A program made the translations under genes and the position numbers. DNA of 64,000 bases from Rhizobium sp. BT03 (GTDB taxonomy: Bacteria > Pseudomonadota > Alphaproteobacteria > Rhizobiales > Rhizobiaceae): positions 229,101 to 293,100 of the forward strand of contig NZ_CP125645.1 of assembly GCF_030053155.1 (NCBI RefSeq), written 5' to 3'. Within the stretch, counting starts at the first letter, position 1. Each line of letters begins with the position of its first letter. Under the pieces are notes generated by a model. It was not told the origin of the DNA, did no database searches, and worked only from the letters and a program-made list of their open reading frames with translations. Shown here in pieces: positions 1 through 64,000 of the stretch.

Positions 1-17
1 AACAACGGAGCACACCA

Positions 18-1070
18 ATGCACGGACACAAGCGGATTATGGTTACCGGCGGCACCGGGTTTCTAGGATCATTCCTGTGCGAAAGGCTTTTGCGAGAGGG
101 CAACGACGTCCTCTGCGTGGACAATTACTACACCGGTTCGCGCGACAATGTGCTGCACCTTCTCGACGATCCGCGCTTTGAGATCCTTCGCCACGACATT
201 ACCTTCCCGCTCTATGTGGAGGTCGACGAGATCTACAACCTCGCCTGCCCGGCATCTCCGGTCCACTATCAGCACGACCCCGTGCAGACAGTGAAGACCA
301 ATGTGCACGGCGCCATCAACATGCTCGGCTTGGCAAAACGCACCAAGGCGAAGATCTTCCAGGCCTCCACCAGCGAAGTTTACGGTGATCCGGCCGTCCA
401 TCCTCAACCCGAGGAGTATCGCGGCAGCGTCAATCCCATAGGCCCGCGAGCATGTTATGATGAAGGCAAACGGTGTGCCGAAACATTGTTCTTCGACTAT
501 CATCGTCAATACGGTGTGGAAATCCGGGTGGCGCGGATCTTCAACACCTACGGGCCGCGCATGCAGACCAATGACGGCCGCGTCGTCTCGAATTTCATCG
601 TTCAGGCGCTTCAAAACGAACCGATCACCATCTTCGGCAACGGCACGCAGACGCGCTCCTTCTGCTATGTAGACGATCTGATCGAGGGCTTCATCCGCCT
701 GATGGGCGCGCCGGCCGGGGTCACGGGTCCGATCAATCTCGGTAACCCGGGAGAATTCCAGGTTCGGGAACTGGCCGAAATGGTCATCGAGATGACGGGA
801 TCGAAATCAGGCATCGTTTACAATCCTCTGCCGATTGACGATCCGACCCAGCGCAAGCCCGACATCAGTCGCGCAAAGCACGATCTGGGCTGGCAGCCGA
901 CGGTGAACCTGCGGGAGGGGCTCGAGAAAACCATCGCATATTTCGAGTGGAAGCTTTCTGGCGGAGCCAAAAGCGCGCCTGGCATCCGGTCCTCGCGAAC
1001 GGCTTACACCTATCTGCCTACCCCGGCCGTCGGCCTTCCCGTTCCGCAAGCTGCGCCGCTCGGAAGGTGA
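18..1070 (+). CDS. UDP-glucuronate decarboxylase (UDP-xylose synthase-type SDR epimerase)
   Basis: The 350-aa protein is an extended short-chain dehydrogenase. It has the N-terminal NAD-binding glycine motif VTGGTGFLG (about residues 9-17), the STSEVYGDP segment and the catalytic Tyr-x-x-x-Lys in [11 protein letters not shown], a combination typical of UDP-glucuronic acid decarboxylases, which make UDP-xylose from UDP-glucuronate in the cytoplasm. An SD-like CGGAG lies upstream of the ATG at 18. Residues beyond about 315 form a Ser/Ala/Pro-rich tail not needed for the fold. Two glycosyltransferases follow on the same strand, so a xylose-containing surface polysaccharide or glycoconjugate is a reasonable inference. 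A related dTDP-glucose or UDP-sugar epimerase cannot be fully excluded. Confidence 0.85.
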
Positions 1071-1195
1071 ACAGAAACGGCAAAACGCAAATCAAGGCTC
1101 GGTTCCGGTCAATGAACCGAGCCTCAAACCGCGGTTTGCAAAGAGCCGCGACCGTCGGACCTGCAAATCGCCGCAAAACACTGAGGACATGAAGC

Positions 1196-2011
1196 ATGCG
1201 CATTGCTGTTGTTACGCCATACTACAAGGAGCCTAACGAGCTCCTTGAGCAGTGCCGGGCGAGCGTTCTCGACCAAACCGTTGCATGCGATCATATTTTT
1301 GTTGCCGACGGGTTTCCGAACGCTGTCGTCGGTGGCTGGCGCGCAAAACATTTCATCCTGCCGAATGCCCACGGCGACGCTGGCAACATGGCGCGCGTGA
1401 TCGGCAGCCTCAGCGCCTTTGCCCAGGGCTATGACGCAGTGGCGTTCCTCGATGCGGACAACTGGTACCAATCCGACCACGTCCAGCGCCTGCTTGACCT
1501 TCACCGCCGCACCGGTGCTGCGGTTTGCACCTCGAGACGTTCGATGCACCGCGCGGACGGCAGCTACATGTTCGACGACTCAAAGAGCGACGGCCGCACG
1601 CACGTGGATACCAACTGCCTATTTCTGACGCGACCGGCCCTGCCGATCATCGCGCGCTGGGCTCACATGCCGAGGGAACTCTATCCAGTAGGAGATTCCG
1701 TCTATTGGAGCTCGATCCGGAGTTCCCGGCTGTCGCGCGCTCACGAGCCGACTGCGACGGTATGCTACCGCACGACTTGGGAAGCCGATTACAGGCGGAT
1801 GGGAGAGCCTGCCCCTGCGGGCAGCAAGACCCTCGCCTTCACCGACCAGCCATACTACTGGTTCAAGTCTCTTCCGGCTCGGGATCGCTGGCGCATCTGG
1901 CAGGATTTCGGCTTTCCGCTCAGGCGGCGCACGGTCGCAAAGCTGGTCGGCCAATATGCGCTGTCAAGGCTTTCTCCCTACTCTTATCTCGGCGCCAAAC
2001 ATGAGTACTGA
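1196..2011 (+). CDS. Family 2 glycosyltransferase
   Basis: This 271-aa protein begins with a GT-A nucleotide-sugar-binding strand (MRIAVVTPYYKEPNELL) followed by SVLDQTV, the usual start of a GT2 enzyme. A DxD-like metal/nucleotide motif is visible as FLDADNWY near residue 89. No membrane segment is evident, so it is probably a cytoplasmic or peripheral transferase adding one sugar to a lipid-linked or polysaccharide acceptor. Donor and acceptor cannot be told from sequence. It lies between the UDP-glucuronate decarboxylase and a second GT2 gene, which supports a role in surface-polysaccharide assembly. Confidence 0.75.
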   Translation: MRIAVVTPYYKEPNELLEQCRASVLDQTVACDHIFVADGFPNAVVGGWRAKHFILPNAHGDAGNMARVIGSLSAFAQGYDAVAFLDADNWYQSDHVQRLLDLHRRTGAAVCTSRRSMHRADGSYMFDDSKSDGRTHVDTNCLFLTRPALPIIARWAHMPRELYPVGDSVYWSSIRSSRLSRAHEPTATVCYRTTWEADYRRMGEPAPAGSKTLAFTDQPYYWFKSLPARDRWRIWQDFGFPLRRRTVAKLVGQYALSRLSPYSYLGAKHEY

Positions 2012-2100
2012 CAGTCTGCCGAGCCCCTGATCTCTCGTCTTCCTGCGTCCGGAAGATCTGTCGAACCAAAGAGGGACGCTGTGCGTACGGAGGAAGAAGT

Positions 2101-3093
2101 TTGCAACGTGTTGATGTCGTAATACCCTGCTATAACTATGCCCATTTCCTGCAGGAATGCGTTGAAAGCGTCCTTTCGCAAACGGGCGTCGATGTGCGCG
2201 TGCTCATTCTGGATGACTGCTCGCCGGACAATACGCCGGAAGTCGGAATGGCCCTGGCGTCCCGCGACAAGCGGGTCACTTATCGGCGCCACGCGGCAAA
2301 CATGCGCCACATCGCCACCTATAATGAGGGGATCGATTGGGCCGGCGGTGACTTATTCCTGCTTCTTTCTGCGGATGATTATCTCTGGCCGGGCGCGCTG
2401 GACCGCGCAGCGGAGGTGATGCGCAACTATCCGGATGTGGGGTTGGCGTTCGGGAACGCGATCATAGCCGAGCCAGATGGCAGCATGAGCAAACGCGCCG
2501 ATCCTCTCGGCGACCATTACGTGCCCCCCATGCAGATCTTGTCCGGTCGGCAATTCATGCAGTTGAGTGGAGCACGCAATCTCGTTCCAACGGCGACCGC
2601 TGTCGTGAGGACCGCGCTGCAAAAGCAGGTCGGCGGCTACCTCAAGGAACTGCCGCATGCCGGCGATATGGAAATGTGGCTGCGGCTCGCATCACATGCC
2701 GGCGTAGCTTTCATCAATGCCGATCAAGCAGTATATCGCCAACATGCCTCGAATATGTCGCTGCAATACTATGGAGAAAATATTCTCTCCGATCTTCTGC
2801 AAAGAAAAAAGGTTTTCGATATCCTATTTAGCCAAGCGGCCGATGGCCTCAGAAAAGATGAGATGTTACGGCGCTTTCTTGCCAGAGATCTCGGAAAACA
2901 GGCGCTTCGACAGGCTGGCATCGCATTCAACAACTTCGACGTTGCGACGGCCGTGGCGATTCAGCGCTTTGCATTGGAGGTTTCCCCCAATGTGCGAAAT
3001 TCATTGCCCTGGATCAAATTGGTCTGCAAGCAGACGATCGGCCCAAAGTGCTGGTACGCCTTGAATTCTATGCGGCGAAGAGTTGCCGCATGA
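2101..3093 (+). CDS. Family 2 glycosyltransferase
   Basis: The 330-aa GT2 protein has the canonical start VDVVIPCYNYAHFL, the SVLSQTG segment, the LILDDCSPDNT nucleotide-binding loop and SADDYLWPGAL as the DxD-type motif around residue 92. The start is TTG at 2101, chosen because an AGGAGGAAG-like ribosome binding site sits just upstream and the first residues already form the GT-A strand. It is co-directional with the preceding GT2 gene after an 89-bp gap. The base composition towards the 3' end is a little more AT-rich than the neighbouring genes. The sugar specificity is unknown. Confidence 0.75.
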   Translation: MQRVDVVIPCYNYAHFLQECVESVLSQTGVDVRVLILDDCSPDNTPEVGMALASRDKRVTYRRHAANMRHIATYNEGIDWAGGDLFLLLSADDYLWPGALDRAAEVMRNYPDVGLAFGNAIIAEPDGSMSKRADPLGDHYVPPMQILSGRQFMQLSGARNLVPTATAVVRTALQKQVGGYLKELPHAGDMEMWLRLASHAGVAFINADQAVYRQHASNMSLQYYGENILSDLLQRKKVFDILFSQAADGLRKDEMLRRFLARDLGKQALRQAGIAFNNFDVATAVAIQRFALEVSPNVRNSLPWIKLVCKQTIGPKCWYALNSMRRRVAA

Positions 3094-3203
3094 ACAGGCA
3101 GGACCGGACCGGGTTAGTTCATCCGCAAGTACCGAAACAGCAGTCCCTGTCGAGCACTCGATCGCTGCTCATGCCAAGATCGCGGGAAGCGTAACAGAGC
3201 GCC

Positions 3204-3247
3204 CTCAAAAAACCCGGTGACGCATTTGCGCCACCGGGTGATTTGAG
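3204..3247. terminator. Probable bidirectional terminator hairpin
   Basis: Nested inverted repeats lie between convergent genes: CTCAAA/TTTGAG at the base, CCCGGTG/CACCGGG in the middle and CGC/GCG around an ATTT loop. The A-rich left and T-rich right bases of the stem could serve as U-tracts in either direction. It separates the plus-strand glycosyltransferase from the minus-strand LuxR-type regulator. Confidence 0.7.
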
Positions 3248-3295
3248 CAAAGAACGTGATTCCAAGAATGCTCCAACCAGCACGCGTCTTTACGA

Positions 3296-4051
3296 TCATG
3301 CCGGAATAGTATTTTGGAACAAGTCGTTAAGCTTGAACACGACCTCCGTCCTGTTCGTTGCCTTGACCTTTTTCATGATGTTGCGAACATGAACCTTGAC
3401 GGTGCTTTCTCGCAGGTTGAGCTCATAGGCAATGATCTTGTTCGCCTTCCCGCGGCGCAACGCCGCGACGACTTCGGCCTGGCGATCGGTGAAGATTCCG
3501 GCCAGCGGATGCGCCGTCGGGTTGTTCGACTGCAGCAAGTGACGCATGGCGAACAGGGCGCTTGCCGGCACGAAAAGTCCTCCTGCCACCGATAGCGCAA
3601 TCAGCTCCATGCAGACGCTGATGCTGACGGAGGCAGGTATGTAGCCCTTGGCTCCGTAATCGATCGCCCTGACGATCTGGGCGAAGTCGTCACTATCGGA
3701 CAATATGATGACCGGTGTCGACACGAATTCCGACGAAAGACTCTTGATCTGCTCCGAAACGACAGGGTCGTCGACCGTCTTGCCGCCGACGTTCAAGAGG
3801 ATTGCCGAAAGCGGAGGATATTCTTCACGCTTTTGCTTCCACTCTTCTATCGATCCGAACGCCAGAATCTCGAAATCCGCCGTGTGGGCGGCCATGCATT
3901 GCGCAAGGCAGTGCCGATCGAGTTCCCTCTTGTCGAGAATGACAAGCGAGTGCTTTGACTTTGACGGTCCGGCAAACGTCGTCGAACCATCGTCTATCTC
4001 TAACGGAAGAGATATGTTTTCCTGCCTGTGGCTTATATTTATTGTATCCAA
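3296..4051 (-). CDS. LuxR/NarL-type transcriptional regulator with degenerate receiver domain
   Basis: The protein, about 251 aa, has an N-terminal receiver-like fold (residues ~35-150) and a C-terminal LuxR helix-turn-helix (~188-250; FTDRQAEVVAAL, then NKIIAYELNLRESTVKVHV). In the receiver the phosphorylatable Asp of the third strand is replaced by Asn (AILLNVGGK, N87), and the conserved Lys of the GAKGY-L-x-K motif is absent (GAKGYIPA), so phosphorylation is unlikely. I chose the TTG at 4051 because a GGGAGG SD precedes it at good spacing; another TTG at 4090 would add 13 residues. It lies within the polysaccharide locus and may control it, like the degenerate-receiver biofilm regulators VpsT and CsgD. 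The target genes are an inference. Confidence 0.8.
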   Translation of the reverse strand: MDTINISHRQENISLPLEIDDGSTTFAGPSKSKHSLVILDKRELDRHCLAQCMAAHTADFEILAFGSIEEWKQKREEYPPLSAILLNVGGKTVDDPVVSEQIKSLSSEFVSTPVIILSDSDDFAQIVRAIDYGAKGYIPASVSISVCMELIALSVAGGLFVPASALFAMRHLLQSNNPTAHPLAGIFTDRQAEVVAALRRGKANKIIAYELNLRESTVKVHVRNIMKKVKATNRTEVVFKLNDLFQNTIPA

Positions 4052-4327
4052 CGCCCCATCCTCCCAGCCTTTTTCTACGCGGTACTTCAAAGTCGAATAT
4101 CAAACTCCTCTGTAAATATGGGAGTTTAATTACCAGAAGTGCTAATTTAATACCACAGTTCCAAGGATGTTAAACTAATTAATAGTGGTTACCCCAGCAC
4201 ATAAGTTCCACAGACAGATACAAATGGTTACATCGTTGAAACTGATCGATCTGTGGCTCATTCATTTGTATGTCAATCCATCAGGTTGCTACATATATTC
4301 AGTTTAACTCGCTAAACCCATGTAAAC
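4052..4327. promoter_or_regulatory. AT-rich intergenic region upstream of the LuxR-type regulator
   Basis: This stretch is markedly richer in A and T than the surrounding genes and has no plausible ORF. It must hold the promoter of the minus-strand regulator. No single operator could be assigned with confidence. Confidence 0.45.
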
Positions 4328-4435
4328 TATGCCCTCTTCGACGTGGAGGATCAGGATCGCTCGGCGCGCGACCTGTCGCTGCCGATGGTCGAGGGTCATA
4401 GACGTTCGCATGCGATCGTCATCCAATTTTCGTAA
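4328..4435 (+). pseudogene. Possible short coding remnant
   Basis: A 35-codon open stretch (beginning YALFDVEDQDRSARD, ending at TAA 4433-4435) has typical high-GC rhizobial codon use but sits inside AT-rich intergenic DNA and has no start codon or ribosome binding site of its own. It may be the 3' end of a gene lost by rearrangement. I do not recognise the parent protein, and chance cannot be excluded. Confidence 0.25.
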
Positions 4436-4614
4436 GCAGATACGCCTTTAGGTGAATGAGCTTCAACGTTTTGTTTCTTTACTAAGATGAAGAAAACAAT
4501 TCTTTTTGAAGGGGAAGAAATATTTGCTCTGACGAAACGAAACCTTGGATGCATTCTTGCGATGGCCGGTTTCACCCACGTCAGGGCCTGTTGAAGCGTA
4601 GGGGGCGAGTTGGG

Positions 4615-5121
4615 ATGATTGCATCGAACGTCAACCTGGGTGACGGCTGCGTTATCCACCATCGGGATCTTGTGAATCTCTACGGCTGTACGATCGGCGC
4701 GGGAACGCGCATCGGCACCTTCGTTGAAATCCAGAAAAACGTTCTCGTCGGAAAAGACTGCAAGATCTCCAGCCATTCCTTTCTCTGTGAAGGCGTGACG
4801 CTGGAAGACGGCGTTTTTATCGGCCACGGGGTCATGTTCACCAATGATACCTACCCGCGCGCCGTCAATTCGGACGGCAGTCTGCAGACGGAGGCCGACT
4901 GGGTCGTCATCCCCACTCTGGTCAAGCGCCACGCGTCGATCGGCAGCAACGCCACCATTTTACCCGGCGTGACGATCGGAGAGGCCGCGCAGGTCGGCGC
5001 CGGCGCCGTCGTAACGAAGGATGTGCCTGCCGGCGCCATTGTTGCCGGCGTTCCGGCGAGAATCACCGGTCGCGTTCATGACCGGTCAGTTGACATGCAA
5101 GCGTTGGGAGGAATGCGATGA
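4615..5121 (+). CDS. Left-handed beta-helix N-acetyltransferase (WbpD-like)
   Basis: The protein, about 168 aa, is built almost entirely of hexapeptide repeats (for example VNLGDGC, GCTIGAGTRIG, ILPGVTIGEAAQVGAGAVV, ending VPAGAIVAGVPARI), the signature of the left-handed beta-helix acyltransferases. The ATG at 4615 follows a GGGGGCGAG ribosome binding site; an upstream in-frame ATG at 4549 would add 22 unlikely residues. Its stop overlaps the next start as ATGA at 5118-5121. Together with the Gfo/Idh dehydrogenase and DegT aminotransferase downstream it resembles the WbpD/WbpB/WbpE set that makes 2,3-diacetamido-uronic acid nucleotide sugars. In that case it would N-acetylate the 3-amino sugar using acetyl-CoA. 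Confidence 0.8.
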   Translation: MIASNVNLGDGCVIHHRDLVNLYGCTIGAGTRIGTFVEIQKNVLVGKDCKISSHSFLCEGVTLEDGVFIGHGVMFTNDTYPRAVNSDGSLQTEADWVVIPTLVKRHASIGSNATILPGVTIGEAAQVGAGAVVTKDVPAGAIVAGVPARITGRVHDRSVDMQALGGMR

Positions 5122-6155
5122 TCGGCATTGCTGTCGTTGGGTATGGGTATTGGGGTCCGAACCTGGTTCGTAACATTTCGGAAGCGGCCGGCGCGCAGCT
5201 CCTTTCCGTTTGTGATCTGAATGTCGAACGGTTGGCGGCTGTTAAAAGCCGGTATCCCGCAGTAACGATCACCGACAATTTCGAGGAGGTTCTGCGCGAT
5301 CCGAGAGTGGATGCAATCGCCATCGCAACGCCGGTCTCGACCCACTTCAAGCTCGCAATGCAGGCGATGATGGCCGGCAAGCATGTCTTCGTCGAAAAGC
5401 CGATGGCATCGACGACGGAGGAAGCCGCGCGGATGGTCGAAGAGGCCGCGCGCCGGCGCCTGGTGCTGGCGGTGGATCATACCTTCGTCCACACCGGCGC
5501 CGTCCGCAAGATGCGCGAACTGGTCGAAAGCGGCCTGGGCGATATGTATTATTACGACTCCGTCCGGGTCAATCTGGGGCTCTTCCAGCACGATGTCAGC
5601 GTCATCTGGGACCTTGCGGTGCACGATCTCTCCATCCTGGACCATGTCGTGCAGGAAAGGCCGGTGGCCGTCTCAGCGACGGGCATGAGCCATGTGCTCG
5701 GCGAGCCGGAGAACATCGCCTATCTCACGCTCTTCTTCGAAAGCAAGCTTATTGCCCACGTCCACGTCAATTGGCTGGCACCGGTCAAGGTCCGCCGCAC
5801 GCTGATCGGCTGCAGCAACAAGATGATCGTCTATGACGATCTGGAGCCCAGCGAAAAGATCAAGGTCTATGACAAGGGCATCACCATGTGCCCGAATTCC
5901 GATGCGTATGGCGAGAAGGTGCATCAGATGATGGTCGGCTACCGCAGCGGCGATATGTGGGCGCCCAAGCTCGATATGACCGAGGCGTTGAAACGCGAGC
6001 TGGATCAGTTCGTCGAGTGCATCGAGCAGAATTCGCGCCCCATTGCAGACGGCCACGCCGGGTTGCGTGTCGTGCGTATCCTTGAAGCCGCAAGCCGGTC
6101 GCTCGCTCAGCGCGGTCGCATTATCGAGCTCGAAGAGGCGAGGCGCATTGCATGA
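5118..6155 (+). CDS. Gfo/Idh/MocA-family nucleotide-sugar dehydrogenase (WbpB/WlbA-like)
   Basis: The 345-aa protein has the N-terminal NAD(P)-binding motif VVGYGYWGPNLVRN and the family's catalytic HVFVEKPMA segment with its Lys, followed by the C-terminal alpha/beta domain. Length and order are normal for Gfo/Idh/MocA oxidoreductases. The start overlaps the upstream acetyltransferase stop by ATGA, and its own stop overlaps the aminotransferase start the same way (6152-6155), so translation is probably coupled. By analogy with WbpB/WlbA it would oxidise C3 of a UDP-N-acetyl-glucosaminuronate, making the 3-keto sugar that the next gene product aminates. The exact substrate is inferred from context. 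Confidence 0.8.
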   Translation: MIGIAVVGYGYWGPNLVRNISEAAGAQLLSVCDLNVERLAAVKSRYPAVTITDNFEEVLRDPRVDAIAIATPVSTHFKLAMQAMMAGKHVFVEKPMASTTEEAARMVEEAARRRLVLAVDHTFVHTGAVRKMRELVESGLGDMYYYDSVRVNLGLFQHDVSVIWDLAVHDLSILDHVVQERPVAVSATGMSHVLGEPENIAYLTLFFESKLIAHVHVNWLAPVKVRRTLIGCSNKMIVYDDLEPSEKIKVYDKGITMCPNSDAYGEKVHQMMVGYRSGDMWAPKLDMTEALKRELDQFVECIEQNSRPIADGHAGLRVVRILEAASRSLAQRGRIIELEEARRIA

Positions 6156-7255
6156 TCCCGTTCCTGGACCTCAAGGCACAATATCAATCGATCAAGGGCG
6201 AAATCGACGCCGCCGTGCTCGGCGTCCTGGCCTCAGGGCAATACATACTCGGCGAAGAGGTTGCCCGCCTCGAGCAGGAATTCGCCGCGTATTGCAACGT
6301 CAAACATGCGATCGCGGTCAACACCGGAACGAGCGCCCTGCACCTGTCGCTGCTCGCGGCGGGTGTCGGCCCCGGCGATGAAGTCATCACCGTGCCATTT
6401 ACCTTCGTCGCCACCGTATCGGCGATCTGCTACGCCGGTGCACGACCGGTGTTCGTCGATGTCGAGCCCGTGACGCTGACGATGGATCCGGCCCAGCTCG
6501 AGGCAAAGATCACACCCCGAACCAAGGCCATTATTCCCGTCCATCTCTACGGTCAGATGGCCGATATGGACGCGATCAAGGCGATCGCCGACCACTACCG
6601 GATACCGGTCATCGAGGACGCCTGCCAGGCGCACGGAGCGCAATACAAAGGTGCGCGCGCCGGCAGCATCGGCACATCCGGCTGCTTCAGCTTCTATCCC
6701 GGCAAAAACCTCGGCGCTTGCGGCGAGGGCGGTATCATCGTCACCAACAGCGACGATCAGGCCAGGACGATGCGCATGCTGCGCGACTGGGGACAGGAAC
6801 AGCGCTATCACCATCTGCTGAAGGGCTTCAACTACCGCATGGATGCCATTCAGGGTGCGATCCTGCGCATCAAGCTCCGGCATCTCGAAGCCTGGACCGA
6901 AGCGCGGCGCGCCCATGGCCGCCGCTACTCCTCGCTGCTGGGGCGATCGGCGCATTTGACGACGCCTGTCGAAATCACCGACCGGCGCCACGTCTACCAC
7001 GTCTATGCCATCAGAAGCCGCGGTCGCGACGAGCTTCAGCGCGTGCTGAGCGCGGAGGGCATTCAGTCCGGGCTGCACTATCCGATCCCTGTTCACCTGC
7101 AGAAGGCCCATGCCGACCTTGGTCACAGGACCGGCGATTTCCCAATCTCGGAAGCCGCCGCACGCGAGGTGCTCTCGCTGCCGATCTATCCAGAGATGCC
7201 CGCATGGCACGTCGATCAGGTGGCCGCAGCGCTGGAATACGCCTATGTCAGTTGA
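6152..7255 (+). CDS. DegT/DnrJ/EryC1-family sugar aminotransferase (WbpE-like)
   Basis: The 367-aa protein begins MIPFLDLKAQYQSIKGEI, a typical DegT N-terminus. It has NTGTSALHLSL for the PLP phosphate cup, IEDACQAHGA with the PLP-binding Asp, and the Schiff-base Lys in FSFYPGKNLGACGEGG. It would transfer an amino group to a keto nucleotide sugar, most likely the product of the adjacent dehydrogenase. Start and stop are tightly coupled to its neighbours (ATGA overlap upstream, 11-bp overlap downstream). The family assignment is very sure; the exact sugar is inferred. Confidence 0.88.
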   Translation: MIPFLDLKAQYQSIKGEIDAAVLGVLASGQYILGEEVARLEQEFAAYCNVKHAIAVNTGTSALHLSLLAAGVGPGDEVITVPFTFVATVSAICYAGARPVFVDVEPVTLTMDPAQLEAKITPRTKAIIPVHLYGQMADMDAIKAIADHYRIPVIEDACQAHGAQYKGARAGSIGTSGCFSFYPGKNLGACGEGGIIVTNSDDQARTMRMLRDWGQEQRYHHLLKGFNYRMDAIQGAILRIKLRHLEAWTEARRAHGRRYSSLLGRSAHLTTPVEITDRRHVYHVYAIRSRGRDELQRVLSAEGIQSGLHYPIPVHLQKAHADLGHRTGDFPISEAAAREVLSLPIYPEMPAWHVDQVAAALEYAYVS

Positions 7256-7964
7256 TCGTGCGGGCGAGGCCAGGGTCGTGCAGGCGGTCCACGGCCGTCA
7301 TGAAAGGCCGGCGGATCCCCCCTACCAGGCGGGGCTCGCCGAAGAACTCAGGCAATCCTATGGGCGCGCCGGCCTGATCGAACTCTACGGTCGCTTCGCG
7401 ACGGGAGATGGTGTCGTCGACACCATGATGCGCAAGGCCATCTGGCAAGCGATCACGCGGAGCTGCGGCACGGGATTGCAGGTCGCAGGCGGCGCCGGCT
7501 TCAAACACCCGGAGACGTTCGACATCGGCAACGGGGTGTTCATCGGGGCTCAGGCCTATATCCAGGGACGCTTCGACGGCCGATGCAAGATCGGCGACAA
7601 TGTCTGGATCGGGCCGATGGCCTATTTCGACGCTCGCGATCTCGTGATCGAGGATTCTGTCGGGTGGGGACCCGGCGCCAAGGTGCTCGGCTCGACCCAC
7701 ACGGCATTGCCGGTGGATGTGCCGATCATTCGCACGGATCTTGAAATCAAGCCGGTCCGTATCGGCGCATGGGCCGACATCGGCACCAACGCCACAATCC
7801 TGCCCGGCGTGACCATCGGAAAAGGCGCGATCGTCGGTGCGGGCGCCGTTGTCGTCTCGGATGTCGAGCCGTTTTCAGTTGTCGCCGGCGTGCCGGCGAA
7901 ATTCATACGCTGGCGCACGGAAGCCGATCCTGTGCTGGATATATCGCATGGAGGAAGATCGTGA
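7245..7964 (+). CDS. Left-handed beta-helix acetyltransferase
   Basis: The protein, about 239 aa, has an N-terminal region of about 90 residues with no repeats, then hexapeptide repeats (GNGVFIGAQAYI, GDNVWIGPMAYF, ILPGVTIGKGAIVGAGAVVV) and the usual end VVAGVPAKFIRW, as in CoA-dependent sugar O- or N-acetyltransferases of the WcaF/maltose-acetyltransferase type. I chose the ATG at 7245 because it overlaps the aminotransferase stop by 11 bp; the longer in-frame opening from 7110 lies inside the aminotransferase gene and reads as shadow sequence. The stop overlaps the next GTG start (7961-7964). It may decorate the second sugar made by the epimerase and DegT pair downstream. Confidence 0.78.
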   Translation: MSVDRAGEARVVQAVHGRHERPADPPYQAGLAEELRQSYGRAGLIELYGRFATGDGVVDTMMRKAIWQAITRSCGTGLQVAGGAGFKHPETFDIGNGVFIGAQAYIQGRFDGRCKIGDNVWIGPMAYFDARDLVIEDSVGWGPGAKVLGSTHTALPVDVPIIRTDLEIKPVRIGAWADIGTNATILPGVTIGKGAIVGAGAVVVSDVEPFSVVAGVPAKFIRWRTEADPVLDISHGGRS

Positions 7965-8932
7965 GAAATCAACGGGTGCTCATTACCGGCGGAGCCGGCC
8001 TGATCGGGTCGCATATTGCCGATCTGGTCGCATTGGAAAAACCGCGTGAGATCATCATTCTCGACAACTTCGTGCGCGGACGCCGGGATAATCTCAGTAC
8101 GGCAATAGCCAGCGGGTACGTTAACATCATCGAGGGAGATATCCGCGACAGAGCGCTTCTGGCAAAAGTCTTCGAAGGCGTCGATATCGTGTTTCATCAG
8201 GCCGCCATCCGCATCACGCAATGCGCGGAAGAGCCGCGACTGGCTTTTGATGTGCTTGCGGAGGGCACGTTCAACGTTCTCGAAACTGCCGTCAAGGCAG
8301 GTGTCTCGAAGGTGGTCGCTGCTTCCTCGGCTTCCGTTCTGGGGCTGGCCGAGAGCTTTCCTACGACCGAAGAGCATCATCCCTACAATAACCGGACAAT
8401 CTACGGCGCGGCGAAAACATTCAACGAGGGGCTGATGCGCAGCTTTGCGGAGATGTACGGTCTGCGCTATGTCGCGCTCCGTTATTTCAACGTCTATGGG
8501 CCGCGCATGGACGTTTACGGCGCCTATACGGAAGTTCTGATCCGCTGGATGGAGCGCCTGATGGCGGGAATGCCGCCCCTCATCTATGGGGACGGCAGCC
8601 AGACGATGGACTTCGTCGATGCCCGCGACATCGCCCGCGCAAACATTCTGGCGGCGAAAAGCGATGTCACGGACGAAGTGTTCAACGTCGCGAGCGGCAC
8701 GGAAATAAGCCTGCTGCAACTCGCGAAGATGTTGAGCGACATTATGGGTTCGTCATTGGAGCCGGAGCACAAAGAAGCCCGCACGGTCAACGGCGTCACG
8801 CGTCGTCTTGCCGATATCAGCAAGGCCGAGCGGCTCCTCGGCTTCAAGGCGGAGATCTCCATGGAGCAAGGGCTTCGTGATCTCGTTGCCTGGTGGCAAA
8901 TGCAGACCGACGCAGGGGGGCAGGCGGCATGA
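7961..8932 (+). CDS. NAD-dependent epimerase/dehydratase (extended SDR nucleotide-sugar enzyme)
   Basis: The 323-aa protein starts with GTG at 7961, preceded by a GGAGGA site and overlapping the previous stop by four bases. It opens with RVLITGGAGLIGSHIADL (NAD-binding GxxGxxG) and carries the catalytic ASSASVLG and Tyr-x-x-x-Lys (IYGAAKTFNEG), then the RYFNVYGPRMD motif common to sugar epimerases. An UDP-glucose/UDP-GlcNAc 4-epimerase or a 4,6-dehydratase-type activity is possible; the sequence alone does not decide. It lies between an acetyltransferase and a second DegT aminotransferase, which suggests a second amino-sugar branch. The stop overlaps the DegT start (ATGA, 8929-8932). Confidence 0.8.
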   Translation: MRNQRVLITGGAGLIGSHIADLVALEKPREIIILDNFVRGRRDNLSTAIASGYVNIIEGDIRDRALLAKVFEGVDIVFHQAAIRITQCAEEPRLAFDVLAEGTFNVLETAVKAGVSKVVAASSASVLGLAESFPTTEEHHPYNNRTIYGAAKTFNEGLMRSFAEMYGLRYVALRYFNVYGPRMDVYGAYTEVLIRWMERLMAGMPPLIYGDGSQTMDFVDARDIARANILAAKSDVTDEVFNVASGTEISLLQLAKMLSDIMGSSLEPEHKEARTVNGVTRRLADISKAERLLGFKAEISMEQGLRDLVAWWQMQTDAGGQAA

Positions 8933-10158
8933 GTTCATCTCAATCCACAATTCCGGCCACAATTCCGGTCGCCAAACCCGTCCTCGGGGAGGAGGAGGCT
9001 GAGGCTGCGCGCCGCGTTATTCTGTCGGGATGGGTGACGCAGGGGCCGGAGGTCGCGGCTTTTGAGCGTGAATTCGCCGCCTTCGTGGGCGCCGCGCATG
9101 CTTGTGCCATGTCCAACTGCACGACCGCGCTGCATCTGGCGCTGAAGGCGGTCGGCGTATCCGCGGGCGATGAAGTCGTCACGGTCAGCCATTCTTTCAT
9201 CGCGACCGCAAACGCGGTTCGATACTGCGATGCGGTGCCCGTTTTCGTCGATATAGAAGAAGACGGTTACAACATCGAGGCCGGTCTGATCGAAAGGGCA
9301 ATCACGCCGCGCACCAAAGCAATTCTCTGCGTGCATCAACTCGGCATGCCTTGCGATCTCCGCGCCATCGTGGAGATCGGCAAGCGTCATCACATACCGG
9401 TCATCGAGGATGCGGCCTGTGCGACGGGAAGCGAAATCCTATGGGACGGGCGTTGGGAAAAGATCGGCAAAGCGCATGGCGACATTGCGTGCTTCTCCTT
9501 CCACCCCAGGAAGGTGGTCACGACGGGCGATGGCGGCATGCTGACCACGGCCAATCCGGAATATGACCGAAACTTCCGGCTCTGGCGCCAGCACGGCATG
9601 AGCGTCACCGATGCCGTGCGCCACGGCTCGAAACAGGTCATCTTCGAAGACTATGACGAATTGGGTTACAATTACCGGATGACCGATCTCCAGGCGGCCG
9701 TCGGACGCGAGCAGTTGCGGCGGTTGCCGGAACTGGTTGCCCGGCGCAGGCTGCTTGCCGAGCAATATTGCGAACGTCTGTCGACGATTGCCGGGCTTTC
9801 CCTGCCGGCCGAGCCGCGCTGGGCCCGCAGCAACTGGCAGAGCTTCTGTGTGAGATTGCCCGATACGGTCGACCAGCGGGCGGTCATGCAGACCCTGCTC
9901 GATCAGGGTATCTCGACCCGGCGTGGCGTGATGAACATTCATCTGGAGGGCGCCTATTCAGGTGAGAGCTCCTACCGCGCTGCCACGAGCCTGATGCGAA
10001 GCGTCTCTGCGCAGCAGCAAACGATCATCCTGCCGCTTTATGCCCAGATGACGGTGTCCGACATGGACCGGGTTGTCGAGGCACTTCGCGCCGCCCTTGC
10101 GGAAGCGACCGTCAGAGCCGTCGGCGTGCAACCTGCCAGGGATGTCGCTCTCGCCTGA
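8929..10158 (+). CDS. DegT/DnrJ/EryC1-family aminotransferase, second copy
   Basis: The 409-aa protein is a PLP-dependent sugar aminotransferase with SNCTTALHLAL, IEDAACATGSE and the Schiff-base Lys in FSFHPRKVVTTGDGG. It differs clearly from the DegT protein at 6152-7255, which has a shorter N-terminus and the YPGKN Lys motif, so it probably acts on another keto sugar, perhaps a 4-keto-6-deoxy sugar made with the upstream epimerase/dehydratase. The ATG at 8929 has a GGGGGG run as ribosome binding site and overlaps the upstream stop. It is the last gene of the coupled operon and ends just before a 28-bp perfect inverted repeat. Confidence 0.85.
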   Translation: MSSSQSTIPATIPVAKPVLGEEEAEAARRVILSGWVTQGPEVAAFEREFAAFVGAAHACAMSNCTTALHLALKAVGVSAGDEVVTVSHSFIATANAVRYCDAVPVFVDIEEDGYNIEAGLIERAITPRTKAILCVHQLGMPCDLRAIVEIGKRHHIPVIEDAACATGSEILWDGRWEKIGKAHGDIACFSFHPRKVVTTGDGGMLTTANPEYDRNFRLWRQHGMSVTDAVRHGSKQVIFEDYDELGYNYRMTDLQAAVGREQLRRLPELVARRRLLAEQYCERLSTIAGLSLPAEPRWARSNWQSFCVRLPDTVDQRAVMQTLLDQGISTRRGVMNIHLEGAYSGESSYRAATSLMRSVSAQQQTIILPLYAQMTVSDMDRVVEALRAALAEATVRAVGVQPARDVALA

Positions 10159-10160
10159 GC

Positions 10161-10220
10161 AATCAGCATAACGAACAATGCGCGCATCTCCGGATGCGCG
10201 CATTGTTCGTTATGCTGATT
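10161..10220. terminator. Perfect 28-bp inverted repeat between convergent genes
   Basis: Two perfect 28-nt arms (10161-10188 and 10193-10220) flank a TCCG tetraloop. The repeat starts two bases after the aminotransferase stop. On the minus strand it contains the last codons and stop (10210-10212) of the flippase gene. No long U-tract follows, so it may act as a bidirectional terminator or as an RNA 3'-end stabiliser. Confidence 0.75.
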
Positions 10221-11718
10221 TCGTGATCCATCCACGGATGATTGCCGGCAGGGATTCCGGCGGAAGCAGGTCGATCAGCATGCGCAGCGAATAGAGCCCG
10301 CAGAGAACGACGGCGACGAAGCCCATCACCGTTGCCGGCCACAGCGGCAAAATCGAGAACATCAGGAAGACGAGCCCCGATGCAGGCAGGAAGAGCAGCG
10401 CGTGTCGGCGATTGGCGGCGGACCAGCGAAAACCGGTCAGCTTCCGCACGATCACATAGATCAGGATGCTGTGCCAGACATAGAGGCCGAAAAACGCCAT
10501 GCCGGCTCCTTGCGTCCCGAGCAGCGATACCAAGAGCCAGGCAAGCCCGACATGCACGACTGTCGCCGCAACCTCCGTCCAGAAGAAAATCGCCTGGGTA
10601 CGCTTCGCCACGACGATGAAACCCATCGGCCAGGAAATAATCCGCAGCATCATTCCAAGGCAGATCCAGCGCAGAAGCTCGACGGCCCCATGAAATTCCG
10701 CCGAATAGAACAGGCTCATCATGAGCGGCGCGAGCGTCAGCGTGCCGAGCAGACCGGGGCCAGCGAGCAGCATGCTGATTTCCGCCTGTTCATTGACCAG
10801 CCGATTGCATTCGGCACTGTTGTCGATGGTTGCGGTCAGGCGCGGATAGAAATCCGTTCCCATGGCCTGCAGGATGAAACCGGCGTATAGACCGCCGAGG
10901 CCCCAGGCCGCTTGATACAGTCCCGCCGCCATGACGCCGCCCTCCTTCAGCACGATGATGCGGATGGCATAGGCTGCGCCGAAGGTCAGAAGTCCGCTTG
11001 CCATGAAGACGAAACCGAGCCGGAGCAGCGCCGACACCTCCCGGCTGAACTGGCGCATGGGCATTGGCGAGGGATGTGGAAAGATCCGCCGGCTGTACCA
11101 CCAGGTCGGAAGGATCGATGCGGCTGCAATGACCACGAGCGACGGTGCGATCGCCTGGACCCCGAACAGGTAGATCAACGGGATACTCACGGCTGTACCG
11201 AAGAGCCCGGCCAGCACGTTGATGCGGGCGAGATCCGCAATGCCGCGCAGGCCCTGGATCAATGCGCTCTGCCCCGCAGACACCAGCCGGAAGAAAACGG
11301 CGAGCGACAGCAGCACAATGCCGCCGACATGCTGGAAATCGCCGAAAGTGAAGCTTGAGACAGGATATGCCAATGCGGCGAGAAGAAGCGCGCCAAGCAG
11401 CGCCAGCACCACCGATATGCGTCTCAGTACCGTCGCCGACTGGGCAATCCTCGCTGCGTCGCCGGTGCCGGCGGCCTCCGCGACCTGGCGCACGCCGCTG
11501 CCGCCGACGCCCAGACCCGCGATGGACTGCGCGATATCGACAATCGAGCTGTAAAGGCCCATAAGCCCGATGCCCTCAGGCCCGAGCAGGACGGCCATCG
11601 CCTTGTTTCTGATAATACTGAGTGCGACATTCACGAGCGAAGCGCCGCCCATCAGCATCGTCGACTTGAGGATTTCGGTGTAGGTCTGGCTGCTGGGTGG
11701 GGTCATGCGCAAAGTCAT
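10210..11718 (-). CDS. Polysaccharide repeat-unit flippase (Wzx/MATE-like, MVF fold)
   Basis: The 502-aa protein is very hydrophobic, with about 12-14 predicted membrane helices and the N-terminal pattern of O-antigen/teichoic-acid flippases (KSTMLMGGASLVNVALSIIRNKAMAVLLGPEGIGLMGLY). It would move lipid-linked oligosaccharide units across the inner membrane. No Wzy polymerase is adjacent, so polymerase or ligase genes must lie elsewhere. The gene converges on the coupled amino-sugar operon and shares its direction with the export gene upstream. Its last codons lie within the 28-bp inverted repeat. The ATG at 11718 is used; an internal Met at residue 5 is also possible. Confidence 0.82.
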   Translation of the reverse strand: MTLRMTPPSSQTYTEILKSTMLMGGASLVNVALSIIRNKAMAVLLGPEGIGLMGLYSSIVDIAQSIAGLGVGGSGVRQVAEAAGTGDAARIAQSATVLRRISVVLALLGALLLAALAYPVSSFTFGDFQHVGGIVLLSLAVFFRLVSAGQSALIQGLRGIADLARINVLAGLFGTAVSIPLIYLFGVQAIAPSLVVIAAASILPTWWYSRRIFPHPSPMPMRQFSREVSALLRLGFVFMASGLLTFGAAYAIRIIVLKEGGVMAAGLYQAAWGLGGLYAGFILQAMGTDFYPRLTATIDNSAECNRLVNEQAEISMLLAGPGLLGTLTLAPLMMSLFYSAEFHGAVELLRWICLGMMLRIISWPMGFIVVAKRTQAIFFWTEVAATVVHVGLAWLLVSLLGTQGAGMAFFGLYVWHSILIYVIVRKLTGFRWSAANRRHALLFLPASGLVFLMFSILPLWPATVMGFVAVVLCGLYSLRMLIDLLPPESLPAIIRGWITKSA

Positions 11719-11729
11719 CGGAAGGCCCT

Positions 11730-11843
11730 AGAGCACGATGCCGAAAAATGTGAGCGGTTTTCGGATGACATCATGCTTTAACCCTTTAATTTAGAACAGA
11801 ATTCAGATTTCAGGCCGGCCGGGCCGAAAATCATCCTGTTCTA
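11730..11843. repeat. RIME-like Rhizobium intergenic palindromic element (copy 1)
   Basis: Two consecutive imperfect hairpins are joined by a TTTAACCCTTT linker. The first contains CCGAAAA/TTTTCGG with GATG/CATC flanks; the second is bounded by TAGAACAG/CTGTTCTA and contains GATTT/AAATC around a GC-rich loop. This two-palindrome layout is familiar from the RIME elements scattered through Rhizobium genomes. It lies between the flippase and the export gene. A related element is at 61029-61131. Confidence 0.7.
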
Positions 11844-11911
11844 GCCGTTTATCCCGTGCTGGCGTTCGACCGCCTGCCGCAAGCTCGATTGCATCACATG
11901 CTTTTCGCGTA

Positions 11912-13222
11912 TCACCGGCTTACCCGGCTGATCTGCGCCTCTGTCTGATCAGGCAGCGCAGCGGCGTCTTCGGACGGCGCATCGGCGATGCGGGCCCGGG
12001 TTACCCTGACCACGTCGCCCGGCGCCAGCGGGGTCGTTTCGGAGGCCTGGAATTGATTGACCTCACCCTTGTCCCGCCGGTTCACGACGAACGTCAGGGG
12101 GAGTTCTTCAAGGCGGTTATTCACGTTGGCGCCGTTCGCCAGGTCTTCGAGAAGCAGTTGTTGCGTGGTGTCGCGCTTCAATTTGAGCTGATCGAGATTG
12201 GCTTTCTCAGCCTGCACCTCGGAAGCGACCTCGCTGCGGCGCGTGTCGGAAAGCCCCTCGAGATTGCGCGTCGTCTCGTTGATCGCCTGGCGGCCCCGCA
12301 TGATGGCCGTCACGAGGTCGAGCCGGTCGGAGCGATAGGTGGTGAGCAATCGTTCCAGATCCATCTGGCGTGAGGTGATCGTGAGGCCCTTCTGGACCAG
12401 CGTCTTCACGCTCGTCAGTTGCTCTTCGACCGACTGGATATTGTCATCCGAGCCTTTCAGCTTTTCTTCCAGCGTATCGATTTCCGCCGTCAGGAGATTG
12501 CGCAATTCGACGAGGGCCACCGACTGCTTGTCCAGCGCGCTTGCGCGGGCCTGAAAAATGACCCGCTCCTCCTGGTAGATACTCTCGGCATATTGCCGAT
12601 CGGCAGCGGGCGGCGGATCGAAGACGATCTCCTTCGCGCCGGACATCTCCGTTTGCAGCCGCGCGAGTTTTGCCGAACCGCGCAGCAGCGAATGGTCGAT
12701 TTCCCGCAAATCGCCGGCAAGCCTGATCGTCTGCGACTGCTGCTGTGCCGCAGCCCGCAACGGGCCGCCGCTCATGGCGAGCGATTGCAGGACGCTGAGG
12801 CCGGAGCGAAACTTGTATTCTCCCGGCGCCACGACGTCTCCGACGACGTAAATGGAGGGATAGTCGAGAATGTCGATGGTCACCGCAGGTGCCTGGGCCA
12901 GACCCATCTTCGCCTGAAGGCGCTTGCCAATCTCGTTGGTGAGGCCCTCATTGTCCAGATTTCCAACCGACAGCGCCCCCAGGAAGGGCAGGGAGACCAC
13001 ACCTGCATCCGAAACCGTATAGTCGCCTCCAATCCCATCCCATCGTTCAAACTGTCCTTTGGAGGGTATCCATTGGACGATCGTCAGGCGGATTCTCGTT
13101 TGTGGAGCCAGGGGGGCGCTGTCGGCGAGAGCTGGCGACACCGCTCCGGCAAGAAAGAGGAGTGCGCTGATGACGGACGTCGCGCGAAAGAACACGCGAG
13201 GGGCGCGGTGCGATAGATTCAT
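11912..13222 (-). CDS. Polysaccharide export protein (Wza/ExoF-like) with signal peptide and coiled coil
   Basis: The protein, about 436 aa, has an N-terminal secretory signal (hydrophobic core FFRATSVISALLFLAG, cleavage near ALA-DS) but no lipobox Cys. A polysaccharide biosynthesis/export domain follows (GDYTVSDAGVVSLPFLGAL), then an SLBB-type segment (IYVVGDVVAPGEYKFRSG) and a long alpha-helical coiled-coil half rich in Glu/Gln/Arg. This order resembles rhizobial ExoF and PssN-type outer-membrane export proteins. The ATG at 13222 sits about 8 bases after a GCAGGCGAG site; the longer reading to 13372 adds a non-signal extension. It probably forms the periplasmic or outer-membrane channel for polysaccharide made by the neighbouring genes. 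Confidence 0.82.
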   Translation of the reverse strand: MNLSHRAPRVFFRATSVISALLFLAGAVSPALADSAPLAPQTRIRLTIVQWIPSKGQFERWDGIGGDYTVSDAGVVSLPFLGALSVGNLDNEGLTNEIGKRLQAKMGLAQAPAVTIDILDYPSIYVVGDVVAPGEYKFRSGLSVLQSLAMSGGPLRAAAQQQSQTIRLAGDLREIDHSLLRGSAKLARLQTEMSGAKEIVFDPPPAADRQYAESIYQEERVIFQARASALDKQSVALVELRNLLTAEIDTLEEKLKGSDDNIQSVEEQLTSVKTLVQKGLTITSRQMDLERLLTTYRSDRLDLVTAIMRGRQAINETTRNLEGLSDTRRSEVASEVQAEKANLDQLKLKRDTTQQLLLEDLANGANVNNRLEELPLTFVVNRRDKGEVNQFQASETTPLAPGDVVRVTRARIADAPSEDAAALPDQTEAQISRVSR

Positions 13223-13800
13223 GTACATGTCTCGCCTGCAAAACATTCTTACACGGACGCTGATACGATACCTTGACCTCTGCTCGAACGCCGGAAGCCA
13301 ATTCCGAAGCTGCACCGCCAGTGTGCAGCCTGGCGAAGCCTTGAGGAAGGTGGAGGCCGTTTGCTTTGCCACATCACTATTGATGAGGCGGGGAGGGTGC
13401 TTCAGCCTAAATTGAGTAGAAACATATATCGTCGGTGCGGCACGCAGGCGTCGTCTTGGAAAATCAATAGGTTATGCACGCAGAAATAGGCGCGATCGCT
13501 TCGGTAAAGTGCAACCTATACGGCAGCGCCCTCATGCTCGGGATCGTCGATTTTACCGCATGATGACCGGCCGTTTCGCCCCTCTACGGCTTCGAGCTTG
13601 CCCAGGAAACGGCAAATCTCCGCCCTTTCGCATCGGATCCGTCGCGTGGGCGACGCAACACGGCCGCTTGCCCAAAGGATGCCGTCTGTAGAGCGAAAGG
13701 CGTAGGATATACTCGCTTATTTTTCGACTATACTTCAGAGCTTCGCGTTTAAGCGAACCTCATAGATACGACCCTGACAATCTCGCGAGAGGTACCTGCC
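13223..13800. promoter_or_regulatory. Divergent intergenic region between the export gene and the first giant gene
   Basis: About 580 bp separate the minus-strand export gene and the plus-strand giant gene. No convincing gene was seen. The stretch just upstream of 13801 is AT-rich and ends in GAGAGG, a plausible ribosome binding site for the giant gene. Promoters for both directions must lie here, but I could not assign a consensus. Confidence 0.4.
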
Positions 13801-16800
13801 ATGTATCGCAACGCTCGCCGGTGGACTTCGCGCTCACTCCTGCTGGATTCGTTGGTTCCCCGATGGTTGACTGTCGGCGGAAAGGAAAGGCCGCGCAAGC
13901 CTGCCGGAAAGAACGGGGATAGTGCTCAACTCGCGGCAGCGGTGCAAACGGCTGATGGAAACAAGCAGGCCCTCCTCGTCGGCGATCCCCATAAGGAGGC
14001 TGCGCTCAACGAGCATGAGGCTGGGCAGAGCGCGGGCGTGAACGGCGACGCTGATGGTCGGGCCGACGACAGCCTCGTCGCGCCGCCCTTGCCTGACGCT
14101 TTCACAATCAATCGTGAAATCGGAGAGCGAAGCGGTGATAGAGCCGCGTCCGTACTGTCAGTTCATACGCCGGATTTTGCCCATGTCGAGCGGAACGCCA
14201 ACGGAGTTGCATTCGGGGCGGCATCACCCCTTTATCGCACCTACGCCGGAATGAACCTCATAGGCGACGATCCTTTGGCGCCGTATCTGCCGCAGGCGCC
14301 TACGCCGGCAGGCTCGGGGCACGATTCTGCCGCGGTAGTGGGCGAGCGTGCGCACTCCGGCAACGTCGTTATTCTCGAATCGAGCCCGTCAGCGCAGGCG
14401 AGCGCCCAGCATGCCGGAGCCAATTCACTGGCGTTTGGCATGCCCTTTGGCGTGTGCGGGTGCGGCTACTTTACCTCCCCCACGCGGATTCTCGATTGGG
14501 CCCATGGCGGCGCCATGCTCCAACAGGACGGTCAATTGGCGGGGACCAAGCTGACCGAGGGGCCGGACTATGTATCGGCGCTCAAGCGGGCCATCGGCGC
14601 CTCGGTCAGCGACCCGCTTCTCGATCGTAATCTGTCCCCTCTCTCGGGCTGGCGCGGCACCGCAAACTGGACAGAATCAACGGTCTTGGCCGGATCATTG
14701 CCAGGCGGTGGCGAGACCGGAACAGGCAACAGCACCTCCAAAGGTATCGGCATCCTTTCCGGCTCGGTAACGACGCCACCTTCGACGCAGCGGTCGCTGA
14801 CGACGCAAAATCTGGCGGCCGCAGCGGCGGCCAGCAACCCGATCGTGCTGGAAAATCAGAAACAGGGCAATCCAGAAAGCGAGTGGGGCATCGACGGTGC
14901 CGGCAGCACCAACATCGAGGGCTTTGCGACCGATATCAGTGTCGACAACGGCAAGACGATCAGCTTCAAGATCAATACGAATTCCACCAATTACCGGATC
15001 GATATATACCGGCTCGGCTATTACGGCGGCATGGGCGCCCGCAAGGTGGCGACCATGCAGCATACCGGATTGCAGACCCAGCCCAGTCCGCTGCGCAATG
15101 CCACAACCGGCACGGTGGACGCCGGCAACTGGGCCGTCTCGGCGTCCTGGACCGTACCTGATGATGCCGTCTCGGGCGTCTATATCGCCAAGCTCGTGCG
15201 TCAGGATGGCACCTCCGGCGAAAATCATATCCCGTTCATCGTGCGCGACGACGACAGTCACAGCGATATCGTCTTCCAAACCGCCGACGAGACCTGGCAG
15301 GCTTATAACGGCTGGGGTGGCGCAAACTTCTATGGCGGCAACGGTCCGGCGACGGGGCAGGGGGCGGGCCGCGCCTATGCGGTCAGCTACAACAGGCCGA
15401 TTGCGACCCGCGGCGGGGTGGGCACCTATGCCGGTCCGCAGGATTACCTGTTCGGCGCCGAATATGCGGGCATCTCCTGGCTGGAACAGAACGGCTACGA
15501 TGTTTCTTACATGTCGGGTGTCGACGTCGACCGCTATGGCAGCCTGTTGCTCAATCACAAAACCTATGTTGATGCCGGGCACGACGAATACTGGTCCGGA
15601 CAGCAGAGGACCAATGTCGAAGCCGCGCGCGATGCCGGCGTCAACCTGATGTTCTGGAGCGGCAACGAGGTCTATTGGCGCACCCGCTGGGGCAATGCCT
15701 ACAGCGCCGACGGCACACCTTATCGCACCCTGATCTCCTACAAGGAGACATGGTCGCCCAGCGCCAGCATCGACCCTTCCAACGAATGGACGGGCACCTT
15801 CCGCGATCCGCGTCTCAGCCCGCCTGCCATCGGCGGCGGAAACCCCGAAAACTCGCTGACCGGGCAGTTGTTCAAGGTCGACGATGTCGGCAGCAATCTT
15901 GCCGCGATCACGGTTAAATATGATGACGCCAACCTGCGCTTCTGGCGCAATACGAGCGTTGCCAATCTTCAGCCTGGCCAGACGGCAACGCTCACCAAGA
16001 ACTATCTAGGTTACGAATGGGACGAAGCAGTCGACAACGGCTTCGATCCGGCCGGCCTCGTCAAGCTGTCGTCGACGACGCTTCCGGTCAGCACCTACTT
16101 GCTCGACTACGGCAACACCACCGGCAATGCGACCTCGACCCACAATCTGACGCTTTATCGGGCGCCGAGCGGTGCGCTGGTATTCGGCGCCGGCACCGTC
16201 TACTGGGCCTGGGGCCTGAGCGACAATCACGACCTCCAGGCGACGCCGACGGACCCGCGCGTGCAGCAGGCGATGGTCAATCTGCTCGCCGACATGGGCA
16301 TTCAGCCTGGGACACTGCAATCCGGGCTCGTCGCGACAACCGCTTCGTCGGACCATACTGCGCCGACCTCGGTCATCACGGTGCCCGCCACGGCGACCGT
16401 AGGATCCACCGTGACGATTACCGGCACCGCTACCGATACCGGAGGCGGCGTCATCGCTGCGGTCGAGGTCTCCACCGATAACGGAGCGAGCTGGCATCCG
16501 GCGACAGGCGATGAGAACTGGACTTATACCTGGTCGCCGCAGACCGCGGGCACCTACACCATCCGATCGCGCGCAGTGGACGATAACGTCAACCTGGAAA
16601 CACCCTCGGCGGGGCGAACGGTCACCGTCAGCGGGCCGAATTACACCTCTCTCTTCGGTTCGGCGACACCGGCGGTCGTCAACACCAACGATAGCGCAGC
16701 CGTTGAACTCGGCGTCAAATTCCAGACCTCCGTGGCGGGCACGGTCACCGGCATTCGTTTCTACAAGGGCGACCTGGATACGGGCACGCATACCGGTTCT

Positions 16801-19800
16801 TTATGGTCGAGCACCGGTACGCGGCTTGCGACCCTCACCTTTACGAACGAGACTACCAGCGGCTGGCAGACTGCCTATTTCACCAGTCCAGTGGCTCTGA
16901 CGGTCGGACAAACCTACACCGCGTCCTACCATACGAATACCGGTCACTATTCGACGAGCACCAACTACTTCACCTCAAATGTGACCAGCGGTCCGCTGAC
17001 GGCACCGGCCAGCGGCAATGGCGTCTACCGCTATGGCAACAACAGCCTGTTCCCCAGCACCACCTTCCAGTCGACGAACTATTGGGTCGATGTGATGTTC
17101 ACGACACCGAGCTCGAACACGACGCCGACGGCGGTTGCCGATGCGGGGGATGCGACCGAGAAGGGCGGGGTGGCCAACGGTTCGGGCGGCGCGGTTGCCA
17201 GCGGCAACGTGCTGACCAACGACACCGATCCGAATGCCGGCGATACCAAGACCGTCACGGCCGTGGTCTTCGGCGCGACGTCGGGCACGCTGGGCTCGGC
17301 GCTCAACGGTACCTATGGCAGTCTCGTGCTCAATGCATCGGGCGCCTATACCTATACGATCAACGAGACCAATACCGCCGTCCAGGGGCTGCGGCAGTCG
17401 ACCAACACGCTGAGCGATGTCTTCAGCTACACGATGCGCGACAGCGCCGGCGCCACGGCCACGGCCAATCTGACCGTCACCATCCATGGTGCCAACGACG
17501 CGCCGGTGCTGGCCGTCCAGACGGCTGGTCAGAATGCCACCGTCGGCACGGCCTTCTCCTTCGCCGTTCCGACGACGACCTTCACCGATGTCGACAGCGG
17601 CGAGACGCTGACCTATTCGGCAACGGCCGCCGATGGCACGGCGCTGCCTGCCTGGCTGAGCTTCAATGCCACGACGCGGACCTTCTCCGGCACGCCGACG
17701 ACCGCTGGCACCTATGGCGTCAGGGTGACGGCGACGGATCTTGGCGGCCTTGCCGCCAATGAGACCTTCAACATCGCCGTGTCGACGCCCGGCAATACGC
17801 CGCCGACGGCAGTTGCCGATGCGGGGGATGCGACCGAGAAGGGCGGGGTGGCCAACGGTTCGGGCGGCGCGGTTGCCAGCGGCAACGTGCTGACCAACGA
17901 CACCGATCCGAATGCCGGCGATACCAAGACCGTCACGGCCGTGGTCTTCGGCGCGACGTCGGGCACGCTGGGCTCGGCGCTCAACGGTACCTATGGCAGT
18001 CTCGTGCTCAATGCATCGGGCGCCTATACCTATACGATCAACGAGACCAATACCGCCGTCCAGGGGCTGCGGCAGTCGACCAACACGCTGAGCGATGTCT
18101 TCAGCTACACGATGCGCGACAGCGCCGGCGCCACGGCCACGGCCAATCTGACCGTCACCATCCATGGTGCCAACGACGCGCCGGTGCTGGCCGTCCAGAC
18201 GGCTGGTCAGAATGCCACCGTCGGCACGGCCTTCTCCTTCGCCGTTCCGACGACGACCTTCACCGATGTCGACAGCGGCGAGACGCTGACCTATTCGGCA
18301 ACGGCCGCCGATGGCACGGCGCTGCCTGCCTGGCTGAGCTTCAATGCCACGACGCGGACCTTCTCCGGCACGCCGACGACCGCTGGCACCTATGGCGTCA
18401 GGGTGACGGCGACGGATCTTGGCGGCCTTGCCGCCAATGAGAACTTCAACATCACCGCCTCGGCGGCGGCGACGACCTACAGCCTGTTCAACGCCTCCAG
18501 CACGCCGGCCCAGACCAACCTCAATGATGGTCAGCAGCTCGAACTCGGCGTCAAGTTCCAGTCGAGCGTTGCCGGTGACGTGACCGGCATCAAGTTCTAC
18601 CGCAGCGCCAACGATAACGGCCAGAATGTCGTCGACCTGTGGACCACGACGGGCACCAAGCTCGCCACCGCCACCTTCGCCGGCACCACCGGGAGCGGCT
18701 GGCAGACGGTGAACTTCTCAACCCCCGTCACCATCGCCGCCAACACGATCTACGTCGCCTCCTATCACACGACAGGGGCCTACGTCGCGACCGACAATTT
18801 CTTTACGGCCGCCGTCACCAGCGGCCCGCTGACCGCGTCGGCCAGCGGCAACGGCGTATACACCTATGGCGGCTCCGCCACCGCAGGCATTTTCCCGAAT
18901 GCCACCTACGCTGCCGCCAATTACTATGCCGATGTGGTCTTCCGTCCGGCATCGACAGCGCCGAACACGACGCCGACGGCGGTTGCCGATGCGGGGGATG
19001 CGACCGAGAAGGGCGGGGTGGCCAACGGTTCTGGCGGCGTGGTTGCCAGCGGCAACGTGCTGACCAACGACACCGATCCGGATTCCGGCGATACCAAGAC
19101 CGTCACGGCCGTGGTCTTCGGCGCGACGTCGGGCACGCTGGGCTCGGCGCTCAACGGTACCTATGGCAGTCTCGTGCTCAATGCATCGGGCGCCTATACC
19201 TATACGATCAACGAGACCAATACCGCCGTCCAGGGGCTGCGGCAGTCGACCAACACGCTGAGCGATGTCTTCAGCTACACGATGCGCGACAGCGCCGGCG
19301 CCACGGCCACGGCCAATCTGACCGTCACCATCCATGGTGCCAACGACGCGCCGGTGCTGGCCGTCCAGACGGCTGGTCAGAATGCCACCGTCGGCACGGC
19401 CTTCTCCTTCGCCGTTCCGACGACGACCTTCACCGATGTCGACAGCGGCGAGACGCTGACCTATTCGGCAACGGCCGCCGATGGCACGGCGCTGCCTGCC
19501 TGGCTGAGCTTCAATGCCACGACGCGGACCTTCTCCGGCACGCCGACGACCGCTGGCACCTATGGCGTCAGGGTGACGGCGACGGATCTTGGCGGCCTTG
19601 CCGCCAATGAGACCTTCAACATCGCCGTGTCGACGCCCGGCAATACGCCGCCGACGGCAGTTGCCGATGCGGGGGATGCGACCGAGAAGGGCGGGGTGGC
19701 CAACGGTTCGGGCGGCGCGGTTGCCAGCGGCAACGTGCTGACCAACGACACCGATCCGAATGCCGGCGATACCAAGACCGTCACGGCCGTGGTCTTCGGC

Positions 19801-20823
19801 GCGACGTCGGGCACGCTGGGCTCGGCGCTCAACGGTACCTATGGCAGTCTCGTGCTCAATGCATCGGGCGCCTATACCTATACGATCAACGAGACCAATA
19901 CCGCCGTCCAGGGGCTGCGGCAGTCGACCAACACGCTGAGCGATGTCTTCAGCTACACGATGCGCGACAGCGCCGGCGCCACGGCCACGGCCAATCTGAC
20001 CGTCACCATCCATGGTGCCAACGACGCGCCGGTGCTGGCCGTCCAGACGGCTGGTCAGAATGCCACCGTCGGCACGGCCTTCTCCTTCGCCGTTCCGACG
20101 ACGACCTTCACCGATGTCGACAGCGGCGAGACGCTGACCTATTCGGCAACGGCCGCCGATGGCACGGCGCTGCCTGCCTGGCTGAGCTTCAATGCCACGA
20201 CGCGGACCTTCTCCGGCACGCCGACGACCGCTGGCACCTATGGCGTCAGGGTGACGGCGACGGATCTTGGCGGCCTTGCCGCCAATGAGAACTTCAACAT
20301 CACCGCCTCGGCGGCGGCGACGACCTACAGCCTGTTCAACGCCTCCAGCACGCCGGCCCAGACCAACCTCAATGATGGTCAGCAGCTCGAACTCGGCGTC
20401 AAGTTCCAGTCGAGCGTTGCCGGTGACGTGACCGGCATCAAGTTCTACCGCAGCGCCAACGATAACGGCCAGAATGTCGTCGACCTGTGGACCACGACGG
20501 GCACCAAGCTCGCCACCGCCACCTTCGCCGGCACCACCGGGAGCGGCTGGCAGACGGTGAACTTCTCAACCCCCGTCACCATCGCCGCCAACACGATCTA
20601 CGTCGCCTCCTATCACACCACCGGCGCTTACGTGGCAACTGACGGCTTCTTCGCCAGTGCCGTCACCAACGGTCCGTTGACGGCCCAATCAAGCGCGGTC
20701 GCCGGTGGCAACGGTGTCTATGCGTATGGCGGATCGGCCACGACAGGTCTCTTCCCGACCAACTCCTACGATTCATCGAATTACTATGCGGACGTGGTCT
20801 TCCGGCCGCAGCTCGTCGGGTGA
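13801..20823 (+). CDS. Giant modular protein with DMFase-like core, VCBS repeats and DUF4082 domains (probable type I secretion substrate)
   Basis: The protein is 2340 aa. Residues 1-340 are low in complexity. Residues ~345-845 resemble the large (beta) subunit of N,N-dimethylformamidase (opening with [15 protein letters not shown]; motifs GHDEYWS near 593 and FWSGNEVYW near 618). An Ig-like module covers ~847-940 and a first DUF4082 domain ~945-1100. Then come two 226-aa VCBS/cadherin-like units (~1114 and ~1340), a second DUF4082 (~1560), two more units (~1730 and ~1956) and a third DUF4082 (~2176-2340). There is no Sec signal and no RTX nonapeptide. The C-terminus (VVFRPQLVG) matches that of the second giant, consistent with C-terminal type I export. 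A GTPase gene follows after 95 bp. The function is unknown; adhesion or a secreted enzyme are options. Confidence 0.75.
17141..20820 (+). repeat. Near-identical tandem repeats inside the giant gene (678-bp units in a 1848-bp duplication)
   Basis: Four VCBS/cadherin-like units of 678 bp begin at 17141, 17819, 18989 and 19667. Units 1 and 2 plus a DUF4082 module form a block repeated after 1848 bp as units 3 and 4 plus a DUF4082 module. The DNA is nearly identical, including silent positions. The differences I see are a few changes at the start of unit 3 and divergence near the end of the final DUF4082 module. Confidence 0.9.
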
Positions 20824-20918
20824 AGCAAAGGTTAGGGACGGTTTCGAATGAGGCTGATACGACGCAAATGCTGGCCGCGGCGAGGGGCGCTCCGACCGTC
20901 CACATTCGGGGAATGCCG

Positions 20919-22103
20919 ATGAGCAGGATCGAGCGGCTCCCGGTAACCGTGCTGGCCGGCTTCCTCGGCGCCGGCAAGACGACGCTTCTCAGCCACGTCC
21001 TGAATAACCGTCAGGGCCTGCGGGTTGCTGTCATCGTCAACGATATGAGCGAAGTGAACATAGACGCCAGTCTCATTCGAGACGGCGGCTGCAACCTGTC
21101 GCAGACGACGGAGACATTGATCGAGCTCAGCAACGGCTGCATATGCTGCACCCTGCGCAACGACCTTCTGACGGAAGTACGGCGGCTGGCCGAAGAGCGG
21201 CGATACGACTATCTGTTGATCGAAGGCACCGGTATCGCCGAGCCGCGCCCCATTGCGGCAACCTTTTCCTTCCGCGACGAGAACGGCGTCTCGCTCGCCG
21301 ATTTTGCCAGGCTCGACACGATGGTCACCGTGGTCGACGCGGCAAACCTGTTAGCCGACTACAGCAGTGCCGATCTGCTTGCCGACCGCGGCCTGCAGCG
21401 GGACGGCGAGGATCGGCGCACCCTCATAGACCTGCTGGTGGATCAGATCGAGTTTGCCGATGTCGTCGTCATCAACAAGATCTCGGACGCGACAGATGAG
21501 GTCCGCGCTGAGGTGAGCAAGATCGTGACGTCTCTCAACCCGGATGCGCTCCAGGTGGAGACGGATTTCGGCAAGATATCGCTTCCGACCGTCCTCAATA
21601 CCGCCCTCTTCGATGAAGCAAAGGCAGCTGCGCATCCCCTGTGGCACAAGGAATTGTACAGCCCGGATGAGCATGTTCCTGAGACGGAGGAATACGGAGT
21701 CTCGAGTTTTGTCTATCGCACCAGGCGTCCCTTCGATCCCATGCGGTTTCGGGCATTCCTGGATGAGCCCTGGCCTGGAGTGCTGCGCGCCAAGGGCCAT
21801 TTCTGGCTTGCCACGCGCCCGCGTCATGTGGGCCTGATGTCGGCTGCCGGGATCCAGCGGCGCTGCGAGCCGATGGGGCTCTGGTGGGCCGCCGTGCCCC
21901 GGCAGGATTGGCCGAGCCATCAGCAGTTTCGTCAGCAGCTCGAGAGCCGCTGGGACAGCGCCTGGGGCGACCGTCGGCAGGAATTGGTTTTTATCGGCGT
22001 CGGCATGGACGAGACAGGTGTGCGCACCGCGCTGGACGGATGCCTCGCCAGCGCCGATCCGCGCGACTGGGCCACCCTCGAAGATCCGTTTCCGGCCTGG
22101 TAA
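20919..22103 (+). CDS. CobW/G3E-family (COG0523) GTPase, putative metallochaperone, copy 1
   Basis: The 394-aa protein has Walker [10 protein letters not shown] (residues ~14-22), the COG0523 metal-binding CxCC motif GCICCTLR (C74, C76, C77), the [10 protein letters not shown] switch region and a C-terminal CobW domain. The GTP-specificity element reads NKISD rather than NKxD. COG0523 proteins are GTP-dependent chaperones or inserters for zinc, cobalt, iron or nitrile-hydratase metal centres. I chose the ATG at 20919 (SD CGGGGA); an upstream GTG at 20820 overlaps the giant gene but has no SD. The gene is co-directional with the giant gene and its paralogue follows the second giant gene, so a role tied to these proteins is likely but unproven. 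Confidence 0.82.
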
Positions 22104-22135
22104 CACGGGGCGGCGCCGGACAACGCTCGAGTTAG

Positions 22136-22152
22136 CCGGCTGGGACAGCCGG
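22136..22152. terminator. Weak stem-loop downstream of GTPase copy 1
   Basis: A 6-bp CCGGCT/AGCCGG stem with a GGGAC loop lies 33 bases after the GTPase stop, with a modest T-rich stretch nearby. It may be a weak terminator before the second giant gene or only a processing site. The rest of the 215-bp gap shows no gene. Confidence 0.3.
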
Positions 22153-22318
22153 ACCGAACCAGCATTCCTTTTCCCGCCGTGAGGCACTCGGCAGGGAGCC
22201 GTCGGCAACTTTGGGGCCTTGTCGGCCGGTATGGGGTGAGGGTCATCATATTGGAGTAGGGGCTACCTCCCACATACCCCGGATTGCTGTCGTACGTTCC
22301 CTTCGCAAAGGTGCCAGA

Positions 22319-25300
22319 ATGAACGTCTTGCTACAGCGGTCGAAGGGCCGGCCGATGCGGAAGGGGACGCCGCTGATGCGGAGAATTCATGTGGGTAATC
22401 GTGAGTATCTGAGTACATTTGGTGGGGCGTTGAGTATCTGTCGTGCACCCTCTGCCTGGAGCGCAGTCCTTGCCTCCGCGACGGTCGTGTCGTCGAGAAG
22501 TACCGATGGTGCCCCGACCTTTGCCAATCAGGGCAGCGCCACCGTCCAATCCTCCTTCACCGGCACGGTCACATCTTCCCTGATATCTTCAGGCGACATG
22601 CAATCGTCTCCGGCACCGTCGACGGCGATGCCGGCGCCTGCTGCCGATGGCGGCGCGCAGGACACGTCCACGAAGACGGCGTCGGTCGCGTCGGTCTTCC
22701 AGACGCCTTCCTCCACATTGCAACGCACCGTGCTTGGCCCGGATCCGGCCGAGGAGGCTGCGGCACTGCCTGCCGCCCCCGCGCTTACGGGTGTTACCAG
22801 CGATATCGATACCGGCAGCGCCGAAACGGCGGCGCCGGTCAGTTCTTCCAGCAGTGTCGGCACAACTTCGTTGCGCCTTCAGGCCTCGATAGCATCCATG
22901 TCGGTGGAGCCGAGCCAGGACGTTTCTGCTGAGACTGCCGCGGCCCCGGCAGCACTGGCGGCGCCGGCGGCGGCCGCAGCGGCAGCAGTGACGCCCAACA
23001 AGATCGCGCTCGAAAACCTGAAGCAGGGCAACCCGATCAGCGAATGGGGCCTGGAGGGCGACGGCGGCGGCACCATCCAGGGCTTCGCCACCGAAATCAG
23101 CACCAATATCGGTCAGACGGTCGATTTCAAGATCGCCACGGATTCCACCCATTATCGCATCGATATCTACCGCATGGGTTATTATGGCGGGGCCGGCGCG
23201 CGCAAGGTCGACTCGATCGAGCAGCAGCTGACCACGGCGCAGATCCAGCCGCATCCGATCGTCGACATGTCGCTCGGCCTCATCGATTGCGGCAACTGGT
23301 CGGTTTCGGCCAGCTGGCAGATCCCTGCCGATGCCGTCTCCGGCGTCTACTTCGCCAAGCTGGTGCGCGAGGATGGCACCGAGGATGCCGGCATCATCCC
23401 CTTCGTCGTGCGCGACGATGCCTCGACCAGCGATATCGTCTTCCAGACGTCGGACACGACCTGGCAGGCCTATAATGCCTGGGGCGGCGCCAGCCTCTAT
23501 TACGGCGAAGTGCCCGTCGACCCGGCCGCCATGATCGGCTACCTGCCGCCGAACTGCAGCTGCGGCCTGACGGCCATCGGCCGCGCCTCGGCCGTCAGCT
23601 ATAATAGACCGATCATCACCAATACGAGCCCGATCGGCGGCTCGCACGATTACGTCTTCGGCGTCGAATCCTCTGCCATCTCGTGGCTGGAGCAGAACGG
23701 CTACGACGTTTCCTATATTTCCGGCGTCGATGCGGCGCGCAGCGGCACGCTGCTGCTCAACCACGATGCCTATCTCTCCGTCGGCCATGACGAATACTGG
23801 TCTGCCGAACAGCGCGCCAATGTCGAGGCGGCGCGCGATGCCGGTGTCAACCTCGCCTTCTGGAGCGGCAACGAGTGCTACTGGAAGGTCCGCTGGGAAA
23901 GCAGCATCGACGGCAGCGGCCAGGCCTACCGCACCATGGTCTGCTACAAGGAAACCTGGGGCACGAGCACGGATCCGAGCAACGTCGGCACCGGCACGTG
24001 GCGCGATCCGCGTTATGCCGATGCGGGGCAGGAGCCGGAGAATTCGCTGACCGGCACGATGTTCCAGGTGGACAGCTACCGCCAGGATACGATCTCCATC
24101 CCCTACGACTATTCCAACCTGCGCTTCTGGCGTAACACCGATGTCGCCGAGCTGCAGGAGGGTGATACCTACAATCTGGTGCAGAACCTGCTCGGCTACG
24201 AATGGGATTCCGACGTCGAGAACGGCTTCCGCCCGGACGGGCTGATCAACCTGTCGCTCTCCTCCATCGCTGTGAGCACCTATCTGCGTGATTACGGCAC
24301 GACGGTCGGCGATGCGGTGGCGACCCATAGCCTCACCATGTACCGGGCGGAAAGCGGCGCGCTGGTCTTCGGCGCCGGCACCGTCTTCTGGTCCTGGGGG
24401 CTGAGTGACAATCATCAGGGTCCGGCCACGTCGACCGATCGCAACGTCCAGCAGGCGATGGTCAACATGTTCGCGGACATGGGCATCCAGCCGACGACGC
24501 TGGATGCGAGCCTGATCCTCGCGACCCAATCGACCGACACGCTGAAGCCGACCTCGTCGATCAGCTCGCCGATCGTCGGCGCAAGCTTCGTCGAAGGGCA
24601 GCACGTGACGATATCAGGCACGGCGCAGGATTTCGGCGGCGGCATCATTGCCGGCGTCGAGGTTTCCACCGATGGCGGCCAGCACTGGTTCAAGGCCACC
24701 GGCCGAGAGAGCTGGAGCTATAACTGGGTCGTGCAGGCAAGCGGCACCTATACGATCCTGTCGCGCGCCGTCGACGACAGCGTCAACATGGAGGCGCCAT
24801 CGGCCGGCAAGCAGGTCACCGTCACCCTGCCGGGAACGCAAGGCCTCTGGACCTTGGCGGAGAAACCGACTGTCGAAATGGCGATCGATCCCAATTCCGT
24901 CGAGCTCGGCCTGCGCTTCCAGGCGACGACGGCAGGCTATGTGGAAGGCATCCGCTTCTACAAGGGCTTCCACGATATCGGCGACCATGTCGTCAGCCTC
25001 TGGAGAGCCGACGGAACTTTGCTGGCAACGGGTGTCTCGGTCGGCGAGTCGCTCTCCGGCTGGCAAACGGTGATCTTCTCCAGCCCGATCCAGATTGCCG
25101 CCGGCACGACCTATGTGGCCTCCTATCACACCGACGGTTTCTATTCGGCCACCGATAATTATTTCGGCAGCACCTATGCCAGTGGCGCGCTGAAGGCCGT
25201 CGACGGCGGCGGCGTCTACGCTTATGGCGACAATGCCGGCACATTCCCCGGCCAGAGCCCCGGCACCGGCACCAACTACTGGGTCGATGTGGTCTTCGAT

Positions 25301-27661
25301 GCCGGGCCCAACAGCGCGCCGGTTGCGACCGACGATGCCGGGCTGACCATCACCCGCAACGACAGCGTCGTCATCTCGATCGCCTCGCTCATCGGAAACG
25401 ATACGGATCCCAACGGCGATGCGATGACGATTTCGGCCGTCGGCAATGCCGTCAACGGCACGGTAACGCTCAACAAGCAGAACGGCACCGTCATCTTCAC
25501 GCCGACCAACGATTATTCGGGGCCGGCAAGCTTCAGCTACACGCTGTCGGACGGGCGCGGCGGCACGGACCAGGGCAATGTCAGCCTCACCGTAAACCAG
25601 GGCCCTGCCGGGGAAACACTGTTTACCTCGAGCGAAGGGCCGACGGGCGCAAGTTATAACGAGGGCCAGTCGCTGGAACTCGGCATGCGGTTCTCCGCTT
25701 CGTCGAGCGGCATGGTGACCGGCGTTCGCTTCTACAAGGCATCAGGCGATACCGGCCCGCATACCGGCTCGCTGTGGACGGCGGACGGCACACTGGTCGC
25801 GACCGTCACTTTCGCCGACAGCGGATCGCTGAGCGGCTGGCAGACTGCAACATTCTCGAACCCGGTGCATATCCTAGCCGGCACGACCTATGTCGCCTCC
25901 TACCACACGACCGACTCCTATGTGGCAACGGCAAACTATTTCACATCAGCCCATAGCAATGGTTCGCTGACGGCGCTTGCCGGCAGCAACGGCGTCTTTG
26001 CCGAGGGCACCGGTTTTCCGACCTCCAGCTACCAGTCGTCGAATTACTGGGTGGATGTCGTCTACAACCAGACGAGCAACGTGCTGCCGGTCGCCGCCAA
26101 TGACAATGGCTACACGACCTATTCCAGCACGGCGCTGTCGATTGCCGCAGCCAGCCTGCTTGCCAACGATACCGATGCCGATGGCGACCTGCTCAGCATC
26201 ACCGGCGTCAATGGTGCGGCCAACGGAACGGTGACCTTCAACAGCCAGACCAAGTCGGTCACGTTCACCCCGACGGCCGGTTATACGGGTGCGGCAAGCT
26301 TCTCCTATTCGATCTCGGACGGATTCGGCGGCACGGCATCCGCAACGGTCAGCCTCAATGTGGCTGCACCACCCGCGGGCGGCCCGACGTCAAGCCTGTT
26401 CACCGGCGCAGACACGTCGGGGGTTGCCGCCGCCAATGATCCCAATTCGGTCGAACTCGGCGTCAAGTTCATCGCTTCCGCCGGCGGTCAGATCACCGGG
26501 CTCACCTATTACAGGAGCGCCCAGGATACCGGCGCGCATGTCGGCTCGCTCTGGACGGCGGGTGGCCAGCTTCTGGCCCAGGCGACCTTCATCAACGAGA
26601 CGGCGAGCGGCTGGCAGACGGTTTCCTTCACCCAGCCGATCAATGTGACCGCCGGCGCCACCTATGTGGCGAGCTACCATTCGAACGGCTTCTATTCCGC
26701 AACGGCGAACTACTTCACGACGGATCATACGAACGGTGCGCTGACGGCGCCATCGAGCACGACGAGCGGCGGCAACGGCCTTTATGCCTATGGCACGAGC
26801 AGCCTGTTCCCGACCGCTTCCTACAATGCGAGCAATTACTGGGTCGACGTGGTCTATCAGCAGGGCGGCGCGCAGAATGCGGTTCCGGTCGCCGCCAATG
26901 ACAGCGGCTTTACGACCAATAGCGGCACGCCGATCACCATCCAGGCCTCGGCACTCCTGGCAAACGATACCGACGGCGATGGCGATGCGCTTGTCGTCAC
27001 CGGCGTCAGTGGCGCGGTCAACGGCTCGGTCGCCTACGATGCCCAGGCCCAGACCGTGACCTTCACGCCGACGGCAGGCTATTCGGGACCGGCAAGCTTC
27101 AGCTACGCGATATCGGACGGCAAGGGCGGCACGGCCTCGGCGCAGGTCGCGCTCACCATCAACAACCCGGCTGCAGGACCGGAGCAGAACCTCTTTGCAG
27201 CAAACGCGACGCCCTCGGTCGTCTCGGTCGCCGACAACCAACCGGTCAATCTCGGCATGAAATTCCAGGCCGATACGTCAGGCTGGATCACCGGCATCCG
27301 CTTCTACAAGGGAGCAGACAATACCGGCCCGCACAACGGCTATCTCTGGACCGCATCCGGCACGCTGCTCGGCAGCGTCACCTTCAACAACGAGACGGCC
27401 AGCGGCTGGCAGACTGCGCAGCTCACCCAGCAGATCGCGATCCAGGCGGATACGACCTACGTCGTTTCCTACTCGAGCAACGGCAACTATTCGGCATCAG
27501 GCAATTACTTTGCCAGCGACGTGACTAACGGCGATCTGAAGGCGCCCGGCGGCAGCAACGGCGTCTATGCCTATGGAGCGGGCGGATTGTTCCCGACAGC
27601 CAGCTATAACAGCACGAACTACTATGTTGATGTGGCGTTCAAACCACAGCTCGCAGCGTAA
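22319..27661 (+). CDS. Second giant modular protein with DMFase-like core, four DUF4082 and three cadherin-like domains
   Basis: The protein is about 1780 aa if started at the ATG at 22319, which follows an AAAGGTG site (a longer reading from 22211 is possible). After an Ala/Ser/Thr-rich N-terminus, residues ~227-728 match the dimethylformamidase-like core of the first giant (LENLKQGNPISEWGLEG; GHDEYWS near 489; FWSGNECYW near 514). An Ig-like module (~730-835) and DUF4082 domains at ~840, ~1099, ~1357 and ~1622 follow, separated by three cadherin-like modules with NDTDPNGD or NDTDGDGD calcium-type loops. Unlike the first giant, these repeats are diverged at DNA level. It ends DVAFKPQLAA, like its paralogue. 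It is probably exported by the downstream type I system; the biochemical role is unknown. Confidence 0.75.
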   Translation: MNVLLQRSKGRPMRKGTPLMRRIHVGNREYLSTFGGALSICRAPSAWSAVLASATVVSSRSTDGAPTFANQGSATVQSSFTGTVTSSLISSGDMQSSPAPSTAMPAPAADGGAQDTSTKTASVASVFQTPSSTLQRTVLGPDPAEEAAALPAAPALTGVTSDIDTGSAETAAPVSSSSSVGTTSLRLQASIASMSVEPSQDVSAETAAAPAALAAPAAAAAAAVTPNKIALENLKQGNPISEWGLEGDGGGTIQGFATEISTNIGQTVDFKIATDSTHYRIDIYRMGYYGGAGARKVDSIEQQLTTAQIQPHPIVDMSLGLIDCGNWSVSASWQIPADAVSGVYFAKLVREDGTEDAGIIPFVVRDDASTSDIVFQTSDTTWQAYNAWGGASLYYGEVPVDPAAMIGYLPPNCSCGLTAIGRASAVSYNRPIITNTSPIGGSHDYVFGVESSAISWLEQNGYDVSYISGVDAARSGTLLLNHDAYLSVGHDEYWSAEQRANVEAARDAGVNLAFWSGNECYWKVRWESSIDGSGQAYRTMVCYKETWGTSTDPSNVGTGTWRDPRYADAGQEPENSLTGTMFQVDSYRQDTISIPYDYSNLRFWRNTDVAELQEGDTYNLVQNLLGYEWDSDVENGFRPDGLINLSLSSIAVSTYLRDYGTTVGDAVATHSLTMYRAESGALVFGAGTVFWSWGLSDNHQGPATSTDRNVQQAMVNMFADMGIQPTTLDASLILATQSTDTLKPTSSISSPIVGASFVEGQHVTISGTAQDFGGGIIAGVEVSTDGGQHWFKATGRESWSYNWVVQASGTYTILSRAVDDSVNMEAPSAGKQVTVTLPGTQGLWTLAEKPTVEMAIDPNSVELGLRFQATTAGYVEGIRFYKGFHDIGDHVVSLWRADGTLLATGVSVGESLSGWQTVIFSSPIQIAAGTTYVASYHTDGFYSATDNYFGSTYASGALKAVDGGGVYAYGDNAGTFPGQSPGTGTNYWVDVVFDAGPNSAPVATDDAGLTITRNDSVVISIASLIGNDTDPNGDAMTISAVGNAVNGTVTLNKQNGTVIFTPTNDYSGPASFSYTLSDGRGGTDQGNVSLTVNQGPAGETLFTSSEGPTGASYNEGQSLELGMRFSASSSGMVTGVRFYKASGDTGPHTGSLWTADGTLVATVTFADSGSLSGWQTATFSNPVHILAGTTYVASYHTTDSYVATANYFTSAHSNGSLTALAGSNGVFAEGTGFPTSSYQSSNYWVDVVYNQTSNVLPVAANDNGYTTYSSTALSIAAASLLANDTDADGDLLSITGVNGAANGTVTFNSQTKSVTFTPTAGYTGAASFSYSISDGFGGTASATVSLNVAAPPAGGPTSSLFTGADTSGVAAANDPNSVELGVKFIASAGGQITGLTYYRSAQDTGAHVGSLWTAGGQLLAQATFINETASGWQTVSFTQPINVTAGATYVASYHSNGFYSATANYFTTDHTNGALTAPSSTTSGGNGLYAYGTSSLFPTASYNASNYWVDVVYQQGGAQNAVPVAANDSGFTTNSGTPITIQASALLANDTDGDGDALVVTGVSGAVNGSVAYDAQAQTVTFTPTAGYSGPASFSYAISDGKGGTASAQVALTINNPAAGPEQNLFAANATPSVVSVADNQPVNLGMKFQADTSGWITGIRFYKGADNTGPHNGYLWTASGTLLGSVTFNNETASGWQTAQLTQQIAIQADTTYVVSYSSNGNYSASGNYFASDVTNGDLKAPGGSNGVYAYGAGGLFPTASYNSTNYYVDVAFKPQLAA

Positions 27662-27710
27662 AGCCCGCGAGGATGCAAGGCCAAGCATGCTGTAAAGAGT
27701 GAGAGTTTCG

Positions 27711-28943
27711 ATGATGGGTGCAGACAACAGATTGCCCGTAACGGTTCTCGCCGGGTTTCTCGGCGCCGGCAAGACGACTGTCCTCAATCATGTCCTGAGC
27801 AATCGGGAGGGCCGCCGGGTTGCCGTCATCGTCAACGATATGAGCGAGGTCAACATCGATGCGGAGCTCGTGCGCGAGGGGGGAGCAGATCTCTCGCGCA
27901 CCGACGAGACGCTGGTAGAGCTTACCAATGGATGCATCTGCTGCACCTTGCGCGACGATCTCCTGAGCGAAGTGCGCCGGCTCGCAGCTGCGGGCCGTTT
28001 CGACTATCTGCTGATCGAGGGCACCGGCATTGCCGAGCCGCTGCCTGTTGCCGCGACCTTCTCCTTCCGCGACGAAAGCGGGGCGGCCCTCTGCGACGTG
28101 GCGCGTCTCGACACGATGGTCTGCGTCGTCGATGCGGTCAATCTTCTCACAGACTACCAGAGCGCCGAGTTCCTTGCCGATCGCGGCGAAAGGCGTGACG
28201 GGGATGATGAGCGCAAGCTCGTGGAACTGCTCGTCGAGCAGATCGAATTTTCCGATGTCGTCATCATCAACAAGGCAGGCGACGTGCCGTGCGCCGACCT
28301 TGCCGAGGTTCGCCGGGTCGTCGCGGCGCTCAATCCGGAAGCTCGGGTCATCGAGGCGGTCTTCGGCCAGGTGCCGCTTGGGGCGATCCTGGATACCGGC
28401 CTCTTCAGCGAGGCGAAGGCCGCCCGCCATCCGCTCTGGCACAAGGAACTCTTCGGCTGGGGCGATCATGTGCCGGAGACCGAGGAATACGGCATAAGAA
28501 GCTTCGTCTATCGCAGCCGCCGGCCCTTCCATCCCCTGAGGCTCAAGGATTTCCTCGACCGGAAATGGGCGGGCCTCATCCGCGCAAAGGGTCATTTCTG
28601 GCTGGCGACGAGGCCTGATGAGATCGGCCTTCTGTCGATTGCCGGCACCCAGTGCCGGATCGAGACCAGGGGCTACTGGTGGGCCTCGGTGCCGCGGGTG
28701 CAATGGCCGCGCTTTCCGCAGTTCCGCCAGCTCATCGACCGGCATTGGGACGATGTCTGGGGAGACCGCCGTCAGGAACTCGTCTTCATCGGTTCCGGCT
28801 TCGACGAGGAAGCGATCCGCGCTGCTCTCGGTTATTGCCTGATCGGAGAGGAGACGGGTTTCGATCCGCAGACCGCCGTCGGCATTCGCGATCCGTTTCC
28901 GGCCTGGCAGCACGGACATATCCCTGCGCATTCAAATAGTTAG
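27711..28943 (+). CDS. CobW/G3E-family (COG0523) GTPase, putative metallochaperone, copy 2
   Basis: The protein, about 410 aa, is a close paralogue of the GTPase at 20919-22103. It has Walker [10 protein letters not shown], the CxCC motif in [24 protein letters not shown] and a C-terminal CobW domain; the specificity element is NKAGD. The start could be ATG 27711, ATG 27714 or a GTG at 27699; a GAGAG site favours 27711. It begins 49 bp after the second giant gene, repeating the giant-then-GTPase order seen at 13801-22103, which points to duplication of a two-gene module. No His-rich metal-storage stretch is present. The metal and client protein are unknown. Confidence 0.82.
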
Positions 28944-29009
28944 AGTGTTCCAAGGAACGCAAGACGCCCTGAGTGAAGACGTTTTGATTATCAACCGGAG
29001 GAGAGAACA

Positions 29010-29318
29010 ATGAGCAACGAACTTTATGCAGACGGCATCGGCGAAATCACCATTACGGGAACGATCGTGCGCATCGACCTGATGTCGCTTTCGGCAACCG
29101 ATCGTGACGACAACAACAACCCGAAGCCGGTCTTCCGCCAGCGCATCATCATGCCTGTCGATGCTTTCGCCAATGCGGTGGATCTGATGCAGAAGGCGCT
29201 CGGCGGGTTGGTCGAAGCGGGTGCGGTCCGTCGTATCGGCGATATGTCGGCGGCGGCGGCTGCCGATATCCAGTCGGCGCCGGCCGGCGCTTCGAACGCT
29301 TCGCCGAACTTCAACTGA
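29010..29318 (+). CDS. Small protein of unknown function next to the secretion genes
   Basis: The 102-aa protein has a very strong ribosome binding site (GGAGGAGAG) before the ATG at 29010. It predicts as beta strands followed by a helix, with an Ala/Ser/Asn-rich tail, no signal peptide and no membrane segment. The layout (two strands, then R-x-R-I-x-M-P and a helix with repeated Leu) loosely recalls DUF3467-type proteins, but I would not assign the family. It lies between the second GTPase and the type I secretion ABC transporter on the same strand, so it may be an accessory chaperone or regulator of secretion. This is inference from position only. Confidence 0.65.
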   Translation: MSNELYADGIGEITITGTIVRIDLMSLSATDRDDNNNPKPVFRQRIIMPVDAFANAVDLMQKALGGLVEAGAVRRIGDMSAAAAADIQSAPAGASNASPNFN

Positions 29319-29361
29319 CAAAACGAATATTGACTCGGTCTCTTATTGTTTCGGGTGGGCC

Positions 29362-31506
29362 ATGAGTGGTTTTCTGCATACCAACCTGCACTGTCTGGCG
29401 CTCGTCGCGCGTCATCACGGCGTTGATCTCGCGCCTGAGCGATTGCAGCATGATTATGCCGTCGGCAACGATCCCGTTGCCGTACGGCAGCTGCTGCGGA
29501 TGGCCAAGGATGCCGGCCTCAGAGCCCGGCATCTGACGCTCGACTGGCGAAGCCTGTTTCAGCTCGGCGAGGCCTTTCCGGTGCTCGCGGAACTGACGAA
29601 CGGCAATTGGGTGGTGATCGCCGGCGCTGTCGGCAGCGGCGAGGATGAGAGAATTCGTGTTCTCGATCCGCTGGCGTCCCGCGCCGAAGTGATGATGCTC
29701 AGTGAAGAACAATTCGCCAAGGCCTGGCTCGGATCGGTCGTCCTGCTGAAGCGCAACTATCGCATGTCCGACGAAGACCGGCCCTTCGGCTTCCGCTGGT
29801 TCGTCCCCGAAATCATCAAGCAGCGCAGCTTCTTCCGCGATGTCGCGCTTGCCGCCTTCGTGCTCTATGGTCTCGGGCTGACGACGCCGATGTTCTTTCA
29901 GCTCGTCATCGACAAAGTGCTCGTGCATCAGAGCTATGCGACGCTGACGGTCCTGACGGTCGGTATCGCGGTGGCGCTCGTCTTCGACGCGACCTTCAGC
30001 TTCCTGCGCCGTTATCTGCTGCTCTACGCCACCAACAGGATCGACATCCGGGTGGCGACGCGCACCTTCGGCCATCTGCTCAACCTGCCGATCGCACTCT
30101 TCGAGCAGGCGTCTGCCGGCGTTCTCGTCAAGCATATGCAACAGACGGGGCGCATTCGCGAATTCCTGACCGGCCGGCTGTTCCTGACGCTTCTCGACGG
30201 CGTCTCGCTCTTCGTCTTCGTGCCGATCCTGCTTCTCTACAGTGTCAAGCTGACGCTCGTGGTGCTCGGCTTCGCAGCGCTCGTCGGGCTGGTGGTGATG
30301 ATGCTCGTCGGCCCGTTCCAGCGCCGCCTGCAGGCGCTCTACCAGGCCGAAGGCGACCGGCAGGCCTTGCTTGTCGAAACCGTGCACGGCATGCGCACAG
30401 TGAAATCGCTGGCGCTGGAGCCGCGCCAGCGCAAGGTATGGGACGATTATTCGGCCCAGTCGATCTCGGTGCGCTTCCGGGTCGAGAAGATCTCCACCAT
30501 CGCTCAGTCGCTGACGGGGCTTCTGGAAAAGCTGATGAGTGTGGCGATCATCGGCCTGGGCGCACTCGATGTCTTCAGCGGTGCGATGACGATCGGCGCG
30601 CTGGTCGCCTTCAACATGCTCGCCGGCCGCGTCTCCGGGCCGCTGGTGCAAATCGTCACCATGGTGCACGAATATCAGGAAGTGGCGCTCTCGGTGCGCA
30701 TGCTCGGTGAGATCATGAATCAGCGGCCGGAGCAGGCCGGACGCGGCCGCGGTGTGCGGCCGCATCTGCATGGCCGCATCGAATTCGACCGCGTCTCCTT
30801 CCGCTATGCGCCGGATGCGGCACCTGCGCTCGACAATGTCTCCTTCGCCGTTCCGGCAGGCTCGGTCTTCGGCGTAGTCGGCAAGAGCGGCTCGGGCAAG
30901 ACGACGATCACGCGGCTCATCCAGGGGCTCTATCAGAGCCAGGAGGGGCTGGTGCGCATGGACGGCTATGACAGCCGCGAGATTGACCTCGTGCACTTGA
31001 GAACCAGCATCGGCGTCGTGCTGCAGGACAATTTCCTGTTTCGCGGCTCGGTTCGCGACAATATCGCCGCCGCCAAGCCCGATGCCAGCATCGAGGAAAT
31101 CATGGAGGTCGCCCGCATCGCCGGCGCCGAGGAGTTCATCGAGCGCCTGCCGCGCGGCTTCGACACGATGCTGGAGGAAAATGGCTCGAACCTTTCCGGC
31201 GGCCAGAAGCAGCGGTTGGCCATCGCGCGCGCGCTGATCACCGATCCGAAGCTGTTGATCTTCGACGAGGCGACGAGCGCGCTCGACCCTGACAGCGAGG
31301 CGATCATCCGCGAGAATCTGAGCCGCATCGCTGCCGGCCGCACCGTCATCATCGTCTCGCACCGGCTTTCGACGCTCGTCGATGCCGATGCCATTCTCGT
31401 CGTCGACCGTGGCAAGGTCGCCGATATCGGCCGGCACGATCAGCTTGTATCGCGCTGCATGACTTATCGCCACCTGTGGGCCCAGCAAATGAGGCAGGTC
31501 GCATGA
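29362..31506 (+). CDS. Type I secretion ABC transporter with C39-like (non-catalytic) N-terminal domain
   Basis: The 714-aa protein has an N-terminal peptidase-C39-like domain (~1-130) in which the catalytic-Cys position is occupied by Thr (HTNLHCLALVARHHG), so it should be a docking CLD rather than a protease, as in HlyB. Six membrane helices follow (~155-430), then an ATPase with Walker A GKSGSGKTT (~507), signature LSGGQKQR (~611) and Walker B LLIFDEATSALD. The start at 29362 was chosen because the CLD begins there; the longer opening overlaps the preceding gene in another frame. It would energise export of the two giant proteins. Its stop overlaps the membrane-fusion gene start (31503-31506). 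Confidence 0.88.
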   Translation: MSGFLHTNLHCLALVARHHGVDLAPERLQHDYAVGNDPVAVRQLLRMAKDAGLRARHLTLDWRSLFQLGEAFPVLAELTNGNWVVIAGAVGSGEDERIRVLDPLASRAEVMMLSEEQFAKAWLGSVVLLKRNYRMSDEDRPFGFRWFVPEIIKQRSFFRDVALAAFVLYGLGLTTPMFFQLVIDKVLVHQSYATLTVLTVGIAVALVFDATFSFLRRYLLLYATNRIDIRVATRTFGHLLNLPIALFEQASAGVLVKHMQQTGRIREFLTGRLFLTLLDGVSLFVFVPILLLYSVKLTLVVLGFAALVGLVVMMLVGPFQRRLQALYQAEGDRQALLVETVHGMRTVKSLALEPRQRKVWDDYSAQSISVRFRVEKISTIAQSLTGLLEKLMSVAIIGLGALDVFSGAMTIGALVAFNMLAGRVSGPLVQIVTMVHEYQEVALSVRMLGEIMNQRPEQAGRGRGVRPHLHGRIEFDRVSFRYAPDAAPALDNVSFAVPAGSVFGVVGKSGSGKTTITRLIQGLYQSQEGLVRMDGYDSREIDLVHLRTSIGVVLQDNFLFRGSVRDNIAAAKPDASIEEIMEVARIAGAEEFIERLPRGFDTMLEENGSNLSGGQKQRLAIARALITDPKLLIFDEATSALDPDSEAIIRENLSRIAAGRTVIIVSHRLSTLVDADAILVVDRGKVADIGRHDQLVSRCMTYRHLWAQQMRQVA

Positions 31507-32945
31507 ACGCGCACGCGAGAAAACCCAGCGAAAACCTGCCGGTCCCTTCAGATAAGCGCTCCTCCGATCAGGGGCCTTCTGACAAGGGAAGACAACTGGC
31601 CGCCCGGCCGCCGCTGCCGCCGGCGATCGCGGAATTCCAGTCCGATGCCGTCGAGCTCGAGGAACGCGCGCCGCCGCGTGTGGCGCGCATGACGCTCTAC
31701 TGTGTGACGGCGCTGCTTGCCGCGGCGATCACCTGGGCCTCGGTCTCCTCGATTGACGAGGTGGTGATCGCGCCCGGAAAGCTCGTCACCACCCAGCCGA
31801 CCATCGTCGTCCAGCCACTCGAAACCTCGATCATCCGCACGATCGAGGTGAAGGCCGGCGAAGTGGTGCATGCCGGGCAGACGCTCGCGACCCTCGACGC
31901 CACTTTCAGCCAGGCCGATGTCGACCAGCAGCAGGCGAAATTCTCCGCGCTCGACGCCCAGGTAAAACGCATCGAGGCGGAGCTTGCCGGCGACGATTAT
32001 ACCAAGATGGCGGGAGATACGCCCGACCAGATGCTGCAGGCGCAGCTCTTCGGTCAGCGGCGGGCCTTCTACGTGGCGCAGCTGCAGAATTTCGACCAGC
32101 AGATCGCCGGCCAGTCGGCCGCTCTTGCGGCAAGCAGGAACCAGGAGGCGGTGCTCAACGACAGGCGCGAAGGGCTCTCGCAGATCGAGGCAGCGCGGGA
32201 GCGGCTCTATGACAACCAGAGCGGCTCGCTGATTACGCTGCTCGGCTCGCGCGACGCCCGCCTCGACGTGGAATCCGACCTGACCGCCGTCCGTGGCAAG
32301 GCCGACGAGGCCGCCCACTCCTATGCCAAGCTCCGAGCCGACCGCCAGGCCTTCATCGAGGATTTCCGCCGCGCCGCCATGGAGCAGCTGGTGGAATTGC
32401 GCGGCCAGCGCGACATGGCTGACGAGGAACTGAAAAAGATGGAGCTGCGCCGCAACATGGTGGCGCTGACGGCACCCGCCGATGCCGTCGTGCTGGATCT
32501 CGCCCAGCGCTCCATCGGATCGGTGGTGCGCGAAGCCGAACCGATCGTCACCCTGGTGCCGATCAACGTGCCGCTCGAAGCCGAAGTTTCGATCAACACG
32601 CGCGATATCGGCCGCGTTGCCGTCGGCAAGGAAGCGCGCATCAAGCTCGACGCCTATCCCTTCCAGAAATACGGCACGGCCTCCGGCACGGTGCGCACCA
32701 TCAGTGAGGACACGTTCCTGACCGGCCAGCAGGACCAGACCGCCACCCCCAGCCAGCCGGCCGCGCCCTTTTTCAAGGCCCGCGTCCTGCTCGCCGATAC
32801 GAGGCTGAATGCTTCGGATGTGCCGGTGCGGTTGCTTCCGGGCATGACCGTGTCCACGGAAATCAAGGTCGGCAAGCGCACGGTGATCTCCTATTTCCTG
32901 TATCCGTTGCTGCGGGGGCTGGATAACGCAATACGCGAACCGTAG
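31503..32945 (+). CDS. HlyD-family type I secretion membrane-fusion protein
   Basis: The 480-aa protein has a cytoplasmic N-terminal tail rich in Ser, Lys and Pro, one membrane helix (~63-80), a lipoyl/barrel-sandwich half (VVIAPGKLVTTQPTIVVQPLE), a long coiled coil (~145-330) and the returning half with a beta-barrel domain (VPLEAEVSINTRDIGRVAVG). This is the usual HlyD/PrtE order. ATGA coupling to the ABC gene indicates that both parts are made together. It bridges the inner-membrane ABC protein to an outer-membrane TolC-type channel, which is not encoded in this window. A weak inverted repeat (CGCGAAC/GTTCGCG) around the stop codon may be a terminator. Confidence 0.88.
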   Translation: MNAHARKPSENLPVPSDKRSSDQGPSDKGRQLAARPPLPPAIAEFQSDAVELEERAPPRVARMTLYCVTALLAAAITWASVSSIDEVVIAPGKLVTTQPTIVVQPLETSIIRTIEVKAGEVVHAGQTLATLDATFSQADVDQQQAKFSALDAQVKRIEAELAGDDYTKMAGDTPDQMLQAQLFGQRRAFYVAQLQNFDQQIAGQSAALAASRNQEAVLNDRREGLSQIEAARERLYDNQSGSLITLLGSRDARLDVESDLTAVRGKADEAAHSYAKLRADRQAFIEDFRRAAMEQLVELRGQRDMADEELKKMELRRNMVALTAPADAVVLDLAQRSIGSVVREAEPIVTLVPINVPLEAEVSINTRDIGRVAVGKEARIKLDAYPFQKYGTASGTVRTISEDTFLTGQQDQTATPSQPAAPFFKARVLLADTRLNASDVPVRLLPGMTVSTEIKVGKRTVISYFLYPLLRGLDNAIREP

Positions 32946-33202
32946 GGGGATCAGTTCGCGGGAGGGCGAACATCGTCTGCCGGGTTGCTGCTTGACGCTC
33001 CAAGCACGCAACCTCACACTCGCGGTATCGAAGGTGAGTCGGACAGACTGTACCGTTTTTCACATCCGTTGCTCACCTCGGAAGGAGTCGCCGGCAGGGG
33101 CTTTGGTTTACCGGCCGACCGACACCGGTCGGTCGCAAACAGGATCGAGATTGATTGGGCTCGAACTCGCATCCGCTCCGATTTTGCTTGTGAGGTCGCG
33201 CC
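32946..33202. other. Intergenic region without a recognisable gene
   Basis: This 257-bp gap follows the secretion operon. It holds the right arm of a weak hairpin (GTTCGCG at 32954-32960) and, close to 33203, a GAGGTCG ribosome binding site for the next gene. A short imperfect CCGACCGACACCGGTCGG palindrome lies near 33115. Nothing else could be assigned. Confidence 0.4.
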
Positions 33203-34087
33203 GTGGATAAGGTGTTATCAGCAGTCGATCCTCCCCGCGACATCCGGCTTCGGCGCTGGAATTCCCTGTTGCGGAGCAACCGCCGCCGGCTGCTTTGGTC
33301 GGTGCTTTTGATATCGGTTTTGCTTCTTGCAGGCAGCATTGTTTTTTACCGTGAAATCCACCACAGCGAAGATCCGGTCGAGCTCTTTGAAGATCGAGCA
33401 CTCGATAAGGCTGCCCGATCGGCGCCCATAACCGTCCGCCCCGATACGGCGGCTCCTTCTCCTCTCTCGCCAATGTCCATACCGCTGCAGCTGATCGAGG
33501 TCCCGAAGCCGGAACTGGCCGGTCAGTTTCTGCGGATGTGGCGCGTCTCGGGGCCGAATATTTGCGGTGCTCTTCGAGAGGCCGGCATCGAGATGAGCGA
33601 ATGGAAAGCCGCATCGATGCGCAATCGCAATTATGAATGTTATTTTCAGCGCATCTACGAGCGGGACGAGGTGCGTCCCCTCAGCTCCACCTTCCTCAAG
33701 GTTCGTGGAAATGAAATGGGCGATGTTCTAGAAATCCGCGCCAAGATCATTGGGCCGACGACAGATGCTGAGGGGCGTCTCGCCCCGGCCGTCCTGCGCA
33801 TTTTCGAGATCATCGTGAAGCAGTCGTGCTGGCGCGATTTCGAGGATACGCTTGCGTCGATCCAAAACCTTCGAAATGTCGAAGACGAACGATTCGGCTC
33901 CTATCTCGGCTTCACGCGCGAAGCCGGCAGCGGAAATAACTTTAATTTTGTCCTTGGTCTGAAGGCGACTTCAGCTTCACAGATGAGGACGAAGACGTAT
34001 TTTTCGACAGAGCGCTGGCTGGCGACAACAAATCCCCGCCTCATGGACAGCTTGAGCCCGTCGCTATCAGCCAATTGCGCTCAATGA
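33203..34087 (+). CDS. Membrane-anchored protein of unknown function
   Basis: The 294-aa protein starts at GTG 33203 after a GAGGTCG site. A basic N-terminus (RLRRWNSLLRSNRRR) precedes one membrane helix (~30-49), and the remainder, about 240 residues, should lie in the periplasm. Three Cys residues (in NICGAL, NYECYF and QSCWRDF) suggest a folded, perhaps disulfide-bonded domain. I do not recognise the family with confidence; it may belong to the Rhizobiales-restricted group annotated as DUF6030. It converges on the thiamin operon and stands alone after the secretion genes. No function should be inferred from position. Confidence 0.65.
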   Translation: MDKVLSAVDPPRDIRLRRWNSLLRSNRRRLLWSVLLISVLLLAGSIVFYREIHHSEDPVELFEDRALDKAARSAPITVRPDTAAPSPLSPMSIPLQLIEVPKPELAGQFLRMWRVSGPNICGALREAGIEMSEWKAASMRNRNYECYFQRIYERDEVRPLSSTFLKVRGNEMGDVLEIRAKIIGPTTDAEGRLAPAVLRIFEIIVKQSCWRDFEDTLASIQNLRNVEDERFGSYLGFTREAGSGNNFNFVLGLKATSASQMRTKTYFSTERWLATTNPRLMDSLSPSLSANCAQ

Positions 34088-34148
34088 CGGCGCAAACCGA
34101 ACGCGACTCGGACTGTCGATGTCGCCAGCAATCAGAAGGGGTCGGCCT

Positions 34149-34922
34149 TCATGCAAACACCGCCTTTCCGATCACGGGTGTCGAAGGCACGGCCATGTCG
34201 CGTGGCTCCAGCATGCCGGCGCCGAACGCCTGCCTGCCGGCATCGATTGCCTTGGCAAAGGCCTCCGCCATCGCGGCCGGGTCGCCGGCGCCGGCGACAG
34301 CGGTGTTGAGCAGCACGGCATCGAAGCCCAGTTCCATGACGATGGCGGCATGCGAAGGCCTGCCGATACCGGCATCCACGATCAGAGGCACGTCTGGAAA
34401 ATGCGCCCGCATCGATCGAAGGGCTGAAAGATTTTGGGGTCCCGCCGCAGATCCGATCGGTGCGCACCAGGGCATCAGCACCCGGCATCCGGCGTCGATG
34501 AGGCGCTCGGCGACGACCAGGTCATCCGTCGTATAGGGAAAGACCTGAAAGCCTTCGCCGGTCAGGATGCGTGCCGCTTCGACGAGCGCGAAGACATCCG
34601 GCTGCAGCGTATCGTGATTGCCGATCACCTCCAGCTTGATCCAATCGGTGCGAAAGACTTCGCGGGCCATCTTTGCCGTCAGCACCGCCTCGGATACGCC
34701 GTGGCAGCCGGCCGTATTGGGAAGAACGTGAACGCCGAGCGCGCGGATCATGTCGAAGAAAGCGCCGCCGTTGCGCCCGCCTGCCATTTCGCGGCGCAGC
34801 GACACGGTGACGATCTCGGTTTTAGAGCGCGTGATGGCTTCGGCGAGGATCGCCGGCGAGGGGTAACGGGCGGTGCCGAGAAGCAGGCGCGATGCGATTT
34901 GACTTCCGTAAAGATCCAGCAT
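34149..34922 (-). CDS. thiG: Thiazole synthase ThiG
   Basis: The 257-aa protein is a TIM-barrel ThiG with [13 protein letters not shown] near the N-terminus, the active-site Lys in [11 protein letters not shown] and the phosphate-binding end [11 protein letters not shown]. It forms the thiazole phosphate moiety of thiamin from deoxyxylulose phosphate, dehydroglycine (from ThiO) and ThiS-thiocarboxylate. It is the last gene of the minus-strand thiCOSG unit, two bases after thiS. In R. etli a thiE gene follows thiG, but here the next gene is an unrelated one in the opposite direction. Length and motifs look intact. Confidence 0.95.
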
Positions 34923-34924
34923 GC

Positions 34925-35122
34925 TCAGCCTCCCTGCATCGGGGTGAGGATTTCGATCCTGTCATGATCGTTCAGCATGTGCTCGCCGCGATCCTCGCGA
35001 TGAACCAGTTCGCCGTTGACGGCGGTCGCCAGCCAGTCGCCTTCGTAATCGAGTGCGGCCAGAAGCTGCGAAAGCGTCGTGGCGGCGATTGTCTGGGCTT
35101 CGCCATTGATGATCAGTTGCAT
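34925..35122 (-). CDS. thiS: Sulfur carrier protein ThiS
   Basis: The 65-aa beta-grasp protein ([12 protein letters not shown]...) ends in Gly-Gly, the site that is adenylated and converted to thiocarboxylate to donate sulfur for the thiazole ring. Size and end are exactly as expected. It lies between thiO and thiG with gaps of 20 and 2 bases, so it is part of the operon controlled by the TPP riboswitch. No ThiF-type activating enzyme is encoded nearby. Confidence 0.95.
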
Positions 35123-35142
35123 TGGGAGTTCCTTTGCTTCGG

Positions 35143-36093
35143 CTATTTGGAAAAAACGAGATCGGCGGCCTCGGCCGCCATGGTCGGCGCCAGCAGAAAA
35201 CCGTGGCGATAAAGGCCGTTGAAAACGACGACCTTCCCCTCCCGCACGACGCGCGGAAGATTGTCGGGTAGGGCAGGGCGGATGCCGGCGCCGGTTTCGA
35301 CGACGGCGGCGTCGGCAAAGGCCGGGTGCAGCGCATAGGCCGTGTTCAGCAATTCCATCAGCGAGCGCGCGGTGATCGGGCCGTCGGAATCGGTCTCGAT
35401 CATCGTTGCGCCGATCATGAAAAACCCGTTGCCGCGCGGGACGATATAGACGGGAAAGCGTGGATGGAGCAGGCGGACGGGCCGGGCGAGGGTGATCTCT
35501 TCAGTCTGGAGATAGAGCATTTCGCCCCGCACGCCGCGCAGATCATGCTCTTGCCCGATGCGGGCAGCGCCGGTGCAGTCGACGATGTCGGAGAAATCGT
35601 CATCGCCCGGAGCTGCGTCGGTAAAGGTAACGCCGTTTGCCGTCAGTTGCTCCTTCAGCGCGTGCAATGCCTGGCGAGGGTCCAGATGCGCTTCGCCTGG
35701 GAAGAACAGGCCGTGCCTGAAACGGGTGGCGAGCGCGGGCTCAAGGGCGGCAATATCGCTCTCCTCAACCCATTGATAACCGGTCGTGCGGCCGGCAAAC
35801 CGCTTCAACTCGCCATGGTCGCGCGTCGAGGCGACGACGAGCGTGCCGTTGCGGACGGTGCTGCCGGGCAGGATAGCTTCCCAGCGATCGGCGGCATCGA
35901 AGCCGCGTGTGAGCACGGCCTCATCGGCGCTTTCCCGCTCGCACCAGGGCGCCAGCATGCCGCCGGCGAGCCAGGACGCCGCATGGGCGAAATTCGGGTG
36001 CGGGTCGAAGACCGTGACATCGGCACCACGGGCATGCAGCTCGCGGGCGACGGTGAGGCCGGCGACGCCGGCCCCTTTGACAAGCACGCGCAT
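35143..36093 (-). CDS. thiO: Glycine oxidase ThiO
   Basis: The 316-aa FAD-dependent oxidase begins MRVLVKGAGVAGLTVARELH with the dinucleotide-binding GxGxxG. Further D-amino-acid-oxidase-family features are the AASWLAGGMLAPWCE segment and a C-terminal GIRPALPDNLPRV. It oxidises glycine to the imine used by ThiG for thiazole formation. The ATG at 36093 lies one base after the thiC stop (36095-36097); the longer opening to 36426 runs inside thiC in another frame and is not real. Expression depends on the upstream riboswitch. Confidence 0.93.
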   Translation of the reverse strand: MRVLVKGAGVAGLTVARELHARGADVTVFDPHPNFAHAASWLAGGMLAPWCERESADEAVLTRGFDAADRWEAILPGSTVRNGTLVVASTRDHGELKRFAGRTTGYQWVEESDIAALEPALATRFRHGLFFPGEAHLDPRQALHALKEQLTANGVTFTDAAPGDDDFSDIVDCTGAARIGQEHDLRGVRGEMLYLQTEEITLARPVRLLHPRFPVYIVPRGNGFFMIGATMIETDSDGPITARSLMELLNTAYALHPAFADAAVVETGAGIRPALPDNLPRVVREGKVVVFNGLYRHGFLLAPTMAAEAADLVFSK

Positions 36094-36094
36094 G

Positions 36095-37960
<1,866 letters not shown>

Positions 37961-38028
37961 TCAGCCGGAATGATGGAAAGACGCCGACATGGATTCCACG
38001 CGGGAATCCGAAGCCTTCGAGCGCTTGC

Positions 38029-38140
38029 ACCGTCCCTACGCCAGTATGAACTGGATCAGGTTCAACGGGTCACTGCGCCACAACAGGCTAAGCCTGATTG
38101 TCCAGCAGTATCTCAGCCCCTTGCCGGGACCCCCCTGGTG
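38029..38140 (-). ncRNA. TPP riboswitch (thi box) upstream of thiC
   Basis: In mRNA sense the leader contains GGGGCTGAGA, then a variable arm, then ACCCGTTGAACCTGATC followed by GTTCATACTGGCGTAGGGA. These are the conserved CUGAGA and ACCC-UGAACCUGAUC-GCGUAGGGA blocks of the thi-box aptamer. It is in the right orientation and distance (about 110 bases) from thiC. High TPP should lower thiCOSG expression, most likely by exposing the SD-blocking hairpin at 37931-37950; a short GGATTCC/GGAATCC hairpin near 37992-38010 lies in between. Confidence 0.93.
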
Positions 38141-38283
38141 AATGCCGATAGTCGTAAAGCGCCGTCCCGGATCATGTCAAGCTTAAGAGCTTTGTCGTTC
38201 CGCTTTTGTCGTCCCGTCTCGGAGCCTGTTGCGTTACTGGCCGAACTGCGGCACATGTCAGTTCACTCAACGTCAGGTGGATT

Positions 38284-38730
38284 ATGTCGTTTCGGATTGA
38301 ACGTCTTATGCGAGAACATCTCAGTGGCGCCGCCGGTGTGCTGGTCAGTGCCTATTCGGGACCTCCGTGGAACGAGAATTGGTCGCTTGAAGCGGCGATT
38401 GAAAATGTAAACAACGTGCTCGAAACCCCCAAATCCATTGCTCTTGCGGCCATCGACGGAGGCAAGGTGCTGGGGATCGCGCTGGGCATACGGCAGCGGC
38501 GCCATGCCGGTCCGGTCATTTATCTGGATGAGCTTTCGGTGCTGCCTGAAGCGCAGGGTCGGGGAATAGGGACCGCGCTATTGTCGGCCGTTTCCGAAAC
38601 AGCAAAGGCCGAGGGATGCAACAGCGTCTGGTTGGTCTCACAGCGGGAAGGTGCGCTGTCGCAATTTTATCAGCGCTGCGGATTCGCCGTCGGCAACAAC
38701 CTTGGTCTCTACTCCAAATCGAGTGCGTAG
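38284..38730 (+). CDS. GNAT-family N-acetyltransferase
   Basis: The protein, about 148 aa, has the GNAT fold. The acetyl-CoA-binding motif A is visible as LSVLPEAQGRGIGTALLSAV (R/Q-x-x-G-x-G/A), followed by a strand with VWLVSQREGALSQFYQRCGF typical of motif B. The ATG at 38284 follows an AGGTGG site; the longer opening from 38206 lacks one. The acetylated substrate is unknown. It is divergent from the riboswitch-controlled thi operon and is not obviously linked to its neighbours. Confidence 0.8.
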   Translation: MSFRIERLMREHLSGAAGVLVSAYSGPPWNENWSLEAAIENVNNVLETPKSIALAAIDGGKVLGIALGIRQRRHAGPVIYLDELSVLPEAQGRGIGTALLSAVSETAKAEGCNSVWLVSQREGALSQFYQRCGFAVGNNLGLYSKSSA

Positions 38731-38791
38731 CGGTTGGCCCCGTGACCGCGATTCTACTTTGAACCTATCTCCTTGTGGGATGAAAGAGCGC

Positions 38792-39052
38792 ATGTCTGAT
38801 CGGATTTGCCTGTCCGGTATATCGGAGGAAAGCTGGCGAGCGGTCATCGAAATGCTGGGGGCTGCCGGCTGGTCTGTGCGAAAGGGTGGCGGCCTTGATT
38901 TCTCCTGGGCTATCCTTGAGCGCGGCGGGATACGGATCGACATGGAATATGATGCATGGCAGGAGGGCGAAATGGCCTTTGCCAAAACCGACGGGTCGAC
39001 AATAATGATCGATCTTCCAGCACAATTGATATTGGAGCTGAAATTGAACTGA
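38792..39052 (+). CDS. Small hypothetical protein
   Basis: An 86-aa soluble acidic protein with clear coding bias, starting MSDRICLSGISEESWRAVIE. It has neither membrane segment nor signal peptide, and I do not recognise the family. An ATG at 38780 would add four residues; an AAAGAG site slightly favours 38792. It follows the GNAT gene by about 60 bp and may be co-transcribed with it. Confidence 0.55.
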   Translation: MSDRICLSGISEESWRAVIEMLGAAGWSVRKGGGLDFSWAILERGGIRIDMEYDAWQEGEMAFAKTDGSTIMIDLPAQLILELKLN

Positions 39053-39091
39053 CCCGCCACCAAACGTTCGGCGGCCTTTGAAGATGCCCGC

Positions 39092-40159
39092 TCAATCCGG
39101 TCGCAATGTCTTGCCGGATTCCGCATCGAAAAGATGAAGCTTCCCCGGTCGAGCGGCGATCGTCGCGACCTGCCCCGGCTCAAAGTCGTGACGGTCGGAC
39201 AGCACCGCGACAAGCTCGCCGGACCCGTAGCGCAGGAAGACCATCGTCTCATGGCCGGTGGGTTCGGTCACACTGACCGTCGTGTCGAGGCCGCTTTGGC
39301 TGAGCGACAGGTGTTCAGGCCGCACGCCGAGAAGCACGGCCTGCCCGTCGGACGCCTGCGGGATAAAACCGAGCGCAATCTCGTCGCCGGTCTCCGTGAC
39401 GAAGATCGCACCATCGGCCTTGTAGCGGCCTTTCAGCAGATTCATCGACGGCGAGCCGATAAAGGCCGCCACGAATGTATTGCGCGGACGATCGTAGAGT
39501 TCCAGCGGTGTACCGATCTGCTCGACCTTGCCGCCCTGCATGACCACGATCTTGTCGGCCATGGTCATCGCTTCGACCTGGTCATGGGTGACATAGATCG
39601 TCGTGGTTCTCAGCCGCTGGTGCAGCTCCTTGATCTCCTTGCGCATCTGCACGCGCAGCTTGGCGTCGAGGTTCGACAAGGGCTCGTCGAACAGGAAAAC
39701 CTGCGGCGACCTGACGATCGCGCGTCCCATCGCCACGCGCTGGCGCTGGCCGCCCGAAAGCTGGCGCGGATAGCGGTCGAGATAGGGCACGAGGTCAAGC
39801 GTTTCGGCCGCCGCCTGCAGCCGCTGCTTGATGATGTCGGCCGGCTGCTTCTGCAGGCGCAGCGAAAAGACCATGTTTTCGGCAACGGTCTTGTGCGGAT
39901 AGAGCGCATAGCTCTGGAAGACCATCGCGATGTCGCGATCCTTCGGCGGCAGATTGTTGACGACCTTTCCGCCGATCGAGATGGTGCCGCCGGTGATGCT
40001 TTCGAGCCCCGCGACCATGCGCAGCAATGTCGATTTGCCGCAACCGGACGGGCCGACGAGCACCACAAATTCGCCGTCGCGAATATCGATATCGACGCCA
40101 TGCAGGATATTTACGGCGCCATAGGCCTTCCGCGCCTCTGAAATATTGACTTCAGCCAT
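39092..40159 (-). CDS. Carbohydrate ABC transporter ATP-binding protein (MsmK/UgpC type)
   Basis: The protein, about 355 aa, has Walker [10 protein letters not shown], signature LSGGQRQR, Walker [13 protein letters not shown] and the H-loop [12 protein letters not shown], followed by the C-terminal TOBE/regulatory domain of MalK-type sugar importers. The ATG at 40159 follows a GGGAGG site; the reading to 40228 adds an unlikely extension. It is divergent from the substrate-binding-protein operon, and the intergenic region contains two identical LacI-type operators, so both sides are likely controlled together. It should energise the permeases at 42210-44239. Confidence 0.9.
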
Positions 40160-40290
40160 ATGCCTCCCACTCGCTTTCCGGCTCCCCCGGGCAGTCCCAA
40201 GAGATATGCATCTCGCGACAATATCCAAGGCATCAGGCCTGGCGAAACCGCACTCTGCCGCTGCTCAGATAGACTGTCGGACCTCCTCCA

Positions 40291-40302
40291 TGAAACGTTT
40301 CA
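40291..40302. promoter_or_regulatory. LacI-type operator 1 (TGAAACGTTTCA)
   Basis: A perfect 12-bp palindrome with the central CG typical of LacI-family operators. An identical copy is centred 87 bp away at 40378-40389. Both are preceded by A and followed by TTTTT. The likely ligand-binding partner is the LacI regulator at 44247. Confidence 0.8.
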
Positions 40303-40309
40303 TTTTTGA

Positions 40310-40337
40310 TTGACTTTTCCCGCTTGCCGTCTAATTC
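40310..40337 (+). promoter_or_regulatory. Possible promoter of the sugar-transport operon
   Basis: TTGACT (40310-40315) and TAATTC (40332-40337) are separated by 16 bases and lie between the two LacI-type operators, as expected for a repressed sigma70 promoter. The -10 match is only moderate. Confidence 0.4.
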
Positions 40338-40377
40338 TCGCTGGCGAGGCCGAGAGGAGCGGTTTCGAACATAAATA

Positions 40378-40389
40378 TGAAACGTTTCA
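40378..40389. promoter_or_regulatory. LacI-type operator 2 (TGAAACGTTTCA)
   Basis: This is the second perfect copy of the 12-bp palindrome, about 108 bp before the substrate-binding-protein start. With operator 1 it could allow cooperative binding or a DNA loop over the divergent promoter. Confidence 0.8.
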
Positions 40390-40496
40390 TTTTTTTGTTT
40401 ACCAGATAGTTCTGCACGAGACCAGTCCCAAAATCGGACCGGAGCCACTCCGGAAGGACCGGCTGGCGGCAGCGCACAAATGTGGAGGAGGAAAGC

Positions 40497-42137
40497 ATGA
40501 AAGTCGAAATATACGATGCATTGATGCGCCGTCAGGCAAGCCGTCGCGACGTCCTGCGCGGGACGGCGAGTGCTGCGGCTCTGCTCGGTCTATCCGGCGC
40601 GATGGGCGGAATTCCCGGCATGGCGATTGCCGCCGACGATCTGCGCGCCCAGATCCTGCAGATTCCGGGCGTCGGCAAGGGCTCGCCGACGGACGCGGAC
40701 TGGCAGAAGGTCGGCGAACTCTGCCTCGGCCCGACCAAGGCCAACGTCAAGCAGGGCGAATTTGCCGGTGTCGAGCTGACCTTCATGGGGCTCAACAATC
40801 AAAACCTGCACAACTTCCTGTTCCGCGGCTTCCTGAAGCCCTGGGAGGCTTATACCGGCGCCAAGATCAACTGGATCGACCTTGCGCAAGCCGACTATAA
40901 CGCCCGCCTTCAGCAATCGATCGCGACGGGCACGGTCGATTTCGACATTCTGGAAATGGGGGCCCCCTTCGAAGGCGATACCGCCGGACGCGGGCTTCTG
41001 GACGAGATGCCGGACTGGGCTGCAAAGCAGATCGAAGCCGACGACCTGGTGAGCTACCTGAAGCCCCCGGTCGGCACTTGGGGCGGCAAGACCTATCGCG
41101 TTACGATCGACGGCGACTGCCACACCTTCGCCTATCGCAAGGATTATTTCGGAGAGGGCTCCATCAGCGGCATGGCCGAGCCGCCGAAGACCTGGCAGGA
41201 GGTCAATGCAGCCTCCAAGGCGCTGATCGGCAAGACCGATCCGCTGACCGGCCAGCCGGCCTATGGCTATCTCGACCCGCTCAAGGGCTGGGGCGGTTTC
41301 GGCTTCTATTTCATCGAGAACCGCGCGACGGCCTATGCCAAATATCCCGGTGACCCGGCCTGGCTGTTCGATCCTGAAAACATGAAGCCGCTGGTCAATA
41401 ACCCCGCATGGGTCCAGGCGATCCAGGACGTGCTCGATCTGATCGCGGCCAAGGCCTATCCGGCCGATCAGATCAATGCCGATCCCGGCACCACGGCCTT
41501 CTCGCAGTTCCTGGCAGGCACCGGCGCCATGCTGATGTGGTGGGGTGATGTCGGCTCTGGCGCGCGCACCTCGGACTCGTCGGTCGTCGGCGATGTGGTC
41601 GGCTTCGGTATCAACCGCGGCTCCAACCGGGTCTACAACCGTAAGACCGGGCAATGGGAAGACAAGTATAACGAAGCGCCCAACATGGCCTATCTCGGCT
41701 GGGGCATCTATGTCACCAAGCAGGTCTCCGGCGACGAGAAGAAGCGCAAGGCGGCCTGGTCCGCTGCCGCCCATCTCGGCGGCAAGGATCTGTCGCTGTG
41801 GACGTCGGCCTATCCCTCCGGCTTCCAGCCTTACCGCCAGTCCAACTTCAACTACGACGAATGGGAAAAGGCAGGTTACGACCGTGCCTATATCGAGGAC
41901 TATCTGGGTTCGAATGCCGACAGCTACAACCACCCGAACGCTGCCATCGAACCGCGCATCCCCGGTATCTTCCAATATTATTCCGTCGCCGAGGACGAAT
42001 TGGCCAAAGGCTTTGCCGGACAATATAAGTCGGCGCAGGAGACCGCGGATGCGATTGCGGCCGCCTGGGAAAAGATCACCGACCAGATCGGCCGCGACAG
42101 CCAGCTGAAACTCTATCGGGCGAGCCTCGGGCTGTGA
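40497..42137 (+). CDS. Carbohydrate ABC transporter substrate-binding protein with Tat signal
   Basis: The protein, about 546 aa, is longer than typical sugar-binding proteins. The N-terminus has a twin-arginine motif (S-R-R-D-V-L-R, R16/R17) followed by a hydrophobic stretch and an AIAADD cleavage region, suggesting Tat export of a folded protein. The extracellular part resembles family-1 solute-binding proteins (KPWEAYTGAKINWID, then DFDILEMGAPFEGD). A GGAGGAGG site precedes the ATG at 40497. The sugar is unknown; the mutarotase and PfkB kinase downstream suggest a monosaccharide. It is expected to be repressed by the LacI regulator. Confidence 0.85.
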   Translation: MKVEIYDALMRRQASRRDVLRGTASAAALLGLSGAMGGIPGMAIAADDLRAQILQIPGVGKGSPTDADWQKVGELCLGPTKANVKQGEFAGVELTFMGLNNQNLHNFLFRGFLKPWEAYTGAKINWIDLAQADYNARLQQSIATGTVDFDILEMGAPFEGDTAGRGLLDEMPDWAAKQIEADDLVSYLKPPVGTWGGKTYRVTIDGDCHTFAYRKDYFGEGSISGMAEPPKTWQEVNAASKALIGKTDPLTGQPAYGYLDPLKGWGGFGFYFIENRATAYAKYPGDPAWLFDPENMKPLVNNPAWVQAIQDVLDLIAAKAYPADQINADPGTTAFSQFLAGTGAMLMWWGDVGSGARTSDSSVVGDVVGFGINRGSNRVYNRKTGQWEDKYNEAPNMAYLGWGIYVTKQVSGDEKKRKAAWSAAAHLGGKDLSLWTSAYPSGFQPYRQSNFNYDEWEKAGYDRAYIEDYLGSNADSYNHPNAAIEPRIPGIFQYYSVAEDELAKGFAGQYKSAQETADAIAAAWEKITDQIGRDSQLKLYRASLGL

Positions 42138-42154
42138 TCGTTTGACACCAGTAT

Positions 42155-42182
42155 GCCGGCGGACCGGAAACGGTTCGCCGGC
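42155..42182 (+). promoter_or_regulatory. Intercistronic stem-loop after the binding-protein gene
   Basis: A 12-bp stem (one G-U pair) closed by a GAAA tetraloop lies between the binding-protein stop and the first permease. Hairpins in this position often protect the binding-protein mRNA and lower permease expression. Confidence 0.7.
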
Positions 42183-42209
42183 GCTCATTCTGTCCGGGCG
42201 AGGAATATC

Positions 42210-43328
42210 ATGTCGACAGTCGAAGGCGACCTGCTCCACACGGTCGAAGCCGGCGCCATTTCCGCGAGCCGCCGTTTCTGGGGCCGCACGGCTCTGTGGC
42301 TGAGCGCCCTATGGTTCATAGCGTCGTTCCTATTGCAGGGTGCCCATGAGCTGGGCTGGAGCGGTTGGGGTTTTGAGAACTGGCGGCCGGTTCTTTATGC
42401 CTATTTTCTCTGGGCCGCCGTTCTTTGCGTCACGCGTGTCGTCATTTACGGCGAGCCCGGCAAGAAGGCGCTTTTCGTTCTCCCGGCCGCGCTTTTCGTC
42501 GTGTCGATGGTGGTGTTCCCGCTGCTCTTTGCGCTCTGGATCGGCTTTTCCGATTGGAACCTCGCCTCCTCGACCGGGCGGCGCTTCAATGGGCTCGACA
42601 ATGTGCGCCGGATGATCGCCGATCCGTTCTATGCCAATGCCTTGCTGAACATGGTCCTTTATTGCCTGGCGATTGTGGTCGAATATGCAATCGCCTTCGG
42701 GCTGGCGCTGCTCCTCAACCAGGAAATTATCGCCCGAAAATTCTGGCGGGTCACCTTCCTCATCCCTTTGATGCTGTCGCCGGTCGCGGTGAGCTGGATG
42801 GTCGGCAAATCGATGCTGGAGACCCGTTTCGGCCCGATCGCGCGCTTCGCCCGCTGGCTCGGCTGGGAAAACCCATCCTTCTTCGGCGATCCGCTGACGG
42901 CGAAACTGTCGATCATGATCATGGATGCCTGGACCTTCATTCCCTTCATGATGATCATGCTGCTTGCCGGATTGCAGGGCCTGTCCAGGGAGGTGCTGGA
43001 GGCGGCCGAAGTCGATGGGGCCACCAGATGGCAGCGCTTCTGGAAGGTCACTTTCCCGCTCATGCTGCCGGTTTCGGTGACGGCGGTGATGATCCGGGTG
43101 ATCTTCAAGCTCAAGCTCGCCGACATCATCATCACCGTGACATCGGGAGGTCCGGGCGGCGCGACCGACTCCGTCACCAGTTTCATCTATCGTGAATACC
43201 GCGACCGTTCGAATGTCGGATACGGTACCTTGCTCGCGCTCGTCTATCTGGTGATCATCGTCTTCGGGATGACAATGCTGATGAAGATCTCGGACCGTAT
43301 CGTGAAGCGGATGACAGGAAGGCTCTGA
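42210..43328 (+). CDS. Carbohydrate ABC transporter permease (MalF type)
   Basis: The protein, about 372 aa, has two or three extra N-terminal membrane helices before the usual six, and the EAA coupling loop EAAEVDGATRWQRFWKVTFP. The ATG at 42210 follows a GAGGAA site. The stop overlaps the next gene start by one base (TGATG). It forms the membrane channel with the 303-aa partner and docks the ATPase encoded at 39092-40159. Confidence 0.88.
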   Translation: MSTVEGDLLHTVEAGAISASRRFWGRTALWLSALWFIASFLLQGAHELGWSGWGFENWRPVLYAYFLWAAVLCVTRVVIYGEPGKKALFVLPAALFVVSMVVFPLLFALWIGFSDWNLASSTGRRFNGLDNVRRMIADPFYANALLNMVLYCLAIVVEYAIAFGLALLLNQEIIARKFWRVTFLIPLMLSPVAVSWMVGKSMLETRFGPIARFARWLGWENPSFFGDPLTAKLSIMIMDAWTFIPFMMIMLLAGLQGLSREVLEAAEVDGATRWQRFWKVTFPLMLPVSVTAVMIRVIFKLKLADIIITVTSGGPGGATDSVTSFIYREYRDRSNVGYGTLLALVYLVIIVFGMTMLMKISDRIVKRMTGRL

Positions 43329-44239
43329 TGGTTCGCATCGATTTCGAAAAATACGGGCGGGCTCAGCGCATTCGCTGGTGGGCCATGCGTCTGGCCGTCT
43401 ACGGCCTGCTCGTCACCTGGGCGTGTGTCTGCATCTTCCCGCTGTTCTGGACGGTGTCGACCTCGTTCAAAACAGCCGCCGATGTCATGCGCGGCAATCT
43501 GGTCCCCTGGTTCAATTTTACCCCCAGCTGGCTCGGCTGGCGCTCGCTCGGGCTCTCACCCGATACGATTTCAGAGGTATCGACGGTGCGTGACGAGTTC
43601 ATGCGCAGGCTCTGGAACAGCATCATCATCTCGGTTACGGCATCCGCCCTTGCGGTCGTGCTTGGATCGCTGGCGGCCTACGGCCTCAGCCGTTTTTCCT
43701 ACAAGTTCGGCCATATGCGCAATTCCGACATCTCCTTTTTCTTCCTGTCGCAGCTGATCATGCCGCCCGTTGTTCTCGCCCTGCCGTTCCTGGTTCTCTA
43801 CAAGGAGCTGGCGCTGCTCGACACTTATGCGGGTATGATCGCCGTCTATACGCTGATGGTCCTGCCGATCGTCGTCTGGATCATGCGCGACCAGTTCGCC
43901 ACCATCCCGGTAGAGCTCGAGGAGGCGGCATTGGTCGATGGTCTGTCGATCTGGGGCGCCTTTGCCCGCATCATCGTGCCGCTCGTTCTGCCGGGCATGG
44001 TGGCCGCGTTCCTCCTGGCGCTGATCCTGTGCTGGAACGAATATTTCTTCGCCGCACTGCTGACCTCCACCAATACCAACACGCTGCCGGTGATGATCGC
44101 CAGCCAGACGGGCAGCCAGGGCATCAACTGGTGGTCGATGGCCGCCCTTTCCACCGCCGGCATCCTTCCGCTTGTCGTCGTCGGCGTCGTGCTGGAAAAG
44201 CACATCATTGCCGGGATGACCGCGGGCGCCGTCAAGTAG
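43328..44239 (+). CDS. Carbohydrate ABC transporter permease (MalG type)
   Basis: The 303-aa membrane protein has about six helices and the EAA loop EEAALVDGLSIWGAFARIIVP, normal for the second permease of family-1 sugar importers. It is coupled to the first permease by a TGATG overlap. The LacI regulator starts only eight bases after its stop codon, so regulator and transporter share one transcript. Confidence 0.88.
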   Translation: MVRIDFEKYGRAQRIRWWAMRLAVYGLLVTWACVCIFPLFWTVSTSFKTAADVMRGNLVPWFNFTPSWLGWRSLGLSPDTISEVSTVRDEFMRRLWNSIIISVTASALAVVLGSLAAYGLSRFSYKFGHMRNSDISFFFLSQLIMPPVVLALPFLVLYKELALLDTYAGMIAVYTLMVLPIVVWIMRDQFATIPVELEEAALVDGLSIWGAFARIIVPLVLPGMVAAFLLALILCWNEYFFAALLTSTNTNTLPVMIASQTGSQGINWWSMAALSTAGILPLVVVGVVLEKHIIAGMTAGAVK

Positions 44240-44246
44240 TTGCGGG

Positions 44247-45284
44247 ATGTCGAAAATGTCAAAGATGCCGACAGTCAAGGATGTCGCCGAATATGCAGGC
44301 GTCTCTGTCGGCACCGTTTCGCGTGTCCTGTCGGGCGAAGCCGCGGTCAAACCCATGCTGCGGGAAAAGGTCAACGACGCTATTGCAGCGCTCGGTTACC
44401 GCCCGAACGTCACCGCGAGAGCGCTGCGCACCAGCAGAACCGACGTCATCGGCCTCATCGTTCCCGATATCACCAATCCGTTCTTCGCCCAACTTGCGGC
44501 AAGCGTCGAGCGTGCGGCGCTCGAGCGTGCGCATAGCCTGATGCTGGCAAGCTCGCATGACGATCGCGAGGCGGAACAGAGCCACGTCTCGGCCTTTCTC
44601 CACCGGTCGGTGCGCGGCATCATCGTGGTGGCTTCGAGCGACGGTTCAGGCCTCGATCTGCCGGCATCGGTGCCGATCATATCGCTGGACCGGCGCTTCG
44701 GCACCTTTCCCCTGGTGTCGACCAACCATGCGCAGGCAGCCGCGCTGATTGCCGACCATCTCTACGGGCTCGGGCACCGCCGCATCGCCTATATTGCCGG
44801 GCCTGTCGACACCGAGGCGGGGCGCATGCGCAAGGAGGGTTTTGTCGGCCGCATGGACGGGTTCGGCAAAACAGGCGAACCCGTCGAGCTGGAAATTGCC
44901 TATGGCAGGTTCGACTACGAGTCCGGGGAAAGAATTGCCCGCGACCTGCTTTCGCGCCCCTCCCAGGACCGGCCGACGGCGATTGCGGCCGCCAGCGATC
45001 AGCAGGCGATCGGCGCGCTGCGCGCAGCGCGCGACCTCAAGATCGACGTGCCGCGCAAACTGTCGGTCACGGGGTTCGATGATATTTCGCTCGCCAATCT
45101 TGTCGTTCCCAGGCTGACGACCATACGTCAGCCGGCCGACATGCTGGCGCGGCGCGCGGTCGGCCTTCTCTTGGCGGAACCGCCGGGCGCGGAAGACGAA
45201 ACGGTCGACGGGTCGCTGATCGTGCGCGGTTCGAGCGGCCCGTGCCCGCAACCCAAGGCCGATAGCGCCGGCCATACGAATTGA
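44247..45284 (+). CDS. LacI-family transcriptional regulator
   Basis: The 345-aa protein begins with the LacI helix-turn-helix and hinge helix (TVKDVAEYAGVSVGTVSRVL), followed by a periplasmic-binding-protein-like ligand domain ending in the usual SVTGFDDISLANL and RLTTIRQPAD blocks. In-frame ATGs at 44247, 44256 and 44265 make the exact start uncertain. It probably represses its own operon and the divergent ATPase by binding the two TGAAACGTTTCA sites at 40291 and 40378, with a sugar as inducer. Confidence 0.9.
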   Translation: MSKMSKMPTVKDVAEYAGVSVGTVSRVLSGEAAVKPMLREKVNDAIAALGYRPNVTARALRTSRTDVIGLIVPDITNPFFAQLAASVERAALERAHSLMLASSHDDREAEQSHVSAFLHRSVRGIIVVASSDGSGLDLPASVPIISLDRRFGTFPLVSTNHAQAAALIADHLYGLGHRRIAYIAGPVDTEAGRMRKEGFVGRMDGFGKTGEPVELEIAYGRFDYESGERIARDLLSRPSQDRPTAIAAASDQQAIGALRAARDLKIDVPRKLSVTGFDDISLANLVVPRLTTIRQPADMLARRAVGLLLAEPPGAEDETVDGSLIVRGSSGPCPQPKADSAGHTN

Positions 45285-45327
45285 AGCAGGGCCGGTGCTC
45301 CGGCAACAAGAAAAGGATGGAAGATCG

Positions 45328-45789
45328 ATGCTCAAGGGAATTCGGGCCGAACTCAACGGCGACATTCTTCAAGCACTTTGCAACATGGGACATGGCGATT
45401 ATCTCGTCATCTCAGACATGAATTTTCCGTCGGATTCGATTGCCCGGCAGACTCGCCTGGGGACGCTGCTGACCATGGAAAACATTCCCGCGCCGCAGGC
45501 GATCGATGCGATCCTTTCGGTCTTGCCGCTGGACACACCGATCCAGCCTTCGGTCGGCCGCATGGAAGTGATTGGCAAGCCGGGTGAAATTCCCTCGATC
45601 CAGCAGGAAGTCCAGGCGATCGTCGACCGCGCCGAAGGCAAACCATCGCCGATGTATCCTGTCGAACGCATGGCCTTCTATGACATCGCCAAAAAGGCCT
45701 ATTGCGTCATCGCAACGGGGGAGCTGCGCTTCTACGGATGCTTCCTTCTGACCAAGGGCGTCATTCCGGAGGCGGAGGCCATCCGATGA
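45328..45789 (+). CDS. RbsD/FucU-family sugar mutarotase
   Basis: The 153-aa protein matches the RbsD/FucU family: MLKGIRAELNGDILQALCNMGHGDYLVISDMNFP-type start with the conserved His of the HGD motif, and a C-terminal ATGELRFYGCFLLTKGVI. FucU/RbsD enzymes interconvert alpha and beta anomers of imported sugars such as fucose or ribose. The ATG at 45328 is used, with AAGGA upstream; the stop overlaps the kinase start (ATGA, 45786-45789). The size is closer to FucU than to RbsD. Confidence 0.88.
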   Translation: MLKGIRAELNGDILQALCNMGHGDYLVISDMNFPSDSIARQTRLGTLLTMENIPAPQAIDAILSVLPLDTPIQPSVGRMEVIGKPGEIPSIQQEVQAIVDRAEGKPSPMYPVERMAFYDIAKKAYCVIATGELRFYGCFLLTKGVIPEAEAIR

Positions 45790-46715
45790 GCGAGAAAAAC
45801 GGGATCGTCATTCTCGGCATTTTTGCCGCCGACACCGCCTATAAGGCAAAACGCCTGCCCCACATTGCCGAGACGCTGATGGGGTCTGGTTTCACGCTCG
45901 GGCCGGGAGGCAAGGGCTCCAACCAGGCGATTGCCGCGGCCAAGGCCGGCGGTAAGGTGACCTTCATCTCACGGGTCGGCAACGACCCGTTCGGCGAGAT
46001 GGCCCTTGCCGCCTATTCCCAGGCGGGCGTCAAAGCCAATGTGATGAAGATGGACGGTGTTTCCAGCGGTGCTGCCTTCATCTTCGTCGACGAGGTGAGC
46101 GGCGACAATGCCATCATCGTCGTGCCGGGTGCCGCGGGCCTTATCGGCATCGAAGATGTCGATGCGAACCGGGCGGCGATCGAAAGCGCCGCGATTTTCA
46201 TGACGCAGCTCGAACAGCCGCTCGAGGCCGCCTTGCACGGTCTCTCGATGGCGAAAAGGGCAGGGGTCACGACGATCTTCAATCCCGCGCCGGCGCGAGC
46301 CATTCCGGACGAAATCTACGGCCTGTGCGATTTCATCGTACCCAACGAGGTGGAAGCCGCCGAATTGGTGGGTCATGCGATCACAACCGATGAGCAGGTC
46401 CGTGCGGCCGGCCGCGCCCTGCTCGATCGAGGGGCGCAAGCGGCGGTCATCACGCTCGGCGGACGCGGCGCGTATTATCACACCGCCGATCAGAGTGAAT
46501 TCGTCCCTGCATTCTCGGCAGGAAATGTCATCGACACCACAGGGGCGGGGGACGCCTTTCTCGGCGGTTTCGCGACGGCGATTTCGGAAGGGCAAACACC
46601 GATCGAGGCCGTCCGTTTCGGCTCAGCGACCGCTGCAATCGCCGTAACCCGGCCGGGCACGGCCCCCGCCATGCCTTCACGCGCCGAGATCAGCGCCTTG
46701 CTGGGCTTGGCATGA
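45786..46715 (+). CDS. Ribokinase/PfkB-family sugar kinase
   Basis: The 309-aa protein has the PfkB N-terminal substrate region (GPGGKGSNQAIAAAKAGG) and the catalytic DTTGAGDAFLGGFA signature with its base Asp. The N-terminus MSEKNGIVILGIFAADTAYKAK is typical for the family. Combined with the FucU-type mutarotase and sugar importer, it probably phosphorylates the imported monosaccharide. It ends the operon; a GC-rich hairpin follows at 46754-46777. Confidence 0.88.
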   Translation: MSEKNGIVILGIFAADTAYKAKRLPHIAETLMGSGFTLGPGGKGSNQAIAAAKAGGKVTFISRVGNDPFGEMALAAYSQAGVKANVMKMDGVSSGAAFIFVDEVSGDNAIIVVPGAAGLIGIEDVDANRAAIESAAIFMTQLEQPLEAALHGLSMAKRAGVTTIFNPAPARAIPDEIYGLCDFIVPNEVEAAELVGHAITTDEQVRAAGRALLDRGAQAAVITLGGRGAYYHTADQSEFVPAFSAGNVIDTTGAGDAFLGGFATAISEGQTPIEAVRFGSATAAIAVTRPGTAPAMPSRAEISALLGLA

Positions 46716-46753
46716 TTGAATACCGCAAGGGAATCCGGTTGAATCGACTGCAG

Positions 46754-46777
46754 GCTACAGCGGCGCGGCGCTGTAGC
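46754..46777. terminator. Stem-loop downstream of the sugar operon
   Basis: A perfect 9-bp GCTACAGCG/CGCTGTAGC stem with a GCGCGG loop lies 38 bp after the kinase stop. No strong T-run follows, so it is a plausible but not classical terminator. The remaining stretch to 46852 shows no gene. Confidence 0.5.
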
Positions 46778-46852
46778 GCTCTATCTTGGCCTGCAAGCCG
46801 CCGAGCTTGATCACGCTCCCGATTGGGATAGGGGCAACGCCGCCTATGCTAT

Positions 46853-47188
46853 CTAGTTCACGGATGCTTCTGGATCTTGCAGCCACGTCGGAATATCCTG
46901 TTTGGTGTGGAGGACACGCCATACATCGATGTGACCGGCTTGCTCGATATAGAAAACGATATGGGGGAAGCCCTTTAGCGGCATGCTGCGCAGCTCGGGC
47001 AAGCCCACCTCATAGGCGTAGCGGAATGCACCCGACGCAGGATGCTCCGCGATCAAGGTGTAGGTCGATTGCAGCGCCTCGACGAAACCTAGCGCAATCC
47101 GAGCGCCGGCCTCGCGAGTATAATAATCCACTGCATTTTCGACGTCCCGGCGGGCCGAAAGGCGAGGGACGATGGACTTTATGGTCAC
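46853..47188 (-). CDS. RelE/ParE-family toxin
   Basis: The 111-aa protein has the ParE/RelE core: an N-terminal helix pair (ARRDVENAVDYYTREAG...ALGFVEALQSTYTLIAEHPASG) followed by strands with RSMPLKGFPHIVFYIEQ and VWRVLHTKQDIP. ParE-type toxins inhibit gyrase, RelE types cleave mRNA; sequence alone does not decide. Its start overlaps the antitoxin stop by ATGA (47185-47188). It is probably a type II plasmid-stabilising module. Confidence 0.85.
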   Translation of the reverse strand: MTIKSIVPRLSARRDVENAVDYYTREAGARIALGFVEALQSTYTLIAEHPASGAFRYAYEVGLPELRSMPLKGFPHIVFYIEQAGHIDVWRVLHTKQDIPTWLQDPEASVN

Positions 47189-47424
47189 TTGGAACTTTGT
47201 CTCAGGGCGCGGTCGCGCAAGCTGTCGAAATAGTTGGCATCGACTGGCTCGGTCGTCTCGGATGAAGCGCCCTCAAGTAGCAGATCGCGCAAACGCTGCC
47301 GATCTCTATCGCGACGGATTAACTCGCGTACATACTCGCTGCTGGTGCCATAGCCTCGCCCAGCGACCTGTTGGTCGACGAAGTGTTTCAGGTTTTCCGG
47401 CAGTGAGATATTCATGGTGCTCAT
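47185..47424 (-). CDS. ParD-like antitoxin
   Basis: The protein, about 79 aa, starts MSTMNISLPENLKHFVDQQV and contains a ribbon-helix-helix N-terminus followed by GYGTSSEYVRELIRRDRDR, the standard ParD/CopG signature, then a toxin-binding tail. I chose the start at 47424; 47415 is also possible. The longer opening to 47736 would run through the promoter. It precedes and overlaps the ParE gene and should autorepress the pair. Confidence 0.85.
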   Translation of the reverse strand: MSTMNISLPENLKHFVDQQVAGRGYGTSSEYVRELIRRDRDRQRLRDLLLEGASSETTEPVDANYFDSLRDRALRQSSK

Positions 47425-47534
47425 GAGGTTAAAATAGGCCGAATGGCAAAATTTGGCAAGGCGCATTGATGGTCGGCCGCGAAAAACCGGAGTTGCCTGC
47501 GAAATTTGCCAAGCGGTGAATTGCAGACGTTGAA

Positions 47535-47561
47535 ATCCTGCATACTTTATGTATGCAGGAT
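47535..47561. promoter_or_regulatory. Palindromic operator-like site upstream of the Ldh_2 gene
   Basis: Perfect 11-bp arms, ATCCTGCATAC and GTATGCAGGAT, are separated by TTTAT and lie about 30 bp before the reductase start. It resembles FCD-type GntR operators, although it differs from the TTTGTCGACA site found near the GntR gene. The shared intergenic region with ParD makes the target uncertain. Confidence 0.6.
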
Positions 47562-47590
47562 AAAAGAACCTGGCCGAGGAGAAGCGCAGC

Positions 47591-48625
47591 ATGACGATGA
47601 CCACCTTGAAAATTGTCGACCTGCATAGCCGTGTCGAAGCCATCTTCCGCAAGGCCGGCCTCAACAGCGCACAGGCCGGTGCGCTTGCCCGCGTCATCGT
47701 TGCCGGTGAGCGCGACGCCTGCAAATCGCACGGCATCTACCGTATCGAGGGCGCGCTGCGCACCGTCAAATCAGGCAAGGTGAAGCCGGACGCCTTACCG
47801 GGACTGGATCTCAACGAAGGGTCCGCCATCGTCAAGGTCAACGCCAATGGCGGCTTTGCCAATGCGGCCTTCGAACTCGGTCTGCCGGCGCTGGGCGAAC
47901 GCACCCGCAGGCTCGGCATTGCCGCCCTCGTCATCAACGATTGCAGCCACTTCTCCGCGCTCTGGCCGGAGGTGGAGGCGGTGACCAAAGAAGGCCTTGC
48001 CGGTCTCGTCATGTGCCCGAGCTATGCGACCGTCGCGCCCGCCGGCGGCAACAAGCCGCTGCTCGGCACGAACCCCTTCGCCTTCGGCTGGCCGCGCAAG
48101 GACACGTCGCCCTACGTTTTCGACTTTGCGACCTCCGTCGCCGCCCGCGGCGAAATCGAGTTGCACCGCCGCGCCGGCAAGCAGCTTCCCGAGGGCTGGG
48201 CGATCGATGCCGAAGGCAATCCGACGACCGATCCGGAGGCCGCGCTTGCGGGCGCCATGCTGCCCTTCGGCGGACACAAGGGATCGGCCATCGGCACGAT
48301 GATCGAACTCCTCGCCGGCATCATGATCGGCGATCTCACCAGCCCCGAGGTGCTCGACTATCTCGGCACGACGACACTCGCTCCCTTCCATGGCGAAGTC
48401 ATCATCGCCATGTCGCCGCAAGCCTTTGCCGCCGGCCGCCCCGGCGATCCCTTCGCCCGCGCCGAGCTGCTCTTCGAGGCGATCGTCGGCAGCGGCGCCC
48501 GCCTGCCGTCGCAGCGCCGCTTCGCCGCCCGCCGGAAGTCCGAAACGGAAGGCGTCGCGTTGACGGCCGCCGAGTTAGAACTGCTTGACCGTCTTTTGGA
48601 AAAAGGTCTCGACGCGGTCTCGTGA
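47591..48625 (+). CDS. Ldh_2-family NAD(P)H reductase (possible pyrroline/piperideine-2-carboxylate reductase)
   Basis: The 344-aa protein belongs to the malate/L-lactate dehydrogenase (Ldh_2) family: ACKSHGIYRIEG contains the conserved SHG His, and PAGGNKPLLGTNPFAF plus FGGHKGSAIGTMIELLAG are family blocks. Members reduce delta-1-pyrroline-2-carboxylate, piperideine-2-carboxylate or 2-ketoacids. A GAGGAGAAG site precedes the ATG. It converges with a DapA-family deaminase, which together with the nearby GntR gene suggests proline or hydroxyproline metabolism, as in rhizobial hyp clusters. This substrate is inferred from context. Confidence 0.82.
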   Translation: MTMTTLKIVDLHSRVEAIFRKAGLNSAQAGALARVIVAGERDACKSHGIYRIEGALRTVKSGKVKPDALPGLDLNEGSAIVKVNANGGFANAAFELGLPALGERTRRLGIAALVINDCSHFSALWPEVEAVTKEGLAGLVMCPSYATVAPAGGNKPLLGTNPFAFGWPRKDTSPYVFDFATSVAARGEIELHRRAGKQLPEGWAIDAEGNPTTDPEAALAGAMLPFGGHKGSAIGTMIELLAGIMIGDLTSPEVLDYLGTTTLAPFHGEVIIAMSPQAFAAGRPGDPFARAELLFEAIVGSGARLPSQRRFAARRKSETEGVALTAAELELLDRLLEKGLDAVS

Positions 48626-48657
48626 CGGCGTCGTCTTTTCTCTGATTTGCAAATGAC

Positions 48658-48731
48658 AAGGCCCTCCGAATGAACTGCCCCCCGAAAGTTGGACATCAAC
48701 CTTCGGGGGCCAGTTCAGAGAGGAGGGCCTT
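48658..48731. repeat. Nested palindrome between convergent genes (terminator or IS-end remnant)
   Basis: An outer 10-bp perfect repeat AAGGCCCTCC/GGAGGGCCTT encloses an inner one: TGAACTGCCCCCCGAAAG (48671-48688) against TGAACTGGCCCCCGAAG read from the other strand. The inner arms resemble terminal inverted repeats of IS3-type elements. It lies between convergent reductase and deaminase genes and could be a strong bidirectional terminator. Confidence 0.6.
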
Positions 48732-48747
48732 CGCTTAAATCGACGGA

Positions 48748-49716
48748 TTATGCCGCGGCTTTATACGTCTGCACGGCGCCGGGCAGCTTGCTCCATTCGG
48801 CGTACCAGGTGTCAAACAGCTTCAGCTGGGCTTCGACATAGCCGCGCTGGCTTTCGGAAAGCACGTCCGTCTCGTTGAAGTGCAGCGTGTATTCCGGATC
48901 ACCCTTCAGCACCATCATATGCTTGAAGTAGAGAACGAGATCCGGGCCTTCATCGAAAGAGGAGAGCACGGCAAGCGCCGATTCCAGTTCCAGCGCACGC
49001 TGGCGGGCATCCGGATCGCCGGCGGCCGCAGCCTGGGCGAGGTTGCACACGTGGATGACTTCCTTCGGCAGCACGCAGCCGATGCCGGTGATCGCGCCGA
49101 CAGCACCGCAGTTGACGAAGCCGTGGAAGACGCAGGTGTCGACGCCGATCATCAGCGAGACGTCATCGTCGCGGCTGGTGATGTTTTCGGCCGCATAGCG
49201 CATGTCGGCCGCACCGCCGAATTCCTTGAAGCCGACGAGGTTCTTGTGCTCCTCACGCAGCGCGAAGAACAGCTCGGCGCGGGTAGAAAAGCCGTAATAG
49301 GGGCTGTTGTAGATAACGGCCGGCAGGTTCGGGGCAGCCGAAAGGATGGCTTTGAAGTGGTTCTTCTGGGCGGCGACGACCGTGCCGCGCGACAGGACAC
49401 GCGGGATCACCATAAGGCCCTGGGCACCGACTTTCTGGGCGTGCGCGGCGTGCGCGACAGCCGAGGCGCTGTTGACGGCGCCGGTGCCGACGATGACCGG
49501 AATACCGGCCTTCACCAGGCGCTCCACGCCCTGCATGCGCTGCTCATCCGTCAACAGCGGCCAGTCCCCCATGGAGCCGCAATAGACGACGGCGGACATG
49601 CCCTTTTCGATCAGTTCCTTGCCCTTGCGCACCAGTGCGTCGAAGTCTGGCGTACGGTCGTCCTTGCAGGGCGTCATCAGGGCGGGAATGACGCCAGAAA
49701 AAATTGTGGCCTTCAT
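48748..49716 (-). CDS. DapA-family lyase/deaminase, probably 1-pyrroline-4-hydroxy-2-carboxylate deaminase
   Basis: The protein, about 322 aa, is a DHDPS/NAL TIM barrel with VYCGSMGDWPLLT, the conserved Tyr in VIYNSPYYGF and the Schiff-base Lys in LVGFKEFGG. The GSMGDWPLL variant and overall sequence match my memory of the rhizobial hydroxyproline enzyme HypD rather than true dihydrodipicolinate synthase. The ATG at 49716 follows GAAGGAAA. The GntR gene lies divergently and both promoters carry a shared TTTGTCGACA motif, suggesting GntR control with a proline-like inducer. A related aldolase of other keto acids remains possible. Confidence 0.75.
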   Translation of the reverse strand: MKATIFSGVIPALMTPCKDDRTPDFDALVRKGKELIEKGMSAVVYCGSMGDWPLLTDEQRMQGVERLVKAGIPVIVGTGAVNSASAVAHAAHAQKVGAQGLMVIPRVLSRGTVVAAQKNHFKAILSAAPNLPAVIYNSPYYGFSTRAELFFALREEHKNLVGFKEFGGAADMRYAAENITSRDDDVSLMIGVDTCVFHGFVNCGAVGAITGIGCVLPKEVIHVCNLAQAAAAGDPDARQRALELESALAVLSSFDEGPDLVLYFKHMMVLKGDPEYTLHFNETDVLSESQRGYVEAQLKLFDTWYAEWSKLPGAVQTYKAAA

Positions 49717-49800
49717 GTCGATTTCCTTCAGCGCTAGGGGAGGCTCGATCGGCAAAGGTCGCCGACCTGTTCGAGGATGGAGATAACATCCTGTGTTCTA

Positions 49801-49820
49801 TTTGTCGACAAGAAAAATAC
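49801..49820. promoter_or_regulatory. GntR operator candidate near the deaminase gene
   Basis: TTTGTCGACA followed by A-rich AAATAC, matching the site at 50544-50563 at nearly every position. It contains the palindrome TTGTCGACAA and lies between the deaminase start (49716) and the GntR stop (49829). Confidence 0.65.
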
Positions 49821-49828
49821 AAGACCTG

Positions 49829-50533
49829 TTATAGCGCTATGTCGAGCTTGCCGGTGCGGCTGAAAAGCTTCTGCACCTGGGCGACGATCTGCTCGGCGTG
49901 AACCTTGCCCAGACGATCGGCAGCCTCGAGATCCCGTGCCTCGATCGCGGCAATGATCTCGGCATGTTCATCGACGAACTGCTGGGGAAAATGTTCGTCG
50001 TAGGACTGATAATAAAGCCGGAGAATGCGCCGGCCTTCATCGAGCAGCCGGCGAAAAAGCCCGGTGAAATAGGGGTTGCGCCCGGCCTCGGCGATGGCGG
50101 CATGGAAGGCGGCGTTGGTCGCGATCATCGCCAGCGTGTCGCGCGCTTCGATCGCCGCCGAATAGTCCTCGTGGAAACGACGGATAGAGGGCAGGTCCTC
50201 CAGGCGGTGGTTCTGCGCCGCCAGCCGGGTCGTTACCCGATACATAAGAACAAGGGCGTCGAAGAAGGTGGCGAGATTGAGAAAATCGATGTTCGACACC
50301 ATGGTCGAGCGGTTCGGCAGCGTTTCGATCAGCCCGTCACCCGCCAGGCGCACCAGCGCTTCGCGGATCGGTGTCCGCGACATGTTGAACCGCTCCGCCA
50401 ACTGTACTTCGTCGATCGGGCTGCCGGGGGCAAGCTTCAGGTCAAGTATCTCATCGCGCAGCAGGTCGTAGACCAGTTTCACGCCGGAGCCGCGTTTGCG
50501 TTCGGGAAGCGAACCGGGGTCGATGTCGGGCAT
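49829..50533 (-). CDS. GntR-family (FCD/FadR-type) transcriptional regulator
   Basis: The protein, about 234 aa, has an N-terminal winged helix (RFNMSRTPIREALVRLAGDGL) and a C-terminal helical FCD ligand domain with AAFHAAIAEAGRNPYF and DEHAEIIAAIEARD His/Asp metal-ligand positions. The ATG at 50533 has a perfect AAGGAG site, itself overlapped by a TTTGTCGACA motif that recurs upstream of the deaminase gene, indicating autoregulation and control of that gene. HypR of S. meliloti, a GntR repressor of hydroxyproline genes, is a good analogue. Confidence 0.88.
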   Translation of the reverse strand: MPDIDPGSLPERKRGSGVKLVYDLLRDEILDLKLAPGSPIDEVQLAERFNMSRTPIREALVRLAGDGLIETLPNRSTMVSNIDFLNLATFFDALVLMYRVTTRLAAQNHRLEDLPSIRRFHEDYSAAIEARDTLAMIATNAAFHAAIAEAGRNPYFTGLFRRLLDEGRRILRLYYQSYDEHFPQQFVDEHAEIIAAIEARDLEAADRLGKVHAEQIVAQVQKLFSRTGKLDIAL

Positions 50534-50543
50534 AAAAACTCCT

Positions 50544-50563
50544 TTTGTCGACAGGACAAATAC
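50544..50563. promoter_or_regulatory. GntR operator candidate at the regulator's own start
   Basis: TTTGTCGACA followed by GGACAAATAC, the second copy of the motif at 49801-49820. It adjoins the AAGGAG ribosome binding site of the GntR gene, so binding would block its expression. Confidence 0.65.
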
Positions 50564-50676
50564 GACGAGTTTCAAGCTGGATCAAACCTTCAAGTTCGGT
50601 TCTGCGGGGAGATAGTCAGGAGAGCGATCCTCGATAAGTATGCTATGTGCTTGAGTTGATATGATATAACATAACG

Positions 50677-52306
50677 TGTGGCGGTCAGGTTGAAATGTCC
50701 GCGGTTGCGCAAAGTAGAAATGTCACTGGCGGCAGCCGCACGGCAGGCCGACCAGCCCCGATCTGAGCGGCTGGTCCGGGTTGCAAGATCAGATCGGGGC
50801 GGGTTTGTGGCACCATCGGCTTTAGCTTTAAGACGATGCGATCGACGCCTCACTCGGCAGCATCGCGCTTTGCCAGCGCAGCTTTATGGCGTTCGATGAC
50901 GGCCGGATCGTTCGTAAAATCCTTCCGTCGCCCCGGACCGTGAGCACGTCGCACATAGCCGTTCTTCTCGCTGTTGGTCATCACCACCGGCTTCGACGGC
51001 TGCTCCTGACGCTCCTTGATATAAGTCAGAACGTCGCCGAGCCGTTTGTTCTCGGTGATCGCCGCATGCGTCACCCGCTGGTCCTTGTCGAAGGTTTTGT
51101 AGGGCAGGGAATGTCCCTTCCATCGTACATCGAGGCGGCCATCGGCATAGGCATAGGTCTCGACATAGCGGCCGGCCAATCCGCGCGTCACGTCGCTCTC
51201 CTCCAGCATGATCCGCTTACGCTCGAACGAAAACGTCAGCTGCGACCCGACATAGCGCTGCTCGCGTTTGCACAGGATCTCCTTCAACCGATCCGGTGCA
51301 AGATTTACCGGCCGGTGCAGGTCATCGGATCGGGCAGGGACAATCGCAAACCGCCCATTGTAGTCCACCATGAAGCCCGGCAGAAACGCATTGCCTGCCT
51401 CCATGGTGTCGATGCCTGCCAGTCGCAATTCCTTGACCAGACGATCCTGCAGCGTCCGGTTCATCCGCTCGACACGGCCTTTGGCCTGGCTGGAGTTTGC
51501 ACAGAGAATCTCGATATTTAGCTCCGAGAGTGCCCGTCCGAACTGGGTCATGCCCTGACCACCCTTGGCCTCCTTCTTCGTCACCCGGAAGACCGAGTGC
51601 TTGTCGGAATAAAAGGCGATCGGCGCCCCGTGCTGCTTCAGATAAAGCTCAAGTGCGTCGAAATAGCTGAAGGCGCTTTCCGAGCGCACGAACCGCAACT
51701 GCATCAACCGGCCCGTCGCATCGTCGACAAACACCAGGAGCGAGCACGGATCTCCACGATCCTCGAACCAGCGATGCTCGGACCCGTCGATCTGCACCAG
51801 CTCGCCATAGGCTTCGCGCCGCAAGCGCGGCTGATGAAACGTCCGCCGCTGCTTGCGTGACAGCCACAATCCGGCCTGCGTCATCCAGCCGCGCAACGTC
51901 TCGCGCGACACACGCAATCCATCGCGCTCGGCAAGCTTCTCGGCCGCCAGCGTCGGACCGAAATCCGCATAACGTTCACGAACCAGCGTCACCGCATAAT
52001 CGCGAACACCATCGCTGATCCGGTTGTTCGACGGCCGGCCGATCGCCTTGTGGCGGATCGATGCCGCACCGGTCGTTCTGATGCGATCCAACAGCCGCCG
52101 CACCTGGCGCTCGCTGAGAGCAAGCACATGTGACGCCGACACCATCGTCATCCGCCCGTCGGCAACCTTCGACAAAACCTCGATCCGCTGCAGGTCACGC
52201 TCGCTCATCGCAATCAGTCCCATCCGCTTGTCTCCCGCGCCATCAAACGCGGGGAGAGTGACATTCCAACTTTGCAGAAACAGGACACTTCAACTTTGCG
52301 GCTACA
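50677..52306. mobile_element. IS1202/ISNCY-type insertion sequence
   Basis: An element of about 1630 bp with imperfect terminal inverted repeats. From the left end 50677 and the right end 52306 both ends read TGT-GC-G...GTTGAA-TGTCC, then a second conserved block GCAAAG...AATGTCACT. One transposase gene fills it. No clear target-site duplication was seen, so a flank may have been rearranged or the exact end is off by some bases. Confidence 0.75.
50850..52223 (-). CDS. ISNCY/IS1202-family transposase (DDE integrase)
   Basis: The 457-aa protein has an N-terminal helix-turn-helix (ASHVLALSERQVRRLLDRIR) and an rve-type catalytic core with Asp in LVQIDGSEHRWF, Asp in LVFVDDATGRL and Glu in KGRVERMNRTLQDRL. 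The C-terminal part is basic. The ATG at 52223 follows GGGAGA. Terminal repeats flank it at 50677 and 52306. It appears intact, so the element may still move. No passenger gene is present. Confidence 0.88.
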   Translation of the reverse strand: MGLIAMSERDLQRIEVLSKVADGRMTMVSASHVLALSERQVRRLLDRIRTTGAASIRHKAIGRPSNNRISDGVRDYAVTLVRERYADFGPTLAAEKLAERDGLRVSRETLRGWMTQAGLWLSRKQRRTFHQPRLRREAYGELVQIDGSEHRWFEDRGDPCSLLVFVDDATGRLMQLRFVRSESAFSYFDALELYLKQHGAPIAFYSDKHSVFRVTKKEAKGGQGMTQFGRALSELNIEILCANSSQAKGRVERMNRTLQDRLVKELRLAGIDTMEAGNAFLPGFMVDYNGRFAIVPARSDDLHRPVNLAPDRLKEILCKREQRYVGSQLTFSFERKRIMLEESDVTRGLAGRYVETYAYADGRLDVRWKGHSLPYKTFDKDQRVTHAAITENKRLGDVLTYIKERQEQPSKPVVMTNSEKNGYVRRAHGPGRRKDFTNDPAVIERHKAALAKRDAAE

Positions 52307-52575
52307 ACACCAAATAGCATAATGCATGTTATGGAACAAGAGCTTTGCTTACCGCGCCTCCTGATGCGCTTGCTCGAGGCGATCGAAAACGGCAGGCGGC
52401 CGGCGCTGGTCGAGCAACATTGATTGTGGATGGGCTGGTTTGCCGGGCTCATTTCGCTCGCGCCCCTTGGATGCGTGCGCCATATTCTGATGTTTACCGC
52501 CAGGTGACAGCGACCGCGCGGTTATCTGGCCGACGACACCCGCTCATCATCCTATCGCAACGCGATTCTGCATTC
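52307..52575. other. Intergenic region between the IS and the nuclease pair
   Basis: No recognised gene is present. A 30-codon ORF (ATG 52331 to TGA 52423, MEQELCLPRLLMRLLEAIEN...) has some coding bias and might be a fragment of a gene interrupted by the IS, but it has no strong support. The promoter for the following operon should lie here. Confidence 0.35.
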
Positions 52576-53844
52576 ATGGCTTATCGTTTCGTCCACACCG
52601 CCGATCTCCATCTCGATTCTCCCCTGCGGTCGCTGGCGCTTCGCAACGCCGAGCTGGCCGATCTCGTGAGCGACGCCAGCCGGCAGGCGCTGGTGGCGAT
52701 CGTCGATCTGTGCCTTGAGGAACAGGTCGATGCGCTGGTCATCGCCGGCGATCTCTATGACGGCGAGCAGACGTCGATGAAGACGGCGCGCTTCCTGGCA
52801 AGCCAGCTGGAACGGTTGCACCGGGCGAGGATTTGCGTCTTCAAGATCCGCGGCAATCACGATGCGATGTCGAAGATCGCCAGGGAGCTGGTGATGCCCG
52901 ATACGGTGAAGATCTTCGGCGGGCATGCCGAGATCGTGGAGGCGACGAAAGGCAGCCTGTCGGTTGCGATCCACGGCATGAGCTTCGCCAAGCCGCATGC
53001 GCCGGACCCGCTGCTGCCGAAATTCAAGCCGCCGGTGGCGGGTGCGGTCAATATCGGCATCATGCATACGAGCCTTGCCGGATCTGCCGGACATGACGTC
53101 TATGCGCCCTGCAACGTGCTCGACCTTCATGCCTCGGGATTCGACTATTGGGCGCTCGGCCATCTCCACCAGCGCAGCCATCATCCGGGTGCTGCTACGG
53201 TCATCATGCCGGGCATGCCGCAGGGCCGCGACATCAACGAGTCGGGCGTCAAGACCGTGTCGCTGGTGACCGTGGCGGACGACCGGACCGTGACGGTCGA
53301 GGAGCGGCGCACCAGCATCGCGCAGTTCGAGCGCGTCGATGTCGACCTTACAGGGGTCGATGATTGGCGTGATGCGGCTATGGCGGTCGAAGCGGCACTG
53401 ACGGCGCAGCGCGAGCGCACGGTCTCGCCGCATCTCGTCGCCCGCCTCAAGCTTTCCGGCCGCACGCCGCTCTCCTGGCAGCTGCGCCGCGATGTCGATG
53501 TCATGCAGGCGGAAGCCGAGCAGCGCGGCGATCTGATCGGCCGGACCTGGATCGAGAAGCTGGAACTCGCCTTCGAAGCGCCCTTGGCCCTCGCAGACGC
53601 TTCTGCTGCCGATCCCGTCGTGGGGCTGGCTGCGCTGATGCGGGACGAAGTCATTGCCCGCAGCGGATTTCGCGACGATATCAGGGAGATGGTTCGGGAC
53701 CTGCTCGCCGACCTGCCGGCCGAGAGCCGGGCATTCGCCGGGCATGACGAGGCGGGCTTCGAACGCTTCATCGACAACCTCCTCGCCAACGGCGCCGAGG
53801 ACATCGCCGCCCGGATGAAGGCCGCGGAGCGGGGAGAAAGCTGA
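52576..53844 (+). CDS. SbcD/YhaO-like metallophosphoesterase (DNA repair exonuclease subunit)
   Basis: The protein, about 422 aa, has the calcineurin-like motifs in order: VHTADLHLDSPL, VIAGDLYDG, IRGNHD, MHTSL and GHLHQR, all with metal ligands. It starts at ATG 52576, where the first motif begins; the longer in-frame opening adds an unrelated N-terminus. It is coupled by TGATG to a large SMC-like ATPase, the arrangement of SbcCD/YhaO-YhaN. This pair probably processes DNA ends or hairpins. The ribosome binding site is weak. Confidence 0.85.
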   Translation: MAYRFVHTADLHLDSPLRSLALRNAELADLVSDASRQALVAIVDLCLEEQVDALVIAGDLYDGEQTSMKTARFLASQLERLHRARICVFKIRGNHDAMSKIARELVMPDTVKIFGGHAEIVEATKGSLSVAIHGMSFAKPHAPDPLLPKFKPPVAGAVNIGIMHTSLAGSAGHDVYAPCNVLDLHASGFDYWALGHLHQRSHHPGAATVIMPGMPQGRDINESGVKTVSLVTVADDRTVTVEERRTSIAQFERVDVDLTGVDDWRDAAMAVEAALTAQRERTVSPHLVARLKLSGRTPLSWQLRRDVDVMQAEAEQRGDLIGRTWIEKLELAFEAPLALADASAADPVVGLAALMRDEVIARSGFRDDIREMVRDLLADLPAESRAFAGHDEAGFERFIDNLLANGAEDIAARMKAAERGES

Positions 53845-56800
53845 TGCGCCTGCGCCGCCTCGACCTCACCCGCTATGGCAAGTTCACCGACCACTCGATC
53901 GATTTCGGCGCGGCCCGTCAGGGTTCGCCCGATTTGCACATCGTCTACGGCCTCAACGAAGCGGGCAAGTCGACCACCTTTGCCGCCTATCTCGATCTGC
54001 TTTACGGCATAGGAGAGCGCAGCACCTATAATTTCCTGCATCCCTACAATACGATGAAGGTTGGCGCGCGGCTGGAATTCGACGATGCGGAATATGAGCT
54101 GACGCGGCTCAAGCTGCGGACCGGCAGCCTCGTCGACGATCGGGGGCAGGCTGTGAACGAGGCGCTCCTGACAGGCGCGCTCGGCGGGATCGGCCGCGAG
54201 GCCTATCGCACCATGTTCTCGCTCGACGACCAGTCGCTCAAGGAAGGCGGCAACGCCATCATACAAAGCAAGGGCGAGCTCGGCGAGTTGCTGTTCTCGG
54301 CAAGCTCGGGCCTCGCCGGTCTCAGCCGTTCGCTGGTAACGGCCGCCGACGAAGCCAATGGGATCTACAAGAAGCGGTCGTCGAGCACCAAGCTTGCGGA
54401 ACTCAAACGCGCGCTCGAAACGCTGAAGGCCGAGCGCAATGCCATCGACACGCTTGCCTCCACCTATTCGGCCCTGAAATCGACCCACGAGCAGGCCGAA
54501 GCCGCCTATGCCGCGACGACGCGGGAACTGGCCGAGGCCAAGACCCGGCACCAGGAGCTCACCCGCCTTCTCGGCGCCCTGCCCGCGGCGCTGGAACTCC
54601 GGCGGCTGGACGCCGATGCGGCCGGCATGGGCGATCTGCCGCGGCCGCCGTCCGAATGGTTCGCGCTGCTGCCGCAGCTTTTCCGCGACGAGACGCGGCT
54701 GCAGGCGCTTGTCGAAACCGCCGACCGCACGCTGCGCCAGCTTGCCGACGAGATCGAGGCGATCGCGATAGACGACAAGGCGCTGGCGATTGCCGCGCAT
54801 ATGGACATGCTGGACCAGGGCCGGGCGCGTTATCTCGCGGCTGAGAGCGACCTGCCGAAACGCCGGCTGGCGCTGGCCGAACAGGAAGGCGTGCTGGTGC
54901 GGCTGCTCGCCGATCTCGAGCAGCCGGGCCATGCGACGCCCGAGGCGCTGCTATTGCCCGCTTCGCTGATCGGCATGATCCGCGATCTCATCGAACGGCG
55001 CTCCGGCGTTGAGGCCAAACTGGCTGCCGCGGGCCGCGAGCTGGTGCGGGCGCGAGAGAATCTCGAAAGGCTGAGCAAGGAAGATAGCTCGCAAAACGGA
55101 GCCGCGGTGCTCGATCCCGCGCGGCTTGGCCGCATCGAGGCCGCCCTCAGCCGCCTGACCGGGTCCGATCTCGCAGTGCGGCTCACCATGGAAGAGCGGA
55201 CACTTGTCCAGGCGAAGCGAATGCAGGCGAACCAGTTCGCCCAACTCGCACCCTGGACCGGCGACGCCGCGGCCCTGCAATTGACGAGCGCGGCGGAGCC
55301 TCGGCAGATCGAGGCCTGGCGTGGCCAGGCGACCGCTATCGACAAGCGGATCGGGGATCATGAGGCGCGGTTGCGCGATCTCGGCACCGAAGAGGCGCTG
55401 ACCAAAGCCCGGATCGCGGCCTTCGTCGCCGGCGGTTCGATAGACGATGCCGAGGCCGCGAGGCTGCGCGATGAACGCGATGCCGCCTGGCAGGCGCATC
55501 TTACCAGTCTGAATGCCGAAACGGCCAGGACATTCGAGGCGCGGATGCGCCAAGACGACATGCTGTCCGCCGGCCGGCTGTCGCGGGCGCAGGAGCTGGC
55601 CGAGCTGCGCCAATTCCGCCATACGGAAGCGGCAACGGCAGCAGCGATCGAACGGCAAAGGGAACTGCTTGCCGAGGCGCGTGCCGAACATGATGCGCTC
55701 GCCGAGCGCATCGGTGGTCTGCTGCCCGGTGCAATCGAATATGACGCCGACGCTGCGGGGCGCATTGCCGCGCTGGAGGCCTGGAGCAGCAAACGAGCCG
55801 CGGCGCTGGCCGCGTGGGACGATCTGCAGCGGGCCGAAGACGCAGTGGACGCGCTTCGCCTCGACCTGGACAAGCATGCCGCGACGCTTGCGGCGAGCCT
55901 TGCGGATGCCGGTCTTGGTGACGCCGACCGTCTGCCGGTCGCCGAGCTGATGCAGGCCGCGAATGATATGCTTGCCGCCGGCAAAGACGAGCGGGCGGCG
56001 CGGCAGGCGCGTGAGAAGGCTGTCGGCGATCTCAGCCATGATCTCAGGGAGCGCGAGCGCGACCAGCAGGAGGCGGAAGCCATAATAGCGGCCTGGGACC
56101 GGGAATGGGCGGAGGCGTTGTCGCGCACCTGGTTTGCCGACAAGGCCGGCTCGATGGCCGCCGTCCGCGCCATGCTGAACGCGCTCGGCACATTGCCCGC
56201 CATCCTGAAGGAACGGGATGACCTGGCAAGCCGCGTTGCCGCGATGGAGCGCGACCAGGAGCAATTCCGCGGGGATATTGCCGGTCTTCTCGCAGATTGC
56301 GGCCTCAGCCGCTCGCCATCCGATACGCTTGCCTCCGCCAACGCGCTGGTGGAACGTCATGAGGCAGCCCGGCATGCAGCTCAGCTTCGTGCAGACCGGC
56401 AGGCGGATCTCGAAAAACAATTGGAGAAGCGACGGGCGCTGGAAGAAGACCTGGCCGTTCACAATGCCCGCAGGAACGAACTGACCGGCTATTTCGGCGC
56501 GGACTCGCTTGCCTCGGTCGAGGCATTCCTGAACCAGGCCCGGGAGCGGGACCGATTGGAGGAGCGGGCCGCCACCCTGCGCGGCCAGATCAGCGAAGCA
56601 TTGCGCGCGACGAGTTTTTCCGATGCCGAACGCCGCCTTGCCGATGTCGACGCCGATGCCGTCGAGCGCGATGCGATGGAGCTTGGCGCCCGGATCGAGG
56701 ATATCACCGAGCGGGCAAAGCTTCTCTATTCCGACGTGTCGCTGGCGCAGCAGAAGCTCGAAGCCGTCGGCGGGGACGACGCGGTGGCCCGGATCGAGGC

Positions 56801-57317
56801 CAAACGCCGAACCATCTTCCTCGAGATCGAGGAACTGGCCGTGCGGCATCTGACGCTGCGTGCCGGCACGCTGGCAGCTGAACAGGCGCTGCATATCTAT
56901 CGCGAGAAACACCGCAGCTCGATGATGAACCGCGCATCGGAGGCGTTTCATCTGATCACCGGCGGCAACTATTCCGGCCTGACGACCCAGCCCGACCACG
57001 ACAGGGAAATACTGATCGGCGTGTCACGGGATGGCGGCTCGAAGCTTGCAGACGCGATGTCGACGGGCACGCAATTCCAGCTCTACCTCGCGCTTCGGCT
57101 AGCGGGCTATGAGGAATTCGCAGCCCTTCGTCCGCCCGTGCCCTTCGTCGCCGACGACATCATGGAGAGCTTCGACAATCCTCGCTCCGAGGAGGTTTTC
57201 CGCCTGCTCGGCGACATGGCAAAGGTCGGACAGGTCATCTACCTCACGCATCACTGGCATCTCTGCGAGATCGCGCGGCACGTTGTGCCTGATATCACCA
57301 TACACCAGCTGCCATAA
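53844..57317 (+). CDS. SbcC/YhaN-like SMC-type ATPase
   Basis: The 1157-aa protein has Walker A GLNEAGKST near residue 37, two long coiled-coil arms with Ala/Arg/Glu-rich helices (~170-520 and ~560-1000), and the C-terminal ABC-like signature MSTGTQFQLYLALRLAG and Walker B PFVADDIMESFD. This layout is that of YhaN-type relatives of SbcC/Rad50. No zinc-hook CxxC is visible at the coiled-coil apex. Together with the upstream nuclease it should form a DNA end-processing complex. The VapC-type toxin gene converges on it 15 bases after its stop. Confidence 0.85.
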   Translation: MRLRRLDLTRYGKFTDHSIDFGAARQGSPDLHIVYGLNEAGKSTTFAAYLDLLYGIGERSTYNFLHPYNTMKVGARLEFDDAEYELTRLKLRTGSLVDDRGQAVNEALLTGALGGIGREAYRTMFSLDDQSLKEGGNAIIQSKGELGELLFSASSGLAGLSRSLVTAADEANGIYKKRSSSTKLAELKRALETLKAERNAIDTLASTYSALKSTHEQAEAAYAATTRELAEAKTRHQELTRLLGALPAALELRRLDADAAGMGDLPRPPSEWFALLPQLFRDETRLQALVETADRTLRQLADEIEAIAIDDKALAIAAHMDMLDQGRARYLAAESDLPKRRLALAEQEGVLVRLLADLEQPGHATPEALLLPASLIGMIRDLIERRSGVEAKLAAAGRELVRARENLERLSKEDSSQNGAAVLDPARLGRIEAALSRLTGSDLAVRLTMEERTLVQAKRMQANQFAQLAPWTGDAAALQLTSAAEPRQIEAWRGQATAIDKRIGDHEARLRDLGTEEALTKARIAAFVAGGSIDDAEAARLRDERDAAWQAHLTSLNAETARTFEARMRQDDMLSAGRLSRAQELAELRQFRHTEAATAAAIERQRELLAEARAEHDALAERIGGLLPGAIEYDADAAGRIAALEAWSSKRAAALAAWDDLQRAEDAVDALRLDLDKHAATLAASLADAGLGDADRLPVAELMQAANDMLAAGKDERAARQAREKAVGDLSHDLRERERDQQEAEAIIAAWDREWAEALSRTWFADKAGSMAAVRAMLNALGTLPAILKERDDLASRVAAMERDQEQFRGDIAGLLADCGLSRSPSDTLASANALVERHEAARHAAQLRADRQADLEKQLEKRRALEEDLAVHNARRNELTGYFGADSLASVEAFLNQARERDRLEERAATLRGQISEALRATSFSDAERRLADVDADAVERDAMELGARIEDITERAKLLYSDVSLAQQKLEAVGGDDAVARIEAKRRTIFLEIEELAVRHLTLRAGTLAAEQALHIYREKHRSSMMNRASEAFHLITGGNYSGLTTQPDHDREILIGVSRDGGSKLADAMSTGTQFQLYLALRLAGYEEFAALRPPVPFVADDIMESFDNPRSEEVFRLLGDMAKVGQVIYLTHHWHLCEIARHVVPDITIHQLP

Positions 57318-57332
57318 CAGGGCGCAAAGACA

Positions 57333-57755
57333 TCAATTTTGCCACGGGTCCAGCACGACAACGCCGGCGCCTTCGAAATCCCGGACATTGCGCGTGACCA
57401 CGGTCAGGCCGAGAACCAGGGCGGTTGCGGCAATCAGCGCATCGGCTTCATTGCGCCGATCCGGAATATGCAGATGCGCGCAGCGTGTGGCGATCGCATC
57501 GTCAATCGACAGGATGCGGCCGGCGAATGCCGGCCGCACCTGATTTTCCAGCCATGCACGCAGACGAGCGCCCTGCGCTGCATCGCGGCGCTGCACGCCG
57601 AGTATTCCCCGTTCCAGTTCCAGGATCGTGATGGCGGAAATGCATAAGCCCGCGGTATCTTGCGCCCCGGCCCATGCGACCACATTGGCATCGGCCTTAC
57701 CGTCTCCGACCTTGCGCAATTCGGAAACAACATTGGTATCCAGCAAATATTTCAA
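57333..57755 (-). CDS. PIN-domain toxin (VapC/FitB type)
   Basis: The 140-aa protein has the PIN acidic residues: LLDTNVVSEL (Asp), ITILELERGI (Glu), RRNEADALIAATA (Asp) and VTRNVRDFEG (Asp). PIN toxins are metal-dependent RNases that usually cut initiator tRNA or rRNA. It overlaps the antitoxin gene by four bases (57752-57755). The closest type by motif spacing is FitB/VapC. It forms a complete second toxin-antitoxin pair in this window. Confidence 0.88.
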   Translation of the reverse strand: MKYLLDTNVVSELRKVGDGKADANVVAWAGAQDTAGLCISAITILELERGILGVQRRDAAQGARLRAWLENQVRPAFAGRILSIDDAIATRCAHLHIPDRRNEADALIAATALVLGLTVVTRNVRDFEGAGVVVLDPWQN

Positions 57756-58006
57756 GATAGATCGACCCCGCGCGGTGCGATCTCAGCACGAGGCGGGTCG
57801 AAGTCGATATCTGACAATCCAGGCATGAAGAGAGCATCGATGAGGCTGCGGCGCTTGCCCGTGAGACGCTCGAATTCGTCATAGGTCATCAACACATGGG
57901 ATGGCTTCCCGCGATCCGTAATGATGACCGGGCCATTTTGCGCCGCCTTTTTCGCCCTGCTCACGTCGTGATTCAGTTCGCGGCTGGAAAGACTTGTCAT
58001 ACCCAT
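57752..58006 (-). CDS. Phd/YefM-family antitoxin
   Basis: The 84-aa protein has the Phd/YefM DNA-binding N-terminus (SSRELNHDVSRAKKAAQNGPVIITDRGKPSHVLMTYDEFERL). The ATG at 58006 follows GGAGATG. The upstream 9-bp inverted repeat ATGTAGGTA/TACCTACAT at 58018-58037 is a good autoregulatory operator. It neutralises the PIN toxin. Confidence 0.85.
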   Translation of the reverse strand: MGMTSLSSRELNHDVSRAKKAAQNGPVIITDRGKPSHVLMTYDEFERLTGKRRSLIDALFMPGLSDIDFDPPRAEIAPRGVDLS

Positions 58007-58017
58007 AGCGCATCTCC

Positions 58018-58037
58018 ATGTAGGTACTTACCTACAT
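58018..58037. promoter_or_regulatory. Autoregulatory operator of the Phd/VapC module
   Basis: Perfect 9-bp arms ATGTAGGTA and TACCTACAT with a CT spacer lie just upstream of the antitoxin ribosome binding site, as expected for Phd-type autorepression. Confidence 0.65.
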
Positions 58038-58106
58038 ATAACATTCGGCGAATGCAAGACAAGGGGACTGCAGGCAGACAAAAGTTTCGAAAATCGCCAT
58101 AAGACG

Positions 58107-58132
58107 TGTCACAAATGGCACCTCCTCTCGTC
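58107..58132 (+). promoter_or_regulatory. ECF41-type promoter
   Basis: TGTCACA (58107-58113) and CGTC (58129-58132) are separated by 15 bases, matching the described ECF41 promoter elements. It lies 24 bp before the first gene of the operon that encodes the sigma factor itself, so autoregulation is likely. Confidence 0.75.
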
Positions 58133-58155
58133 CTTATCAGCGAAAGGAGATTTCC

Positions 58156-58533
58156 ATGCGATCATTGCTCTGTGCCCTCTCCGCCTTACAGCTCCTCAAC
58201 GGCCTGCTGATGCTGCTGGCGCCACAATTCTGGTACGGCGCCGTCCCCGGTGTCACCGAGACCGGACCGTTCAATGTTCATTTCGTTCGTGACACCGGCC
58301 TCGGTTTCCTCAGTGCCGGAGTAGCCCTCTGGCTGGCGGCGATATACAAGCTGAGCGCCCGGCTGCTGGTCACGGTGGCGAGCGTTTTCCTGCTCGGCCA
58401 TGCTCTGCTGCATCTCGCCGAGATTGCCATGCATGGCCCCGAACTCGGCTATATCGCGCGCGATCTTGCGCTGATCGTGGCTCCGGCGCTGCTGCCGCTC
58501 ATGATTTTCGCACGGAGGCGGGACCATGCTTAG
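58156..58533 (+). CDS. Small four-helix membrane protein of unknown function
   Basis: The 125-aa protein has about four hydrophobic helices and a short basic C-terminus (FARRRDHA), with no catalytic motif. It has an AAAGGAG site before the ATG and overlaps the next gene by 8 bp. As the first gene behind the ECF41-type promoter it is probably an effector or part of the ECF41 response. I do not recognise the family; a DoxX-like relation is conceivable. Confidence 0.7.
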   Translation: MRSLLCALSALQLLNGLLMLLAPQFWYGAVPGVTETGPFNVHFVRDTGLGFLSAGVALWLAAIYKLSARLLVTVASVFLLGHALLHLAEIAMHGPELGYIARDLALIVAPALLPLMIFARRRDHA

Positions 58534-59047
58534 GCGACTGCTCGTCAACGCGGCCCGCAATTTCGGCGCACGTTATGATTACGATGTCGGCTACTTGGAA
58601 GCGATGGTGGCGCTCAGCCAGCGCGGTTTTCTCAAGCTCGCCCTTCTCACGCCCTTCACGCAGGAGCGTTTCGGCTTGCCGGCCGCGCCCTATTATGCGG
58701 CGAAATTCATTGCCGCCCGCGCGATGGATTGTGGTTCCTGCGCAATGCTGATCGTCCGCATGGCTGAGGAGGCTGGCGTCCGACCGGATGCCCTGGCCGC
58801 CATCGCCGGGTCGGGACCGGCCGATGCCGACATGCGGCTTGCGGCCGACTACGCGATGGCCGTCATCACGAATGCGGCCGAGCTTCCCGCTCTTATCGAA
58901 ACTGCAAGGGAGCGGTTCGGGGAAAAAGGGCTTTACGGCCTTGCCTCGGCCGTCACCGCCGGACAATTCTATCCGACATTGAAGCGCGGTGTCGGCGCGG
59001 CCTTGAGCTGTGAGATACTGCCGGCCGAATTCCGGGCAACGGCATGA
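58526..59047 (+). CDS. AhpD/carboxymuconolactone decarboxylase-like protein
   Basis: The 173-aa all-alpha protein has a CxxC motif in the position typical of AhpD-like folds (MDCGSCAMLIVRMAEEAG), which often acts as a redox disulfide. ECF41 sigma factors are regularly encoded next to a carboxymuconolactone decarboxylase, oxidoreductase or epimerase, so this is the expected partner. Its stop overlaps the sigma-factor start (59044-59047). The substrate is not known; peroxide or other electrophile defence is an inference. Confidence 0.75.
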   Translation: MLRRLLVNAARNFGARYDYDVGYLEAMVALSQRGFLKLALLTPFTQERFGLPAAPYYAAKFIAARAMDCGSCAMLIVRMAEEAGVRPDALAAIAGSGPADADMRLAADYAMAVITNAAELPALIETARERFGEKGLYGLASAVTAGQFYPTLKRGVGAALSCEILPAEFRATA

Positions 59048-59949
59048 CGATGGACCATGACAGGGATGAAGCGATGCCGCAGGCGCTGCGCCGGCGACTG
59101 GTGCGGCTTGCCTATCGCTATCTCGGCTCCGTCAGCGACGCGGAGGACATCGTCCAGGAAGCGGCCGTCAAGCTGCTCGCCAGCGACGGCGTGCGGGATC
59201 GCGATGCGTGGCTTGCCCGTGTCGTCACGAATGCTTCGCTCGACCGGCTGAGGCATCTGAAAGCGCGGCGCGAGACCTATATCGGCCCTTGGCTCCCCGA
59301 GCCGATCGTCGAGATCGAAGAAAGCCCCGGCGACAGGGAGCTCGACATTTCCTTCGCCGTCATGCGGACGCTCGAGACGCTTTCGCCGCTCGAGCGCGCC
59401 GCCTTTTTCCTGCACGACCTGTTCGGCATGGATTTCGAGACGATCGCCGCCACACTCGGCCGCTCGCCGGCGGCGGTCCGCAAGCTCGCATCGCGCGCCC
59501 GGCAGGCGGTAAAGGAGAGGCCGCCCCGTTTTTTAGCGAGCCAGACCGACATTGAGCGGCTGCTGATCGCAATCGGTCAAGCCGTCGAAACGGACACCAT
59601 CGACGGGCTCGCGGCCATGCTGACCGAAGACATCGAGCTGGTCTCCGATGGCGGCGGCAAGATGGTCGCGGCGCTCCGGGTGCTCTCAGGCCCGCTTGAG
59701 GTGGCGGCCTTCCTCTTGCACATCGCGCGCAAGCCGCGCGCAGGTGGCTGGCATTTCACGCCGGTACAGGCGAATGGCGGGGCAGGCGTGCTGCTCGGGT
59801 CCCAAGCCGGGCTCGACAGCCTTATGGCCGTTGATCTTGATCTCGAAGGACGGGTCGCCGGCATCTACATCATCCGCAATCCGGACAAGCTGGTGCGCGT
59901 CCCAGCGGGGCCGGACGCGGGGCTTGCTCGATATGGCAGGCCAGATTGA
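59044..59949 (+). CDS. ECF41-family sigma factor with C-terminal SnoaL-like domain
   Basis: The 301-aa protein has sigma region 2 (AYRYLGSVSDAEDIVQEAAVKLL), region 4 (FGMDFETIAATLGRSPAAVRKLASRAR) and an extra C-terminal SnoaL-like domain. The ECF41 hallmarks are present: WLPEP in the linker (~83-87), DGGGK (~202) and NPDKL (~279-283). The C-terminal domain controls activity in place of a separate anti-sigma factor. A matching TGTCACA/CGTC promoter precedes the operon. ECF41 specificity is well supported; the inducing stress is unknown. Confidence 0.92.
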   Translation: MTMDHDRDEAMPQALRRRLVRLAYRYLGSVSDAEDIVQEAAVKLLASDGVRDRDAWLARVVTNASLDRLRHLKARRETYIGPWLPEPIVEIEESPGDRELDISFAVMRTLETLSPLERAAFFLHDLFGMDFETIAATLGRSPAAVRKLASRARQAVKERPPRFLASQTDIERLLIAIGQAVETDTIDGLAAMLTEDIELVSDGGGKMVAALRVLSGPLEVAAFLLHIARKPRAGGWHFTPVQANGGAGVLLGSQAGLDSLMAVDLDLEGRVAGIYIIRNPDKLVRVPAGPDAGLARYGRPD

Positions 59950-60103
59950 GAAGAACGGTGTCCAACGCATCGACGCCGGGTTCCATCTGGAATGGTGCTG
60001 CGGATATTGGCTTCCCAGGCAATCTCTGATCTAGTCCCGGCTCTCCGCCCGGCGGCTCTGCTGCGGGCTCATGGCATTCGAAACGAGCGAGAGCTGTATT
60101 CTC

Positions 60104-61015
60104 ATGACCACTCACCGCTTCACCCCGACAAGCTTTCATAATGTCATCGGCTCCCTCCCGCCGGCCCTGCGCATCGCCGATGGCGACACCGTCGTGACCG
60201 AGACGCTCGACGCCGCCGGACATGACAGGGACGGCATCAAGCAGGCAGCTGGCGGCAATCCGATGAACGGCCCGATCTTCGTGGAAGGCGCCGAGCCCGG
60301 GGATGCGCTGAAGGTCGAGATCATCAGCATGCTCCCGACCAGAGACACGGGATTTACCCAAAGTATCGTCGCCGCCGGCGTGGTCGATCCCGAGACGGTG
60401 CGTGATCTGCCGCCGCGCGATAGGGCGATCTGGGCCATCGACCGCGAGGCCTTGACCGTCCGGCTTTCCGAGCCGGTCGCTGGCCTTGAAGATTTCGTTC
60501 TGCCGCTCGCCCCGATGATCGGCTGTTTCGGCGTGGCGCCCCGGCTCGGCCAGGCGATCTCGACCGCGACCAGCGGCGAATATGGCGGCAACATGGACTA
60601 TCGGCTGTTCGGTCCCGGCACCTCGGTCCGCTTTCCGGTATCGGCTCCCGGCGCCTTGTTCTTTCTCGGCGACTGCCATGCCGTGCAGGGGGATGGCGAG
60701 ATCGTCGGAACCGGCATCGAGACCACCTTCGAAGTCACGGTGCGGCTGACGGTGGAAAAGAAGGCCGGGTTAATCTGGCCGCGCGGCGAAACCGCCGATG
60801 ACATCTTCACCATCGGCAATGCCCGTCCCCTTGATCAAGCACTCCAGCATGCGACCAGCGAAATGTTGACCTGGCTGGCCTCGGACTACGGCCTGGACAG
60901 GACGGCAGCCAGCCACCTGCTCGGCCAGGTCGTGCGTTACGACGTCGGCAATGTCTTCGACCCAGCCTATACGATGGCTTGTCGCGTCGCCAAGAAATGG
61001 CTGGTTCGTCGATAG
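60104..61015 (+). CDS. Acetamidase/formamidase family protein
   Basis: The 303-aa protein shows family features such as FHNVIGSLPPALRIADGDTVVTETLDAAGHD near the start, FVEGAEPGDALKVEI, GGNMDYRLFGPG and FFLGDCHAVQGDGEIVGTGIE. These enzymes hydrolyse short amides to acid and ammonia. I chose the ATG at 60104; the one at 60071 has no ribosome binding site. It is not linked to the giant proteins' dimethylformamidase-like core, but both suggest amide chemistry in this organism. A RIME-like element follows. Confidence 0.85.
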   Translation: MTTHRFTPTSFHNVIGSLPPALRIADGDTVVTETLDAAGHDRDGIKQAAGGNPMNGPIFVEGAEPGDALKVEIISMLPTRDTGFTQSIVAAGVVDPETVRDLPPRDRAIWAIDREALTVRLSEPVAGLEDFVLPLAPMIGCFGVAPRLGQAISTATSGEYGGNMDYRLFGPGTSVRFPVSAPGALFFLGDCHAVQGDGEIVGTGIETTFEVTVRLTVEKKAGLIWPRGETADDIFTIGNARPLDQALQHATSEMLTWLASDYGLDRTAASHLLGQVVRYDVGNVFDPAYTMACRVAKKWLVRR

Positions 61016-61028
61016 GCGGTCGCCGGCC

Positions 61029-61131
61029 AAAGCGCGTCGCGTCAAATCTGATTCATGCGACGCGCTTTAACCCTTTGTTTTGATGCATATCGTTGTCCCG
61101 GAACCGCTGCACACTTCCGGGCGACATGCAT
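61029..61131. repeat. RIME-like Rhizobium intergenic palindromic element (copy 2)
   Basis: A perfect 12-bp stem AAAGCGCGTCGC/GCGACGCGCTTT is followed by TTTAACCCTTTG and a second palindrome bounded by TGCAT/ATGCA with CCCGGAA/TTCCGGG inside. The layout matches the element at 11730-11843, sharing the GCTTTAACCCTTT linker. Confidence 0.7.
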
Positions 61132-61168
61132 TAGCGATCGATGATCGTCATGGGCCGGCCGCGTGTTC

Positions 61169-62104
61169 TCAATCGTGCCGTGACAGGAAAGTGGAAACGG
61201 TCGCCAGGCAAAGCTGCTTTTCCTCGACATGCGGCATGTGGCTGGAATTTTCGAACAGCACCCATTCGCAGCCGGGAACACGTTCGAGATAGGGCCTTAC
61301 CACCAGGGGCGTCGCCTCGTCGTATTTTCCCGAGATCAGCAGCGTCGGGGCTTCGATGCGGTCGAGCCTGTTCTCGATCGTCCAGTCCTTCATCGTGCCG
61401 ATGACGTGGAATTCGGTCGGGCCGTTCATGTTGCGGTAGACGGTGTTGTCCTCGTCCATGATCGCGAAGGTCCGGGCCACTTCAGGCGGCCACGGCACCA
61501 CGCGGCAGACATGGCGGTCATAAAAGACGCGCGAGGCGGCGATATAATCCGGATCGGTGAGGCTTCCCGCCTGTTCGTGCTGCAGTAGCGTATCCTGCAC
61601 CTCGTTCGGCAGTTCCCGCCTCAGCCGGTTCGCTTCCGAAACCCAGGTGTGCATGTTGGCCGGCGAGTTGGCGATGACGAGCGCCTTCAGGCCTTGCGGC
61701 CGGCGCACCGCATGTTCGGCGCCGAGCATGCCGCCCCAGGACTGGCCGAGAAAGGCATAACGATGCCGGATGCCGAGATGGGCAAGCAGCGCGTCCAGCT
61801 CTTCGAGAAACAGGCCGACCGTCCAGAAATCCCGCCCTTTGTCGGGAAGGCGGGTGGAGTTGCCATTGCCGAGCTGGTCGTAATGGATGACCGGGCGGCC
61901 GTCGAGGGCGGCGATATCCTTGAAGGAATCGACATAGTCATGCGTGCAGCCAGGCCCGCCATGGGCGACGACGAGCGGCAGCTTGCCGCTCTCCAGCGAG
62001 CCGGTGATGCGATACCAGGTGCGATAGTCGCGAAAAGGCAAATAGGCTTCATTCGTCGCGACTTCGGTCACCGGCGTCTCCATCTTGCGTCTGTTGAAGA
62101 CCAT
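61169..62104 (-). CDS. Proline-iminopeptidase-family alpha/beta hydrolase
   Basis: The protein, about 311 aa, has the nucleophile elbow GQSWGGMLG (Ser), the acid in SGKYDEATP and the His in [22 protein letters not shown] is the oxyanion HGGPG of the proline-iminopeptidase family. Starts at 62104 and 62083 are both possible. It follows a LuxR solo gene by 28 bp on the same strand. In plant-associated bacteria such pip genes next to LuxR solos are induced by plant compounds. The native substrate is unknown. Confidence 0.85.
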
Positions 62105-62132
62105 AACGCGGCGGTAGCGGTGACGGCAGCTA

Positions 62133-62930
62133 TCACAAGTTATAGGGTGGCCAGGTCTGGGCCGGCCGGTCTTCGAGCAGGCGGTAATGGGTGGCGCGCA
62201 CCACGGCCTGGGTGCGGTTGCGGGCGCCGAGTTTCTTTGCCGCGGCATTGAGATGCATCACGACGGTCGGCACCGAACGGCCGATGATGCGGGAAATTTC
62301 CTTGGCGGAATAACCTTCGGCCGAATGGCGCAGGCATTCGCGTTCCCGCTCCGTCAAGCGGATCGTGCCGACGCTCTTTGCCCGTATGTCGAAAAGCGGA
62401 TAGGCGGTCTCGTGGAAGACGTGGGCCAGCAGGTTGAAGTCGGCGATATAGCGCAGCGCGTGCCGTTCGAAATCGTCATTCCCACTGAAGCGGATACCGG
62501 TGACGGTCGCATAGTCGCCGCGTGGCATGTGGACGGGCACGGTGACGCCGGTCGACATGTCGCGTTCGCTCAAATAGCGCGTCACCGGCGCGGTATCGTC
62601 GTTCATGAAACGGTTGATCGGCGTGTCGGCATTCGTATCGTAGTTCCAGAAGAAGGGCGCCGAGGTGCGCAGCGCCACCTGCTGTACCGGATCGATACGG
62701 AAATAGCCGCGATCGAACCAGTAATCATGCATGTCGTCCGAGATATTTCTGAGCTTCAGCAGCGATGGTATCATGATCGCGCCGTCGAGATCGTAGGGCA
62801 CCGGCGTATAGTCGTAGATCAACGCCTCGAAGCCGATCCGCTTCATGGCCTCGAAGGCCTGATCGATCCGGCCGTCCAGCGTTTCATGCGCGGTGAACTG
62901 CCGTCTGATCGTTCCGATATCGTCAAGCAT
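62133..62930 (-). CDS. LuxR solo of the plant-signal type
   Basis: The protein, about 265 aa, has an autoinducer-binding domain (~10-165) and a LuxR HTH ([23 protein letters not shown]). The conserved autoinducer-pocket Trp57 and Tyr61 are replaced by Met and Trp (M67 and W71 here, in [11 protein letters not shown]), while the Asp-Pro pair (D80, P81) and Trp (W95) remain. That M/W pattern marks the subgroup that answers plant compounds, such as OryR, XccR, PsoR and NesR. No luxI is present. The ATG at 62930 follows a CGGAG site. Flanking proline-iminopeptidase-like genes fit the class. Confidence 0.9.
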
Positions 62931-62962
62931 GAGCTGCTCCGGTTTCGACGTGGCACCCGACC

Positions 62963-62978
62963 CTATCACTTCTTATAG
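62963..62978. promoter_or_regulatory. Possible LuxR-type palindrome in the divergent region
   Basis: CTATCACTTCTTATAG is an imperfect palindrome in the short region between the divergent LuxR solo and hydrolase genes. Only the outer CTAT/ATAG bases pair well, so this is a weak candidate. Confidence 0.25.
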
Positions 62979-63058
62979 CTGGCACGGAACGCGATTTGCG
63001 GTAAAAAATTAACCACGCCCAAATATTGAGCAAGTGAAACCTTCTGCCGGAGCGATCA

Positions 63059-63949
63059 ATGTGGCGTGAAATACAGCCGGACGAGCGATTCGAGATCGAT
63101 GTCGATGGCTATCGCGTCGTTGCCTACAGCTTCGGAACCGGCAGTGAGACGGTTTTCTGCCTGAACGGCGGACCGGGTCTGCCCTGCGATTACCTGCGCG
63201 AGGCGCATTCCTGTCTTATCGACAAGGGCTGCCGCGTCGTCGCTTTCGACCAGCTCGGTACCGGCGCCTCGGACCGGCCGGACGATCTCTCGCTTTGGAC
63301 GATCGGGCGCTACGTCGAGGAGACGGAGACCGTGCGCAAGGCGCTGGGGCTCGGCACGGTCCACATGCTCGGGCACTCCTGGGGCGGGTGGCTGGCGATC
63401 GAATATGCTCTGACCTATCCGGAGAATTTGAAGACGCTGATCCTGGAGGATACCGTCGCCGACATGCCGCATCTGATCTCGGAACTGGAGCGGCTGCGCG
63501 CAGCGCTCGGTCCCGAAACCGTGTCGATGATGCAGAAGCACGAGGCGCAGGGCACCTACGATCATCCGGAATATCTCGCCGCCGTCACCATTCTCAACTA
63601 CCGCCATGTCTGCCGTCTGCCGGAATGGCCGGCGCCGGTGCGCCGCTCGCTCGACGATTGGAACATGGCGCCCTACGCGACGATGCAGGGGCCGAACGAG
63701 TTTCTCTATATCGGCAACCTCAAGGACTGGAACCGCATCCCCGATCTGCCGCGGCTGACGCTGCCGGTGCTGATCACGACGGGAGAGCATGACGAGCTGA
63801 CACCGGCCTGCGCGCTGAAGATGAAGCTTGCGCTGCCGAATGCCGAGCTCAAGGTATTTGCCAATGCCAGCCACATGCCGTTCTATGAGAACCCGCAGCA
63901 ATATTATCCAGCACTTCTCGATTTTCTCGCCCGGCACGAGGCAGGCTGA
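63059..63949 (+). CDS. Proline-iminopeptidase-family alpha/beta hydrolase, second copy
   Basis: The 296-aa protein has CLNGGPGLPCDYL (oxyanion GGPG), the nucleophile elbow GHSWGGWLA, the acid in TTGEHDELTP and the His in ASHMPFYENP. The ATG at 63059 follows GGAGCG. It is divergent from the LuxR solo and is a paralogue of the hydrolase at 61169-62104, so a LuxR solo sits between two pip-like genes. Both could be controlled from the shared region. The remaining 51 bp of the window hold no recognisable feature. Confidence 0.85.
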   Translation: MWREIQPDERFEIDVDGYRVVAYSFGTGSETVFCLNGGPGLPCDYLREAHSCLIDKGCRVVAFDQLGTGASDRPDDLSLWTIGRYVEETETVRKALGLGTVHMLGHSWGGWLAIEYALTYPENLKTLILEDTVADMPHLISELERLRAALGPETVSMMQKHEAQGTYDHPEYLAAVTILNYRHVCRLPEWPAPVRRSLDDWNMAPYATMQGPNEFLYIGNLKDWNRIPDLPRLTLPVLITTGEHDELTPACALKMKLALPNAELKVFANASHMPFYENPQQYYPALLDFLARHEAG

Positions 63950-64000
63950 TGCAACAGGAAGCGGACCGAACCCGACGAAGACAAAGGGGCGATCGCCGTC

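Follow-up and report, generated by a model that had tools for sequence, protein, structure and literature searches.

Giant proteins with a Cys-X-Cys motif are accompanied by ZigA-like GTPase genes in a type I secretion locus of rhizobia and their relatives

The window examined here is a 64,000-nucleotide stretch of Rhizobium sp. BT03 DNA. In a preliminary description, seven of its genes had been read as two giant proteins with dimethylformamidase-like cores and DUF4082 arrays, each followed by a CobW/G3E GTPase, then a 102-aa protein and an ABC/HlyD pair; profile matches agreed with this reading (Table 1). Since the open reading frame tool placed the starts of several genes too early, these starts were deduced by comparison with the annotation of strain 3841.

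Table 1. Genes and motifs of the locus, with positions in the window
Feature	Positions	Strand	Remarks
Giant1 (type B)	13801..20823	+	DMFA2_C core 14836-16638, three DUF4082, four He_PIG/cadherin-like repeats; 2340 aa
VCGCG motif of giant1	14452..14466	+	Cys219, Cys221; N-terminal linker
GTPase1	20913..22103	+	ZigA-like G3E/COG0523, CICC motif; frame open from 20820, start at ~20913 by comparison with 3841
Giant2 (type A)	22319..27661	+	DMFA2_C core 22997-24790, four DUF4082; frame open from 22211, start at ~22319 by comparison with 3841
NCSCG motif of giant2	23552..23566	+	Cys449, Cys451 (ORF numbering); between QAYN and SYNRP
GTPase2	27699..28943	+	ZigA-like G3E/COG0523, CICC motif
102-aa protein	29010..29318	+	family without a name; travels with the ABC/HlyD pair
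HlyB-type ABC exporter	29362..31506	+	C39-like domain; corresponds to the bltDE locus of 3841, by which its start was placed
HlyD-type periplasmic adaptor	31503..32945	+	start inferred

The DMFA2_C profile (PF20254) matched giant1 with 327 bits and giant2, a protein of about 1780 aa, with 343 bits (gathering cut-off, 27), and the two giants were 52% identical over 942 aligned columns spanning the core. They share this core domain and active-site-like residues with the dimethylformamidase and N-acetyl-(R)-beta-phenylalanine acylase family, but here the core lies inside a large repeat protein with DUF4082 arrays and is enzyme-like by sequence alone. Dimethylformamidase is characterized by an Fe(III) whose ligands are two Tyr and one Glu, by a small subunit and by amidase activity. 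For the Paracoccus enzyme, the site residues Tyr, Tyr, His, Glu, Asn and Glu have been described (PMC7686228). Similar residues were present in the giants, where the spacing of the H-E-N-E residues matched the published numbering and the tyrosines were assigned from that spacing; an Aminobacter relative, possibly a true dimethylformamidase, was left out of the comparison. A profile search of the PDB matched the acylases 8i5a and 8huy, and dimethylformamidase itself was not among the matches. Two AlphaFold models of the core with its Cys-X-Cys (CxC) loop had pLDDT values of 43 and 42, too low for use.

Giant1 contains only two cysteines in its 2340 residues, and both belong to the VCGCG motif. 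Across the giants compared, CxC was found at three different positions in three lineages (a PPNCSCG loop, an N-terminal VCGCGY and a YCHCGQ), and a GTPase accompanied the motif in each of them. The GTPase of the third lineage (L183) fell outside the main clade of linked GTPases.

The ABC protein consists of Peptidase_C39-like, membrane and ATPase domains and matched TIGR01846 with 685 bits, under the cut-off of 726, and the HlyD protein matched TIGR01843 with 316 bits, over its cut-off of 209. The pair thus belongs to the type I secretion exporters with a HlyD family adaptor and a HlyB-type ABC protein. The 102-aa protein matched no Pfam or NCBIfam model at E 1e-3. The giants would be exported via the adjacent ABC protein. 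The system resembles the HlyB/HlyD systems of non-RTX giant adhesins in its exporter genes, in its cadherin/VCBS-like repeats and in that visual inspection of the listed CxC giants showed no Sec signal; it differs from them in the DUF4082 C-terminus and the dedicated GTPase, and no RTX model was matched in giant1 or giant2 among Pfam and NCBIfam at E 1e-3. Of 93 type A giants, 37 fitted a strict regular expression for an N-terminal leader. In giant2, one of the cadherin-like repeats matched a PDB chain named RTX protein.

Giants and exporter were already published in 2008 by Krehenbrink and Downie (PMC2275737) for R. leguminosarum 3841, as the type I secretion locus of BltDE. It is the same locus, with the giants pRL90159 and pRL90161 upstream of bltDE, pRL90164/165, where the tags were matched by order and size. 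A bacteriocin-like role was guessed for it in that paper, the main text of which contains neither 'GTPase' nor 'dimethylformamidase'. No earlier report of a pairing between GTPase and CxC was found in the literature.

From 402 loci, 80 named ones were kept, and the order giant-GTPase-102aa-ABC-HlyD was found in 74 of them and on pRL9 of Rhizobium johnstonii 3841, where GTPase1, GTPase2 and the ABC gene carry the tags RL_RS26645, RL_RS26655 and RL_RS26665; three of the six loci without the full order (L056, L076, L077) were cut by contig ends. Because the order recurs to this extent, chance is excluded, and the giant-GTPase pair proposed in the preliminary description is a real conserved unit. 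The module of giant, GTPase and exporter is widespread in Hyphomicrobiales.

Since the GTPase gene lies between giant and exporter in those 74 loci, the GTPase might act on the exporter or on the 102-aa protein, for example by gating type I secretion in dependence on metal or GTP. In favor of this, in G287 and G1376 the CxC giant and the GTPase are at different places and the GTPase remains with the exporter. However, the 102aa-ABC-HlyD genes occur without a GTPase in L129, L185 and L240, and GTPase-giant pairs occur without close exporter relatives in the stretch in L171, L178, L179, L183 and L242. In L178 and L179, a distant ABC/HlyD pair, 25-28% identical, was found on the other strand, and an unlinked exporter elsewhere in these genomes is possible. 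The exporter genes also adjoin giants both with and without CxC. We consider an action on the exporter improbable, and the GTPase fits poorly as a partner of the secretion genes, from which it occurs separately. The coupling to type I secretion as such, suggested in the preliminary description, is weakened by these separate occurrences.

The two giant-GTPase pairs had further been attributed to a local duplication. The GTPases are 64% identical to each other, but in trees built from selections of 83 GTPases and 78 cores, the sister group of GTPase1 consisted of GTPases from distant genomes (support 0.978) and giant1 fell into one clade with the giants of those genomes (support 0.997). On the basis of these trees, a local duplication of the module is rejected. 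In the related pair of the distant genomes, the GTPase lies upstream of the giant, and GTPase type and giant type thus go together across a changed gene order.

Both GTPases contain the cobW and CobW_C domains over cut-off, and CICC was present in 60/60 linked GTPases of the tree; a P-loop was the condition for extraction, and three frames that failed it were set aside. The equivalog model for ZigA/YciC, NF038288, was matched over its full length by the GTPases of the window, with 560 and 569 bits, under the 600-bit cut-off, and with 604 bits by the chromosomal ZigA copy of the BT03 genome. In the tree, the linked GTPases form a clade that nests beside ZigA genes with Zur-like boxes. When a palindrome that we take to be the Zur box was searched for, allowing one mismatch at most, it was found at 15 of 24 unlinked ZigA genes, whereas none of 112 linked ones had it. 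No near palindrome was found at the genes of the window, and Zur control of the locus was rejected. The linked GTPases are thus close to ZigA in sequence and differ from it by their score, by the lack of a Zur-like box and by their linkage to one client. In the explanation that we favor, they descend from ZigA, a zinc metallochaperone under Zur control, and are without the Zur site.

To follow GTPase and motif together, CxC was counted in the segment between 180 residues upstream and 500 residues downstream of the core start, and a GTPase was called intact when its tblastn match exceeded 350 bits. G657, whose core is in two pieces, was counted once. Giants were not mostly found without GTPases, an outcome that the preliminary description had regarded as fatal to its module: among 60 giants from the genome draws, 38 had CxC and an intact adjacent GTPase, 15 had neither and none had an intact GTPase without CxC, while the remaining seven, broken, moved or cut, were two exceptions and five cut contigs. 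Over the loci used, 137 distinct cores were obtained. CxC and GTPase were both present for 108 of them, and in every one of these loci (108/108) an open reading frame for the GTPase includes both P-loop and CICC; 17 had neither, and an intact GTPase without CxC was again not seen (0/137). Nine giants were contig-cut: five with CxC, three without, and L056, whose GTPase runs off the contig end and was scored broken.

The two traits were placed on a tree of 126 of the remaining 128 giants, with broken GTPases counted as absent, and agreed at 124 of the 126 tips. The two giants left off the tree, L132 and L187, are 31-32% identical and have neither motif nor GTPase; their aligned piece contains a stop. 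When the GTPase trait was made to evolve independently, 0/5000 simulations reached this value (mean 80, maximum 122). By parsimony, the traits changed only 4 and 5 times, and most double positives are close relatives, so the independent events are few. This last point would fit a purely historical association, in which the giant and a zinc-homeostasis GTPase became linked and were transferred together, CxC being an unrelated lineage marker. Against it stand the simulations, the three separate positions of CxC and one case of joint decay, in Rhizobium sp. T1473, where the first cysteine is a tryptophan (WGC) and the GTPase a decayed fragment. A historical association thus appears to us rather unlikely. 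Departures from the pairing were also seen: in G287 and G1376 the CxC giant and the GTPase lie apart, L128 keeps VCGCG with its GTPase broken in two frames, L127 and L129 carry a CCG[G/S]CGYINC variant at the same place with no linked GTPase, and the Arthrobacter locus L243 lacks a GTPase and has CPC motifs within its repeats, outside the counted segment. In rhizobia and their relatives, the GTPase gene is present with CxC giants and is usually missing or decayed where the motif is absent.

A metal role of the GTPase before export, put forward in the preliminary description, is consistent with these results. The metal could be destined for the dimethylformamidase-like active site, an iron site of the Tyr-Tyr-Glu type, as the residues shared with the Paracoccus enzyme might suggest. 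However, all 18 CxC-less giants above 40% identity (three below it were left out of the motif counts) kept QAYN, SYNRP, GHDEYW and GN, and no intact GTPase accompanied any of them within the available stretch, which in three cases is cut short by a contig end. Because giants without a GTPase keep the site residues, this site seems not to need the GTPase; it is probably not the metal site concerned, and we judge its metalation by the GTPase unlikely.

With moderate confidence, we propose instead that each giant is served by its own ZigA-derived GTPase, which would metalate or guard the Cys-X-Cys of that client before export. The GTPase would contact the giant in the cytoplasm, where the CxC thiolates would most likely receive a metal ion from the CICC of the GTPase, or be shielded by the GTPase, ahead of export. 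The exporter, a part separate from the GTPase-CxC pair, would be formed by the 102aa-ABC-HlyD genes. Metal would thus be moved between the two proteins. CxC-like motifs of exported proteins are used for disulfides, and the G3E/COG0523 family binds zinc. With both in mind, CxC could serve as an extracytoplasmic disulfide or anchoring motif, the GTPase lending zinc only to keep the thiols reduced. We regard this as very improbable, although on sequence grounds it is inseparable from the proposed metalation or guarding of CxC, which includes a guard role. In view of the GTPase family, the metal is most likely zinc.

By analogy with nitrile hydratase, it may be iron. The activator of Fe-type nitrile hydratase is a COG0523 GTPase that requires its CXCC motif, and the metal ligands of that enzyme are three Cys and two backbone amides (PMC2770081, PMC7193024). 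As with the Nha3/P44K/P47K activators, a COG0523 GTPase with such a motif is encoded after a single client. Here, however, the client is a giant predicted to be exported whose CxC holds two cysteines, the model matched by the GTPases is that of ZigA, and no nitrile hydratase gene was found with Pfam among the seven genes or in 20 frames next to them.

A stronger form of the proposal, which we put forward only tentatively and think doubtful, is a metal-gated export checkpoint. The GTPase would bridge CICC and CxC via a shared metal and keep the giant back until its release is permitted by metal and GTP state, and the exported giant would carry a metal-thiolate site installed in the cytoplasm (zinc, or a nitrile-hydratase-like iron or cobalt claw). 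To our knowledge, no GTPase metallochaperone for type I secretion cargo has been known before; if the checkpoint were true, it would be the first, and CxC would be a transplantable client tag.

Type I secretion cargo is thought to travel unfolded. According to the family survey, most COG0523 GTPases have targets that are not obvious (PMC2770081). The genome comparison presented here points to one COG0523 client and to two cysteines within that client. If true, this would be a rare instance of a metal entering a protein before its type I export.

The locus lies on contig C6 of a 6.9 Mb genome, and Rhizobium plasmids carry loci up to 92.7% identical to it. It encodes two DMFA2_C/DUF4082 giant proteins, giant1 (type B) and giant2 (type A), each directly followed by a ZigA-like G3E/COG0523 GTPase with a CICC motif (GTPase1 and GTPase2), and then the exporter genes. 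DUF6030 and thiamine genes are found downstream. In the annotated copy on plasmid pRL9 of Rhizobium johnstonii/leguminosarum 3841, where part of the polysaccharide cluster is also upstream, about 90 nt separate giant1 from the next gene, the spacings between giant2, GTPase2, the 102-aa gene and the ABC gene are tens of nt each, and the ABC and HlyD genes overlap.

Features of the window at and around the giant-GTPase locus
Feature	Position	Strand	Remarks
Polysaccharide cluster: glycosyltransferases, DegT aminotransferases, flippase, Wza-like export protein	1196-13372	both	directly upstream of the giants
giant1, GTPase1, giant2, GTPase2, 102-aa protein, HlyB-type ABC exporter, HlyD adaptor	13801-32945		reading frames
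giant1	13801-20823		near-identical blocks of several hundred residues repeated, He_PIG/cadherin and DUF4082 (from translation)
Leader-like start of the type A giant	~22376-22426		N-terminus, GG end
TPP riboswitch RF00059 (68 bits)	38015-38146	minus	upstream of a thiC-type gene

A contig scan with the core (DMFA2_C part) of giant2 as query gave 402 encoding stretches. The best 80 of these were retained, and in 74 of them the order giant, GTPase, 102-aa gene, ABC, HlyD was conserved; Rhizobium, Mesorhizobium, Ensifer/Sinorhizobium, Bosea, Kaistia, Aminobacter and Lutibaculum are represented. The misses were three contig ends (L056, L076, L077) and loci L094, L103 and L117. In genome draws that overlap one another, the core was present in 29 of 297 whole genomes from the same family, 24/397 from the order, 4/385 from the class and 9/398 from the phylum, and the five-gene order was also found in one genome outside the order (G1113).

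Side-by-side reading of the cores revealed a Cys-X-Cys (CxC) motif in the GTPase-bearing giants. In type A, it is PPNCSCG in the loop before SYNRP (variants NCGCG, NCNCG, NCHCS, NCGCA and similar); in type B, the N-terminal linker carries it as VCGCGY or ICGCGY; in L183, YCHCGQ occurs at a position other than these two. The preliminary description had proposed a search for giant-DUF4082 genes next to COG0523 genes across Rhizobiales, and this pairing was recovered: among all 60 giants found in the family, order and class draws, 38 had both CxC and an intact adjacent GTPase (tblastn match above 350 bits), 15 had neither, and none of the 60 combined an intact GTPase with absence of CxC. The others were one CxC giant with a broken GTPase (L128), one with its GTPase elsewhere in the genome (G287) and five cut by contig ends (two with CxC, three without). 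A second set comprised 137 distinct cores, taken from the loci used other than the window. Both traits were present in 108 of them, the majority being close relatives, and in 108/108 the locus holds an uninterrupted GTPase frame that includes the P-loop and CICC; 17 had neither. One core lacked CxC beside a decayed GTPase (L241), one had CxC without an adjacent GTPase (L103, from G287; giant and GTPase are likewise at separate places in G1376), two were scored broken (L128 and L056, the latter actually a contig end) and contig ends cut eight (five with CxC, three without). In L128, the type B giant keeps an intact VCGCG while the GTPase is split over two frames, which may reflect recent decay or an assembly error. 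In L127 and L129, the type B linker carries CCG[G/S]CGYINCP, with four Cys, instead of VCGCGYF, and the linked GTPase is absent; thus, Cys clusters at the linker site are not always paired with a GTPase. A different metal site or a disulfide may have replaced CxC there.

The CxC rule was then tried on plasmid records obtained after it had been formed, six being taken among 60 listed of 172 matching. Sinorhizobium sp. B11 (L242) has VCGCG and a GTPase, and L245 has NCSCG and a GTPase. The Microvirga ossetica giant (L240) is devoid of Cys; exporter genes are present and the GTPase is absent. In Rhizobium sp. T1473 (L241), both traits have decayed jointly, WGCG replacing CGCG and only a decayed GTPase fragment being left. 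Neither actinobacterial record has a GTPase in the stretch or CxC in its core or linker, although CPC occurs in the L243 repeats and L244 is cut short near a transposase. These Arthrobacter and Paenarthrobacter plasmids encode DMFA2_C proteins 50% identical, surrounded by genes for copper resistance (CopC, cation diffusion facilitator, ArsR), with a multicopper oxidase gene in the L243 neighbourhood.

On the tree, the two traits were concordant at 124 of 126 tips. When CxC was fixed as observed and the GTPase trait evolved at fitted rates, simulated concordance averaged 80, with a maximum of 122, and none of 5000 simulations reached 124. Parsimony required four changes for CxC and five for the GTPase, and the independent events are therefore few.

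The GTPase tracks neither the exporter genes nor the dimethylformamidase-like site. In L129, L185 and L240, the giant lacks both CxC and a GTPase but has exporter genes at its side, and in L123 such genes separate a type B giant lacking CxC from a type A giant-GTPase pair. Conversely, no close exporter relative was found within the stretch beside the GTPase-giant of L171, L178, L179, L183 or L242; an ABC/HlyD pair on the other strand in L178 and L179, only 25-28% identical to that of the window, may serve their giant. As for the dimethylformamidase-like site, the iron ligands of dimethylformamidase are Y399, Y440 and E521, together with H519, N547 and E657 at the site (PMC7686228). The spacing 519-521-547-657 recurs as 264-266-292-402 in the giant2 core, and the tyrosines of the giants can be assigned putatively. 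Of the motifs resembling this iron site, QAYN, SYNRP, GHDEYW and GN are present in every one of the 18 CxC-less giants with more than 40% identity, and EWD in 16 of them; the 116 CxC giants gave 115, 115, 116, 116 and 106, respectively.

GTPases linked to giants formed one clade (support 0.943) in an 83-sequence GTPase tree, with the exception of that of L183, which sits on a long branch outside and may represent a separate association with a giant. L216, a GTPase of the linked clade, is separated from its giant and accompanied by the 102aa-ABC-HlyD genes. GTPase1 and its orthologues were sister to the GTPases of family f35 (0.978), in whose genomes the GTPase is upstream of the giant, and giant1 shared one clade with the same f35 giants in a tree of 78 cores (0.997). 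These matching groupings rule out the duplication of a giant-GTPase module at this locus that had been suggested earlier. Since both trees place giant1/GTPase1 with f35, giant1-GTPase1 and giant2-GTPase2 are old pairs that became neighbours in the R. leguminosarum/etli group.

GTPase1 and GTPase2 score 560 and 569 bits, just below the ZigA cut-off of 600; the chromosomal ZigA copy of the same genome scores 604. Just upstream of the latter is the near palindrome GTAATGATATAAC, and the adjoining gene, presumably zinc-binding-protein-like, has a perfect GTTATNNNATAAC. We take this palindrome to be a Zur box. With at most one mismatch, it was found upstream of 15/24 unlinked ZigA genes and 0/112 linked GTPase genes, and in 8 of 2000 shuffled 320-nt stretches; it is absent from L216, the displaced linked-clade gene counted among the 24. 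A diagnostic column near CICC in the GTPase domain holds Met in 23/23 unlinked ZigA proteins and Leu in 58/60 linked GTPases. A search of 39 genomes (E 1e-100) found no ZigA-like gene in five with CxC-less giants (G088, G297, G392, G434, G559) or in G209, which has the broken GTPase of L128, and a single unlinked copy in five with CxC-less relatives (G029, G461, G541, G651, G657). G088 is the genome of L129.

The exporter was named BltDE by Krehenbrink and Downie (2008), who predicted the giants pRL90159 and pRL90161 as its cargo and guessed a bacteriocin-like role (PMC2275737); the word GTPase is absent from the main text. A 2024 review repeats the name, the predicted cargo and the guess (PMC10925705). 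Among the matches listed from the open-licence literature, no title or abstract start joined such GTPases to these giants.

No Sec signal was seen by eye in the CxC giants listed, in keeping with a cytoplasmic step; one was seen by eye in the CxC-less L172 giant. The type A giants begin with a leader-like sequence, for example MRRIHVGNREYLSTFGG or MLRIHIKSDQYLSVSGG, and a strict leader pattern fits 37/93; the GG ending reminds us of double-glycine leaders. FRPQL plus a few residues ends 44/91 type A and 19/20 type B complete C-termini of CxC giants and is a possible export signal. We propose that the GTPase would deliver a metal to the CxC thiolates, or protect them, in the cytoplasm, the closest working model being Fe-type nitrile hydratase and the COG0523 protein that activates it, and that the giant chain would be exported after this step.
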